Shown here piece after piece: positions 1 through 64,000 of a DNA stretch of 64,000 bases. The DNA lies in NCBI GenBank assembly GCA_004123355.1, contig SCHM01000001.1, forward strand, positions 3,402,001 to 3,466,000, in the 5' to 3' direction. This DNA comes from Amphirosellinia nigrospora. Lineage: Eukaryota; Ascomycota; Sordariomycetes; Xylariales; Xylariaceae. The translations under genes were made by a program, and so were the position numbers. Numbering within the stretch: position 1 is the first letter of the stretch; each line of letters begins with the position of its first letter. The notes beneath the pieces were generated by a model, which saw nothing but the letters and a program-made list of their open reading frames with translations, was not told where the DNA came from and made no database searches.

Positions 1-640
1 GGCATCTCCCCTGAATGTGGGTAGGGTACCCGTACAATCGAATCATTTCAGCAAACTACCTATCTAGAGCTTATTTCGTCTGACCAAGCCAGATGAGGCT
101 TGAGGCTCTGATATGCCGAAATGGCGTCGATTACGTCAGGGCATGTCTTGGCCAACCTATTTCCTCATTGGGAAAGAATGCTCTGCCTGCAGCTAAGATA
201 GCGTAGGGCGCTACCACCGCCCATGGAGGTCAAGGCTTCAGTATAATCTTCCTCTTCTGTTACAATACGGCGTATATGCAGCCAACATCTTGTCCTTCTC
301 AAGGTTGAAACCCAGATTGACGATCGTGTTATGTCCCAATTTTAGCAAATTATTGTATAGCCGTCAGCCCTACGCCTTGAACTGACGTAGCCTAGACGCT
401 AGATCAGTGCCTACTCTCATCTAAGTTGACGGTTACCTTAGTCGTACCCATGTATTTAGACGTATTGATGGAGCCGCAGTGACAGGAATCTAATTATACG
501 GCGGTATTACGTATAGTTAGTTCCTGGTCTTGTTGAGAGATTATATACGCACAACGAGAGCTCTATATAACCAGCACCTCGACCATGGTAAAATCTGCTC
601 TCGTCCTCGATATCATCCCTCACACTTAAACTTAATCACG
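1..640. other. Intergenic, promoter side of the beta-lactamase-like gene
   Basis: No coding pattern, RNA gene or repeat is evident. The stretch ends at the ATG at 641 and presumably holds the 5' UTR and promoter of the downstream hydrolase. A TATA-like element (TATATAA) lies near 564, about 75 nt before the ATG. Confidence 0.5.
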
Positions 641-2524
641 ATGCATCCTTTCCCGCTCGGTGTAGCGGCTGCTTCGCTATGTCTGCCAACAGCCTTTGCG
701 AGGTTTCTTGGGCCGCTCAATCCAGCACCCGTTGACCTCACCAGCGACGCCAGCAGTGTTTCTGTACAATGGCAAAATATCACCTCAACACTTGAGAACC
801 ACCTGACTGGCAAAGTACGCAACGAGGCACTATCTGGCTTAGACAAGATCACTTTCTCACTAGGCCTGTTTTCGCTTCATGACCCTAAAGCCGCTGCTTC
901 CCTTCAATATCACCACACTGGCCCGTGAGTAATTAACCCCTACTTTCTTTTTGTTTCAGTAACTTTTAAACTATAAGCTTTTAAGGGGTGAGGGCAAGCT
1001 GGTGCCTCATAAGTCAATTTCAAAATAGTAATGACTGACCCTAAGTGTTCTAGTGATGTCCGCAACTCTACACTAGGCGTGAATAAAGTGGATGGGAATT
1101 CTATATACCGTGTTGCCAGTATGACCAAGATAATGACCGTTTACTCTGGCCTACTTCTTCTCAAACCTAGCGATTGGCACAGGCCGTTGACTGAGATCTT
1201 TCCCGAAATTTCCTCGTTGCCAGAGAACGACCCAGTTCATCATATTCAGTGGGAAACGATCACTCCCTTCTCACTTGCATCTCAGATTTCCGGAATCCCT
1301 GCCAACGCGAGACCTTCGACGCCGGCGAACTCGGCACTGTCTTTACTACACAAATCAGTAGACCCAAACACTCGGCTTGCCCCTCTCACTCTCAACAGCA
1401 CGGGTATCAACGTTCCCTGTCAGAGTGCGAACTGCTCCGGAGTACAGTACCTTGAAGGCATACAGTCTCCAACATTCCCGGTCTTCCAAACGCCAGGCTA
1501 CGCCAACACAAACTTTATTCTTCTCGGTAGAGTGATTTCACAACTAACGGGACTTCCTATGAACGAACAGTGGTTCCAAAAGGCTGTATTTGGTCCCTTG
1601 AATATGACCAGCACCTCATCTCTTTCTCCCACGAAGAAACCGTATTCTGGCTATGTTGTTGCCGGTGATCTTGATGCTTTCTCCTTTGAGGTGGCATCAC
1701 GAGTTCATCTGGCGGAATCTTTTCAACGACTAACGATATCGCCAAACTGGGCATCAGCATGCTGAACGCCACCCTGTTACCGGCTGACCAAATGCGCAAG
1801 TGGATGAAGCCCAACTCATTTACCGCTGAGTTGGATTTCGCGCTTGGAATGGGCTGGGAGATCTATCGATACGCCGACAAGGTGACTGGTCATGTAACTG
1901 ACTTATACACCAAACTAGGCGATGCTGGCAACTACGCAAGCTATATCGTCATTGTGCCAGACTACGACTTCGGATTTTCGGTAATAGTGACCAGCGGGCT
2001 TGTGGAAGCTACAGAGCGTAGCGCTGCGGCGCATCTCTTGGCGGACCTGATCAGCGAGACCATCCTTCCTGCGCTGCGAGATCAGGCGACAGCCGAGACG
2101 AAGCGCAACTATGAAGGCACCTACACCGGGATGGGACAGAACACTTCAACGCTCACCCTCGCGTATAACGAGACGGCTGGTGCTAGTTTCGGGCTAACGC
2201 TGACATCGCTCGTCAACAATGGTCGCAATTTGCTCTCTTTGCTCCAGAAGACCATCGGGAGTGACCAGCTTCTGCTTGCCCCGTCAACAATAGATCCCAA
2301 GACCAAGCAACGCGGTTTCGTGATCACCCCGTAGCACCCCAAGTCGCGTACACTGGCTTGTTCTCCAAGGTCTTCGCCACGAATTCGATTGGCTGAACAA
2401 CAATGGCATTACGTATGGAGGGCAGGCTCTCGGTACCTTCTACTTCGATGTTGCTGACGATGGTCGCGCTATCGCAGCATCGCCAGCTGTGTTGCGTGGC
2501 AAGAGATTTAAAAAGTCGTCTTGA
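641..2524 (+). CDS. Secreted beta-lactamase-related serine hydrolase (frame broken 3 times)
   Basis: Exons 641-924 and 1054-2524, intron 925-1053. The model begins with a signal peptide (MHPFPLGVAAASLCLPTAFA). Class C beta-lactamase / penicillin-binding-protein fold motifs follow: SxxK as SMTK in RVASMTKIMTVYSG, YxN as YAN in PGYANTNFILLGR, and a GGIFSTTNDIAKLG block typical of fungal extracellular members. A C-terminal beta domain ends near LRGKRFKKSS. Three single-base gaps are needed: near 1690, in the C run at 2327-2330, and near 2389. With them the spliced length is 1758 nt (585 aa), the usual size of this family. The substrate is unknown; fungal homologues are annotated as lactonase, esterase or lactam hydrolase. 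True pseudogenisation is possible, but the same kind of indel occurs in housekeeping genes of this window. Confidence 0.8.
925..1053 (+). mobile_element. Introner-like intron (129 nt), divergent copy
   Basis: Starts GTGAGTAATTAACCCC, carries the internal TTCTTTTTGTTTCAGTAA block, and ends CTGACCCTAAGTGTTCTAG followed by exon TG. These blocks align in order with the 146-nt introners elsewhere in the window. It splices the hydrolase exons in frame (P-D-V-R-N-S-T). Because it is more divergent than the other copies, membership is an inference from shared block order. Confidence 0.6.
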
Positions 2525-3077
2525 GTTTCAAGAATCGCACGGTGGTTTGCTAATTCGGCCGGAGAGTATTCTCGATGGAGAGAAATTTAGATTTATACTT
2601 ACTGTAATAGGATATTTCTTTTGACCTAGATGCATGATGGACTAGGCACCGGTTTAAAGGCCTTTCCTTTTCCATGCCCTCGGCTGAAAATATGAATCTT
2701 AATATAAATTTTTAGTAAGACTATGCGTTATCACAACTTCACTTCACCTCGGGTCTAATGAGCGGGTGTACACCCCCTAGCAACTAGCGCCGGCATCGTG
2801 GCGACTAGTGCTGGCCCAGCAGCAACTAATGCTAGCCTGGGAACCAATGGGAATACTGCAATGCTTTAGGGCTTATTCCGTCAACGGGTACAGTTTCTAG
2901 GCTCCCATTAATGCCATATATTTCTTGCTGCCTGTCAAGAGATTTTTCATATTGAAGGTACAGCTTAATAATGATATCTCAAGTCTACGTGCTTCTGTAT
3001 TTCTATAAACTTCGAAGAGCAGCAATTAGTTGACTGTGGCGTTCTTGATGTGCTCGACCTGCACCTCGAAGCAATCC
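2525..3077. other. Intergenic
   Basis: Between two same-strand genes. A degenerate GC-rich repeat of roughly 20 nt (CAACTAGYGCYGGC-like) sits at about 2778-2845. Nothing else is recognised. Confidence 0.4.
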
Positions 3078-3822
3078 ATGCCGTACTAAAGTCAGCACCG
3101 CTTTGTTACGCATCTATATAGTATATATTCATTCTATAATTATCCATCGTTCAGACGCCTTGCGCCATCAAGCTCTACTTTTTACTGGTAACTTAAAATG
3201 CAGGCCAATTCACCTCTTTTCATTGCCAAGCGAAGTTCGCGACCGCATCTATGACTTCTATCTTGCCTACGACCACAGCGACTTTGGGGACACGCTGCGT
3301 CCCCACCAGCTATACCTCGATGGCGCCGTATATTCACGGCCGCTTCCCGCCCTGATGCGCACATGCAAGCGTGTTTACGAGGACATGTCCCCCACCGTTC
3401 ACGGACAAGCCGTGATGCGCGTTGAGATGCGCGGCGGGGTCGACCGCCGCATTGGATTCGCAGTGCACGGAACGCTCCGTTTCCACCGCCTGAGCAAGTT
3501 GTGGCTTCTGTTGCCATTTGAACATCCGAACTGGAACCAGTGGCTGTACTTTTTTGGCGATGTGGTTCGCCGCACCCCAAACCTCAGGGTTCTGATCTTA
3601 GACTGGGCACCTAGACCCGTGCAGGAGAAGGGTTGGAGTGGGAAAGTCAATGTGAAGAAGGAAGATGAGTTCTTCCAGATGATCGAGGGCCTAAAGGAGC
3701 TACACACCCTCGTCATCTACGGTGACATTTCCACTAGATGGGTTGACCGGCTCAAGGGATCCGAATTGCGTATGATACGGCGCCATTCCCGCTGGTGGCG
3801 TGAGCCGGGAATGGACCCTTGA
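3078..3822 (+). CDS. F-box/2EXR-like protein
   Basis: Motif FSLPSEVRDRIYDFYL followed by PALMRTCKRVYEDM is the signature of the small fungal F-box-like / 2EXR domain proteins. The rest (WLYFFGDVVRRTPNLRVLIL) looks like one LRR-like strand-helix unit. An open frame runs from 3103, but its first 34 residues look non-coding. A neater model has a 5-nt first exon (ATGCC, 3078-3082), an intron 3083-3203 (GTACTA...TGCAG) and an exon 3204-3822, giving 207 aa that begin MPPIHLFSLPSEV. That splice choice is inference. No indels are needed. Such proteins are presumed ubiquitin-ligase adaptors or simply uncharacterised. Confidence 0.6.
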
Positions 3823-4315
3823 CAACACGGCGCAATTAGGTCTGTCAAGATGAAGTGCTACGATCAGCGATAAATATTTTCGTTTGACGCAAATCTCCTC
3901 CTTGCCTAAGGGTCGAGGTTTTGAATAGCTCCATGTATAAACTCAGAATTATTTCCCTTCCCACCGGTTTCAAACCGAATACTGAACACTGACCACGCCA
4001 CATGCATGGATGTATGCTTAGTGATGACAACGATTATCCCGTGTACATATTCCTGCCGTCCTTAGAATCTTTGAAGGAGGCAATCACCTGCGCAGCTAGG
4101 CTAGGGGCATCATATTGTAATTTGCTTACAGCGAGTCCCCGCCCCCCATCATCGACTATCCACGTGTCGCTTTACTCTGAGACAGTTGCTAGCGCTCGAA
4201 TGGTGACATGATGCTGGCATATTCGATTAAATTTAGGTCGAAATAGTATTATATAACGATAGATTGCAGTATCTCCAGAGTACCATGGAGGGTCATTTGC
4301 CTGCCACGATCTGCT
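3823..4315. other. Intergenic between convergent genes
   Basis: Terminator region shared by the + gene ending at 3822 and the - gene ending at 4316. The 69-codon + frame at 4002-4211 has no supporting features. Confidence 0.4.
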
Positions 4316-5238
4316 TCAGTCTGTAATCAAAACAGCGCTAGAATACACGTTTGGGCTTCCCATCGTGTCATTCGTCCCTGTGCCATTCTTTAAGTAGCAA
4401 AAACCCGCGTGGTCCTTCACAATGGTAACAGCGACGCAAGGCCCCCCTCCCACACCCACATTATTTTTCAGGTTGGTCGCATACGCTTTGTTGTATTCTG
4501 CACACACCGTGATGCAGTTTTCCAGAGTCGGCGTGTACGTCCGAAGAATATCATGCGTCGCTGCCGTGTTGGCCCAGTTCGTCCAACACTGCTCCCTGAA
4601 CTCTTGCGGATCTTGGTTTGCCTCTACTGGTATTGGCTTCCCGTCCGCTGAATACGGCGTGTACTTCAGCCCGTCTATACCCGGGCAACCCCCGTCTGTT
4701 GGGACTAGGGATCGTTCGTCGAAGAAGCTGTCGGTGATGGTGCGGAGGACGAGGTTGTGCTCCACCGCCACTGGCATTGGGGTATCATCGCCACTAATCA
4801 ATCAATCATCAGCATTTTGGAGAGAAAGGAGTTCCAGAATTGATCTTAAAGGGCTACTGACCCAGAACTGTCAGATCCAGACCTGGATTTTTGCTGCGCG
4901 CTGAGCCCTCCACCAACGCCACCGCCAATTCCTGCTGCTAGGACAATGAATAGCGTCACAATCAGGGCCCAGAATACCGGTACAGAAAGCCCTAATATGG
5001 TTGGTTTCGGACTCTTTGTCGGTTTATCTTGAGCTTGCGATAAAGATTGTCGTCCTCCTCCCGACTCAATATCCGCGACATGCTCCTTTGGCAAAGGCTC
5101 ATTTTGTGTTATTGGGTAAAGCGGCGTGGGCGCTGCTGGCAAAGGGTATGATGCTGGCAGAGGGTGTAATCCTGTTTCCGGAGGCACAACCTCGAGATCA
5201 GGCTGCTCTTGCAGATATCTTCCATTTGTCGACGCCAT
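4316..5238 (-). CDS. Single-pass membrane protein with Cys-rich (PAN/apple-like) C-terminal domain
   Basis: Exons 5238-4862 and 4793-4316, intron 4861-4794 (GTCAGT...GATTAG), 284 aa, intact frame. The N-terminal 90 residues are Pro-rich and hydrophilic. One transmembrane helix (VPVFWALIVTLFIVLAAGIG) is followed by a Gly/Ser linker. The C-terminal part has six spaced cysteines, including LENCITVCAEYNKA and AGFCYLKNGT, which resembles the PAN_4/apple-like domain of many fungal cell-surface proteins, plus NxT/S sites. This suggests a type III topology with an external ligand-binding domain. Start at MASTNGR is chosen because upstream in-frame codons (to 5427) look non-coding. Function is unknown. 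Confidence 0.7.
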
Positions 5239-6589
5239 ATCAATCTGCGCAGGAATTGTCTGGGGACAAATCCCAATGGCGATGGTATGATATAATATGA
5301 TTGCAGCGAAACAAAATCTCAACGCGATGAGACTGGGGCAGACACGTAACTGCTCTACACATGTAGGCATCCGTTTAATCAGACCACAAAAAGAGACCAG
5401 GTTCCACGAGTTTATAGTATCATTCAAACCCCCTGTCTCATAATTGTATACTCAGCTCCTCCCCACGCCCTGTTACAGGGTGTGATCAATTATTCAGCTG
5501 CCATAAATGGTAGTCAAGTGCGGCAGCTTATTTTCTTACTACACTACTTATAGAGTGAGACAACAGGCTCAATCGAAACGCGACAAGGTCTAACCCAGAT
5601 CGATTCCTTTGGCGGGTCCCCCTGACTGTACCAGCGCCAAGCGAACCTGGCGACTGTCGAGCAAAATCCCCAATGTTTAATCCCCACGAGACGTTTAACA
5701 GTTGATTGTTACTGAGAATTCGCTTACGGACGTCGCTTACCAGTTTAACAATCAAGCGACACCAAGATCAGACAACTAACTCCCTAACTAACCAGCATAT
5801 CCTTAGCTTTGGCTTTCTCTCTCACCTACCCCGGCACGTAGCGTACATAATCACAGACATGGATCCCAGACAAGCATTTTAGGTTAACCAATCAGACAGT
5901 TTTGCGACCATGGAAGATTGGGGTCGCTTCCGTTAGCACGATGTCATTTTTAGTTCACGGCACCTTCCACTCCCTGCATTCACAACCTTAGTTTCCGAGA
6001 CTAAATTTCGGAAATCGGATAAGCTTAATATCCTACACTAGTGTAGTCCTACAAGTAATCTCTAACCTAAAATGTTGCAATAGGCTATTGTCACGCAGCC
6101 CTAGACGAAGCGAGGTTGCTGTTCCCCCAGTTAGCCAATTATTCAAGCACAAAGGGCCCGGGATGGCGGAATACGCAGTATTGAAGGAACTAAGTTCTGG
6201 CCCCCGAGACAGTTATAGAATGGCTAATGGAGCTTCATTACCCTATGTTTATGTAAAGTAGTGCGCTCGTGGCCCCTTGTCATGGCCCCATCAAACACAA
6301 CATCTCGTCCTTAAATATATCGTGACTTGCTTGTGGACTTTTTGGTTATACTTCAAGTTGAAAAGTAAGGAGATGGATGGGGTGTATAAATAGGTCGCAG
6401 GGGCCAATATCAGCACTTACTCCCCTTGCCTTCCTTTTCGTACTTAGCTTTTATTAGCCATCGCGTCCATTTGTTGGTAGTTACACTGCGTCATGTTCTA
6501 GTCATGAGATACCTTAGGCATTAATCAACTAAGTCCAGTATTTAGGAGCTAGGGGCCTATTATTCGCCAAGGCCACTTCAATACACGCA
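5239..6589. other. Intergenic, 1.35 kb
   Basis: Holds the promoter of the membrane-protein gene and the 3' flank of aguA, both on the minus strand. No gene, tRNA or repeat is recognised. The 75-codon minus frame at 5528-5755 has no domain features. Confidence 0.4.
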
Positions 6590-9500
6590 TCAATCAACAA
6601 CTCCAGCTGGTAGCACAGCAATGTAATCTAACGGCGCGGTCTCGCGGCCATTGGGTAGCGTCTCGATGCGCACGACATCGCCTTTCCTAATGCGAACATT
6701 CTTGAATGTGACTCGCGTCGCCGAGTGTCCGTCAATGCCGCGTGTAAGGGTATAGCCGAGCTTGTGCTCTAGATCACCGACCCAGGACCCGAGGCTGTTG
6801 TCATTGAGGAACAGTTCGTACTCGGCTTCGCCCTCATATAGGTCGTAGTACGCGACGGCGACGTCGTACGTGCCCGATGGATAGCCCAGCTTCGTTTGCA
6901 CGTACGCGGCCGTTGAGTTATCGATCGTTTGCACGATGCGGAATCCCGAGGCCGCTTGAAAGGGGTTCACCCCGGTTACGCGGTAGTTGTGTAAGGTCAT
7001 ATCTTCGGCCTCGATGCGCCAGGGGTGGTTACCCGCCCGGGTCGGCAGCATCGGGATGCCAGAAATGTTGTTGTAGAACTGCACAATTGAATCTCGCCAG
7101 ACGATGGCGTGACCAGCTTGGTACTCTAGTCGGAAGAGCATCTCCTTGAAGCGCTGCTCATCAATGAGTCCCTTGAGGCTCGCCCACTTTTTCGGGAATG
7201 AGGCCGCTGTTGCTGCCCCTCGTAATGCGCGTCGTAGAAGTGTTGGATCACCGTCTCCCCGTTCTTGAGGACGTGAGTATAGGGGACGTGGTGGAACCAG
7301 AGGAGTAAGTCGTCAGGTGTTGTCTTGATGTTTTCGAATCCCACTGCTAACTCGCTTGGATATTGGCCGGAGAATCCCGTCCCGTTCGTCACCGTCCTAT
7401 CCATGCCGATACTATAGCTGTCCGCCCTGGTCCATTGGCCCCATGGATTATTATCCACTGTCATAACTCAGTTTTGAGAAATCTTTGTTTGTGGGGGAGC
7501 ATGACTTGAGTCCAAAGGGGACGGGGGGTTGTATGGGGGATGTATGGAAGTGAGGGAACAGACATGACAGGAATACGTACTACTTTGCGGGTTCGGCCCA
7601 TAGTGATTGTACGTGATGTCCGTCAGTGTTTGGACGCCTAAGTTGCCGGTGTAATTTTCGTACGCTGGCCATGACAGCATAGACATGTCGGTAATAGTAT
7701 TAAGGACCTTCTTATTGAGCCCGTATGTGAGACGAATCCAGTCTTGCAGAATCGTTACCTCGTCTACGTTCGGGTCCCAGGCTATCCGGCCATACGCGTA
7801 TAGGTTCGACATTGCCAAATGTGTACCCAACCACGTCGCATTCTGACCTACATTAACGACAGCAGCGTAGCCCGAGAGCTTCTTGTTGAAGCGCTTTCCT
7901 GATAGAATATCCTCGCCTATAACTGACTTCTCCCCGTCAACACGCAGATCGAAGTTTAGAACCGTCTTCCACATAGGCGCGAGATAAACAAGATGACACT
8001 ACATATAATACTGGAGTTAATAAATTTCACTTATGGGAAGAATTACGCAAGGATTCCGGAGATTTTAACAGCTAGAAGAAAAGAATATGCCTGCTGATAC
8101 AATTCATGTCTCTGAGAGATAGCAAATGAGGGGATAAAAACCCCAGAGGCTTACCTGCTGGCCCAGATATTCCTGCGACACTTGCAGCTCAATCGCTGAG
8201 GCTGTATGTTGCACTAGAACACCCCTAGTTAGTTATCACCCTTCCAAATTTGATTTGTGAAAATTCCACAAGCCCTAGCATCTTTCTTATTCCAATAAGG
8301 AAAGTTTGCCCTCTAAAGACCGCCAAAAAGAAAATGGTGATGACGATTACCTACAGTGTGCAAAAAGGGGCGACGGTGCTTCGCGGACCTGGAAATCAAT
8401 GGGACCATATTTTACTTGTACAACAACGTTGTCGTCGAATTTATCATCGAGGTCACGGAAGAAGTCCACGGCAGCGTTCGCACGATCGTCTTTCCAGTTA
8501 GACTCGTTAAGATTCTGGTAATCGTAGACAAAGGCGCGAAACACTGCAATACTCGACGTCAGTCACCCCTATTTAGAACGTGATCTACAAAGATTTTAGG
8601 GGCACCTCGATATTCTCCTGCCTCAAAAATAAATCCAACGCTCTTAAAATTGCTAAAACAAGAAGAAAATGGAGCTGAGAATTACGCACTGACGATGCCG
8701 CCGTACGGCTTCACGGCCTTGGCAAAGAGGTTTGCGCCGTCTGCTAGGGTCCGATTGTATGTGATAGGGCCGGGTTGGCCTTCGCTGTTTGCCTTTATTA
8801 GATAACCCGCCATATCGGGAATGTGTGTATGCAGCTTCTCTGTCTGGTCATTCCACCATTTGATTACGGTCTCGTCAAGAGGATCAAAGGTAGGCAATCC
8901 GCCGAATGTCTGCGGCGAGGCAAAATTTGCCGAGATCCCTACCCGCACGCCCCACGGCCGCATGGCGTCCGCAATCTTTCCCAGCCCGGCCATATTATCA
9001 TCGCTCAGGATAATCGGATTCGTGTTCACGTTATTCACGATGATGCCGTTGATGCGGATCGAAGCAAGTAGGCGCGCGTACTCTGCGACTCGGGTCGTGT
9101 TCGCGATCGTAGTATTGTCTTTGAAGAATATTGACAAGCCCGCGTACCCGCGCTCAATCGTGCCGTCCATGTTATCCCACTGGTTAACCCAACGGATTGG
9201 GGCGCTTGGATTCGTGGCATAGGCGACCTCTGTGAAGTTCCCTTGCGCAAGCATGGATAAGTACTCAAAGGCGCCGTACAGCGCGCCCCGTTCATTCTGT
9301 CCTAGGATCTGAACCGTCTTGCTCTTGGTGTCAAGCCAGAAACCATCTTCGTCGAGCGCTGGGACGTCGGCCTTCCCACCGGCTGCCATGAAGGCGTCAA
9401 CGGTGCCAACGACGATGGACGAGCCCCTGTCGCCCTTATTATTGATGTTGAGGTTTTTCTTAACATCCCCTTGATGCCCTTCTGGATTTCCTGGCCGGCG

Positions 9501-9670
9501 ACATAAACCGGGCTTGTTTCTGAGCTACTGAGAGAAACTATAGTAGATGGAACTCTAGCCTGGCGAGCAACGTCGTCCGGCAATTGGGCGTAGCGTAACC
9601 ATGCATTTGAACCATCGTCTGCGCCCGTTAGGCCGAAACCCAGCGATATCAAAACCCATATCCCACGCAT
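6590..9670 (-). CDS. aguA: Secreted alpha-glucuronidase, GH67
   Basis: Removes 4-O-methyl-glucuronic acid from xylan oligosaccharides outside the cell. Exons 9670-8690, 8543-8355, 8213-8155, 7998-7581 and 7457-6590 give 2515 nt. Two single-G gaps in C/G runs (9467-9470 and 7216-7219 on the + strand) restore 838 aa, the normal GH67 size. Visible blocks: signal peptide MRGIWVLISLGFGLTGADDG; the N-terminal GH67N domain to about residue 150; APIRWVNQWDNMDGTIERGY; FVYDYQNLNESNWKDDRA; ELQVSQEYLGQQ; CHLVYLAPMWKTVLNFD; LSWPAYENYTGNLG; WFHHVPYTH; and the C-terminal domain starting LEYQAGHAIVWRD. Three of its introns belong to the introner family. Family identity is very secure. Confidence 0.93.
7999..8154 (-). 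mobile_element. Possible decayed introner (156 nt)
   Basis: Fourth aguA intron along the minus strand from the start counting the 123-nt one last. It ends TTAACTCCAGTATTATATGTAG before exon TG and has an internal TTCTTTTCTTCTAGC block. Its 5' end (GTAAGCCTCTGGGG) does not match the core copies, so membership is tentative. Confidence 0.4.
8214..8354 (-). mobile_element. Introner-like intron (141 nt) in aguA
   Basis: Minus-strand sequence begins GTAGGTAATCGTCATCACC, has CATTTTCTTTTTGGCGGTCT and ends GATAACTAACTAGGGGTGTTCTAG before exon TG. The 3' block and the pyrimidine block line up with the CWH43 copy (GATAACTAACTCCGAGTGTC, ACCATTTTC). Confidence 0.65.
8544..8689 (-). mobile_element. Introner-like element (146 nt) in aguA
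   Basis: Minus-strand sequence begins GTGCGTAATTCTCAGCTCC, has TTTTCTTCTTGTTTTAGCAA and ends TGACTGACGTCGAGTATTGC-AG before exon TG. It has exactly the same length and the same ordered blocks as the GH76 and transcription-factor copies. It joins GGIV to MFRAFVYDY in frame, as expected for GH67. Confidence 0.85.
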
Positions 9671-12197
9671 GTTCGTTTCTTAGTGACAGCTGAACGGATA
9701 CGAGGCTTTTGGCCCAGAAGCCATTGATGTGGGCAATCTGGCTGTTTATACATATTAGCACCCCTCGTCTCTCCCCCATAAGCATGCATCTTGGAAGTTC
9801 AGTCGAGGCCTTTCCCAATTCTAGGTTCCGGGCGGACGACATGAATTTAGGCTAATAATAATGATGGGCCCATTAACCTTGTATAGACTACCAAGAATCG
9901 TAGATGCATGCTCGGTAAAGTGAGCTACGAAGGAGTTGGGGTTCTCCTGATTTCTCCGCATGACAGTGTATATGTAGATGTGTTTCGCCCGCCATGATTT
10001 GGGGTAACAAGTTGGGGAATCCCTATTGCCAAGATACATAGTAAGTTATTGTAAGGCCCCTTGATTGGGGAGCCGGGAATGTCGACGAAACAGGAATATT
10101 CATGCAGTTAACGGGAGCTCGGTAGGTAGCATCTGCAAATCACTATGACGCAACTATTAGCGGAGGCCCACTGGTATAGTTGAGAGTAAGCATGTGCAGA
10201 AGTCTATGGCATGGAATTGAAGCGCTGGTATTAGATACTTGTTCATTCTCAAGTGGAATTATTTGCTGTTGCCGAAGATTCCGAGTTCAGACAAATCATG
10301 TATGGACCCGCTCAATCTGACAACCTAAAATTTATTCAGTAGAAGAAGAAGAAAACATCAAACTTGGACAGAGAAGAATACAGGTGTTGAAAAGCTTCAT
10401 GTGTGATTGGGAGGCTATCTGGTGCTGGGAAGGGCATCACGTGATACCCCCTTTCCTTGATTTTGAATGGCCGGAAAAAAGTTGATACTCCCGACACGAG
10501 GGTGCCAGCGGGTTTAATTAGACATCATCCATGGTTCAAACCCATCATGATTTTTGCCTAACTGTGTCATCCTGATTTGCTGTTTTGATCTTCCTTAGTC
10601 CCTTGAAGTCGACAGATTGGAGCCGTTCGGCCATCCCAGTGACCTTCACCCCCTTCTCACGGCCTTATCTTTATAGTCCTGTCAGCTCATCAACTGCAAT
10701 AGAGATTGTAGAGCAACGAGGACCCTTATACCTAGCTCACCTGTGAGCGACATAGTGCTTCCGCCGACGAGCACCATTATTTGCAAACTCGATAATGGCT
10801 GTCATTAGAGTGATTCAGCGACGACAAGCTAGAAGTATGACCTCTCGTTTGTAAGGCAACGACAATCGAGTTAAAGCTAAGACGTATCCCATTAAATCGC
10901 TAACATGGCAGCCAACGCAATGCCCAAGCACCCTATACCACACATAATACTTGTTTTGCAGTCCCATCATCACAATACATGTAATAAGCCGAATGCGACG
11001 ACCAAGAAATGGGCATTGTCCTTTCGATACCTGAAGACTAGGCCCGGACCCAAAAACAAAAGACGCAAGCATGGGCCTACCAACATCATGCCAAACATTT
11101 CAGACATCCAGACACAAAAGAAATAAGCAAATATAGGTGGAAATACAATATAGAACAGAAAGATGAAAAGGGACAATGCCGGTGATGTGAGTTCTGAAAA
11201 CAGATGCAGCCGACGTGCAGCAGCGTTCTCTCCTCGAGATCGTCTTGAGAGACTTGTTCATGCTGTCGAGCTACTCCTGTTCGACCATGATCCCGATTAG
11301 GTTTAGATTGATTTGAAGTGTTGACCGATATCGGCGCTCGCGGATATGATTAATTTTGCGGAATCGCAAGCCATGTTGCCTCTTGGTTGAGAAGCAGAAT
11401 CACGGACACACCAAAACCCTCCTTTGCCCTATGAATCAATCGAACGACGGCGGCTCATGATTTTCCGAGCGCCTTTTTATTTAGCTTATCCAGCACGGCG
11501 TACTACGACGGAGCATTGCTAGCTGGGTCGTTGGCCTCTAACTTAGCCGTCAGCTTCCGTCGCTTTGTCAACCAAAAGTCGAAAACACGAACCGCTTGTA
11601 TTGTTCTGTAAGCTCGTACTGCTCACAGATGCGAACATCGGTACATAGTCGCGCGCTCGATCCGATATCGATCGCGATGGCCCGCTTAGCCCAATCCGAG
11701 CGGTGACCGAAAACGTCGAGTCCTCCATAAACTGCCGCCGTCTCTCCTCGCCAAAGTGGCTAGGTTCTGGTTGCTTATCATGGCTTGTAGACCTAGCTTC
11801 ATGTCAGACCCCCAATCAAGATGACTACTACTGGCCGTCTCCTATACGTCGAACACAATACCAACGGCTGAAGGGAATTATTATTACCCAGTGGTTCCTT
11901 GAGTTGCCGTGTCTGACCTAGGTGCGGACATGCTAACAAGAGTATTGTTGGATGTTATACTAAAGACTGATAATAAAGAAGAATAGTCCCGACGAAGGTG
12001 GGACGGGACGGGAAATAATGATGATAATAGTCTTGATGCGGAATTTTTCATTCAACCTGAGGCTGTGTTGACGAAAGGTAGGTAGCGCTGTCTGGGCTGG
12101 CCTAGGTAATATGAAAGTACGATGGAGTATTGGGTTGATGAACTTTCTAGGCACGCCGTCGACTTATATATTTTGATAATTTTTTCGGACTCGGGTA

Positions 12198-12743
12198 GTG
12201 AAAACAAGCGTGCTGTGCTGTGCTGTCGTGGGTGGTCTCGATTTTTTTTTCTCCAACAATTTTTTGTTATGCCATGACAGGTACTTCCCCGCGCGATTGT
12301 TAAATTGCCCAGACACGGCCGCGCATGCGCACTACCTGTTGTGCGCCGATTCCATCACTGCCATCGATAATAATGGCCTGTCAGCGAAGGATACTGCAGG
12401 GGTCAGACGAGCTTCAATCTTATTCGATCCGCATAAATCCGGCCTGGGAAGTGGTAGCATGACCTGCACAGCATGCAAAAGTAAGGTACCATGGTGGGTT
12501 ACCTCAGGGCGTCAGAATCGGATCTTATTACTCCAGACAACTGGGAACTTGGGTTGTTCGGCAGCTGAGGTAATGCTTCGTACGGCTACTTTTTCTATTC
12601 AGGTATTAGAGCAATATAGCAACTTTCGACTTATCTTACTTGGTAGGAAGACAAAGATAGGTACATGCCAATTGTCGGTGACCTCCATCCTCATTATCTG
12701 GCGGACGAGTCTAATCCCCCACACACCTATTGCTCATGTTTAA
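12198..12743 (+). other. 181-codon open frame, doubtful
   Basis: The longest open frame in the 10-21 kb gap. The middle part (LLCADSITAIDNNGLSAKD, then RRASILFDPHKSGLGSGS) has ordinary amino-acid balance, while the ends are low-quality and Phe/Cys-rich. Donor/acceptor signals are not convincing and no family is recognised. It may be an exon of a small secreted protein or chance. Confidence 0.2.
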
Positions 12744-15700
12744 GGCTACCTATCTAACGTAGAGAAAACGGCTAGACCAAGGCTTTCCCCGTGACAGCAG
12801 CGTAGCTTTGAAACTGAACTAACGGTACCAACGGAAAAGTCTTCACCTTGAGGCCCGCTGACACGCCGCGGGCATTAAAGAAAGGCCCAATGCCTATTGT
12901 AGTCACACGCCCTCGAAATGAGACGATTCGAAGCCAGGTACATATGCAAGTTTGGCAACCATTTTGATTGACTTGTGTAGTCTCAAGGCAGGCTACGCAC
13001 TCGTCAAAGCATTGTTGCCACAATAACAATAAACGAATGCTAGATAGCTAGCCATTTATCCCATATACATATACACTGATACCTACTATGGTTAGTTGTG
13101 TGGATTCGCAGGGCTGACTAGTACGAGATGTCATAATCATCGATCCGCTAGCATGCATGTGCAATAACGGCAGTATATGTAGATCAGGGCATATTCCACC
13201 CCCGCCATTGTGGCAGGCCTCTTCCATTTGAAACGACTTTGCCGATGTTCGTTTAATTTCGGCTATTATATAAGTAGATAGATGCGTAAAAACCACCCAT
13301 TACGAGACTACAAGGTTATCGCACAATTGGCATTACAGCTAGCGGCGTGAACAGCTATTGAAGGGCCATGCCACACGTATAAAATTTAGATGGGAGATAT
13401 AACCTGGTATACAAGCACTATCTACGTGTTCTCCGGAAGTTGAAAAGGATGTTGGCAAAGTGGTGATTATTAACAGGACATTGAAATATAGGCTTCAGAA
13501 TACGGTTATAGCTGTATTCATATATACTTCAATCTGCAGCACTTTTGTACCTCGGGAGAACTCCCATTAAGACCTGGGTTCACTTAGCTGCAGCAATACA
13601 CAACTAGCCTGTTGTGGGCCTGAGATCGCTGCAGGGGTCCCGAACCCCTTACCATGAGAAATTAGGCCGGCGCCCGAACTTGATAAGTACTTGAGCATCC
13701 AGAGCTACCCTGCAGTGGTTTCTGCCTACACTGCGGCAGTGTTAATCAAAGTTCCAACAGGGTTCGAATTTTGACGGGGTACTATATCACGAGGGTGCGC
13801 TCAACGTGATACAGGTTGTCCGGCAACTAGACACTCGAATGGCTTCAACAATCCCTTTGATCTACCTAGTTACGGTCTGGTATTGCAGTATACACGGGAA
13901 CATACGATGACCATCTAAGCACCGGTATGTGGCTCACCGGATCTCGGATGCCCAGAGACCAACAGGGAATGCCACATTCGTCCCCGAGGTGCCTTGGATG
14001 AGGTTGCATTGCTTGACCACTCTGCTCAGAATCTTCTACGCTGTAACCTCCCTTCCCTGAGACACGCCTTGGTACCCTTGAAGCGTTTTGCATGAGTCCT
14101 AAATTGGATTGAACGCTTCGCCAGGGGTAGAAAAAAAACGGTTGAGTTGAGCGAACCTTGGCCGCTAGTAGGGTGTGATGGCGCGGGCCCTTGTCATCAG
14201 CCAGAAAAGATAGAAAGCTCGGTTGGCTTATTTTGCCGGCTCGACTCCTCGAGCCGTGTAGAAATAGTGTTCAATTGTGTTACCGCAGGCTTCAAAGCCG
14301 TATGTAAGCCATAATCAATTCCCACTGCTAAACCCAAGAGCCTAAGGCCCTAGCACCTAATATGATGAGTTAACAGAAGCCAGCTAGTGAATCAATACTC
14401 CCTTTATGATGGTTAAGCATATTACTCTCTATGTTTGGATGGTGGTCTTGTCATGATGATTCGGTATTTTGCGATTCACTATGAAATCACCTTTCACTAT
14501 ACCTTTACGTCATCTGCCACAAAGTAGTCTACCGGGAGCCTAGGATGAAAAATTGTTTTCTTGTCCGTCGTTCCCCTTGTATTCTAATCTCCCCTTTCAG
14601 TTCCATTCCATTCCTTTGAATGCAACTCGCCCAGAATGTGAGGGTTCATGATTTATGCTGAGCAACAGATCAGGTCTAGCGAACTATTTACCTAGCTATA
14701 TAGGGTAATTACCATATCGGACACCGAGTTACGACTCAACATAGCTACAAATAGGGTATCTACAGTAATCAATCAAGGCCGGAGGTACTTGACTATGCCC
14801 GGCTAGTATAGCAGCGGCCAGTTTAGTTTCACAATACTACTACAAGCCAGAAGCCACTGTACTTTACCGTCAGGTTGAAGATCCCATTGCGAAATCAAAC
14901 CTTACACTGCATAGATAGATATGTGTTCGTGGAAATCTGCATCTAACACCATATGTGCTTGCCTACCTAGGTAGGTAGCAATATGTTAATGAAAAATATT
15001 CTCAACGGATTGCGTCGAGGACGATGCTGAAAGACTCCTAAGCATTTTATTGCACGATACAGTCTAGTCACCTGTTGCTTAAGCGTCTGTATTGTTCGTC
15101 ATCGCGCCGATCAGTCCATGCGTGGCGCTTCGCTCGGCACTATCCTGGCCGCTGCGCAATATTTCTATACGCTGCTCTTGGCAGCCAACGTGGGGAAGTA
15201 CGTTTCACCTTTTTCCACATACAGCAGTGTGTGTAGTGTATGTTTTTTTTTATGGCGTAGGCAAGCGTAAAGTGCACTTTTGGGTTGCCACGTCACAAGA
15301 GAAATTTTTCTGAGCAGCCTCATCGCAGGCATCCCATGACACTATGTCTATATTGCAGGGTGCTCTACTGCAAATCGCTATCTAATATTTGCGATTCTGG
15401 TCTCTTCGGTATGATACCCGCGGCTTATATGAGGTTGATTGGGGTTTGAAACATGGCTAATATTACGTGCTGCATTACCAAAGCGACGGAGCGAGTCTGG
15501 CTTTCAGGTACCGTACCTCACCTTTCGCCAATCTCGCGCCCTCCTCGGTCGGATTCCTCAGGTGTTGAGCCGAGTCAAATTACGTACACCCCTTACCTAG
15601 ACAAAAGTCAAGTATCCTCGGACGACGACCAAATCTCCGTAGTATCTAATCAATCGGCCGAGATATCTGTGCTATTTCATTCCCGTTTTATTCCGTGCCA

Positions 15701-18700
15701 TATCGTTCTCTACCATTAGTTTGCAATACAAGGCCATGTTTACTAATCAACTAGTTTATAGTTAGTTGTCCGGAAGCTATTAAAGCTGATGAGAAGAGAC
15801 GAATACATACGCACTGTTCAAGAGCGTGCAAGAGGACCGATTCACAGCCGGCGTACATCAGAGTCTTCGCACCCGCAAGCTTTCGTCAACCCGGCACTCC
15901 ACACTCCAAGGCTAGAATTGTGAGTTGGTACATCTGCATAACATTGCAGATCAAGCCTCTATCAATCCAACCATGAAACTATACCCCTGAATCAACTAAC
16001 CTTGGATAGATCACGTATGCAACCCCCACTCCCCAACGTAGCCTACACTACTACCCAACCCAAAAAAACAAGGTACGGGGTTCCAAGTACAGGTGTTTGG
16101 TACCTTGTCCCTAATCATGCATCAATTTAGTGTGTACACATCTATATGTTGTACATCCTCTTGCGTAAATCCTTGTAAACGCCAAGCAATACAGCCCCTC
16201 CTCCGTTACTCCTCCACGAACCTGGTCGCCAGCCACCACCTCGCCGCCGGCATTGAAAAAAAAAATCGGATCGCTTTAGATATGAGATGGCTCCAGTATA
16301 AGTCATTGCACTACCGTTGGTTGGAACCTGTTGACCATGTAGCGTAGCTGCGGACCACATTTTCGATTTCCCCCGCGATGTTAGGTAGGCTACCTAGCCT
16401 CAAATCCTTGATACCGCCATTTCTATATTGATAGTCCTGCTAGGCAACCAGTCTGGGTAAACATAGAGGCATGTTTGAACTCAAAATAACCCCCCAAAAA
16501 GAGAATGATCAAAGTAAACACCTAGATTTACACTAGCTTTGCTCCTCCACTCATGTCTATGTTTAATGTGCCAATCGGTAGTCGGCATAGCATTTACTAC
16601 AAGGGTAAGTACTCCGTACTGTAGTATAGAAAAGAAAAGAGGCGGCGGGACCCCAGCCCAGTTATTGATAATCGCCCGGGTTACTCGTCACTTAACTCCC
16701 CGTCAAGCGCGAACCGATCTGACTGGGTGCGCCGCACCCAACCTAGCCGGGGCTGAGGTAATCCGACTTCAGATACTAAGCGTCTTAATTCAGACCTTCG
16801 TCATTCAGAACTCGACAAGTAGTGAGAGCAGGGGCATTTTGATGCGTACGTACAGTCCCAGACCAGTAATGATACGAGGGCAGCAACTTGCTCAGGGTCA
16901 CTTTCATCAGCTATCTTCATTACATTCAGTTTTATGGCCGCGAAGCCAGTACACCGCCCATGTCGTAAGGGTCGTACTTTATCATACAGAAAGCGATTTC
17001 CTACTTTGATATCGTCTTGGCCTGCTAAGCAGGTTTCTTTCCTAACCCTACAGTAGACGCACTCTATCTCGCATAGTGTAATGTAGAATGGAGCCAATAA
17101 TAGCTCGAATTTGAGCCAAGGTAAGCCTTGCTAGCGAAGCTCAGTCTCCATAACGGGCCGCGAACTCTCCAGCTTGTTGGGATTTGCGCATCATTCCAGC
17201 AAGTCCATGTCACGGATCGCCCGTTTTACACTAGTTTTGCGCTAAGGGTCCGCGCAAGAAGTTCGTGTCTGTTTCGCGCAGAAGATCCCATCGCACTAGA
17301 TCCTAGCGCTAGGTTAGGCAGGGCGTGGGTGGGCACTACCAGGTACAGCCTGCTTAGCGACCCCAGCTACACTAAAACCCAGTCCTTGGGTCTGTCCTGG
17401 GGACTAGTCTGATGCATATGCAAGCAAGCATGTGCCAACATTGAAACACACTTTTGATAACCCAACTTTGGAGGTGCGTAGGCGTCTTTGCAGAATGCAT
17501 GCAGTTCGTCAAGAAAATATGTATCCCCAGATGATGACATATAGAACCCACAATTATACTATACCGTCATAATTAAAGGGACGTTTGGTCCCACTCCCCC
17601 ATCATATCCTTACGTAGATATGTCAAGACAATACGGTCTAGACACAGCCTGGCCCAGGGGTTCGCAAGCTTGATAGTTCATTTTCACGGAATCGGGATAA
17701 ACAAACTGTCGGGTGATTTGCAAACCGCCCTGTGATGACTACAATCGTGCGGCTAGGGCAATGCCGATCTTCGATGGCGGTCTAGACTTCTCCCACAAAA
17801 GACCATGCCAAAATGCAACGGCAGGAAGATTTATAGACATACACTCACCTACCCGAGGTACCTTGTTCTGTTCCTATCTCGAAAACCTAGGACATAGCTG
17901 ATCTTAATACGTGGCCTACAAATGTGACCATCATGTAGCCTCTTCTGCGACTGGACAAGCATAGTAATCTCAATCAAAAATGCCAAAAAGACACGTAACT
18001 CGACGCAGTCTTGGTCCATTTTGGCCAAGCAGGACTCCATCTCCTCTGGAAGTATGATTGCTCCCGTAAAGCGCCGATCTCCAGTGGTACGGGTGAGTAG
18101 CGATTAAATTAGACAGACACCTATCTCAAAAATAAGACCTTGGTCAACCTTCATGCTCGCTACAAAAAGGTTCCTAGGCATCCGTACGGCAACTATCTAG
18201 CGAGTGACGAGATAGCGGTGACCAGCAAGAGAAATTATATGAGTCTTGGCAAAATATGATATTTTAATTAATCGTCTGCCTACACAAGGCGCTACACATG
18301 AGCTACAGCATGCTGAAACAGTAGATAAACAGCCAGTTTAACTTAATCTAAATATTTAGCTACCGATGGGCAAAATACTTTCCTATCTTTCCCTAAAGGG
18401 GGCCATGCATGGTAACTACCGCTTCAAATACTTGGGTCGATCAGAGCAGCAAGGGGCTGGTCACCGTGGCCAACTACTTGTTCAATAGTGGTTGCCACCG
18501 AGCCCAGAGTCACACCACATGAAGGAGACCGCGCGGTGTATATGCAGACTGCGCGGTGGATGTCGAACAAATACTAAAACCGTAGAATTTAGGGTGGTAT
18601 CACAGCATTCGTTGGCAATGTGATAGCGTGGCCCGCCAACGGCTTTCCATGAACTAAGCCGAGCCTCGAGCGCTTCATTTCAACGTATACGGATAGAACT

Positions 18701-19955
18701 GCATAACCCCCTATCCAAACAGCAAAGGAAAGTTGGATTTTCAAAGAATTTGGCTACGAGTCCAAACCAGCGGCCGGGTATGAACAGTACTCGTCAGCAC
18801 AAAATAGACAAAAAGGTCGTTAGTGTAGTTACAGTACATGTGTTAGCTGCCTCGCTCTATCCGGCAAGATTACAGCTTGGTCACTACAGTACGGCATAGT
18901 TACTACTAATGCTTTCAGCCATTGAATCATAAACCTACTCTTAGTTATTTATGGTTGTCTTTTCTGTGTTCGTTATAAACGTAGTAACCTCGGGCACGCT
19001 CTGAGAATCGGTAAACCAATCATCGTTGTGAATACTTCAGACACAACGGTCGGCTCGCAGTGGCGGTCTTCAAAAAGGACTTTTGTGTTAGGGGTCCTGG
19101 GCACGAGGCGGACAATCGACACTTGGTGTTGCACGGAGATCTCTCCAAGACCACATACAGGGAGTCCCTTTGTCAACGTCTGTGGGTCTATACCTCGTAG
19201 CGTCTTGTGAAAAGTCTCCATATCATCATACAGGGGTGGTTTCGTCGTTTGACTGGTCTCCTGAATGATAAAATGCAATTTTGCCAATACGTAGTGCATG
19301 TCAACCCAGCAGCCATAGACACGCCATTAGGCTAGCTTGAGAGCTGCTCGCTAGAGCCACTCCACAAGGCATTCAGAATACTAAAAGATTTCAGGAATTC
19401 CTGGGGACGGTTTATTATTGTCACGAGGCAACGGGTGACATGGACAAGGGGACTCCTGTATATAGTCAGATGGCCTCCACGAGGATAGTTCTAGAGCCTC
19501 ATATAACAACAAGCGTTTATTGCGTACCATGTATTAGGTTCGTGTCAATTATTGAAGCTATTACATACAAATTCCCTACTCACAACCCTACTCACAGCCT
19601 CATTGAGACCAATTCTATGGCCCCGTATTCTGCGGCGAGTTGTCATATGATTTCTGATTGGTCAGCTTGAAGGGGTCATGAGACTAATCCCTGGTCAAGG
19701 CGATCTACTTGTTGGACTAGTTTGAACAGCCAGTCTTCATGGCTCAGGTGACTAAATTGGTTATGCTGCAGGAGCCTGTTGGGTATGGATGTCTCTGGTG
19801 CCTAGCATAGAAGGTTCTATGCAGTGTTGAGGGGTGACTCCTACGGATAGAAGTTTTGAAGTTGAGTATGTTAGATAGATGAGTTAGTTAGGTATTTCAT
19901 GTCTACATCTATTCTGAAGATCTTCTGGTTATGAGCCTTATTTTTGCTACAATTT

Positions 19956-20059
19956 GACCGAGTATTCATATTGCGCAGGGAGCGTTGGTCTCATATTTAT
20001 ATGATCCAATCAAGGATTGGGATAGCCAAAGGTCGTGAGTTCAAGCCTCACCGAGGATA
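19956..20059 (+). tRNA. tRNA-like sequence with probable intron, degenerate (CAT-type loop)
   Basis: The 3' half is convincing: a perfect T stem-loop (GTGAG-TTCAAGC-CTCAC, 20035-20051) with an internal-promoter B-box shape. The anticodon region reads TTGGT-CTCATA and, after about 27 intervening bases, GCCAA, as in an intron-containing elongator tRNA-Met. The 5' half has only a weak D arm, and the acceptor strands (near 19956 and 20052-20058) do not pair. It is probably a pseudo-tRNA or tRNA-derived SINE head, not a working gene. Confidence 0.3.
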
Positions 20060-21101
20060 TCTTTCTTCTTATTACCTATACAACATAACACATGTCAAGC
20101 TTCGCTTGAATGTAAAGGCTACGCAGGTATTATTAGCTCTCTACTCATCCATCGCGAAGTATGACGTAACTGGTTAAATATACAATGTTTTCTAATCATG
20201 CGTGTATGATTTTTATCAAAGTCGTTTGAGCATGCCTATATATATAGGATAGACAGAAAGAACGGTGGTATATACATTTTGATATGATGGGATGGGTAGT
20301 TTCAGGAGTATGAAGTTGATAGACCCCTGTGTTAGCATGCCATCTCACCTGCAACTGGTCCAAGCCTCAAATAATCTAAGCAGCACTTGAAAAAAGGGGC
20401 GAGAAGTTACACGATTCCTAGTATCACGAGCAACACGATATAACACAAGGTAAACTACGTTCAAGATCCATAGCGATGTAAAATCCCACCCTCATTGACT
20501 AACATAATCGGCTAAGTTTGACATAAGAATGTAAGAAGAAAGCTGCACAGCTCAAGTGTCGAAAACGTCCAGGTCTTTCTAACGTCCGCTGTTGCCATTT
20601 CGCCACCGGTCGCACCGAAATTCTAGCTCTTATATTGCTTCCAATTAGTATTCGCAGTGCTCAGGATGACCGAGACATCCTCCCAACCTGAAAATATCCT
20701 AATTAGCTATTACTCTTATCACAAAGCGGGTAATTGCGAGAAGAGGACCGTGCTATGCGCTAGAGCGGCGGCACAAGGACGGGAGGCGCACTCCACGGAG
20801 ATATTCCCCTTCTGCCCCTGACCTAGAAAGACATTGTTAGCTCCTAAAATTGGAAGCCGCTGATTCAATTGACGTGAAACATATTCGTAGAGACGCTCGA
20901 TACTAGTTAGTCATTGACATAGACTTTCTGATCCCACAGATTGGCTGACGAATCGAGCTTATCTGCGAGTACAGCCACGTTTGAACTTCGAGAGGAATAA
21001 GTAAAAGCTCACAATGTGTCCAAACTCTGGTTTAGGCGATTACCGGTTTACCAACTTGAGCGCCTGGAATAAGGGCATATGCGAAATTGCACTAGTTGCT
21101 T

Positions 21102-21539
21102 CTAGACCAGCGGGCGCATTCTGGGAGATGCCCTACACGAAGTCTTTTCTAGCTGTATAGCGCTCCACAGGACAAGATCTCCCGTGATGGGATTAGGGAC
21201 GCTTGGGAGAATGACGGTGGCTGGGGCTTCTACGATAGTTGCGCTGCCCGAAGTGTACAGGCTGATGATCTCGAGTGTAGCAGCGGCTTGATGGGCATTT
21301 GTCAAACGGACGGCAATGGCTGAGGACTTCCTCTTCATGGCGACTATAAGTTGAGCATAGCTGTGCAACAACTGACTGGAATTTGGTCGTAGTACATAAT
21401 ATTTCGAAAGTTCATGTGCGAAATGGAAGTCATAAATCCACCAATAATTGCCATGATGGGGTTGATGTTGTGTGAAAAAGGCCGGCATGGAATAGTATAT
21501 AGCCGGTTCGTAAAACCCCCACCCGACGCTATCCAGCAA
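21102..21539 (-). other. 145-codon open frame, hypothetical
   Basis: The frame has protein-like composition (aromatic-rich N-terminal half; MKRKSSAIAVRLTNAHQAAA in the middle), but no signal peptide, membrane helix or family I can name, and no obvious partner exons. It lies 270 nt downstream of the MAPEG gene on the same strand. It could be a small orphan protein or part of a decayed gene. Confidence 0.25.
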
Positions 21540-21809
21540 TCAATTTAAGACGTAATTCATGTTACATTTGGTGCGGTGACTTTACGTGTGTAAATTCCCT
21601 ATTAACCTACATTGCTAGTCAGAGAATCAGTAAGTTGGGATGCTGATGATGCAAGGCGTTGGTACAAAATTGAAAGGTATGTGAAGCATGCGCAATGGTG
21701 CTATGTATATACATTTTATTTTGGGGGGAAGCCGCTGATGTCAGTCTGTCTCTCGTCAAATAGTATCCAGAGCACCCTCTTGGCGCACTGAATCATTGCT
21801 GTTTGCGTA

Positions 21810-22310
21810 TCATGCCGAATTGAGCTTCTCCCCGGCCCGATACAGGAGCCAGAGACAGCTGAGGTTGCCAGTCCACCACGTGATGCCCCGAATCTGACTC
21901 CAGGCATCGTGGTCGATGAGGATGTAGACGACGCCGTATGCGAAGCGCGCGACCGTGTAAACCAGCCCGGCGCGGTTGATGTAGCGAGGCTCGACACCGG
22001 CAAAAGTGGCGAAGCCCATGGCGGCCACAAACAGGGTGTAGTTCTCGACGGAATTGGCGTGGGCGGCCTCGTTGCGCTTGAGCATGTTCAGCTGCTTCTG
22101 TGTGATCTTGCCCGCCCGTATCGCCCCACTGCCATATTTGGCCAGGTCCTCCCTCGGCGACGCGTTGTGGTCAAGGCCGTACCATTGCTTCAGCGTGCGC
22201 GATGATAACAGACCATACGCGAAGAAGAATTGCCAGGTTAGGAGCCCTGGCGCCCAATTAGTGCCGGCCCCAGCGGTTCGTAGGCCGAGTGCTGTTGCGG
22301 GTGATGCCAT
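21810..22310 (-). CDS. MAPEG family membrane protein
   Basis: Single exon, 166 aa, intact. Features of the MAPEG superfamily (microsomal glutathione S-transferase / eicosanoid enzymes): an N-terminal helix (LLTWQFFFAYGLLSSRTLK), then the motif LNMLKRNEAAHANSVENYTL (the ERxxxAHxNxxE-like signature, here KRNEAAHANSVEN), and further helices (LFVAAMGFATFAGV, LVYTVARFAYGVVYILIDH). Length and four-helix layout match the family. Fungal members of this short type are usually found in ER or mitochondrial membranes; the substrate is unknown. Start MASPATALG is the first ATG after a short repeat-rich 5' flank. Confidence 0.85.
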   Translation of the reverse strand: MASPATALGLRTAGAGTNWAPGLLTWQFFFAYGLLSSRTLKQWYGLDHNASPREDLAKYGSGAIRAGKITQKQLNMLKRNEAAHANSVENYTLFVAAMGFATFAGVEPRYINRAGLVYTVARFAYGVVYILIDHDAWSQIRGITWWTGNLSCLWLLYRAGEKLNSA

Positions 22311-23317
22311 GGCGGCTGTAATTTATGTGTGCAGGGTACAGCGTGTCAGAGTGTCAGGGTGTCAGAGTGTGAGAGTGTGCAAATGTGCAGATAGCTAGTG
22401 GCCGTGATTAGCAATGCAAAGTGCCTTGATGAACGAGCCTCGGTGTATTTAAACTCACGTACTAGGTAGGCACCTAGACTAGATACTAGATAGATGTTGG
22501 GAGGCTAATTGGGGTATCTGATGGGGAATTACTGCGACCGTGAATTTGGTTAGAAGACTTGGGCATTTTCGCATCGAGAGTACGGAGTAGGTGAGACTTC
22601 TATGATTACCTCATATATGACACCTTCACGAATCGGGACTAGACTTCTGAGATCTGCGTTGTTCCGGATAGTCATATCGCGCTAACTATCTTTAGCTAGA
22701 TCAATCTATTAGTGACTCTGTAGTACTTGTACGTAGATTCCGAAACAAGAGGGCACGAAATGTTAACGAAACGTACCAGATATGTCGACAACGACAAGTT
22801 CAATGACACGCGTTTCCTTCAAAGTGCTGGGTAAGTAATGATCAATTCTTGAATTCTGGATTCTCACCGCAGTCGATATGAAGCACAAAAGAAGACTTGT
22901 AGATAGAATTATTATGCATCCTCACGATCGATGTTTCATGCCGACATCCACAGATGCTAGTAGTTTATTTATCTACTGTTTAACCCCAACCAATGCACCT
23001 GTAAGACCATGCAAACCAAGCAATGCGGTGTATCTATCACTTCCATCTTAATCAAGCAGATCTCTTCAAATGCAGAAAATAATATATGCAGATGCCGTTT
23101 CATATCCCTTCCGCTGAAGGTCGTACTCTTGCCGTAGACGGGCCAAATAATCCTGGCAAATTGCATCCTTAACTGTTCCGACTAAATCGGTCGTTTCCAA
23201 GTAAGCAACTGTTAAGATTCAGCAAGGGTATCGTATTAAATTGCATAATAATGCGCGTTTCCAAAAATAAAGCTGTCCTGCCCTTCCTGGGGAGAGCGAA
23301 CTCCCTGGTTATGATGT
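22311..23317. other. Intergenic between MAPEG gene and dim-2
   Basis: Contains the MAPEG promoter, the short GTGTCAGAG repeat (22342-22380) and a CTAGGTAGGCACCTAG palindrome at 22462-22477. No gene is seen. Confidence 0.5.
22342..22380. repeat. Short tandem repeat, GTGTCAGRG-like 9-mer
   Basis: About four imperfect copies of a GTGTCAGAG/GTGTCAGGG/GTGTGAGAG unit, 30-70 nt upstream of the MAPEG start codon, so in its 5' leader or promoter. Confidence 0.7.
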
Positions 23318-26300
23318 TTACTCGACCGAGGGAAACTCGTTAGGGTTAAAGTCGCGTCGACGTCTTTTAGCCAGAAGCTCGACGTATATCGAAGGTGATC
23401 GTTTGCGAGTTGTCCCAGTGTCCGGTAGCTCGACAGATTCGCTGGTGGCCGGGGTAAATACACCCAGCGAGTCGGGCGTAGAGATTGTCAGCGGATCTTC
23501 AGAGCTGTCCGTAGACATAGATGATCCATCTAAGTTTGTGTAATTCCGGCGGTGTGGTTTCACCACACCTACAGCGACGCCTCCACCTGCGTCCACTTCT
23601 TCATCCCATAAGGTTCCCAGCCAGGCCTCTCGGATGGCCAGGCCCAACGCTAGTGCAACATGCCTTGATACGCTGTTGCCGATGACCTTGTATTGCTCTG
23701 AACGACTACCAACCAGTACTTCATGATCAGGGAAACCTTGGGCGCGTCGGGCTTCCAGAACCGTCGTTGGGCGGTTTTGTTCCCAGTGATTTACTTGCCC
23801 AATTCGAAGGTCAGTCGGGTTGCATTTAGTAGGAATAGTACCGATGAGCCCATTCGGATCAACTCTTCCCCATCCTCTGGAGTTTGGAGTAACTCTCTGT
23901 GTACCTTCTACCGGAAACAGGAGACGTTCTGTCTCGGTCATGACCCCTGGCAAACCTGGGGCTCCCCAAGACTTGCTGAAATTCATCCCGTAAGGGTGAG
24001 TTGGAATATGTTGTAGCTGCTTCCGCATTGCTGGGGTATAATACATTGAGAGTCGATGATCGGGATGTCCCACGCAGTAATCGGCTTTACCATCCTGAAT
24101 GTTGGGAAGGTCTCCCACCGCTTCCCTCATAGAGACGAATTTAAAGGGTGTGGGCACTCTCTTTCGACTGTCGAATGGCCTACCACATGACATTCTGCCT
24201 AGGCTACGAAGCATGACGTCGTCGGGGTGAGAATGTGATGCTTTTGGCGCCTTTGGCGTTCGAAAACCGGGGGCTGTAAAGGCCAAAAAAACTCTGGTTC
24301 GTTTCTGAGCGGATCCAAACGACCATGCGTCTAGAAATAGGACTTGCACTTGGTAACCCAACCCGACGACGGCACACACTAGCTGCGAAAATACACAGGA
24401 GTCGCGGTAGCTGTAGTGATTCACCATGTTTGGGACATTCTCAAGCACACCATATAGTGGGCGATAAAGGTCAACGAAAGATGCAAAGGAGGCAACAAGC
24501 GACTGATCTGTAGAAATCAAAAGTCAGTTTTTCCTCAAGACCTGAAGACTGAGGATACCTACTCTTTCGCTGGTGGTTAGTAGTCTTGTCAGGAGTCAAC
24601 AGCGAGAATCCGGGACATGGAGACCCGGCAGATATGAAATGCACATCTCCAGGCAATGGTACCCCGGGTAGCCTTCCAAGGCATGGCTTAGCAGTTTATC
24701 AGCTGAACCTAAAAAGGGGGTACAATTGGTAGCGTCAGTATTCGCCATATATGTGTGAATAGCGCCCTCCCAGATGTCGTTAGCCCACTTCATCTCCACC
24801 GCGCCCCCTTCTTCGATTCCTCGACCTAGATTGCCTCCACCGCAGAAAAGGTCAAGACCTTGAAGCTTTCCAAATTTAGCGTACGATGGGTCGAAGCCTT
24901 GGAGAAATGATTCCAGATTCGCACAGTCTAATGGACGATACTTCGTCACACCTTCAGCTTCAATCTCTTGATGCGTGATGAAAAATGCATCCCCAGTCCC
25001 ATTTCGATTATATGGAGGTGGAATTTCTTCGTGTGGGCGAAACGCCCGGACAAGACAGCGTCGATTGATTTTGCTGGCGTCAATCTCAATGAAGTGTCGC
25101 GTGTATATTAGTTCGTTTGGAGGTGCTAAGTGAGCCGTCGCATCAACATCTTTCCTTCGCCAAAGTCGTCGCATTCGAGCATATCTCGTCCCTTTTGCCT
25201 CGAAAAATCTTTCTATAATAAATGTCTCTAAGTGCATTCTTCTTATTTCTACCAACACAGCATCACCAACGCGATATATTGAGGGGTCTGGCTCTTGCGA
25301 AAACACCTTGTCATCGCCGCAGATAAAGTGCCCCTTAGAAAGCGAGATCCAGCGGCAATCGCTTGCGACATAGGTTTGCCGCACGAAGAACTCCGCCGTC
25401 GTTGATGGACTACCGAACCATTCTACTTGGTGCGTGGAAAGAATTTCATGCCCCTGGACCTTCGCGATGCTAGGGTGACACGTACAATTATCCGAGAGAA
25501 ACATTTCATTGGCCCACGGATACTTCATTACCGAACAAGGTGTGTCGATTGATTGATACAACCATAATACGTCGAAATCTCGCTTGCCGTTCAACCTTTG
25601 GTGGACTTTTTGGATAAGGCCAAACCAATGGTACTCCCCTTGATGGTGCCTGGATAATCCGCGTCTCCACCTCGTATCTGTTGTGGTATCGTCGTCGGGT
25701 AGAGTAGAGATAACATCGCCGGGCTCAATGCTTTCAATGAAGGCATCTTGGTCCATTGAACTGCGTCTTGCGCTACGGATCGTCCAGGTCGAGTATGCGT
25801 AGATTGGGAGTTATTGATAAATTCGGTCTTCCTCATTGCCACGGACATAGGAGTTTCTTTCGGCGCCAATAACTCGCCGAAGGCCATATGAGAGAACAAG
25901 TCATAGACGTAAGGGGTGACGATGGTTTTTGACACAGGGTCGTCCTTGCGAATTTTGGGAGTAACTTCTGAATGTGAATCTAAGTTTGGTTCGTAGTAGT
26001 TAAGCGTTTTGATCTCTCTCCAGATATGATGCCAAGATGTAATTTCATGGTCAAGGCCATTCGCCTCTTCAAAAATATAATCCATGTTTGCGATAAGAGG
26101 ACCTCGGAAGTCTGTGTTCGCATTGGCAGCGTGCCACCTTTCGAATGCCGCCGATCCTTTATGCGTAGATGTTACCCAATTGCTGAATCGTGATTTGAAC
26201 TCGCTAAGAACCACATGCGCACTTTGATCTCGCCGGTAGTCACAATAGTCAATAACGTGCTTGGCGAGATCTGCGATCCATAAAAACGGCGTATAGAATC

Positions 26301-26865
26301 TTCGATATTCAGGCGCAGGCAATCGCAACTTATAATAGATCCTCCTCCCTAGATTTTCATTAAGCCGAGATAAGATCCAAACCTGGCCTCCGACGGTATG
26401 ATTTGACTCCCCATAGTTACCTACGGGGAGCCGATGAAATGGAATTCTGCGGAGATAAAACCTGCTATCTCGATGTTGGAGGACACCATCGAAATACATG
26501 CATTTGACGGTACGCGACACAAGGTGTTGAAGAGGACGGAGCTCGTTGGGGAAAGTACTATTGTCGATATATATTGAAAAATAGTCCAGTTCCAACTCAA
26601 CATAGTCGGTATCCTCACCGTGACTTCCCAATCCTTTAAGGAGGGCATGAAGAGCATGTCTCTCGTTAAGCACGGGGGCAGGCGGGACGAATCCTTCATA
26701 ATGCGAGGCTGGCTGCGTCAGAGTTGAGAATGGAAGTTCAACAATCACATTTCCGGGGCCAGGTTGGCCATCCTCCTGAACCTCCAATTCTGTGATATCA
26801 TGGAGACCGGTGTCTACCGAGTCCAGTACCTCGACCGATAGAGAGGCGGGTGACTGTGCATGCAT
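23318..26865 (-). CDS. dim-2: DIM-2-type cytosine-5 DNA methyltransferase
   Basis: Exons 26865-24563 and 24507-23318, intron 24562-24508 (GTAGGT...CTGAC...CTACAG). Two single-base gaps (near 25760 and in the C run 24662-24665) restore 1164 aa. The N-terminal third matches the fungal DIM-2 region (LPVGNYGESNHTVGGQVWIL, PAPEYRRFYTPFLW). It is followed by BAH-like segments (FDVLWLYQSIDTPCSVMKYP, EFFVRQTYVASDCRWISL). Catalytic motifs: I, LDLFCGGGNLGRGIEEGG; IV, AGSPCPGFS with the catalytic Cys; VI, LENVPNMV; VIII, QKRTRVFL; X, GNSVSRHVALALG. QSLVASFASFVDLYRP is diagnostic of DIM-2 over RID. In Neurospora, DIM-2 methylates DNA at H3K9me3/HP1-marked, RIP-mutated repeats. The C-terminal tail after about residue 1080 is Ser/Thr-rich and basic. 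Confidence 0.92.
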
Positions 26866-29800
26866 GTCGCGTCAGACTGCAAGCTTTGCTTGTACCAAGA
26901 AGTGGTGAGAAGCATGGGTGAAGTGAAGTGTCTCTTATGAAGATATACGTTTCTCCAGAGGCCATATAGAGTAAGGTATGGTGATGCGACAGAAAAAAAT
27001 GAAGCTCCTAGCGTTTGTTAGCATAAAGTTCTTACCAAAATCCAAGTAATGGAAGTATTGGGAATTCCCAGTTATTCAAACACCTTCAAGATGGTGTTCT
27101 AGCATCTACATACTTACCCTGCAAACGATATGTACGCCTACCTAGGTACTTCCTTCCGATGGTCAAAGATTATTCTTGGTCGTGCTTGCCTCCATACATA
27201 ATAGGGCATGTAGAGAAGGAGCCAGGTCACTGGTAGGCCAATATCTGCTGGCTAGTTGGGAGCTATAGAAGAGCAGCATGTTAGCAACATATCAACAACA
27301 TCGAAAATCATTCAAACGAAAAGAGTACAAGTACAAGTATCAGACCCCTGAACCGAACCTGGAATGGCGTTAACAGCAGCGGCCAATGAAATGGCGTCAA
27401 TCTCGCGCCAGCGGGGGATTGCTTAACGCGAACGGTTGACCAGTTGTGGCTGTACTATGCCTCATTGGGACAGTTCTTTGTCTATGGAGGTCTGGGCTAG
27501 TAAGTATATAGTAGCCATTTCCAAGGTTGCTAGAGGAGGGTACCTAAGTACCTTGGTAGTGGCCGTCACAGTTGAGATAAAACTGGAATGCTAGGTACAT
27601 GCTATGTATGTGTGTCCTGTGTCTCCTTGCCGGATAAGGAAATAGCGCTTTCCCAAAGAGGCAGGTGATACCTCGGAGTACAGCCCTCGGTTTTTATCTA
27701 GGGACATTTATTTTGTCACGTGTATAATCCAGAAGACAAGAGATGCCATAAGAACGGAGAAAACTTAAATTTCAATCGCAATAGCGAATAGCTTCTGATC
27801 AAACTCTGCAAGAAGACGTAATACATATCTACCTAGGCAAACATGGAGGTTGCTAATGTAGGCGTTCTAACTCATGGCCAAATGTTAGTATGATTTGTTG
27901 GCTGTTGGAAACGTGGGCTATCCAACGAATATCGTTGTCAGAATCGACCTTGAAGACGAAACAGCTTACGTCCTCGCAATGAACCATCATAGTGGACGGT
28001 GACTGGCACAAGTAAAAAGGGATGATGTGCGACGGAGCGAAAATAGCGCCGTTAATAATCCGAGAGTGTTGGCAGTATCTATGTATCCGCTTTTATGTGA
28101 CAATTTACGGCCGAGGAGTTGCCCAGTCTCGCATATTCATAAGCAATCTATACTACCGGATATATAATTCCATCTACCTTGTGTCACAAGGCACCCAGAC
28201 TAGAGGAGGGGACTCTCAGTAAGTGGTCATATAGCCTCTGCGAGAGCGGCGTTAATCTGTTGGAGAACAAACTCGCCATCTTAGTCTTTTGGATGTCAAG
28301 TGTTGAACCTCATCTTATGTGTTAGCTACCTTTCCTGATATCTGAAAATAACCGCTAGTGCGGTGTTTCTATAATTACATATTGCTGGGTAAGATAAAGA
28401 CGCAAAAATACGGCGGAATTATGAACGGGAGGGATGAAATCAATAAGGGGCGTGGTAGATTCACTTCATCCAGGAGCCATTGGAATTGCAGATGATCGGA
28501 TTAATTAGGTATTATGACATGTACACATAATTAACTTTCATTCTATTAAATTTATCACAAAACTCTGTTGATGTACGGAGAGAAAGCGAAGCCATCTCCG
28601 TGGGTGGCTATATGACTCTACATGAAGTCTCTTTGTCTGACAAGTCTGTCTGGATCCCTGTCCCTGGCAGGAATTTTCCATTTGTATTGGCTAATACCAC
28701 AATATAAACCAAACAAGCCTGGCGGTTAGTTGCTGTTCAAGGGAGGCAAATGTAAGACGCGTGACCTCTAGTGGCAAGATGGTGTGTAACAAGCATTGTC
28801 AAATAAAAGTTGTGTTTTACTGACACCGTCTGGGGCACCCAACAAACTACGAAGCCAACCTACTTAAAATTTCGTCGATTTATTAGTATCTCATACTTCC
28901 GCTATTACTACGGTAAATCTCGTAACCTTCTCTTGAATATGACAACCTCCCGTTCCGATGGTGTCGCCTGTCATCTATGGTAATTTGCAGTGAAGGGCTT
29001 GCCTACATTACATGCCTTACCTTCTCCCTATGAAGATTGTTTCACAAATTGCATGCTCGTAAGCTAATCATATTGGTGGAGCTGGGAGTGGTTGGCGTAC
29101 AGTGCATTGTCGTGGCTTTCTATACATTTATTTCACTGGACGAGTTTTGGACAGGGATGGAGTTACGCCATTGAGTTTGCTGTTTGCTATTGGGCCTTTA
29201 CGTCATTTAAATGACATCAAACTCATTATGAGTAGCCCTTGCATACAGACTGAGTAGGAGCTCTACGACTCCCATGTTGAGAACATCGCTCTGGTCACTG
29301 GTCTAGCATAAATTCCCTCTCTCCCCCCCCCTTCCCCCTTTCCCCATTTCTCATTTCTCATTTCTCTACTCTAAACTACAGCTTCCAGTACATCACAGAA
29401 CAGACGGCTATGCTTAATCGTCTCAAACCGATAGCACGGTTACAGTCACGGCTGATAAAGCAGCAGCCGTAGCCCTGTCCCGACACGAGACCATGTGCTA
29501 TACCATGTTCACCGTGACTACAACGACACCACGGAACCGTTGACAGAGCAGGCAATCGCTGCCTAGGATCAGAGCCAACGACAAGCAGCAGACCTGCAAA
29601 ATCGACGTGAACAAGGACCTGCAAGATCTGAATATGTCGTCGACCACTGTATGGTTAAACCAGCTTGCCGGTACGTCTAGTTGCCAGTCAGACACTCTGA
29701 TCTTCTGTTCGGAGGTATCGGCCACATTTCTAGTTCGGTAATAGGGCATTAGGCCATCTTGTGTATACAAGGGACGCTAACTCATCCTCCTTCATATTCA

Positions 29801-31673
29801 CGCACATGACGTTCACCACAGGGGAACCTGAGTAGAAGCAGTTATGACATCCTCAGATGCGAGTGTTGGGTTTAGTTCATGCGAGCCGTGTTCGGAATCC
29901 AACAACCACTGCGATTCGGCAGGGTCGGCCTTGGAAGCAGGCAGCGGGATGTGCAAGCTGCAGGTTCTGGTGTGAGAACAGTGGGTAGCGCGGGCGGCGC
30001 GGGTTGCTATAAAGAAATACTCTTCGCGAGATTGAGCGACACCAGTCCCGAGAGCTGTTCGAAATGGCCAAAAAAATGATTCAATGATGCCTAGAGGAAC
30101 GGCGAAAAGCGGATATCCACGAGGCTGATCTCGATTTCCGACGAACACCAGCGTCTGACCAAGGCACACAAGGCATCCAGGGTTCTAAAGCCCCTTGGCG
30201 CACGCTCCTATAGTGCCATTAGCTGTCGCCTTCATTACCAAAATTACTCGAGAGACGGAGCCAAGGGGACGAGGAGCGTAAGAACAAGCTGGCAAGACTA
30301 TACGAGAGGTACGCTCTTCGTCAAATTAGTGTATCGACTTCTTGGCCAAGTCGACATCCTTGCGTGTTATCGATAGGCCCAATGTCAAGTTTCTGCAGGG
30401 CATAGATCAGGGCCTGGACCTGTAGTTTTCGTGGAGGATGACGGCTGCTAACATCTAGCTCTGTGGTGGCTGCTCGCTAGTACTATACTTCTAAGCGGGC
30501 AATATTGTATGAGCGCGCTGCCCTTGCTTGGATCTTTCGATTAGTTGATTGTGACACCAGTCTAAAACTCGTCCTATTCTATGCATATTGAGCGAGAGCG
30601 ATCCTAAAGCTCCGGGGCGGAGATTGACATCAAATTCACGACGCACGATCTCCTTTTGATCTGAAGTAGCTGATTATTTGCGATTTCGCCGGAATCCCAA
30701 CCTGGCTTGTTCAGGCTATGCTACTGAATGTTCTCCACGGCTAATAGAGACAAGACCTGGTTCATCATGAACTTCCCAACCCCAAGTCTAGGAATGTCAA
30801 AAAGGGGGTCAAAGTGTTCCTCGTCGGCGGGGGTACTTCATGCCTGTAACTCGCCGAGGTAATATATACGATAACATCGACTAAACAACATAACAGGGTT
30901 AAATAATTGTTACGAATGAGATCCGTATTTTGGGACGAGGCCTTGGCGAAGCTCTTCGGCTTCGTTGACGGCTCGGCATTGCCCAATATGATAATGTCCG
31001 CCACTATACTCTTCGGGTTTGGGTTCGAATTCGGGTTCTGGTTCAGGTTCAGGTATTCCATTAAATATTCTTCAACTGGTGTGCAAATATACAAAAAATC
31101 TGGCTTGCTAACAACCTCGTCTTATCTAGAATGTTACTACTCGCCAATATTCATCAACCATTGAAAAGATGGTTGTTCAGGTAATGTCGAATAATGGAAG
31201 GTCCATTATCTCATCATAAAGTGAAAAGTTATATGTGTCGGTGCTAAGCGGGTACAACAAGCTCAGCATACTATCTTCTCCGGCGACTCGATGCTCCACG
31301 GCGTGCTGACCAAGTTCTGGTGTGCCGCAGGGGATGGGTGGGTTTGGCCAAACGTCCTGCCCAGGATTCGTATCTAAAGTGTCAACAACCCTTATGTTAG
31401 TATTGCCCTTGTGTAGTCGTTGAAAGGTGCTGTACGCTCGTCTCCCCTAGATTTATTGAGACTGTTGGATAGGAATAGAAGAGAGAATTCGCAAAATAGG
31501 GTAGTCAATGGAATTTCCCATAGCCCTAGCACTCTCATTTTCGCTCTTCATTTTGATCTGTTGGCTGTTGTCACTCGTATCTTCTTATACTTCGTAAATC
31601 GGAAGCCAGTCGGCTCGGCAGATTGAATAAGTCATCTTATTCGCCAACCCATAGTGAAGCCGTTTTCAATTAT
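26866..31673. other. Gene-poor region, 4.8 kb
   Basis: The dim-2 promoter lies at the left end. Palindromic CCTACCTAGGTA elements lie at 27137-27150, 27541-27559 and 27829-27838. A C-rich then CATTTCT-repeat pyrimidine tract lies at about 29318-29366. From about 29376 to 30480 composition looks more coding-like on both strands (for example QYITEQTAMLNRLKPIARLQ on +), but stops interrupt every frame and no family is recognised. This may be a decayed gene. A (GGTTCN)n stretch is at 31014-31054. Confidence 0.45.
31014..31054. repeat. Short GGTTC-rich tandem repeat
   Basis: Imperfect GGGTTT/GGGTTC/GGTTCAG hexamer-like units (CGGGTTTGGGTTCGAATTCG then GGTTCTGGTTCAGGTTCAGG). No gene association is clear. 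Confidence 0.6.
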
Positions 31674-33915
31674 CTAGCTACCAAAGGGAGCGCGGGAAAG
31701 AGAGCAAGAGAAAGAAGCGGCGGGCTTACCTTGTATTATTTTGGAAGTGGATTTTCGAGAATCAGGCATATATGCCAGGACGTCGCCTAAAAACTTCGTG
31801 TTCACTCTTCCCATCGGAACCGCCATAGCCACCTCCTTCAGTACGCAGCATTGCAATGTACTCAAAGATCGACGAGGGTGTATTATTCGCGTCTTTGTTG
31901 AAGCACATAAGCTTATCTCGAGCAATGTTCTTTGGTTCGTCTTCTAGAATAATCATGTTTTCTTTGCTATGAAGATTGTACAAGTAGTGAATATATGCGC
32001 TCTAAATTACTAAACGTTAGCTTTTTACCTGCGAGGCGATATTGCTTACTTACCAGGATAGACGCAAACTTCCAATCCACAGTCATTAGTTGTAATAGCT
32101 TAGAATTCGCTCTAATATTCGCGCGAACCTTCTCCTGAACCCGACGTTGGATGACCACATGAACGGAATCTGAATAGCGCAGCAACAATACGCCGCGTAA
32201 CCCGTAAACATTGGAATGGCGCTGGTACGTTGCGAGGTATCGAGGATCGCAGCGATTAGTGAGGACATCTCCTCTGCATGTTCGAAAGCGATCTGTGCGG
32301 ATAGTTGGCGTGTCGCAGACCAGCCATCTCCGGGACTGCAACAAAATACGGGAACAAGAGACGCGTGAAGGGCACAGAGAGATTGATGATATAAGGTATT
32401 GATATGAAGGATCCTGGTGAAAGTAGCACGCGGTATCATATTCACATTACGCGGTGTCAGTTTGAGCTCAGAGGGCAGGGTTTGCCACCAGCTCTGTAAG
32501 CGGTCGTCGAGTGCAAGTATTGCAGGCACTTTGACTTGCAGGTTTTTTTCAGAGGACTTAAGTAATGAGGTAACGGAATACCTGTAGAGAAATCAGTGCT
32601 GCTATCCGTGTGAGGAAAAAGAGACATTATTCACCAGAGAGTTGTCGCCTTGATGAGCTCGGCAAAGACACTTCCATTGCTCTCTTCGGAGTCTAAGGAC
32701 ACCTGGGGATGACGAGCTACACTAGCATCGAAATCTTCGTCCAACCACGGAAGCGGTACTTTGAAAGCATCACCTTCTAACTTGGATTGCGTGCCCTTCT
32801 CAGCTGCATGACATAGCACGCCCAGAAGTGACGTCGTTGGATCTCAGACTGCAACGAGTTATCGGCAAAGAGCGACTTCGGGCCTAACCCTAGGAGATCG
32901 AGCAATAGAAATGCATGTCCTATGAATTACTAGTTAGTTTGAACTGCGAACGGCTCAACATAACATGAGTAAATGGACTTGCCCTTGTACAGATCTACAG
33001 CACTCGGAGTTAGTTTTTGTTGTTCATAGCATGAATTGTGAGGGATTCAGAAGCTTCGAGACATCGTCACGTCCCAAAAGGAAACGTCGTGCTCCGAAAG
33101 GTACTAAAGCAGGAAGAAAAGAACTCCGAGAGTTACGCACAGGCCCGCCTCCACGCCCCTTGGCTATGGTAAAAGAGCGCGAGATTCAAATAAGTGACAA
33201 TATTGCCCCGAGCCAACTCTTCAACCTCTTGAAATACCAACCCCCTGCGCTTTGAGCCCACTCAAGCATGAAGCCCTGGTCTTTAAGGACAGGGAGGCCG
33301 CTCGCATCCTCGTAGAATCTAGTTCGTCATAGTCAGCTACCTTTTCGCAACCCAATGTGGGATACGGTAGTGCCATACTTCGCTCCCCAAGCACAGATAC
33401 TCAAGACCACGTGTGTACAAGCCGTGCCATCCGCGACGGACTCCAGAAAGGACCTCTTGTGGAGGAGAAGGTGCGCATTGTACACGTAGTTAAAGTAGAT
33501 TTCTACTAATTCCGGAAGCAAATGCTCCAGCAGCCCATATACTGTTTACTGCTTCTAGCGTTGCTTGGCTGCGTTAAGATGAGGGGCTGTTCAGCCTGCG
33601 GGACGTAAGTTTGAGCTGGGTGGCTTCTCGGGAGGCTTCGGGGCGGCTTCGATGGTCCGTCTTTCCGGGTGGCCACCTGCCGCGCCGGCCTGGTGTTTCG
33701 CTCCGGGAGCGGGCCGTCGCTATAAGTACAGACGTGATGTAATCTGACACATCGCTTGCAACTTGGCCGCTCCTCCGTGCAGCGGATCTAATAGGGCGGG
33801 TGAGTTATATATAAATAAGATTGGCGGGTATTTGTCACGGAAATACCTTCTGTGCCTTACAGGTGCTACAAGCCTTCCTTGGCCTCCCAGCACCTAATTT
33901 ACGTCGACTATCCAT
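31674..33915 (-). CDS. Zn2Cys6 transcription factor with fungal_trans domain
   Basis: Exons 33915-33847, 33787-33379, 33318-33141, 32994-32983, 32919-32635, 32581-32054 and 32001-31674. Five frame errors (near 33540, 33240, 32815, 32146 as gaps; one extra T in 31789-31793) leave 603 aa. The zinc cluster is split by intron 1: CSTCKAQK then IRCTEERPSCKRCVRLHHVC, a complete Cx2Cx6Cx6Cx2Cx6C. The middle homology domain follows: LPELVEIYFNYVYNAHLLLH, ICAWGAKFYEDA, LGLGPKSLFADNSLQSEIQ, LDDRLQSWWQTLPSEL, AIQIPFMWSSN and LRTEGGGY. It should be a DNA-binding nuclear regulator; the target is unknown. The donor of the third intron along the coding strand belongs to an introner, the fourth intron (32982-32920) is GC-AG, and the exact C-terminus beyond 31740 is uncertain because a GTAAGC donor could extend it. 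Confidence 0.85.
32983..32994 (-). other. 12-nt microexon in the Zn2Cys6 gene
   Basis: Minus-strand ATCTGTACAAGG, lying between the 146-nt introner (33140-32995) and a 63-nt GC-AG intron (32982-32920, GCAAGT...TTCATAG). It reads Y-L-Y-K-G and connects AWRRA to HAFLLLDLLGLGPK, restoring the family's (Y/F)LxKGxA block. Phases fit exactly (2+9+1). Confidence 0.7.
32995..33140 (-). mobile_element. Introner-like element (146 nt), well-kept copy
   Basis: Minus-strand sequence begins GTGCGTAACTCTCGGAGTTC and ends AACTAACTCCGAGTGCTGTA-G. CTCGGAGTT near the 5' end and AACTCCGAG near the 3' end are perfect 9-bp inverted repeats that would bring the splice sites together. It differs from the 146-nt GH76 copy (57878-58023) at about 17 positions by hand alignment. 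Confidence 0.9.
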
Positions 33916-34276
33916 TATAGGCAAAGGTCCGCGACCGGTATCGTTTGTTATTGTCTTTTCCTGGCTCGATTACGACTTCTTGTATAGTTTATATTGTGTA
34001 GAAATCACTAGTGGCTCTCAGATGAACTGATCTCGGAACTAACGGACTTAAAAGGCGAATGTGTTCCGCACTGCCAAGTCCTGAACAAAGTAATTTGCAA
34101 TGCTCATCGACACTTTAAAAAAAACCGTGGTCGTGGAAATAACAGAATGTCTTCTAAATTTAATGTTGGGGTATCTTTATTGTCATGTTACATCAATACA
34201 CATCATACACAGGATCTATACTTCTGCCGCCTCCAGTTGATCCTCATCATGTAAGTATCCTGATCTGAACGGACCA
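33916..34276. other. Intergenic
   Basis: Promoter of the Zn2Cys6 gene and 3' flank of the PPR-like gene, both on the minus strand. Nothing else is seen. Confidence 0.5.
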
Positions 34277-36795
34277 TTATCCTGCGCCTGAGGGTCTCGG
34301 AGCTGCCGCTTGCATCTGAAACAATGTAATTCTCAACTTCTTCTGATGTCGGCCATCTCCAGTAACCCCATCCGCGATGATACGATCCATGCGACTGGTT
34401 AGTTGCTGCTGCACGTTCTCGTTAAGCATTGGTCCGGCAAAAGCGTGAAAAGCACAGAGTGTCTTGGCGATCATGGCCTGGCCACGAGCGCCCAAGTGCT
34501 GGGCCTCCTGGTTCAGATATTTATAATTCTCGATCATCCAGAAAACAAGGCGGACCATCTCATCCTCAGCTTCCAAGGATCCTAGAGCACGCATATATGC
34601 GTGTAGATGAGGTGGACTCAATGGAAATTGAAATTGTGATATTGGCAAGGACGTCGGTGACTCTTCAACGATTGGAGTTGTCAATTGAGAAAATATCGAA
34701 GTAGTTAAGCCAACCAACTCCATTGCATGTGGTATCAAAGGAGCTTTAGCACGTCCCATGTCGGATAGAGAGCTCAGTCTTGTTAGCGCAGCCTTCTGAA
34801 TAACACGGCAAAACAGCATAAATAGCTCGGCATCGATTCCTACCCCCTTGCGTGCGTTCTGAAATGTTTTCATGAATAGTCTCAGAGCTTCTAGATCGTT
34901 TTCTGCGGCAGGGCCATTTATGATGGCTACATGAGCGCGTGCTAATGCTCGTAATATCGTATACCAAGGAGGTCGAAAAGTTGCACCCTCAGTTGTGTCT
35001 GGGGTAAGCCTCATCTCGACGAGATTGATAGCGTGGCGTATTCGGTATAGTTCGTGCTTGAGTAGCTTGTCATGCCCTTGACGATTCGGCTGTAATCTAC
35101 AAAGAAGTCGAATGTAACTACTAAAACACAGAAGTGGTATTCGCTGAAGCGCTCGATAAGATGGTTGCCCAAAAAGACCAATGGACTCAATAACATCAGA
35201 GGGGATACCGCTATCTTGAAGATAGCGCAGTCCCTCATCAACAGACCTTGCATGTATAACGAGATTGTGTAAGCCATGGCCTGCTGGTCTGATGCCACGA
35301 TTGACCATTTCGGCGTACAACTCATGCAACGCTGGAGGTGATAAGCGAGCCAACTCGTACTGGCTATAATTCGCATCGTATACAGGCAATGTCTCTCTCG
35401 AATCTCCGGGTAATATATCTGAGATCAAATGATCGTCAACCGGGATTGCCTGTAGTTTGATAAACATTTCGCTGTAGACTTGAAAGTTGGGTGCTAGCCC
35501 GGTCTTCTCAGCAAATTTATTAAAAGCTCTCCATGCCTCTTGGGCATTGCGAGTGGCCCTAACATTCATAGCCCAGTTTGAATAGAGATTCAAGTCTTCC
35601 TTCTCACCAGTCCACTGCGAAGGTGGCAGGCTTCGGGTTTGTATTGTAGGAGAACCTTCACTCATTCCACCTAAGGCGTCTAAAGCTCGATCATAATGAC
35701 TTTCTGGATAACCGGCTTCTTTGGCAAGAATACCTGCTTTGACACTGCGCGACATATCATCCTCAGCGGTCCGCTTAGTGTCTCTCCCATCGAAGTCTTG
35801 TCTGTATGGTGGCCATGATTTTGCATATCGCAGGGCGACCGCCTTCTCTTCGCCTGATTTTTTTAAACCGACGAGCACCTGGCGAATGGCCTGGTAGCTT
35901 TCTTTTTTGATAATCAATGGTTTCTCTAAACCGTCTGACATGGCGAGAAGGACTTTTTGTGCTCTCCAATTGAATTCCATATTGACAAGGGGCTGGCTAG
36001 ACGCAGGCTCCTTCAAGCACGAGAGTGAAGTGTTGTAGACAGCGCATTGATCGCGGTAGTCCGTTCTATGATGCTTATGATGCGGATCGTTCGGGATGGA
36101 TTTGATGTAGTTCGCTATAAGACGAGCAACGGTGACAATCGATCGAGGGTGGACATTTTGGACATGGTGGATAAGACGGCGTATCATGATCCGGAATTGT
36201 GACACGGTCAATATCTTCTTGGGGTCTTTTGACGATGCGGGTGCTAGGGCCATATGATGCTTAGCAACATACTGAATAAGAGAGGTCAGAGACTTGACTT
36301 CGCGGTATGATTCGTCATTCCGTAGCAGGAGGAACAAGATAAATATGGGTTTAGGGTGGCAGTAGAGACAAGGCGTTCAACACGAACATCGCCATTGTGT
36401 CCGGATAGTATCCATATCCAATGGTCAAAATGGTCCCTCGTCCAACCCCTCCCGGCTAGACTTTTGAAGATATCACTCCAATCCGACTCCTTTTTCGCGG
36501 CCATAGCCCTGGCCAGGCCCTCCTCGGACGCCAGGTCTTGCCTTGCCAGCCACATCTGCAAAGTCATGATAGGGAGACGTCCAGTCCGTAAACTGGCAGC
36601 AAGCCGAAAGGGGCCTCGATATCGTTGCTTTTGGTCGTTGTTCTTGCTCTTTAGGCGGAGTGCTAGGATCCGATTCGGGGAGAGATAAAGCCGGGGGAAG
36701 TGACGGGACTTCGCATTCGTTGCTCGGGACAGTGTCTGGCCCCATACTTCTTGCGAGGACACAAGCCCAACGCCAGCCCTTGCCAGGTTCCGCAT
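34277..36795 (-). CDS. Probable mitochondrial PPR-like / RNA-processing protein
   Basis: One exon. A single missing base in the AAACCC stretch (36348-36354 on +) joins 169 N-terminal codons to a 686-codon frame, giving 839 aa. The N-terminus is basic and hydroxylated without acidic residues (MRNLARAGVGLVSSQEVWGQ, then SRHFPRLYLSPNRILALRLK), as in a mitochondrial presequence. The body is alpha-helical with PPR-like helix pairs, for example QVYSEMFIKLQAIPVDD and LHELYAEMVNRGIRPAGHGL. No catalytic motif is seen. Fungal proteins of this kind act in mitochondrial transcript stability or translation. It lies head-to-head with the DUF155 gene at 37314, another probable mitochondrial gene. Family assignment is by architecture, not by a diagnostic motif. 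Confidence 0.65.
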
Positions 36796-37313
36796 GTTTA
36801 TTTTCAGATCATGAAGTCCTTCGTCCCATGCATATGCAGGGCCTATTACCGTACATTTACATCGAAAGCTCGCGACGAACCAGGCAGAGTCATATCGGTG
36901 TTGATGTGGTTATGGTGCTCCATACCAATACTTAAGTGCTCTCCTATATCATCAGCCACAATTGTACTTGTCGCGGCCTCGGACATCATGGCAGTTGACT
37001 TAGGCGGCACATCATCTTACCCATAATACTTTGTAGGTGATACGTGATATTAAAATTGAATAGTGTGGTACTGCGCATTGCAATGGACAATGCCGAACAG
37101 CTGCAAACTAGGTACCTAGGGTAGCGGATAATTGAGTGGGGTTACAATCTTATCGATAAATAGCGAGCTGTGGTTAACTTCTAAGTTATCATGTCATACT
37201 CATCTTTCATCGGTTTGGCTCAACCCTCCTATCACCTCTCACACCCAACGCAACAACTCGGGAGAGCGCCCAGCCTCGATCGTCTCGGCTCAAATGGCCA
37301 CAAAGCTGAAGCC
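36796..37313. promoter_or_regulatory. Shared divergent promoter region
   Basis: The 518 nt between the head-to-head starts of the PPR-like gene (36795, -) and the DUF155 gene (37314, +). It contains a CTAGGTACCTAGG palindrome at 37108-37120. Bidirectional regulation is inferred only from layout. Confidence 0.5.
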
Positions 37314-38560
37314 ATGCAATCCCCGCTGAAAAAGGTGATGCTGCCTGCTTTTCGAGGAATACACACAAGAGTCCCCACCCCGCGCCCGCTACGATGCTTT
37401 CACCAGACCACATTGGCGGCCCTACCCCGTAGACGCAATTTCTTCACCTCAAATCAGCTCTTGGCTATCAATGAGAAAGCTGACAGCTCCGAAGTTTTTG
37501 AAGACGCGTCAAGAGGGACAAATGCGCCTCAGCAGCACCCCAAGGTGTCTCCTGCCCCGCTAAAACGAAAACCCATACGAGCCTCCGCGGCCAAGAGCCT
37601 TCGCCTGGGTTCTGTGACGAAGCCCTCCAAGCATGCCGGCACCGCGCGGAAGCCCACAATCCCCGAAGTCGTAGACCACGATGAGACCGACTCTAGTCGA
37701 TCCATTCGCGCCATATGCGTCGCTCAGTCCTTCGACATGATCCAAGTGCAGGAGATCCTCCGTTTCCACGGCTTCGAGCTAGATCCCGACGGTACCGATT
37801 TCGACACGAAGCCGTTGTGCATGCGCGAGGAGTCAACAACGGGGATATCTTTGTCTTTCCCTCTGGGACAGTCGTGACCTGGTCTATGTCTGAGGACATA
37901 TTGGTGAAACTTGCGTCCAAGCACTTGATCCGGGCCGCAAGTTTCCCACATGTAGACCGTGCTGAAATGGAGATGCTTGAGTTTGCTCCTGACGAGTCCC
38001 GAGAGACAAGTTACATGAAGGGGGAGGTCATCGTACTAGGTACAAGAACCCAAGACCTAGATCACAACAGAGCAGATACAACCCTTGCCAAAGTCGCTTT
38101 CTCGAGTGGGCTTGCAAGGAGCCCTAAATTGGCAGTGCTGGAGACAGATCTTGAGTATCTCCTTCAAGAGTCAAAAGCAACGTTGAATGTGCTTGCAGCG
38201 GGGTCACAAAACAAGCTGAAACGATCCTCCATTCTAAAAATGACGGGCCAACTCCTAAACTTGCGGTCGCAGCTAAATCATTACTCTGACATCACAGAAG
38301 AGCTTCCGGATATGTTTTGGGACTCGGAATCCATATTAGAAGAGTACTACAACCAAATTGGCGCCGCGCTATCCGTTCGCCGACGTATCGAGATTCTCAA
38401 CAAGCGGATTGATTATGCGAACGAGAACGTGACCGTTCTTCGGGAGATGATTAGCGAAAAAGATGGACATAGACTGGAGTGGATCATCATCGCTCTAATC
38501 ACTGTCGAGGTGTTGTTTGAGCTTAGGAGGGTCTATCGTGAAGATTTCAGTGAGGCTTAG
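37314..38560 (+). CDS. DUF155 (RMD1/RMND1-type) mitochondrial protein
   Basis: One exon with a single-base gap near 37806, 415 aa. The N-terminal 60 residues form a presequence rich in Arg with no acids (MQSPLKKVMLPAFRGIHTRV). Then the DUF155 core: ICVAQSFDMIQVQEILRFHG, GDIFVFPSGTVVTWSM, TLAKVAFSSGLARSPKLAVL, LLNLRSQLNHYSDITEELPD and FWDSESILEEYYN. The C-terminal helix is RLEWIIIALITVEVLFELRR. This layout matches yeast Mrx10 and human RMND1, which anchor mitoribosomes at the inner membrane. An in-frame ATG at 37191 exists, but 37314 gives the better targeting peptide. Confidence 0.85.
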
Positions 38561-38823
38561 ACAAAACTATTACGTGTATTAATGTATTTGTAATGAGAGA
38601 ATGAGGCTTATGATACCCAACTCTTCCATTTTAATGTAGCCGTTCCGAACATTTCTCTAGAGGCTCTTACGCGAAATTTGAGTAGTGCAACGTATTTACT
38701 ACCTTGCGAATTGAGACACAATCTTATGTTGTTATTACTTGGTAGCCCTACAACATCATGGCCCGCTGTTGGCACGTGATGAATGCTCGTCTGATTTCTT
38801 TCAAGCATACGCCAAACTATCCT

Positions 38824-40108
38824 CTAGTCTGACACATGCAGTAACCTTCCCAACGGCTTACCGTGTTGCTCATAGACAGCCATAACTTCATCCTCTGCCG
38901 TACAAAGAACTCCAGGCCAATGTGCAGGAGCAGAGTGAACGAGAACAGGGTGCTCCGACCAGCGGATCCTCCCACCCTTCAACTCATCCGCGAACACGGC
39001 TTTGATCGCAGTATTCCGCGGCCATGTCGGCTCTTCGACATCCTCATCGGTCATGAACACCACAGCTAACTTTCCACCTTTGCACGCTGCGATCTGCGGG
39101 GATCCTGCATTCCGCTTCTGGCCTCGCGGGACATAGACGACGCCTCGCTCCCCCAGGTCTGACCATTGTCGTAAGAGACGACGTACTCGAGGCTGAAATG
39201 TGGGCGCCGCCGTGTTGTTTCGAAGACCATGACAAGCGCATCGCGGCCCGTCGATACATCCCTCGTCTTTGCGATGCCCTGCATCCCATCACGTAGGTTC
39301 TCGGTCTGTGCGTGGCAACGCAAACATCGCGGCGGGGAGCTCCACGTCGACCCGCCGTCGAACGAGTCCACGCTAAACGTCTCCTGGTCGTTCTTAGCGA
39401 GCTCGCCGGAGTACGTTAACTGGACGAGGGGCACACCCTGGCGTGACGTAAGCCGCATGAACGGCTCCCAGAGACCCATCCCGCCGCTCTTAGCCGCCGA
39501 TTGCTCCGCGGCCTGTGACGCGAAGCGCCACGTCTTGCCGCCGTCCACGCTACGGCAAACCGTGATGCGGAAGTGCGTCGGCTTGCCGTCGGGTCCGCGG
39601 TCATGGTTGCGGAAGGCTGCGAGGACGGTTGGTCCTTGTGGTCCGGGTACCTCGAGCAGATATCCGTTGTCGACGTCGCCTTTACCTCGCGTGATCTCGC
39701 CGTATGGCGCAAATGTGTGCCCGTCGTCTGTGCTCCGTGATACCATGAGGATATGCATGCCCTTCAACACCCGTGTCACCACGCATAGCAAGGTGCCGTC
39801 AGATAGGCGACAGAGGCGGGGTAGGTGCCGCCCTCATGTAAAGGTATCACCTCGGAATTGAGGGTCCACGTATGAGATCGCTGGACATCATGTGCTAGAT
39901 TCTGCTGTTGGGAGTGGAATTGGTGTTGAGGTAGTTCTGCTAATACTTGAGGTTGTGGTGGTGATGGTTCTGATGAGGAACCTGAGTGTTTCCTGAAATG
40001 GCCCAGAATCTTATGTCCTAGTATACCGGCCATGATGAGCAATATGATGAGCTTTAGTCTTATGAAGGGAAATCTCTTGAATCGATATGGAGGCGAGACA
40101 TGTCCCAT
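38824..40108 (-). CDS. Membrane-anchored sialidase-fold (BNR/Asp-box) protein
   Basis: One exon with two single-base gaps (near 39800 and in the C run 39148-39156), 428 aa. An N-terminal cytosolic basic stretch and signal anchor ([20 protein letters not shown]) indicate type II topology. A Ser/Pro/Gln-rich stalk follows, then a beta-propeller with Asp-box repeats [16 protein letters not shown] and SYDNGQTW, and [12 protein letters not shown] near the end. The family is exo-sialidase or GH93-like arabinanase; the arginine triad of true sialidases is not clear to me. It may act on extracellular or Golgi glycans. Confidence 0.75.
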
Positions 40109-42045
40109 TTCATATCATCCCATATCATCCTCGTTTGGTGTTCGTGATATGTCGCTGAGCTCAATCGTGGCTCTGATCCCTAGCTATGACGAATGGTCGC
40201 TCCACTGATAAACTAGCTCGTCTCGCATTTGCGATCTGCCGGACGGAAGTGGGTGGGCTAAGCACTTCCAGTTGTCGATATCCCTGTCGACTTTGCATTT
40301 GCTTGCCCTGACGATGCCACTCTGGGGATTTCCCTTTTCGGCGCGCGAGACCAATGATCTTCCTAGCTCCCAAAGGTTCTTCCAAGGTCTTCAATAATGC
40401 ATACATGTTTGTGCCTTAGTGTAGATGTTTTATGCATTAGCCTTACATCCGTCTATGACTCTAAGTGTCCCCAAACGGTTTAAGAAGTTAGTCGCGTGGA
40501 TCTTGTTGCCAGGTACCTGAGATCAAGGTGATGACTTGCAGGCAGCGATGGTCAATGACCAGTCTCTCTCATGCTTCTAAATTTGACAGAGGCGAAAAGG
40601 CTGTGGACTCATGGATTGCTTGATTACTCGCAACCTCGCGAGGCTGTTTGGCGTTCTGTGGAAGATCGAGAACAGCAAGCACTTCAGAGAATTGATACCA
40701 CTTCAGAGAATTGATACCTCTTCAGTGTGAGCCGAACTGATGACATATGCCATGATTTAGACTCAGGATGAGTTATGAGATAGTTCTCTTAAGCATATAA
40801 TCATCAACTTACACAGGAAACGTCCTTGCATGGCTACAGGTCATAGGCACCTTCTTAGATGGGTAGCTGCAAGCTAGTTACACTATATCTTGATTCCCCC
40901 ACAGTCTATGAGTTGCCATTGGCTTGGTTCATAGCGAGCTGAAACAGCTTCAATAAAGTCACTGTTAATGTCTTGGTACAGAACCATAAAATATGTTCGA
41001 AGTGTAAAGCATCCCAGCAGGTTCGAATTTCAAATCAGCATCCTCCTTCAACAAGGGAACTATTATGTCTATTTTGACAACGTAGTAATGTGCATGAGTC
41101 ATTGATCATTAATTAAGCTTTATTATATATGGCTATATAATTGACATGATCGCAACCATTAAATTCCTCGAAAGAGAAGAATGCATTCTCGTCATGGAAT
41201 TGGAGCTCTGATCCTGGATGCCGCGGTTTGGGTTACGCAACCAGAGCTACAGTTGCTCGGTCGTATCCAAGTGCGTCATCAACTACCGCTTTGAGCAAAG
41301 GTCGGCGGTCACAAGCCACAGCTGACACCGCACGTGCCACAAGGTGTGCTGTCGACAGCTCTGCATGAGCTTCCTGTGACTCCTCCGAGGCGTGAAACAT
41401 CCATTTCCAAACCCTGCATGCCTGATTTGAGTTTAGTGCATTGGGAGCTTTAGCATGTCACCGCACTGGTGCCTGCCCGGTTCACACTGTCCCCCTGCCC
41501 TGACACAGACCGGCGATTGGTGAGCAGCAGTAGCTCCGCCCCTAGCAGACCGCGTACTAACGTACAATACATATGCTTAAGAATACCGTATCTTAGGTCT
41601 ATGATTAAAAATGCAAAAGGATTATTCTTATGAGGAATCGAACTCGTAAATTAGAACAATTAGCGTTTTTGTATATTGATATATCATTATCTATATGATT
41701 AATGCCACGTAGCTTTCAGTAGGAGGGCCATTAATTCAGGAGCTACATAGGTTGGTCGTAGAAGTATTAAGGTGTCTGGAGGTACGTGGTTAGTTGGCCC
41801 CATATTCGCCCCATTACCCAGTATCCGCCCCAGCATCCCCAGCCAGCGCAACCCATCCATCGCGCTTATCTCCCCGGCCGACTGCATCATCATATATGTG
41901 CTCTCTTCCTCTCTCTCCTACATTATCCCCATTTCCCTCATCCATCCCCACGCCATTAACACAACCCAAGTCATCTCCATTGTGTTCTATCGGGCACGAA
42001 ATACAGTGATTTTTGGTATTTGTTTTGTTATCAGAGTCGCCCATC
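40109..42045. other. Intergenic, 1.9 kb
   Basis: Flanked by the start of the sialidase-like gene (-) and PEP4 (+), so it contains both promoters. A 19-nt direct duplication is at 40680-40718. A pyrimidine-rich leader (CTCTCTTCCTCTCTCTCC) is at about 41898-41925, just upstream of PEP4. The 64-102-codon frames here overlap on both strands and look like chance. Confidence 0.5.
40680..40718. repeat. Direct duplication of a 19-mer
   Basis: Two adjacent identical copies of ACTTCAGAGAATTGATACC, followed by a partial CTTCAG. Probably replication slippage. Confidence 0.8.
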
Positions 42046-43355
<1,310 letters not shown>

Positions 43356-44631
43356 GTTACTCGCCACTAGTTCGAATTAGGAGTTATTTTATTGTTGTGG
43401 GCTGTGTGTAAAAGTAGTATTTTAAGTCCCAGGAAGCCAGTCTAATACATGTATTACAACGGGTTGTTCGCCTAACCGATTTGATAGTTCGTATTGCTAT
43501 AAGTTTGGTGACTGCTCCCATAACAATCTAGTCAACCCACCTCTATTCTATGAGATTTTGTGTTTGAGTACATTACATCGTTGTAATTTGTTCAAACCAA
43601 TGGGCCAGCCAGTAATTTCCATTCGGGTCAAGTTAACAACCCAGGAAAAGAAAGGGTACCTAGGTAGCTACCACTTCCGCTTTGGAGCATGCTGTCCGAG
43701 GCGCCAGATTTATAAAGTTCTTGCAATCATTGTAAACTTAGGGTTGATAGACTGCCATATCGAACTATGCAAGGCTTTGGAACTGTGCATTATCTGTAGG
43801 TTTACAAAATGAACTAAGCAGTAAAATTCGTTTCCACAGGTACTTTGTTTCTACTTCCACGACCTAGGTACTATGTTAGCTATATCTTGAGAGGATCATG
43901 AGCCAAGCCAACTGGACTACCCGTCGTTGTGTGATGAGTCTCGAGGTCAAGTACCTCGGGAAACAGACAGCGCTTGAACTTTTGATCCTTTAAGATGAGC
44001 ATTTAATAAAGGGAGATATTTTGTAGGTGTCAGTACCTACTTAGGTAGATTCGCGATGCAATAGCTGTGCCATTTTTTATGACTACGACAAGCTTTTGTT
44101 TGCATGCACCTGGTCGCGGGACTTGGAATGCAGCCACGTGATTAGATCTCGGCGGGATTGGTGGATGGTGGACAGACCCACAATTGTTAGCAGGTATTCA
44201 ATTTTCGCAATGCAGGTTGGCTCTGGGGCCCGGACTACCATAGCAAAGAGAAACGGCCCCAAGCCAGATCTGTTCCGAGTTCGTGACTGCCTACCTACTA
44301 ATCTGCGTGTCTATTCTGTCTGCAGTCTGCATCGACATCTACCCGTGGACGTCTCCCTTCCCTCAGCATATAGCCTCCCAGCATCCAATATCACGTACAC
44401 TCTTCTCCAGAAAAAAATCACTGCTGGTTTGCAAGCAAACAATCCACGTCCTGCAATTGATGCCGCCAGTTTTGGTTGGCTCCGTCTGTTGCAGCATTGT
44501 AGTGGGTTGTCCGACTCCATTCACTCGCGCCGATTAGTGGTGGTCCTGATGGTGTTGGAGCTTGGCCGTGGTCGTTGGAGGTTGTCAGGCCCAAAATTAC
44601 GTTGAACTTGCTAGTGCTGCTCTGCAAAATA

Positions 44632-44641
44632 CCCAGCCAGC

Positions 44642-44672
<31 letters not shown>

Positions 44673-44673
44673 C
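44632..44673. repeat. (CCAG)n microsatellite
   Basis: About nine CCAG units, almost perfect, roughly 380-460 nt upstream of the first ATG of the Q/P-rich gene. Confidence 0.9.
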
Positions 44674-44788
44674 ACCCCTTCACTTGTCCCTGTCGCGACC
44701 GAGCCGCAATCAGAGAGCGTGCACCGTCGCGTACGAGCACCAACCCATTTCCACCACCCACCATTCATCACCCATCATCACCCACGCT

Positions 44789-44884
44789 CGTCCGTGTCCG
44801 TGTCCGTGTCCGTCTTCGCCCGCGCCAGCGTCAGCGTCAGCGCCCGCGCCAGCGCCAGTACCAGCGCCGACGCCGACGCCGACA
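44789..44884. repeat. Compound simple repeat (GTCCGT / GCCAGC / GACGCC)
   Basis: (CGTGTC)n, then CAGCGT and CGCCAGCG hexamers, then (GCCGAC)n. Lies in the probable 5' UTR or promoter of the gene starting at 45050 or 45099. Confidence 0.85.
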
Positions 44885-45098
44885 TCCACATTCACCAACA
44901 ACGTCTTATATAGATAGTAGCTTCACTTGCTGCTGCTGCTGCGCTACCCCATCGGCGATAATTTCCACCACCTCCCCTGGACGGATGGTGCCAGTCACCA
45001 GCGGCAACGAACCATCCACCCACATCCTATCCCTTTTTAGCCCGTGACGATGGCATCGCCAGCTATCGCACCCCAACGGCGTCCCCACGCCAACATCC

Positions 45099-48000
45099 AT
45101 GCACATAGATCCCGACGTCGATGTTGTGCAATCCGTCAACACTACCAACAAACGCAAACGCGAATCCAGCGACGACGAGGAACAACCTAATGGCCCCAGC
45201 GCCAGTGGTACTGGCACATCCGTGGCCGAGGCTTCTAAGCGCAACCAGATTTCCACGGAGATGGTCCGCAATTATTACCTACTTCTAGAGAGGTGCGCGA
45301 TATCCTTGCATTATTTGCCTCTTTTAGACATTGCTAGCTACACTGCACTTATTTCAACACCCGTCCTTATACGCAAGCATCGCTACTTAGACTTCATGCT
45401 TACTCTCGCTCTTTCAGGTTCGATACGACTCCATCCATTTTGAAACGCCCGCTCTCCGACGTCGACTCAGCCGATGAACCCAATGCCAAACGTCAGAAAT
45501 CTATAGAAGACAAGTCCTCCCACTCAATCGCAGACAAAGTTGGCCAGGATGGGTATGACTGTGTTGACGCTATCATCGCCGATCTTGAGTCATCCATCAC
45601 TGATCAGCTTACCGAACTGCGTTACACAAAGGACGGGGATGATTTTACGACTCGCGATTCCACTATTGCTCGTGTGCTTGAATTCAAAAAAAAGGCTCAC
45701 GGGCTATTCAAGCGAGAGCTGTCGTACCCCAGGCCACCCGGGAACCTCGAGGTGTTAGATGCACTTGATCCCACGGGTGATCTGCAGTCGAACGCTAGCG
45801 GCAATGTTATGCTCAGTGTCGTTGGTGAGGCGCCGAGGCCGCGGCAACTGTACTCGAGCCTTCAGCAACCTATCGATTCGGCCAACGGTTCAGATGCAAC
45901 CTTCCGCCCCCTTAGAGAAATCGGCTTACCTAACGGAGTGAAGACAGCTAAGGTTGTCCTTACTCCTTTCCCCTTCCCGTTGACAAGGACAGGAAGTCCA
46001 AGACGTTGGGTGAATTGTTCCCAGCTCCGCGCAACCTTCCGTCGCTGCCTCCGCCCAAGGCCCCTAAAAGTACTACGAAAGGGGTACAAGTAGGTTGGCA
46101 TAGACCTGAACTGACCGAGAAGTCGAAGTATCGAGCTGGGTCTTACTTCAGCCAACCGCTTTCGACGGGAAGATGGCTTGACTATAGCAACGCTTCTCCT
46201 ACATCACAAACAATGACAAAGCGCGTGAACGTGCTCTTAGTCTTGCGGGCAACAAGCCCTCGTCACTAGAATTAGAGACCTCGGAATTAGAGTCTCTCTT
46301 CCGAGGTGCATTTTCCAGCTTTGCGCCGTCCAAGGATGACTCTGCTGCTATGGTCTCATCCGGTTTGATCAGTCACACTTTATGGTGGCAGAAAATTGGG
46401 CAACGTAATTTCGATCGTTTGGTGGACTCCGAACGCGCAGACAATGTTGCAGACGCGAATGATGAGATGGAAGTGGACCAAAAAGATGAGATTGACGAAC
46501 AAATAATACAGCAAGCTATTGATGACTGGGACGATAGCCTGATAGATCCTAGTCTCGAAGAAGCTTGTTGCCCTCAGAAACCTGATGATCAAAAAGATGT
46601 CGACGATATTCTTCAAGATGTATCCGATATGATACAGACCCTCATATCCTACCAGAAGAACCGCAATTTGACGCTCCCTACAGCAGCCAGCCAGAGCCGA
46701 TATGCTTCGGACCCTGCACACAGCGACATGTTAACAAACGGAACACAGGTGCAGCCTGGAGAGGAGGAGACGGCTACATACGAGGCCCTGAGAACTCAGC
46801 TCATGTTTGTTATTCAGATGCTACCCCCTTACGCGGTTGCTCGTCTCAATTCAGACAAGCTAGAAGAATTAAATATCTCAACGAAGATTGAAATTCGGAC
46901 CGATGAATATCAGGGGACCATGGAAGAAGACGAAGCAGCTGCCCGTGCAAGAGCCACACAAAGCGCTGCCGCTGCCGCTGCCGCTGCCACCGTAAACCCG
47001 AGACCAGTGTCGCATCGCTCATCGAGTTCATCCAGTGGTATGCAGTATAACCAACAGTATCACCAGGGTGCGACCCGGGCTCCAACGCAGCCTCCGCAGT
47101 TCTATCCAACTCAAACCCCGGTCAGGCCGCCGCAGCCTGCGATGCAACGGGCAGCACAAACTATGCCTCCAAATTACCAACAAAGGCCTCCCGCTAATAC
47201 TGGTTACCGTGCACCTAACCCCTACCAGAATACAGGTTACGCTCAACAATATGTTAAGCCTACATCTGGGTATTCCCAGCCTTCGTATACCTCAACACCT
47301 GCGCAGAACCGTCCTATGTATTCAACCCCAAACTCTAAGTATGTTGGTAGTTACAATAATTTGGGGCACTTAAGCAACGGCTCTCCACAAACCCGTTTTC
47401 AAGCCTATACTCATCCACCCAACACTCAACCTCCCCATTACCCTCACCAGCCTTATCAAGCCCACCAATCGCCCGCTCCAACGCCGTCTCACGCTTCGTA
47501 TGGGCACTACACAAACGGCACAGGTACTATGCCTCCACGGTCGACGACGACGGCCTCTCCACACCTTCATCACCAGCAACCTCATTCTCCACAAGTACCA
47601 CCACAAGGATACCATTCTGTTGGTACACCATCTCGTCAACCATCTTATAGTAATCAGCCGCAGATGGCTAACAACACGCCGCGACCTTACTACCCTCCCA
47701 CCGGAACACACGTACCGCCCCCGATGCAGAATCACCAGATGTCCACCCAACATCATAACCCAAACCAACCAAACCCGACCCAAGGGACGTCCTTCCAAAC
47801 ATCTCTAAGCACACACCAAGTTCAACAAGCCAGTAAGCATCCCCGTATCATCCTTTACCATTTCACAGTTACTTTGGTACTCGAAAAAAGCGAGCCGTTT
47901 TCTTCTCATCATGTTTACGGAGTGTAGTCACAAGTTCATGAAAACCAAACCACTAACTATCTCATTTTGGCAGTGGATCAGGCCAAGGCTCGTTTTAATG

Positions 48001-48329
48001 CTCAACAAAGTGCACAAAAATCCAATGAAAGCCTCGGAAATACAGTGTCTAGTCAAGGGCAGATGGGCTCTTTAAGCCAGGGTCACCCGGGCCCTCCCGT
48101 TGGACTTGGTGGCATCGGTCTAGGGGCTAACTCGACTCAGATGGTAGCTACTAGATCCGGCAAGCCCAGTGGTGTTAACTTTTCACAAACCAACTCAAGT
48201 CCTCAGCTACAGGTGAATTCGCCTGCTATGACGAACGTACCATCTCCGATCAATGGCGGCTCAGCGACGCCACTTGCAACGTCGATAGTGAACGGCGCCT
48301 CAATTCCATCTGCTGGCAAAGGAGCCTAG
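45099..48329 (+). CDS. Large nuclear protein, conserved N-terminal domains and Q/P-rich tail
   Basis: Exons 45099-45292, 45418-47832 and 47974-48329. Two missing bases (near 45975 and in AAA at 46217-46219) restore 988 aa. N-terminus: acidic/basic NLS-like stretch (TTNKRKRESSDDEE, LKRPLSDVDSADEPNAKRQK). Middle: conserved blocks ELFPAPRNLPSLPPPKAPKS, YFSQPLSTGRWLDYSNASP, RERALSLAGNKPSSLELE and FRGAFSSFAPSKDDSAAMV, which I recall from uncharacterised filamentous-fungal proteins carrying DUF7877/DUF7785-type domains (recollection, unverified). The last 450 residues are Gln/Pro/Tyr-rich with an eight-Ala run, like transcriptional co-activators. An ATG at 45050 (MASPAIAPQRRP) may be the true start if one base is wrong near 45085. 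Function unknown; probably a chromatin or transcription cofactor. Confidence 0.75.
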
Positions 48330-50072
48330 AAAACTTTCATGTCAGGAGAAAGTAGATATAGTAAGGAATTATCACAACCAGACATTCGGCTTCACCCAGT
48401 TTATCCGCTTGGGGGTCCAACTTCGAGAGGACCAACCAGGGATTGATTGCTAAATGTTCTGTGAGCATATTTTCATGATGCTATCGGGTGAGAGGGAACC
48501 TATCATGTGTCAATGATGGTCGTTGTGGATAGCACAAGTGTATATTGTCGCCCTTCGTCTTGAGCATCTTCTTCATACTGTCCATCATGGAGTTTTGAGC
48601 AGTATTCCTATTAGATGATATTCGATGAAACTGCTTCGGCATCGGTGGAGGCATCTTACGCCTATTACCAGCAGTCTCATCTCATTTTCTAGATCTTCTA
48701 ATTTTGGATCGATAGAAGGGTCAAAATCGAAAGAATACTACGAATGCGAGGAATCAACCGGAGTTTTAAGGGTTACTTCTTGTACAATGGATTTAAGGGT
48801 GGATGCGTAATACGCCCGGCTACTGGCATCAAGGGTCGGTCACTGTCTGAATTTGGCAGATGGGCTGCTGGGTTGGTTTTTTTTTTCTCGTGATTCTGAT
48901 TGTGATTGTTATTGATAATGCGCCTTGTTGCGTGGGGCAGTCAAGGAGGTCGAGGACAGAAGGTGCGCTGCATTCGTCTAGAAAAAGCCACCAGAATAGG
49001 GTCGGGAGTGAAAAGTCGACACAATACTGTATGTATACAACATAAATTTTTCTAGAGCCAAAAACACTCAAAAAGGGTATTGACTACTCGATGTCTGCTC
49101 CACATGTCCTCTTCCCAGGTGCACACTTGCCAAATATGAGATACCTAGTATGTCGAGATAGGCAGAACTTGATTTTAACGCGTGTATGGTGTGTCATTTG
49201 GTATATTTCTCACGAATATTGCACCGCTGGCCTGATTCGCCGAAAATGCTAGCAGTGAGCGCATTAGAGTATATATGACTTGAGTGAGTAGTGAAGGTAG
49301 CATATAGATTAGTAAAATACATCTCATCAATCAACTACTTCCAACTACGAAGTATTTTCATCTAAACATGACATGGGGTACATAGGAGTGTTCGACACCG
49401 TCATATCCTACTTATATCTACTCCCTGGCTACTAATACCCCTCCAACTAAATCTACTCGAGGTAGATTAAGACTCTTCTGTTTCTTTCCTAGCTAGTAAA
49501 ATACCAGTTGTTTGCTCCCAGGTCTCTCAGGTAGTCTAACTAAGCAGAAAAGCACTATGATAGGGTTGGTTATGGTCTCTGATAATCATAGTCAGCGTAA
49601 CCAAGGCGGGAGACATCACGGTCATGTATGGCACAATAAAGCCTGGGGCCAATTGAATTATAGAATTCCTAGCCCTTGCAAAGTATCATCTCATCTAATC
49701 TTGATGATGTGTTATGTACATAAACTGAGACAGCGACAACTAAATCTCTCATAACACCGTGTAAGAGCGCGTTGAAGCAGCAGAGTTGTTGAATGACCCA
49801 GAACCGAAAGAGCTGCCGAGACTCCCGGTGCTCTCGTTAAGAAAAGCACTTGCAACGCCTGATGAATGCATGCAAGGTATATTCCACACTTCTTTTTCTC
49901 TCCATTTGCCGACCGAGAACCAATCCGTGTGATATGAAAAAAGACATTACCCGCTCCCCAGAGAACAGTTGAGTTGCTCCCATTTTCCCAGCCTATCGTC
50001 TAGGTTGAACCGCGATGCAGCCCCAACACCCTTGCCCCGACCTGTAATTCCAGAGATAATAAATGAAAATGT
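48330..50072. other. Intergenic between convergent genes
   Basis: 3' flanks of the Q/P-rich gene (+) and SHMT (-). A minus-strand Ser/Gly-rich frame near 49755-49880 caught my eye but lies beyond the natural SHMT stop. Nothing else is supported. Confidence 0.45.
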
Positions 50073-51688
50073 TTAGATACCGGCGTCGACTCTCCAGCCC
50101 TCGACAGGGAGGGGAAAGTTTGGCACCAGGCAGCAACCTCCTTCTTGAGATCGTTGATCTTGGTCACCTCACCACCTGCCACTTTGGCCCTGAAGTCCTT
50201 GAGCTTATTGGCCTCCTTGGGTAGGCCACCCTGGACCTCCTTGCAGATCTTGATGGACTGATCAATATAGTCGGCAACGCGCTCAAAGTCCTGCTCGCCG
50301 AAGCCACGCGAGGTCATGGCAGGCGTACCAATACGCAGACCGCAAGGCGTCAAGGCCGACTTGTCGCCAGGGATACTGTTCTTGTTGCAGGCAATGTTGA
50401 AGTTCTCGAGAACAGCTTCAACTCGTGCACCGTCTAGAGCGAACGGCCGTAGATCGAGCAGAACCATGTGTGAGTCAGTTCCACCAGAGACCATTGTATA
50501 GCCAAGAGCCTTGAACTTGTTCTCGAGAGCCTTGGCGTTAGCGACAACCTTCTGCTGATAAGCCTTAAACTCGGGAGTAGCGGCCTGCTTCAGGGCAACG
50601 GTGAGAGCAGTGATGGTATGGTTGTGGGGGCCACCCTGGTGGCCGGGGAAGACGGAAAAGTTGATTTTGTCCTCTAAGTCGTACTTGATCTCCTTTCCGG
50701 TCTTGTCGGTGCTGCGTACACCCTTGCGGAAGAAGATCATAGCACCGCGAGGTCCACGGAGCGACTTGTGTGTGGTGGTAGTGACGACATCGGCGTGAGG
50801 GAATGGGGATTGAATGCACTCGGCGGCAATGAGACCGGAGATGTGGGCCATATCCACGACAAGGTAAGCGCCAACGGTGTCGGCAATCTTACGCATGCGA
50901 GCATAATCAATCTCGCGGCAGTACGCGGAGGTACCAGCGACCAAGATCTTGGGGCGGTACAATTGAACGTTCTCCTCAAGTTTGTCATAATCAATGATGC
51001 CGGTCTCAATGTTGACCCGATACGGCATAGTCTCGAAGTAGACAGAGACAGCAGAAATCCTGCGAGGAATGAGGTTAGCTCTGCAGGAGGTAGTGATGGG
51101 CGGCCGTCTCTCGATGCTTACTTTTTAGCAGGCGTTTGGTAACCGTGGCTCAAGTGACCACCATGAGGGAGATCCAGACCCATTAGGCGACCTCCAGGAG
51201 GGCATAATGGCCTGGTAAACTTGGAGGTTGGCAGGGCTGCCACTCAAACACTGGACGTTGACACCCCACTTCTGCGAGTCAAGGTGGAAGGCCTCGAGAG
51301 CACGCTTCTGGCAAAGTAACTCGATGGCGTCAATGTGCTCGTTACCGCCGTAGTAACGCGCACCGGGCAGACCCTCGGAGTACTTGTTGGACATGGGAGA
51401 TCCTAGAGCGTCGAAAACAGCACGGGATGTGACATTCTCAGAGGCAATGAGGATGATGGACTCTCTCTGGCGCTGAATTTCCTTTTTCTACATGGTTTGT
51501 TAGCTGCTGTATACGTCTATAGTTTTTTCCAAGGCAATTGAGACATACCATAATCTCAGCAACCTCGGGGTCAGAGTCCACGAGGGACTTCTCGAGCATC
51601 TAGAGGTGTGTCAGCAGCAGTTCATCCCAAGTCCAGCATATCCGGTACTGACATCCCTGTGCTCCTGAGAAAGAGCGTAGGCACCCAT
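50073..51688 (-). CDS. SHM2: Serine hydroxymethyltransferase, cytosolic
   Basis: Exons 51688-51653, 51599-51549, 51487-51122 and 51059-50073. One extra C (51199-51203 region) and one missing base (50110-50117) balance to 479 aa. Interconverts serine and glycine with tetrahydrofolate using PLP. Motifs: [71 protein letters not shown], the PLP-lysine site [31 protein letters not shown] and [13 protein letters not shown], ending [14 protein letters not shown]. The start [16 protein letters not shown] lacks a targeting peptide, so this is the cytosolic form. All three introns are 53-62 nt and ordinary. Because this enzyme is a core function, its two indels argue for sequence error, not gene death. 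Confidence 0.93.
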
Positions 51689-52293
51689 GGCGGCGGTTGA
51701 GATAGATCAATTAGGGGGAAAGATGATTCGCGAACAAGGGCAGGGTCAGTGGTCGCTCTGCGAATGTGTACGCGAAAGAGAATATGGGGTGAGAGAAGTA
51801 GAGATGCAGATTGAGATGGAGATGGAGACGGAGGAACTAATGAAGAAAAAGCGAGGATAATGGTGGGGTGCTCTCACCCCGCCGCCCGCCATCGGCCCAG
51901 AAAAGAGCTGTGCCACTTGGTCCCTGGACAGGCCCTGGACCTGCTGAGTGTGAGGTGCTAGAAAGACTAGTAAGCCTAAGCTATGCCTAAAGCGTCCCGC
52001 TTAGTGCCATCACAGACCACCAGGGTATCCGTCCCATTGCATCCATTGCATCCATTGCCAGCCGGAACACCTGGACAGGACCTGGACTCGGCTTGGGAGA
52101 TGCTTTCTACCGATCACGTGACACCCAGACACTCACCTTTCCACTACCCACAACTCAAGTACGACGGCGACCGCTGGTCCGCAGCCGGTAAACTTGCCGT
52201 CCCTTGACTTACATATTCCCTTTTCTAGAGCTATACTGCAATAGAACATCGGTTTTCGGTTGCGTTTCCGCTACCAAGACCTACCATCGTCAT

Positions 52294-52321
52294 GTTTCGT
52301 GGGTTTCGTGGGTTTCGTGGG
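52294..52321. repeat. Three tandem copies of GTTTCGTGG
   Basis: Perfect 9-mer tandem triplet in the SHMT upstream region, about 600 nt from its start codon. Confidence 0.85.
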
Positions 52322-52870
52322 TGCATTGATGTGATGAGTACCTGGCGCCGACTGCTCACTCGGCTCTCTATCGGTGTTAACTCGCTGCTGTTCCCGAAAC
52401 ACATTGCATTTTATATGTTTGTGTAAAGGAATGAGCTCGGGGATCCGGGATGCCGGTCTTGGTCGGACATATATCGTAATTCAGGAGTCTAAGCTGTGCT
52501 ACCCGATGATTAGCGTAAAATAACTTATTTGGGCATCCTCAAGTTAGAATATTAATCAACGCAAGCATTCTACTCGCATCAATCGCCTCTGGTACGTCCC
52601 GATAACTGCTCCGACTGACATTCCTGAAATCAATGTCCACATAAAGCTCTTCGTTATGACTGTATCCAGTCTCTGCCTCAAATGGCTTGTGTAGCGCCCT
52701 ATGGCGTACAGACGATATTGCTCCTATCGTACTCAAGAGTGTCGATTGATGTTATGAGCTACTAATATATCATATGTTTTTACGTTATCGCAGAGCAGTT
52801 TGTGGAGAGCTACAATATTCGCGGCTGGGATATAACAACTGTGTAGAGGAGGTCCAGAGCGCGCGATAGG

Positions 52871-53373
52871 TTGCTTGTTCACCGACTGAAAAGAACAGCA
52901 ATCGTAAAGGATGAGAAAAAGGATTTTGTCTTCAACAATGTCGAACAACCTCCACAGCATATAAACATCGATGTAGCGCCAGATAACAAAGGCAGTCGTA
53001 GCTCGCCCAGCAGAATATTCACTGGAGTTCAGCTTATGTCAGACCTCAAGTCGCAGCACAACAGCATGCTGCAGCTACCAGGAGAAGCAGAGGCTAAGTA
53101 CTTATGCTTAAAGAAACACTTATATTCGATGTCAGTCTTGGCGAACTAATTATACACAAACAGCACACGGCGGGGCTCTTTCCAGCACTAAAAGGACTTC
53201 GGAGTATTCAGAAGACGGGCGAGGGCAAAGGCACAGTCAGGGCGAACTCTCTCACGTCAGACCACGCTAGTAGGACGCTCGAGGCTATCAAGGATGCGGT
53301 CTTTAACTCCTCCAAGTCAGTAGCCAGAGAAGTTTACCAGACTTTGTTATCAACGCTCGCTGTAATGCCTTAG
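52871..53373 (+). other. Possible gene remnant, unrecognised
   Basis: Two overlapping open frames (92 and 89 codons) with balanced composition and helical look (PSRIFTGVQLMSDLKSQHNS; VREVYQTLL-like end). The switch of frame near 53100 could be an intron (GTACTT donor at about 53098) or an indel. No domain assigned. Confidence 0.25.
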
Positions 53374-54818
53374 CATCTAGCTGCAGGTGCAACAACAGTT
53401 TTTGTTAGAGGAGAGCACCGAGATTCTCACCGAGGCGATGTTCGCCCTGACCTGTCGTAGATCATCCAGCCGGTCGCCTCTGCTATGGTGTAGCAGCGAA
53501 ATATTCCAGAACTTCCTTAGGTCTCGATTCTATCTCCTAGACATGTGAATGTCTAGTCTCAGAGGTGATGCGAGCCGATACTATCCTTGTGCCGTACCCC
53601 TCAGCCAGTTTTTGTGTTTCTATTTTCTGCTTCCGCCGTATTCATAAAGACAAACATAGGATCAGCTTTATGAGAAAACTATTTGTGTCATCAATAGTTG
53701 TAAAGCGTGCCGACAAGAAAATAATATCCAGGCACAACAGGCATTGAAGACATTGACCGATGATTAGCGTCCAACTGTCTAGAATAAAAGTGTGCTCATC
53801 CTTAACAGGTTTATGACGCCAGCGACAGTCATAGACTCCTATGGTTTGGACTATCATGCTGAGCCTCTTAGCTGTTGGGTGAGAATCTTGACGTGCATAA
53901 ATGTAAAGCCTATCACCTACTAACATTGCAGTAAGATGCATAAGTAGAGTAAAACAACGTCTTACTATTATAGAAAGAAATTTGGTATTGAGTACGTTAT
54001 ACGACAGAGTAGTTCAAGAATCCCGTGATGCGGCTCTCTATTTTTGTCCTCTACATACATGATGAGACTATATCCCGATTATTCTTACACATCTAGCACT
54101 CCCCTCGCATCCTTGAAAGTCTAGAAATGCGAAACGCGCACATAATAAAAGAGGCCAGGCAGTGAATACCGATCTCAAGTGTATGTACATAGGATCAATG
54201 ATATACTACTAGGAAGTTTTACTACATGAGAAGGACTCAGCCCCTCGCCTACTTTACGTCTAGTAACTGTCCTTCCAACCTTTATTGCCCGTTCTTTTAC
54301 CCAACCAGACTTAAATTTCATTAGGTAGTTGTGTCTATCTCTCCTCTTCTAATCATATGTGTTCATCCTATCTTCTACGGACATATCCTGATTCTACCCT
54401 GAGGCTTTCATTTGGAACAACTTGTTGGTCAGCATATAGTTGCATGGCATGAGCGAAAACCGCAAATAGTCGGATAAGAAAGGTGCCGGGGTCGCTTCTC
54501 GCAATATTTTCCCTGTTATTATGTCTGCATCGATCACATATCACGCACATTGTGTTTCCCATTTGGTGAGGGGTATACTCCTAGGATTACAAATCCAAGT
54601 TTCACGTAGCCTCGATTGTCGGATTTCCGCCAGTTGTCTACCTACAATCCACACATCTTGACCTTGATACAAGGTATAGAGTTTCGAGTACAAATCACCT
54701 TTGAGACGCTACCTCGAGGATTCAGGTTTGGTCACGGTTCACATATTTTAGCTCCAACCGACTTGTCTCTCGCCTACTCGGTTCACTCACTCAATCTAGC
54801 CCCTTATCGTTCCTCAAC

Positions 54819-56307
54819 ATGTCTATATTGCCTAGCATCATTGCCGGCGGGGAACTTGGGGTCACAATGTGAATGACGACGAAGCACAGCGCCACATAGC
54901 CGCCCTCAAAGCCATAGGAGTTGGGGAGATTGACACCGCTGCTCTCTGTAAGAGATTCTCGAGACTCTCTTTTTTGTTGTCGCAACTTTCAGATCACTAT
55001 ATTCTCTTTGTGAGATACGAGACTGTTTAGGAGTTTCTGTAACTTCTAATGATGATAGCTAACTCCTAAGGCTACAGATCCGTTCTCCCACCCACGAAGT
55101 CTGAACAGATTATCGGCAATAGCCAATTCGGACAGCAGGGCTTCCTCATTGATACGAAGATCATGTGGTTTAATGGCGGCAAGGGTACCTTGACTAAAGT
55201 CAACATTCCGAAATCCATCAACGACTCATTGGGTCGCCTTGGATTGAAGAAGGTATAATAGTTTATATCTACCAATGGGCATTGAAACTACTAGGTCTTA
55301 ACACGGGCACCAGGTCAACATTTTGTATGCTATTGGACCTGATCATGACACCCCACTGGAGGAACAGGCCGCCGCTTTTGATAGGTGTGTACAAAATGTC
55401 CTGCGCTTGATCCCCTAACCTTCTTGTTTCGTATGGTCTTACATATTCTACGATACGAGTCTATGGGATCTCGACTAACGTGTTTCTATGCACACAGCGT
55501 TTATAAAGAGGGGAAATTTACGAAACTCGGCCTATGCAATTTCTCCCCTGAGATGCTCGAGCGGTACGTTGAGATCGCAGAGAGTAAGGGTTACGTCAAG
55601 CCTAGCGTGTATCAGGGCCAGTGGTATGTTATAAAATATCACAACATTTCATCTTTGCTTCTCCTTCTAAGATGGAAGGAGAATTTTAACCATGACTGAC
55701 CTACTCGCAGTAAGTAATCACTCTAATTTATGACTAATAAGGAGCAACGACGGTTTGCGCAGTACCTCCTATCAGCGTAAAACTAGCAACCTATTCTTAA
55801 GAGAGCCTTCTGATATTCTATAGACAACCTGCTATGTCGCACGTACGAAACCACACTGTTCCCGTTCCTGCGCAAGCATGGCATCGCTTTTGCAGCCTTC
55901 TCTCCTCTAGCACAGGGGATGCTAACAGGCAAACTTACATCCGCAGAGAATCAGGAACAAGACCTGAAGGGCACACGCTTTGACACGGCTAAGGACAACA
56001 TGTACGGTCTAAACGCTCGACGCTGGTACGACAAGCCGTCGTTCCATGACGCAATACGCAAGATGAAGATCGCATGTGAGTCTTACGGTATTGATACGAC
56101 GGACGGTGCTATGCGGTGGATCGTGAACCATTCGATTCTGAAAGGATTAAATGGCGATGGTATCATTATCGGACCACGCAACAAAGAGCAGTGCGATAAG
56201 TATATTCAAGGTATACAGGGGGGCCTCTACCCGAGGAATTGGTAAAGACATTGAATAGTCTCTGGGACGGGGTTAGCGAGGATGCTGCTAGTATTCTGGA
56301 ATATTAG
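54819..56307 (+). CDS. Aldo-keto reductase, AKR7 (aflatoxin-aldehyde reductase) type
   Basis: Exons 54819-54947, 55078-55252, 55314-55384, 55498-55622 and 55824-56307. Gaps near 54877, 55086 and in the G run at 56220-56225 restore 328 aa, and one extra G spoils the fourth donor (55623). Blocks: IIAGGELGV, IGVGEIDTAALY (catalytic Asp and Tyr), GFLIDTKI (conserved Lys), FTKLGLCNFSPEMLERYVEI, GYVKPSVYQGQ then YNLLCRTYETTLFPFLRKHG, FSPLAQGMLTGKLTS, ARRWYDKPSFHDAIRK and the NADPH-binding IIIGPRNKEQCD. AKR7 enzymes are NADPH-dependent reductases of reactive dialdehydes in the cytosol. Convergent with the GH76 gene. Its first intron resembles an introner. Confidence 0.85.
54948..55077 (+). mobile_element. 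Probable introner (130 nt) in the AKR gene
   Basis: Begins GTAAGAGATTCTCGAGACTC, contains CTTTTTTGTTGTCGCAACTT and ends AGCTAACTCCTAAGGCTACA-G. Block order equals that of the 146-nt copies, but each block is diverged, so membership is moderate. Confidence 0.55.
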
Positions 56308-56857
56308 AATCCAAACAGCAGGGTCTACCCAACGGATGTATTGTCAGTAATAGCCTATCAACAGATAGCCTTTTTATCCCCATAACCCGATCCATCATAA
56401 CTGTTTTTGAAAGGTATTGTCCTCACTTCGCAGTTATGTCTATCAGTTAGTGGCAGTTTTTTGAATTAGCTCGTCCACATCATGTTGCAGCTAAGTAGAA
56501 TATTAGCTTAGGAAGGGCTTAATCAGAGGGCTAGGATTAGGTAAATTGAGCTAATAAACGACTATGGTGCCGAATGTGCCAAGAAGATCTAGTTTATACA
56601 CCTCTAGGCAAGAGGATTCCGTGCATTTTATATTCTAACAGCCTCATATTTCCTCACAGAGTCTCATGGACCTCCGTAGATTTATTTTAAGAGTCTGGTT
56701 TGTTTCACTTCTCAGCATCAACAAAATATAAGGCTTTAATCTGAAGGTTTATGTTAACATTTTTTATCTTACTCCGCAGTAGTAAAGCTATTCTAGACCC
56801 GCTAGATACGATATAACTCGAGCCATAATGAGCTAGAATAACATCTTCTTCGCCTAA
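56308..56857. other. Intergenic between convergent genes
   Basis: AT-rich 3' flanks of the AKR gene (+) and GH76 gene (-). No feature recognised. Confidence 0.5.
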
Positions 56858-58220
56858 CTATAGCGTAGATAGCAGCAGGTCTATAGCTGACGCTTGTCTA
56901 CCAACAGTCCCGCTATCAAATGGTCCCTGCCAGGCGAAACCATAGAAATCCGAGCCGTTCCTGGAGTTATCGTATACAGACTGCGCATTATTCTGGATAT
57001 AGGCTTGGTACGGATGGTTATCCAGCGCGGCATTGAGCTTTGCGAGGCCACGCATAAAAATTCCCTTGAAAGCCGTCCCGTTGGGTTCGCATTCGTCAGC
57101 TGTGGCACAGGCATGTTCTGTAAGAATGCCATTGGGTGATAGCGAGGCATCGTTAACCACGGCGTCAGCGATGCCCTTCGCCGTGTCTAAATACGAATTA
57201 TCACCCGTGGCAGTTGATAGTTGAACAAGGCCGGCTAAAATAACACCCTGGTTGTATGTCCACTGCAATACTCGGAGTCAGTTACTACTCTGGAAATGGA
57301 ATTCGAGGCTCTAAAAGCTGCAAAACCCAGAAAAAATAGGGTTGAAAATTGCTTACTACAGATTGACCGTTGTTGACGCAAGATGAATCCTCAGTCAGCC
57401 CATCATTGATGAGCTTGTCACTGTTGATCATGCCGGTGGCGCTAAACCACTCCCACTCCTTCATGGCCTGGCCCAAGTAGAATGTATCGCCGGGATAAGG
57501 TTGTGCAGCGTAGCAGTGAGTTCGAGATATAGCTCATTAGAGATGGCGTTGTGGTACGTCCTACTAGGAATATTCCATATGAGGCCGCCTCCGCAAGTCG
57601 TCGTGTTCCAGTAGTCATACATATAGGCCTCATCCTCTTTTGCAAGGTCCAAGTACATGGAATCTCCGGTTACCTGGTACAAAGAGGCGAGAGCGAGAGC
57701 CCACCATCCAGTATCATCTGTTGAATCAGCCCGGAAATCGCCCTGACCTTCGGGCCACCAGTTGAGCGGCGCGCGTTGCTTTTCCACAGTATCGGCAGCT
57801 AAGTCGACGTAATCCTTAGATCCAGTGATGAGCATATACTCCGCGATGGACCGAAGGGCCACACCACTGTGCCACCACTACAACACTCGGCGTTAGTTTT
57901 TGTTGCTTATAAAGTGAATTGTGAGGGTTTTAGAAGCTTCGGGGTATCATCACGTCCCAAAAGGAAACGTCGTGCTCCGAAAAGTGCTAAAGCAGGAAGA
58001 GAAGAACTCCGAGAATTACGCACTGGATCCGTAGCATACCCCCAGAGCCCAGTAGTCTCGTTACGAAACTCATTCATGGCCTCTATAGCAGCATGGACAG
58101 TGTTCGCATCACCCGGACCTGCTGCGGTAACCCCTCTCGCCGCCATTGAGGGATCAAAATTGCACATAAAGATGACCAAAGGGGCAGGACAGAGCCTGTT
58201 TGGGGTGAAACGAAATGCAT
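56858..58220 (-). CDS. GH76 alpha-1,6-mannanase-type glycosidase
   Basis: Exons 58220-58024, 57877-57357 and 57262-56858. Two missing bases (near 58146 and 57491) restore 374 aa. It begins with a possible signal peptide (VLPLWSSLCAILIP). The (alpha/alpha)6-barrel blocks of GH76 follow: AAIEAMNEFRNETTGLWGY, WWHSGVALRSIAEYM, FRADSTDDTGWWALALASLY (the paired acidic residues DD of the active site), CGGGLIWNIPSRTYHNAISN, WTYNQGVILAGLVQLS, and the C-terminal FYGFAWQGPFDSG. It probably cleaves or transglycosylates alpha-1,6-mannan or GPI-linked mannan in the cell wall or in other fungi. Length is typical. Both introns are introner-family members; one is nearly complete. Confidence 0.87.
57263..57356 (-). 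mobile_element. Shortened introner (94 nt) in the GH76 gene
   Basis: Minus-strand start GTAAGCAATTTTCAACCC and end GTAACTGACTCCGAGTATTG-CAG before exon TG. The 5' part matches the CWH43 copy and the 3' part matches the aguA 146-nt copy, but about 50 internal bases are missing. Confidence 0.75.
57878..58023 (-). mobile_element. Introner-like element (146 nt), well-kept copy
   Basis: Minus-strand start GTGCGTAATTCTCGGAGTTC, end AACTAACGCCGAGTGTTGTA-G, exon TG next. Inverted repeat CTCGGAGTT/AACGCCGAG has one mismatch. Internal segment TTTCGGAGCACGACGTTTCC and GGGACGTGATGA can fold back. It is about 88% identical to the copy at 32995-33140 in an unrelated gene. Confidence 0.9.
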
Positions 58221-59358
58221 TTTAGGCGGTCGAAAGTTTCCAGGAGCCGAGGGAACGACTTGCGGCATAGCGAGCAGCGAAAAGAAACGGCTATGAAGCG
58301 CTCACGACATATCCCTTTATAGCCACCACACGCGGACAATGCAAGGCATTGAAAAGTAATCTCGCCAACGTTCCGGGCACCCATCTGCCCGGAACGTGAA
58401 GGTTGCATCCTCACGGCGAGAGTCCATCGTGTGATGTGTTGTCGCGTTGGTCAGGCCTGCCTCGGCCGCGCTGGTGGCGCCGAGAAAGGCCGTGAGCGAA
58501 GCTTTGGTGTGGTTTCGTCGTCCTCCTCCCACGATGGTGGATTATGGAGTATGCAAGGTGACGTGACCCAACCCAGCAAGACACGAGGGGGACCTGCATG
58601 GCGCGGGAGCTCTGCTAGGATCAGACGCAGGTCCGAAGCGCCAACCACCAATCCGTCCATTCAACAGGACTTACTGCATTGGGCCATTTATACGCATTAC
58701 GTACGGATACTTGTGACTACACACCAAGGGTCTCCAATTGGCTGGACTCTGCTGATTGCATGGGGCCGCCATGAACATGCCCACTTTCAATGGCCGATTG
58801 GAGTCAACTGCTGGTTGGTAGAGCGGGAAATAGCTGCCAAGGGATACCAGTTTCTTTCTTTATTCTTTAGCTTCACGTGCGAAGGGCAGGGATGAGCTGC
58901 ATGATGGTAACGCCGTCAACTATGAGCATATCACTTGATCGAGCGCATTGTGAGCCTCTTGGCTTCTATTTGTAACGTTGCGGGTGATATGTCTGGCGCG
59001 CGGGATATGGTAGAACGAAACTGAGGGATCGGGCTGCAAATGCTTGGTTTGATCAGGTTCTGCATAAACGGCTGCTATCTCGATCCGCCGATGATCTTCA
59101 CAGCCCTGAGACCTTTCCATCCCGCTGGCTCCTTGATCGGCCGATGTCAACCAATGCTTTGGCACCGGAGTTTTCTTGTGTTTCTTTTTTTGGAAGGTAA
59201 CCAGGAACGGCCCGTGAAGAAAGCAATATCATGTATAATAATATACTATTGGAAGGAAGAGAGACAAGGGCTTCCGCATACCCAAATTACATCCCGTATA
59301 ATCATGCTGTGTGGCTTCTCCAATGACACCGTATACGTTCTCGTATTGCTAGTAGACA
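58221..59358. other. Intergenic, GH76 promoter and CWH43 3' flank
   Basis: The overlapping frames on both strands at 58317-58895 have no domain features. The sequence is GC-rich near 58430-58650 and ordinary elsewhere. Confidence 0.5.
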
Positions 59359-62300
59359 TCACTCAAGGTGGTCTATAATAACGTGGCTCGTTGAAACATG
59401 ATACCGGTGGCCACGTACACCTCTCCCCTTGAATATGGCAGGGAATCTCCAACCCTCGGGAACTTCACTTTCTTGTGCCCTATAGTTCCTCAGTCCCGCA
59501 TCATCGTTTATCACTGTGATTCGTTGTTTTTCTTCGTCATTCTTCGGGATAATGAACTTCGCAACCTGCAGCTCAGTATCCGTGATTGTACTTCGGGATA
59601 CTCTTGCGTAACTTATTCGCTGTAAATTCTTATACAGTATATACTCGCACCAGCGATCCCAGTCGCTGGGGTCTACATCGTGCATGCCTGATACTGGGGA
59701 AACATAGGTGTTATAGTTTCCTGTTAGAGGTTTTGCGACGAGGTAAGAGAGGAGAACGGAAGGCCGCGGCGAATGACCCATGAGCTTTGATAGGTACTCT
59801 GCCTGCAAGCGGCGGTCCTCGAGATCCTCTTCCTGGCCGGAATGGAAGACAAAGACGTCAACCAGCTCTCCATACACATTAAGAGTTGAGTGAATTGCTG
59901 GCGCAAGCTCACCCACCGGAGACGGTAGTAAGTGGTGGGTGGATTCAATGATGGGAAACTTAGACAGAAGCGCAGCACCCCAGGTATGCTTTTTTGGGCC
60001 GGGGCCATAGTCAACATACATGCCTAACTCTGAGGCAAGAATTTGGGTGGTGTCGCGATTTCCCATGATGATTCGTTGGAGATCCGACTCTAAGAGGCCA
60101 ATTACATCAATCTCCAATTCCCTGATTAAGTCGCACATACGAAATTCGGAAGACCACATATCGTTGTCAAGGGAAAAGTGGGTTGTCCAAATTCCGGTCG
60201 TCATAACCCTTGAGTTTTCGTGATAGGGTCTGTAGTCATTTGTCGGGAAGCGCATATACGCCGATACTAAGAAAAATACATTAATCGTGCCGAGGGTAAG
60301 AGTGTAGTATTTACGGCAGCGGTCTTGAGCCGGCGATTGAGGAGTTATATCCGAACGGGCATTGCGTAATGTCAAATTGAAAATACCACCACCAATGAGA
60401 AGCATTGTTATGACCATAATCCAGTCAGTGTGCTCGCGCACTAAAGGGCGCCGGGTACGAAAGCATATGCTACAACCCATACGTGAAAGAGAACCATAAT
60501 GTTGTAGATCAAGAACCCCAGCCCAAATGTAATGGACGGCTCTGCTGAGAAGCTGCTGTAAGTAAAGGAATCGACACAGCCATGAGGTAAAAGGCAACGA
60601 CTAAACCTCCGTAATACCCAGACCAGTTAGTGTAAATGGTGAGTACGGCAGCGCCAATACAGCCAACAACAAAAACAGTCCAGGTGCTAACCAGTCTAGG
60701 TCGGTATAAGCCAGAAATGAGGCCAACAGTCATGGAGGCCATAGTAAGCCACCGTGAGGGACAGAAAGCGGTCCACGTACAGGATAGCCTTCCCACACCC
60801 AAAGTATCATGGTGCTGGTATCTGAAAGCAAAGAGTGTACGCCGAAGATCAAACCGGCTACACCTAGTGCGGCGAGAACAGAGGAGCCGCTCATGTCCCC
60901 GGTGGATGTCCCACCAGTTAATGGAGTGCGTCGAGTGAACATCAGTGAGGCCAGTACGGCTAATCCCAAGCCAAGGTCATTGTATCCACCGTTGCTAGCA
61001 TTCACTATGACACTCGGAGTTAGTTATCGTCATATGAAGCGTAGTTTGAGAGACTTCCGGAAATTTAAAGGTTTCTTCTATTTAAAACAGGAAATCTTAT
61101 CCCCTGAGAATTGCCAAAACAAGTTGAAAATGGTTCCGAGTATTTGCTTACTGATTGGCCAGATCGGATTATTCGTTCTCCACGCAAATTTGACGGCGGC
61201 GGACAACACCAATCCAGTTACCCATGCCATTAGCCTTGATTCTAGTCGAGTTTCACGTGTAGACTCAGAGAACAGCGTTGCAGCCCACGAGAGGCATGAG
61301 ACAAACACCCCGAACCCACGGCAAAAAGTCGATATGATGGGACCGTCACTTTGCAAGCCAAGACGCCCACAAGCGAGAGCAAATGAAATAACCGTAAATT
61401 CCTCACGACCAAGGCGCGGAACCACCTAATACCAAGCAAAAGGGGCGAAATGGTCGACAATAGGAATATCTCATAACCTGAGATGCCCATGTGCCACAGT
61501 GGGAAGTACCAAATGAGGATACCCAGGCTTGTCAACATAGACCAGAACACATATCCATGATACACATTGGCGGCCGTGTCGAACAATCCGAACCACGGAA
61601 ATTTAGCACAAAATATGCCCGCTATTGGTTTGCTCCTTTTCTTTCCTAGGATAGCAGTCGGTTGGTGTAGGCCGTTCAGCCTGAAAGAACATTAGATACT
61701 GTCCTTCATAATCATTAAAATCAAACTCGACTAAGACAATCCACACTCGCTGGAATTACAGGTGAGACTCTTTCGGACGGCCCTAAAGTTGCCTCTGTGG
61801 TTGCTTTCAAACAGATAGTCCATGCTGGGAGTTTGCACAATAATTGGTCAAAAACGCATCGCACTAATCATGTAAACTCGTTAGACATAAATGACAGCTC
61901 GTAAACAATAATAAAGAATTTATTGTGCTGCCCATGTTAGTTTCCTCGCATCCTGTAGAGCAAGGGTCATAGCGTAGGCATGAGAGGCGCGTTCACAAAA
62001 CAGTGCCAAATTCGCTATTAATAACAAACTTATAGTAAAGCAGGTTTGTCATAAAGTTTAAGTAGCGAAATGAACAAAATTTCAAAATGATAGCGGCGTA
62101 GTAATACATGTGCAAGCGTGTAGGGTAGAGTCTTAGGCCACCCTAAGGAGCTGATACGTACCCCTTACTAAGACCGTTGTCGTCCTTAAGGATTATTTTG
62201 AACGTGTCAAAGTCCAGAGCAGTGACGGCATCAAAAGCAACATCGTATAGAATCAGCGACCATTCGAAGAAAGAATATGTGGTGTAAGCTAAGAATGCTT

Positions 62301-63155
62301 TAGTCATGAGATGGCTCGTTGCAGAAAACAGTTACTAACCTCCGGGTATACGGTGGATCTTATGATTTATGAAAAAATAGACCATGGGAATGGTGGTGGC
62401 GAAGAAGGCTGTAGCGATATATTTTCGGTATTTGATCGCTTTGGCATTCGGCGGGCTCAGGGCGAGGCAGCCGATGGTCCAAGGAATGGTAGCTACCAAA
62501 TATGAGATCATAAAGATGTCGTGCCACTCATGGTCGTCAGTCGATGTAACGTAGGTCCAACCTCCACATGTTAATGTACGGAATAGTCCCACGCCAGCAA
62601 CGAGTTTTGGAAGAAGGGCCTTTCCTGGGCGTGCGGTAAGGAGGTACCAGAGCGCAACCAGAACAAAGCGAGGACCTGAATAATGTTCCTTGGTTAGCAT
62701 CACAGCATGTGTTTTCCCAATTTGGAATTAGTTATAGCCTCTTCTTGTCCACTGCTTCGTATTTATTAGGGGTTGCGTAATTGCATCTTCTCCGGGCAAA
62801 GAAGAACGTTCTTCAGTAGCTGCACATACCGGAAGTTATGGCGATGAGAAGCATGAAAAACGATCTCTCGGGATAACGGTCACCGATAGTAGCAGACACG
62901 GAGGGGAACCATTCTTCAGGATACCCATAATATTGGTTTCGTACGATCTTATGGAAATGGAGGGAGATGCCGACAATAAGGGCGCCCAAAAATGCGGCTG
63001 TAAATCGAGCGAACAGTTAGTCAGCAATGATGATTTGAGATGAGAGCCGAAGGACTGACTGTATGCAACGCAGGTATGCGCCAGGACACCCATTTTGCAT
63101 TGAACGACACGACTACCACGCCGTTATCCTTGTCCTTGCATTTATACTTGGACAT
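59359..63155 (-). CDS. CWH43: CWH43-type GPI-lipid remodelling protein
   Basis: Exons 63155-63060, 62997-62830, 62675-62340, 62288-62162, 61680-61152 and 61004-59359. Five missing bases (near 63060, 61425, 60755, 60565 and 60452) restore 968 aa. In yeast, Cwh43 puts ceramide on GPI anchors in the ER. N-terminal FRAG1/DRAM-like domain: [29 protein letters not shown] and [14 protein letters not shown]. Middle polytopic PGAP2IP-like domain: [47 protein letters not shown] and [11 protein letters not shown]-terminal exo/endonuclease-phosphatase domain: [73 protein letters not shown] and [17 protein letters not shown]. One intron is an introner, another is unusually long (61681-62161, 481 nt). Divergent from UTP6. 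Confidence 0.92.
61005..61151 (-). mobile_element. Introner-like element (147 nt) in CWH43
   Basis: Minus-strand start GTAAGCAAATACTCGGAACC, pyrimidine block ATTTTCAACTTGTTTTGGCA, end CTAACTCCGAGTGTCATAG before exon TG. It splices NPIWPI to MNASNGGYN in frame, as in CWH43 homologues. CTCGGA/TCCGAG inverted repeats remain. Confidence 0.88.
61681..62161 (-). other. Unusually long (481 nt) spliceosomal intron in CWH43
   Basis: GTACGT donor at 62161 and TTTCAG acceptor at 61681 join NGLSK to [10 protein letters not shown] in phase. No open frame or introner consensus is seen inside. All other ordinary introns here are 51-154 nt. Confidence 0.65.
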
Positions 63156-63830
63156 GATGGCAGCGATCGGTTAATAGGTGGAGCGGACGGAAATCTATAG
63201 AGCACAACAGAAAGAAAGGCGATAGCGATGTCGAAGATTCTGGTGGGCGTAACCCAACCAGTGTTTATTTGATTGCTACATGGTATATAGTGTACCTTAA
63301 AGTTTGGTGGGTGGTCGCTTGCGAACCTACGTAGGTAGTTTTGGCCTATTGCTTCGTGCGTACCTACTTTCTAGGTTCGAGTAGTTCGCAGTTGTGTCAA
63401 GTTTTGAGGCTCGTGAAGCATGTGAGGCATGCATGTGTGCACCATCCCTGCCATCCCGACCAAATGCTCTGAACAGGGGGTCCTGGCCACTCGGGTAGGA
63501 AAACTCGACATGTACAGTACACTATATTATAGCCCCAGTTCATGCAACTATTATTTGATATATCTAACAAAATTTATCCCTTTCCTGTTTATGTAATTCT
63601 TATTTTAAAATTTACTTGCCTTATATCTGTTGGTTACTCTACTTAAGTAACAGTCTGCGTGTCGATGTAGTCAACCAACCATTGACTGATAACAGCGATA
63701 AGGCAAAACAGCCCCACTATCTCCAATTTATTTTCTTCGATGCAGGTCAACTAATCCTCTCCGTCTCCTACGTAGACGCATCTGCCATACACTGCTCTCG
63801 GTTCATAGGACGAAGTAACGGCACTTGACC
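63156..63830. promoter_or_regulatory. Divergent promoter region of CWH43 and UTP6
   Basis: 675 nt between head-to-head starts. It carries AACCTACGTAGGTAGTT (63325-63341) and a TACCTACTTTCTAGG relative, members of the palindrome class seen in other intergenic regions here. Confidence 0.5.
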
Positions 63831-64000
63831 ATGGCTGCAGTTGCTGAAAAGGTGCGGTTTTATCTCGAACAAGCTGTCCCCCAGCTCCGCGAATTCGAAG
63901 CCAAGGGCATATTCAACCCCGACGAGATACGTTCCCTCGTGCGAAAGCGCACCGACTACGAGCACATCGTGCTGTCCCCCGGCAACAAACCCCAGGATTG
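63831..64000 (+). CDS. UTP6: U3 snoRNP component Utp6, 5' part (cut by window end)
   Basis: Begins MAAVAEKVRFYLEQAVPQLR, then FEAKGIFNPDEIRSLVRKRT and DYEHIVLSPGNKP. This is the highly conserved N-terminus of Utp6, a HAT-repeat subunit of the small-subunit processome (UTP-B) needed for 18S rRNA maturation in the nucleolus. Only 56 codons are in the window, in frame and open to the end. The ATG at 63831 has a good context (GACCATGG). Confidence 0.9.
   Translation, partial: MAAVAEKVRFYLEQAVPQLREFEAKGIFNPDEIRSLVRKRTDYEHIVLSPGNKPQD

Follow-up and report, generated by a model that had tools for sequence, protein, structure and literature searches.

An introner-like intron family with a near-terminal inverted repeat and a YA|TG insertion preference in a xylarialean fungus

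Related introns of about 146 nt were found in unrelated genes of a genome in which the protein matches point to the Xylariales, probably near Xylaria, and not to the Dothideomycetes. They almost certainly form a family of fungal introner-like elements, each a complete predicted GT-AG intron, as evidenced by matches to a held-out profile, hundreds of copies, sense orientation, unrelated hosts and vacant sites in relatives. Introner-like families are already known; the near-terminal inverted repeat and the preference for insertion at YA|TG go further than the sequence-only reading. The best explanation of the whole is that this family spreads by re-insertion of excised intron RNA at a preferred site (probability about 0.6). 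A large family with a site preference and a terminal stem makes it possible to predict and assay the site, to link it to an enzyme and to alter the stem by mutation.

Members of the family in the window and their host genes

The window, i.e. the whole stretch of 64,000 nucleotides that was analysed, contains nine introns in which the sequence-only reading had recognized an introner-like family. Membership was assessed with a profile of 24 copies, all from outside the window, every window copy being kept out of its construction. In the window scan this held-out profile matched seven of the nine introns, all at E 1.4e-4 or below, and its best match in the reversed window, used as a control, reached only E 0.28. 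No Rfam match at gathering thresholds was obtained within the window. The introns are the following:

925..1053, plus strand: degenerate introner copy, 129 nt, in the beta-lactamase-fold hydrolase gene; site TGGCCC|TGATGT; held-out profile E 9.7e-5
7999..8154, minus strand: aguA intron, 156 nt, with an open frame across the junction; outside the profile matches
8214..8354, minus strand: degenerate introner copy, 141 nt, in aguA; site CACACT|TGCAAC; held-out profile E 3.8e-5
8544..8689, minus strand: introner copy, 146 nt, in aguA (GH67); site TCGTCA|TGTTTC; held-out profile E 8.8e-16
32995..33140, minus strand: introner copy, 146 nt, in the 'Zn2Cys6' gene; site GGGCCT|ATCTGT; held-out profile E 7.3e-47
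54948..55077, plus strand: degenerate introner copy, 130 nt, in the 'AKR' gene; site CTCTCT|ATCCGT; E 1.4e-4, over profile positions 8-97 only
57263..57356, minus strand: probable introner remnant, 94 nt, middle deleted, in the GH76 gene; site CTGTA|TGGAC
57878..58023, minus strand: introner copy, 146 nt, in the GH76 gene; site GATCCA|TGGTGG; held-out profile E 1.8e-43
61005..61151, minus strand: introner copy, 147 nt, in the CWH43/PGAP2IP gene; site CAATCA|TGAATG; held-out profile E 3.3e-13

Judged by profile similarity, seven of these introns are firm family members, one is a weak member and one (7999-8154) is unsupported as a member; the family proposed from the sequence was thus upheld, with E values down to 7.3e-47, and its list of nine copies was reduced. 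Genomic BLAST with the copy at 57878-58023 gave 40 matches including itself, 33 of them full length and the next best 92% identical, whereas the search with 61005-61151 returned three besides itself and that with 54948-55077 itself alone. The intron at 32995-33140 shares 95.2% identity with a copy at C1:148521-148666. At 57263-57356 the held-out profile matched the two ends separately and in collinear order (E 0.017 and 0.22), the pattern expected if the middle had been lost, and this intron is therefore probably a deleted remnant. The intron at 7999-8154 gave no held-out profile match and only itself in genomic BLAST; it contains at 8039-8049 an exact copy of the family 5' motif, an 11-mer expected 0.06 times per window, and may be an ordinary intron.

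Removal of all nine introns left the frame open across every junction. The resulting frames are long (182-537 aa) in the hydrolase, aguA, GH76 and CWH43 genes, for which the proposed identities (beta-lactamase-fold hydrolase, GH67 aguA, GH76 and CWH43/PGAP2IP) were confirmed by PDB or Pfam matches. They are short in the 'Zn2Cys6' gene, at 61 aa, and in the 'AKR' gene, where two different frames give 64 or 75 aa, and weakly support intron removal there. Since the tested pieces of these two genes match no Pfam family, their names are presumptive and come from the sequence-only reading and from motifs in the translations. A bacterial GH67 structure aligns over all three aguA junctions, gap-free at the junctions themselves, and the GH76 alignment has a gap of a single residue, located four residues ahead of the first junction. 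Pfam matches run across the junctions of 57263-57356 (GH76) and 61005-61151 (CWH43/PGAP2IP). An ATG codon is split by the insertion at 61005-61151, as is one of aguA by that at 8544-8689.

Copies across the genome, orientation and age

The sequence-only reading had anticipated hundreds of copies in the genome, their sense orientation and orthologues without the introns, and these expectations were borne out. The 3' end of the family occurs 415 times in the genome, against 34 occurrences of the reversed pattern. Outside the window, 122 places were listed, which represent the best-matching part of the family (one 3'-end source contributed the best 100 of 260); the profile matched 118 of them, 24 of the 122 having helped to build it, and four were not matched. 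Based on 148 profile matches, 121 near-full-length copies were used for the site and stem counts, with a median length of 146 nt. The donor among these listed copies is GT in 118 and GC in three and the acceptor is AG in 121/121, counts that follow a small boundary adjustment in a few copies (114 and 113 needed none). The introns are of the U2 type, with GTGCGT as the commonest donor, a CTRAC branch point whose A is kept in 121/121 listed copies, and a YAG acceptor. Both splice sites fall inside the conserved element and none is borrowed from the target. Some genes carry several copies and shortened copies occur, features that fit the known behaviour of introners.

Codon scores placed 103 of the 116 listed copies with enough flank for a 150-nt coding test in sense orientation. 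As a control stretch upstream scored as sense in 95/115, this count speaks of sense genes around the copies and not of coding at the junction itself. When exon pieces of at least 40 aa were searched, the 106 obtained in sense matched 54 Pfam families and the 105 antisense pieces none. Neighbouring copies within 3 kb lie on the same strand in 25/27 pairs (p 6e-6), two of the 29 pairs having been set aside because each consisted of fragments of a single copy. After splicing, the flanks keep the sense frame open in 60/116 copies, compared with 20 and 32 after removal of 1 or 2 nt and with 34-46 for shuffled partners. The phases on the left and right agree in 80/116 (0.69; calibration 0.90 for coding and 0.31 for non-ORF sequence) and on the antisense strand still in 52/116. 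Flanks that are coding to the left and to the right are thus backed for a part of the copies only, and others may be intergenic or lie in UTRs. Phase 1 is favoured (39/64).

At the protein level, relatives have no interruption at three sites in aguA, of which two hold firm copies (8544-8689 and 8214-8354; the X. polymorpha protein stops at the latter site), and at one aldehyde-reductase site. In all, the vacant sites number four, spread over two genes, and three of the introns concerned belong firmly to the family. The earlier proposal of active or recent gain accordingly holds in part: gain appears to have been recent at the sites compared, but the expansion does not seem to be of the last moment, since among the 121 listed copies the closest pair reaches 95.2% identity and nearest neighbours a median of 78%.

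Insertion sites and the near-terminal repeat

Insertion is seamless. None of the 121 listed copies has flank repeats of at least 4 nt, as a target duplication would leave, and when duplications reaching into the intron were considered nothing of at least 4 nt stood clearly above shuffled partners; flank repeats of 3 nt were slightly more frequent than in shuffled partners (4 vs 1.6; largest shuffle 6). The target preference is YA|TG, with no target duplication: A|T lies at the insertion point in 48 of the 121 listed sites against 7.6 expected (p 4e-26), CATG is the target in 14 against 0.57, and T follows the junction in 74% of sites. Ordinary introns of this genome favour G before the junction in a small control (11, 19 or 29 introns with 0, 2 or 4 decoys), and since YA|TG differs from the exon preference of ordinary splicing, it fits simple reverse splicing poorly. 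Micro-homology between element ends and target was not detected for donor +3 and exon +2 (p 0.25; for A, p 0.09) or for the acceptor and exon -2 (p 1.0).

The repeat is exemplified by one GH76 copy:

58004..58019, minus strand: 5' arm of the near-terminal inverted repeat, element positions 5-20, in the stem of the MFE fold
57880..57895, minus strand: other arm of the repeat in the same copy, from arm pairing and the MFE fold

In the consensus of 31 copies the arms pair at -18.1 kcal/mol (p 4e-4) and in that of the 121 listed copies at -15.2 kcal/mol (p 0.003), in both cases the strongest of 231 sampled segment pairs. Among the listed copies, 101/121 have arms that pair better than their own shuffled mean. 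The 3' arm overlaps the branch point. As modelled on the consensus, the repeat can bring both intron ends together. Covariation of the arms among copies is almost absent (12.00 vs 11.92 pairs of 16, with 17/500 shuffles as good), and the folding stability of whole introns is not unusual (z -1.9 to +0.9 in 12 copies). RNAalifold on 31 copies did not recover the near-terminal stem and gave instead a 6-pair hairpin near the 3' end, in which two of the six pairs show change on both sides.

Known systems and possible routes of gain

In Dothideomycetes such as Fulvia fulva, introners are related introns of unrelated genes that decay to ordinary introns (PMC4457414). The present family resembles them in its hundreds of complete related introns, in recent gain and in sometimes occurring twice per gene; it belongs to another lineage and is set apart, by description, by its YA|TG sites, AG/GY being the site quoted for Capnodiales elements in PMC8469720. 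A survey of 3,325 genomes described ascomycete introner families without TIRs, gene-biased and free of target duplication (PMC9860276); the last two traits are shared here, whereas the near-terminal repeat and the target preference are not. The introners of Huff et al. 2016, as summarized in PMC12403724 and PMC9860276, derive from DNA transposons and, like the present elements, have many intron copies and inverted repeats; compared with that summary, no target duplication and no borrowed splice site are found here. In the papers cited here, target duplications are absent from fungal introners and their sites are described as random or splice-like, traits that say little about how fungi come by new introns.

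The closest layout is that of the sister stwintrons and type-2 cropped introns (NTIRE-10) of the same order, for which random sites without phase bias are reported by the authors (PMC8469720, PMC12403724). In both systems repeats lie near the two ends, the 5' one starting from donor position 5, and the introns enter the coding strand seamlessly, leaving no target duplication. The sequences of the repeats are unrelated, however: the NTIRE-10 pair, searched under one exact gapped pattern, gave 0 genome matches, and the arms differ in sequence. The 3' arm, which overlaps the branch point here, lies between branch point and acceptor there, and hundreds of copies at biased sites stand against tens per genome at random ones. 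Moreover, the present element is not a nested intron, since G precedes the intron in only 28/121 listed copies, too few for the GGT start of [D1,2] stwintron nesting.

We infer that the introns are spliced and that they move in the form of excised intron RNA, a route to which even odds are given. The intron would be excised as RNA and its near-terminal repeat may close the molecule into a stem-ended form. Reverse splicing, or ligation of the RNA to a DNA strand that has been opened, could return it to the coding strand of a gene under transcription, and a DNA copy would then be made. Whatever opens or selects the target would favour a pyrimidine and A before the insertion point and T and G after it, and substitutions and internal deletions would in time make the copies look like ordinary introns. 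It is conceivable, if rather unlikely, that a machine which selects its sites, and not chance breakage, moves fungal introners, namely an RNA or single-strand DNA integrase activity that would recognize the roughly palindromic YA|TG in transcribed DNA and insert there, free of target duplication, an intron with its ends kept together by the near-terminal stem; in that case the near-terminal stems of two unrelated Xylariales intron families would be the handle for it.

That these are ordinary introns, alike because splice signals are alike, accounts for the GT, CTRAC and YAG common to both but not for introns of unrelated genes that are up to 95% alike over their full length, or for profile E values to 7e-47; for the seven firm copies this reading is refuted by the full-length similarity and the held-out profile, and overall it has a negligible chance. 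Just as little credit is given to spread by gene or segment duplication, suggested by some copy pairs lying close together. In an all-vs-all comparison, the 150-nt flanks of the 121 copies match at one-locus neighbours and otherwise in three short stretches (28-69 nt) shared by different loci, which are not at equivalent positions, and the sense pieces belong to 54 Pfam families. The model put forward for Xylariales stwintrons, in which double-strand breaks that arise by chance are filled with excised intron RNA during repair (PMC8469720, PMC12403724), agrees with the seamless ends, with a near-terminal stem that draws them together and with the identical fungal order; it predicts random sites, in conflict with the YA|TG bias and the phase 1 excess (39/64) unless breaks are themselves sequence-biased, and is considered improbable.

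A non-autonomous DNA element, Helitron-like or another single-strand transposon, with ends that coincide by chance with splice sites and with antisense copies purged by selection, is a less likely alternative. Helitrons insert between A and T without duplication and have the ends TC...CTRR. A target preference without duplication, in line with this hallmark at part of the sites, is found here together with an inverted repeat near the ends, and the phase agreement of only 80/116 would allow for intergenic copies. On the other hand, A|T is present at only 48/121 listed sites, the ends are GT...YAG with G in 99/121 and C in 8/121 at the fourth base from the end, and copies are sense-oriented wherever hosts are recognizable. 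The search for the Helitron protein PF14214 gave no genome match, but the control search was silent as well. Among the partial copies of the examined loci no larger partner element with the same ends was seen, and several that match at the 3' end alone are introns of reduced length.

Family size, orientation and host genes

With the intron at 57878-58023 as query, at least 40 genomic matches, itself included, were obtained at E <= 5e-20 (scoring covered 40 of 64 candidates, every one of which passed), 33 of them covering the full 146 nt, and identity, self excluded, was 75-92%. Across the genome, the 5' end pattern was found with up to three mismatches at 42 places vs 4 for the reversed pattern, and the 3' end pattern at 260 vs 15, or 415 vs 34 with degenerate branch point and acceptor, evidencing the hundreds of copies that the sequence-only reading had named as support. 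The 5' pattern, the 57878-58023 matches and 100 of the 260 3'-pattern places gave 122 distinct places outside the window. Of these, 118 matched a 31-copy profile (E < 1e-3) that is not independent of them, 24 of its copies being drawn from the 122 places and 7 from the window; their flanks held 18 further matches. In all, at least 148 profile matches, at least 121 of them near full length, were detected in the window plus fetched loci (~283 kb, overlaps included), all these counts being lower bounds.

The codon score indicated the sense direction in 103 of 116 copies; a control stretch upstream, without the junction, also read as sense in 95 of 115, and therefore the score is evidence of sense genes in the surroundings of the copies. 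Sense exon pieces matched 54 Pfam families in 106 pieces vs no match in 105 antisense pieces next to the same copies, and 25 of the 27 pairs of neighbours no more than 3 kb apart share one strand. The earlier claims of sense orientation and of unrelated host genes are both supported by these data. Spliced flanks were open and best in a sense frame in 60/116 copies, vs 34-46/116 with shuffled partners, 20 after removal of 1 nt and 32 after removal of 2 nt. Left and right reading phases agreed in 80/116 (antisense strand, 52/116), a value that falls between the calibrations for coding (0.90) and non-ORF sequence (0.31); interruption of coding sequence is therefore supported for part of the copies, not for each one. 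Other hosts include AMP-binding, PP-binding and ketoacyl-synthase domains, transporters and glycoside hydrolases, and four copies occur within 3 kb at the genomic locus G000:C1:146052-148666.

Introns of the window

The nine introns, read in coding orientation, are:

925-1053, hydrolase
7999-8154, aguA
8214-8354, aguA
8544-8689, aguA
32995-33140, "Zn2Cys6" gene
54948-55077, "AKR" gene
57263-57356, GH76
57878-58023, GH76
61005-61151, CWH43

The proposal that all nine form one family was examined, avoiding circularity, with a profile made from 24 relatives outside the window. It holds for seven (E <= 1.4e-4); 57263-57356 was matched solely in two terminal segments (E 0.017 and 0.22) and 7999-8154 was not matched, the best match in the reversed window having E 0.28. 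Identity between the introns 57878-58023 and 32995-33140 is 88% over 149 nt. Once all nine are spliced out the frame is open across every junction; it is long in four genes, and in the "Zn2Cys6" and "AKR" genes it is short, at 61-75 aa.

Within the aguA intron 7999-8154, an exact copy of the family 5' motif TGCGTAATTCT (0.06 occurrences expected per window) lies at 8039-8049 (-), followed by a 3'-end-like tail; this may be a truncated introner that lies within another intron or is fused with it. The reading frame is broken in two host genes, GH76 (~57480) and the hydrolase (1690-1765), which are possibly pseudogenes or assembly errors. In GH76 the Pfam profile resumes in a different frame at the break (positions 166, then 171), leaving little room for an intron.

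Element anatomy, target site and mechanism

Among the 121 near-full-length copies, 118 start with GT and 3 with GC, and all end in AG and carry a branch-point A. Donors include GTGCGT (48), GTGAGT (22) and GTAAGC (13); acceptors are TAG (101), CAG (18) and others (2). Median length is 146 nt (142-148 nt in 78/121). In a copy with a decayed donor at the locus L046:2101-2574, outside the window, ~320 nt of additional sequence separates the two parts.

A near-terminal inverted repeat has its arms at element positions 5-20 and 129-144. Their pairing energy is -18.1 kcal/mol for the 31-copy consensus (shuffled mean -5.1, p 4e-4) and -15.2 kcal/mol for the 121-copy consensus (p 0.003), the strongest of 231 sampled 20-mer pairs in both. 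The arms pair better than their own shuffled mean in 101/121 single copies, and the stem appears in the minimum-energy fold of 9/12. Since whole-intron stability is ordinary (z -1.9 to +0.9, 12 copies), RNAalifold did not choose the stem and arm covariation hardly exceeds that of shuffled partners, the repeat appears to be a feature of the source elements that is not retained after insertion.

The insertion site is far from random. At the junction, A precedes in 49% of the 121 copies, T follows in 74% (G in 4%) and the next base is G in 52%. A|T (the bar marks the insertion point) occurs at 48 sites (7.6 expected, p 4e-26), in 21/40, 17/40 and 10/41 from best- to worst-preserved copies, and CATG at 14 (0.57 expected). 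Phase 1 is commonest (39/64), with ATG split in 14 of the 39. Ordinary introns predicted ab initio in these loci, a small set, have A|T at 0/11, 1/19 or 2/29 depending on the threshold (48/121 vs 2/29, p 4e-4), and G precedes 53-64% of their junctions. No flank repeat of 4 nt or more was found in the 121 copies; 3-nt repeats numbered 4 vs 1.6 for shuffled partners. Homologous flanks at equivalent positions were absent between any two loci, and therefore the sites are independent. At 8544-8689 and at an aldehyde-reductase site the TG probably predates insertion, as it lies within a Met or Trp codon common to relatives.

Because the ends are exact at splice sites, the direction is sense, several copies can share a gene and a stem is present, the excised intron would be the mobile unit. 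The model published for Xylariales stwintrons, in which filler RNA is captured at chance breaks, predicts random sites, and its authors report random, unbiased insertion (PMC8469720, PMC12403724); in contrast, sites of the present family are biased to YA|TG. Neither ordinary introns, by their exon preferences, nor the element's own ends account for this bias, and two routes are thus retained: RNA re-insertion with an opening step that prefers certain sequence, which is favoured, and a DNA element leaving no duplication. Ascomycete introners are set apart as outliers in PMC9860276, since they lack both TIRs and TSDs. Neither a YA|TG preference of fungal introners nor the present family was found described in the open papers searched, PMC4457414 and PMC9860276 among them.

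Relatives probably without the introns

That orthologues lacking the introns exist is borne out, at the protein level, by uninterrupted relatives at three aguA sites, two of them with firm family members (8544 and 8214), and at one aldehyde-reductase site. The spliced aguA protein aligns gap-free with a bacterial GH67 structure at all three junctions; in GH76, a one-residue alignment gap precedes the first junction by four residues, and Pfam matches span both junctions. Five aguA relatives (72-82% identical) are each one protein uninterrupted across the three sites. P0001 and P0005 run into the apparent next ordinary intron, where the window gene's own frame also does, and P0004 ends there, which points to intron-blind predictions and hence to vacancy of the sites. 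Vacancy is suggested more weakly by P0002 and P0003, which extend beyond that point. The Xylaria polymorpha aguA protein P0042 (92% identical over 66%) stops precisely at the second introner site, which suggests an intron shared by this species and overlooked in its annotation.

In the aldehyde reductase (copy at C1:2475443-2475588, outside the window), the relatives P0122, P0124, P0127, P0128 and P0136 (82-88% identical) are uninterrupted at the site; the first four continue past ACK into a downstream intron that is spliced out in named relatives, and P0136 terminates at ACKD. The best named matches were X. polymorpha for aguA and, for the aldehyde reductase, Monosporascus sp. at 92% and X. 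arbuscula at 89%, which places the host fungus within Xylariales and probably close to Xylaria.
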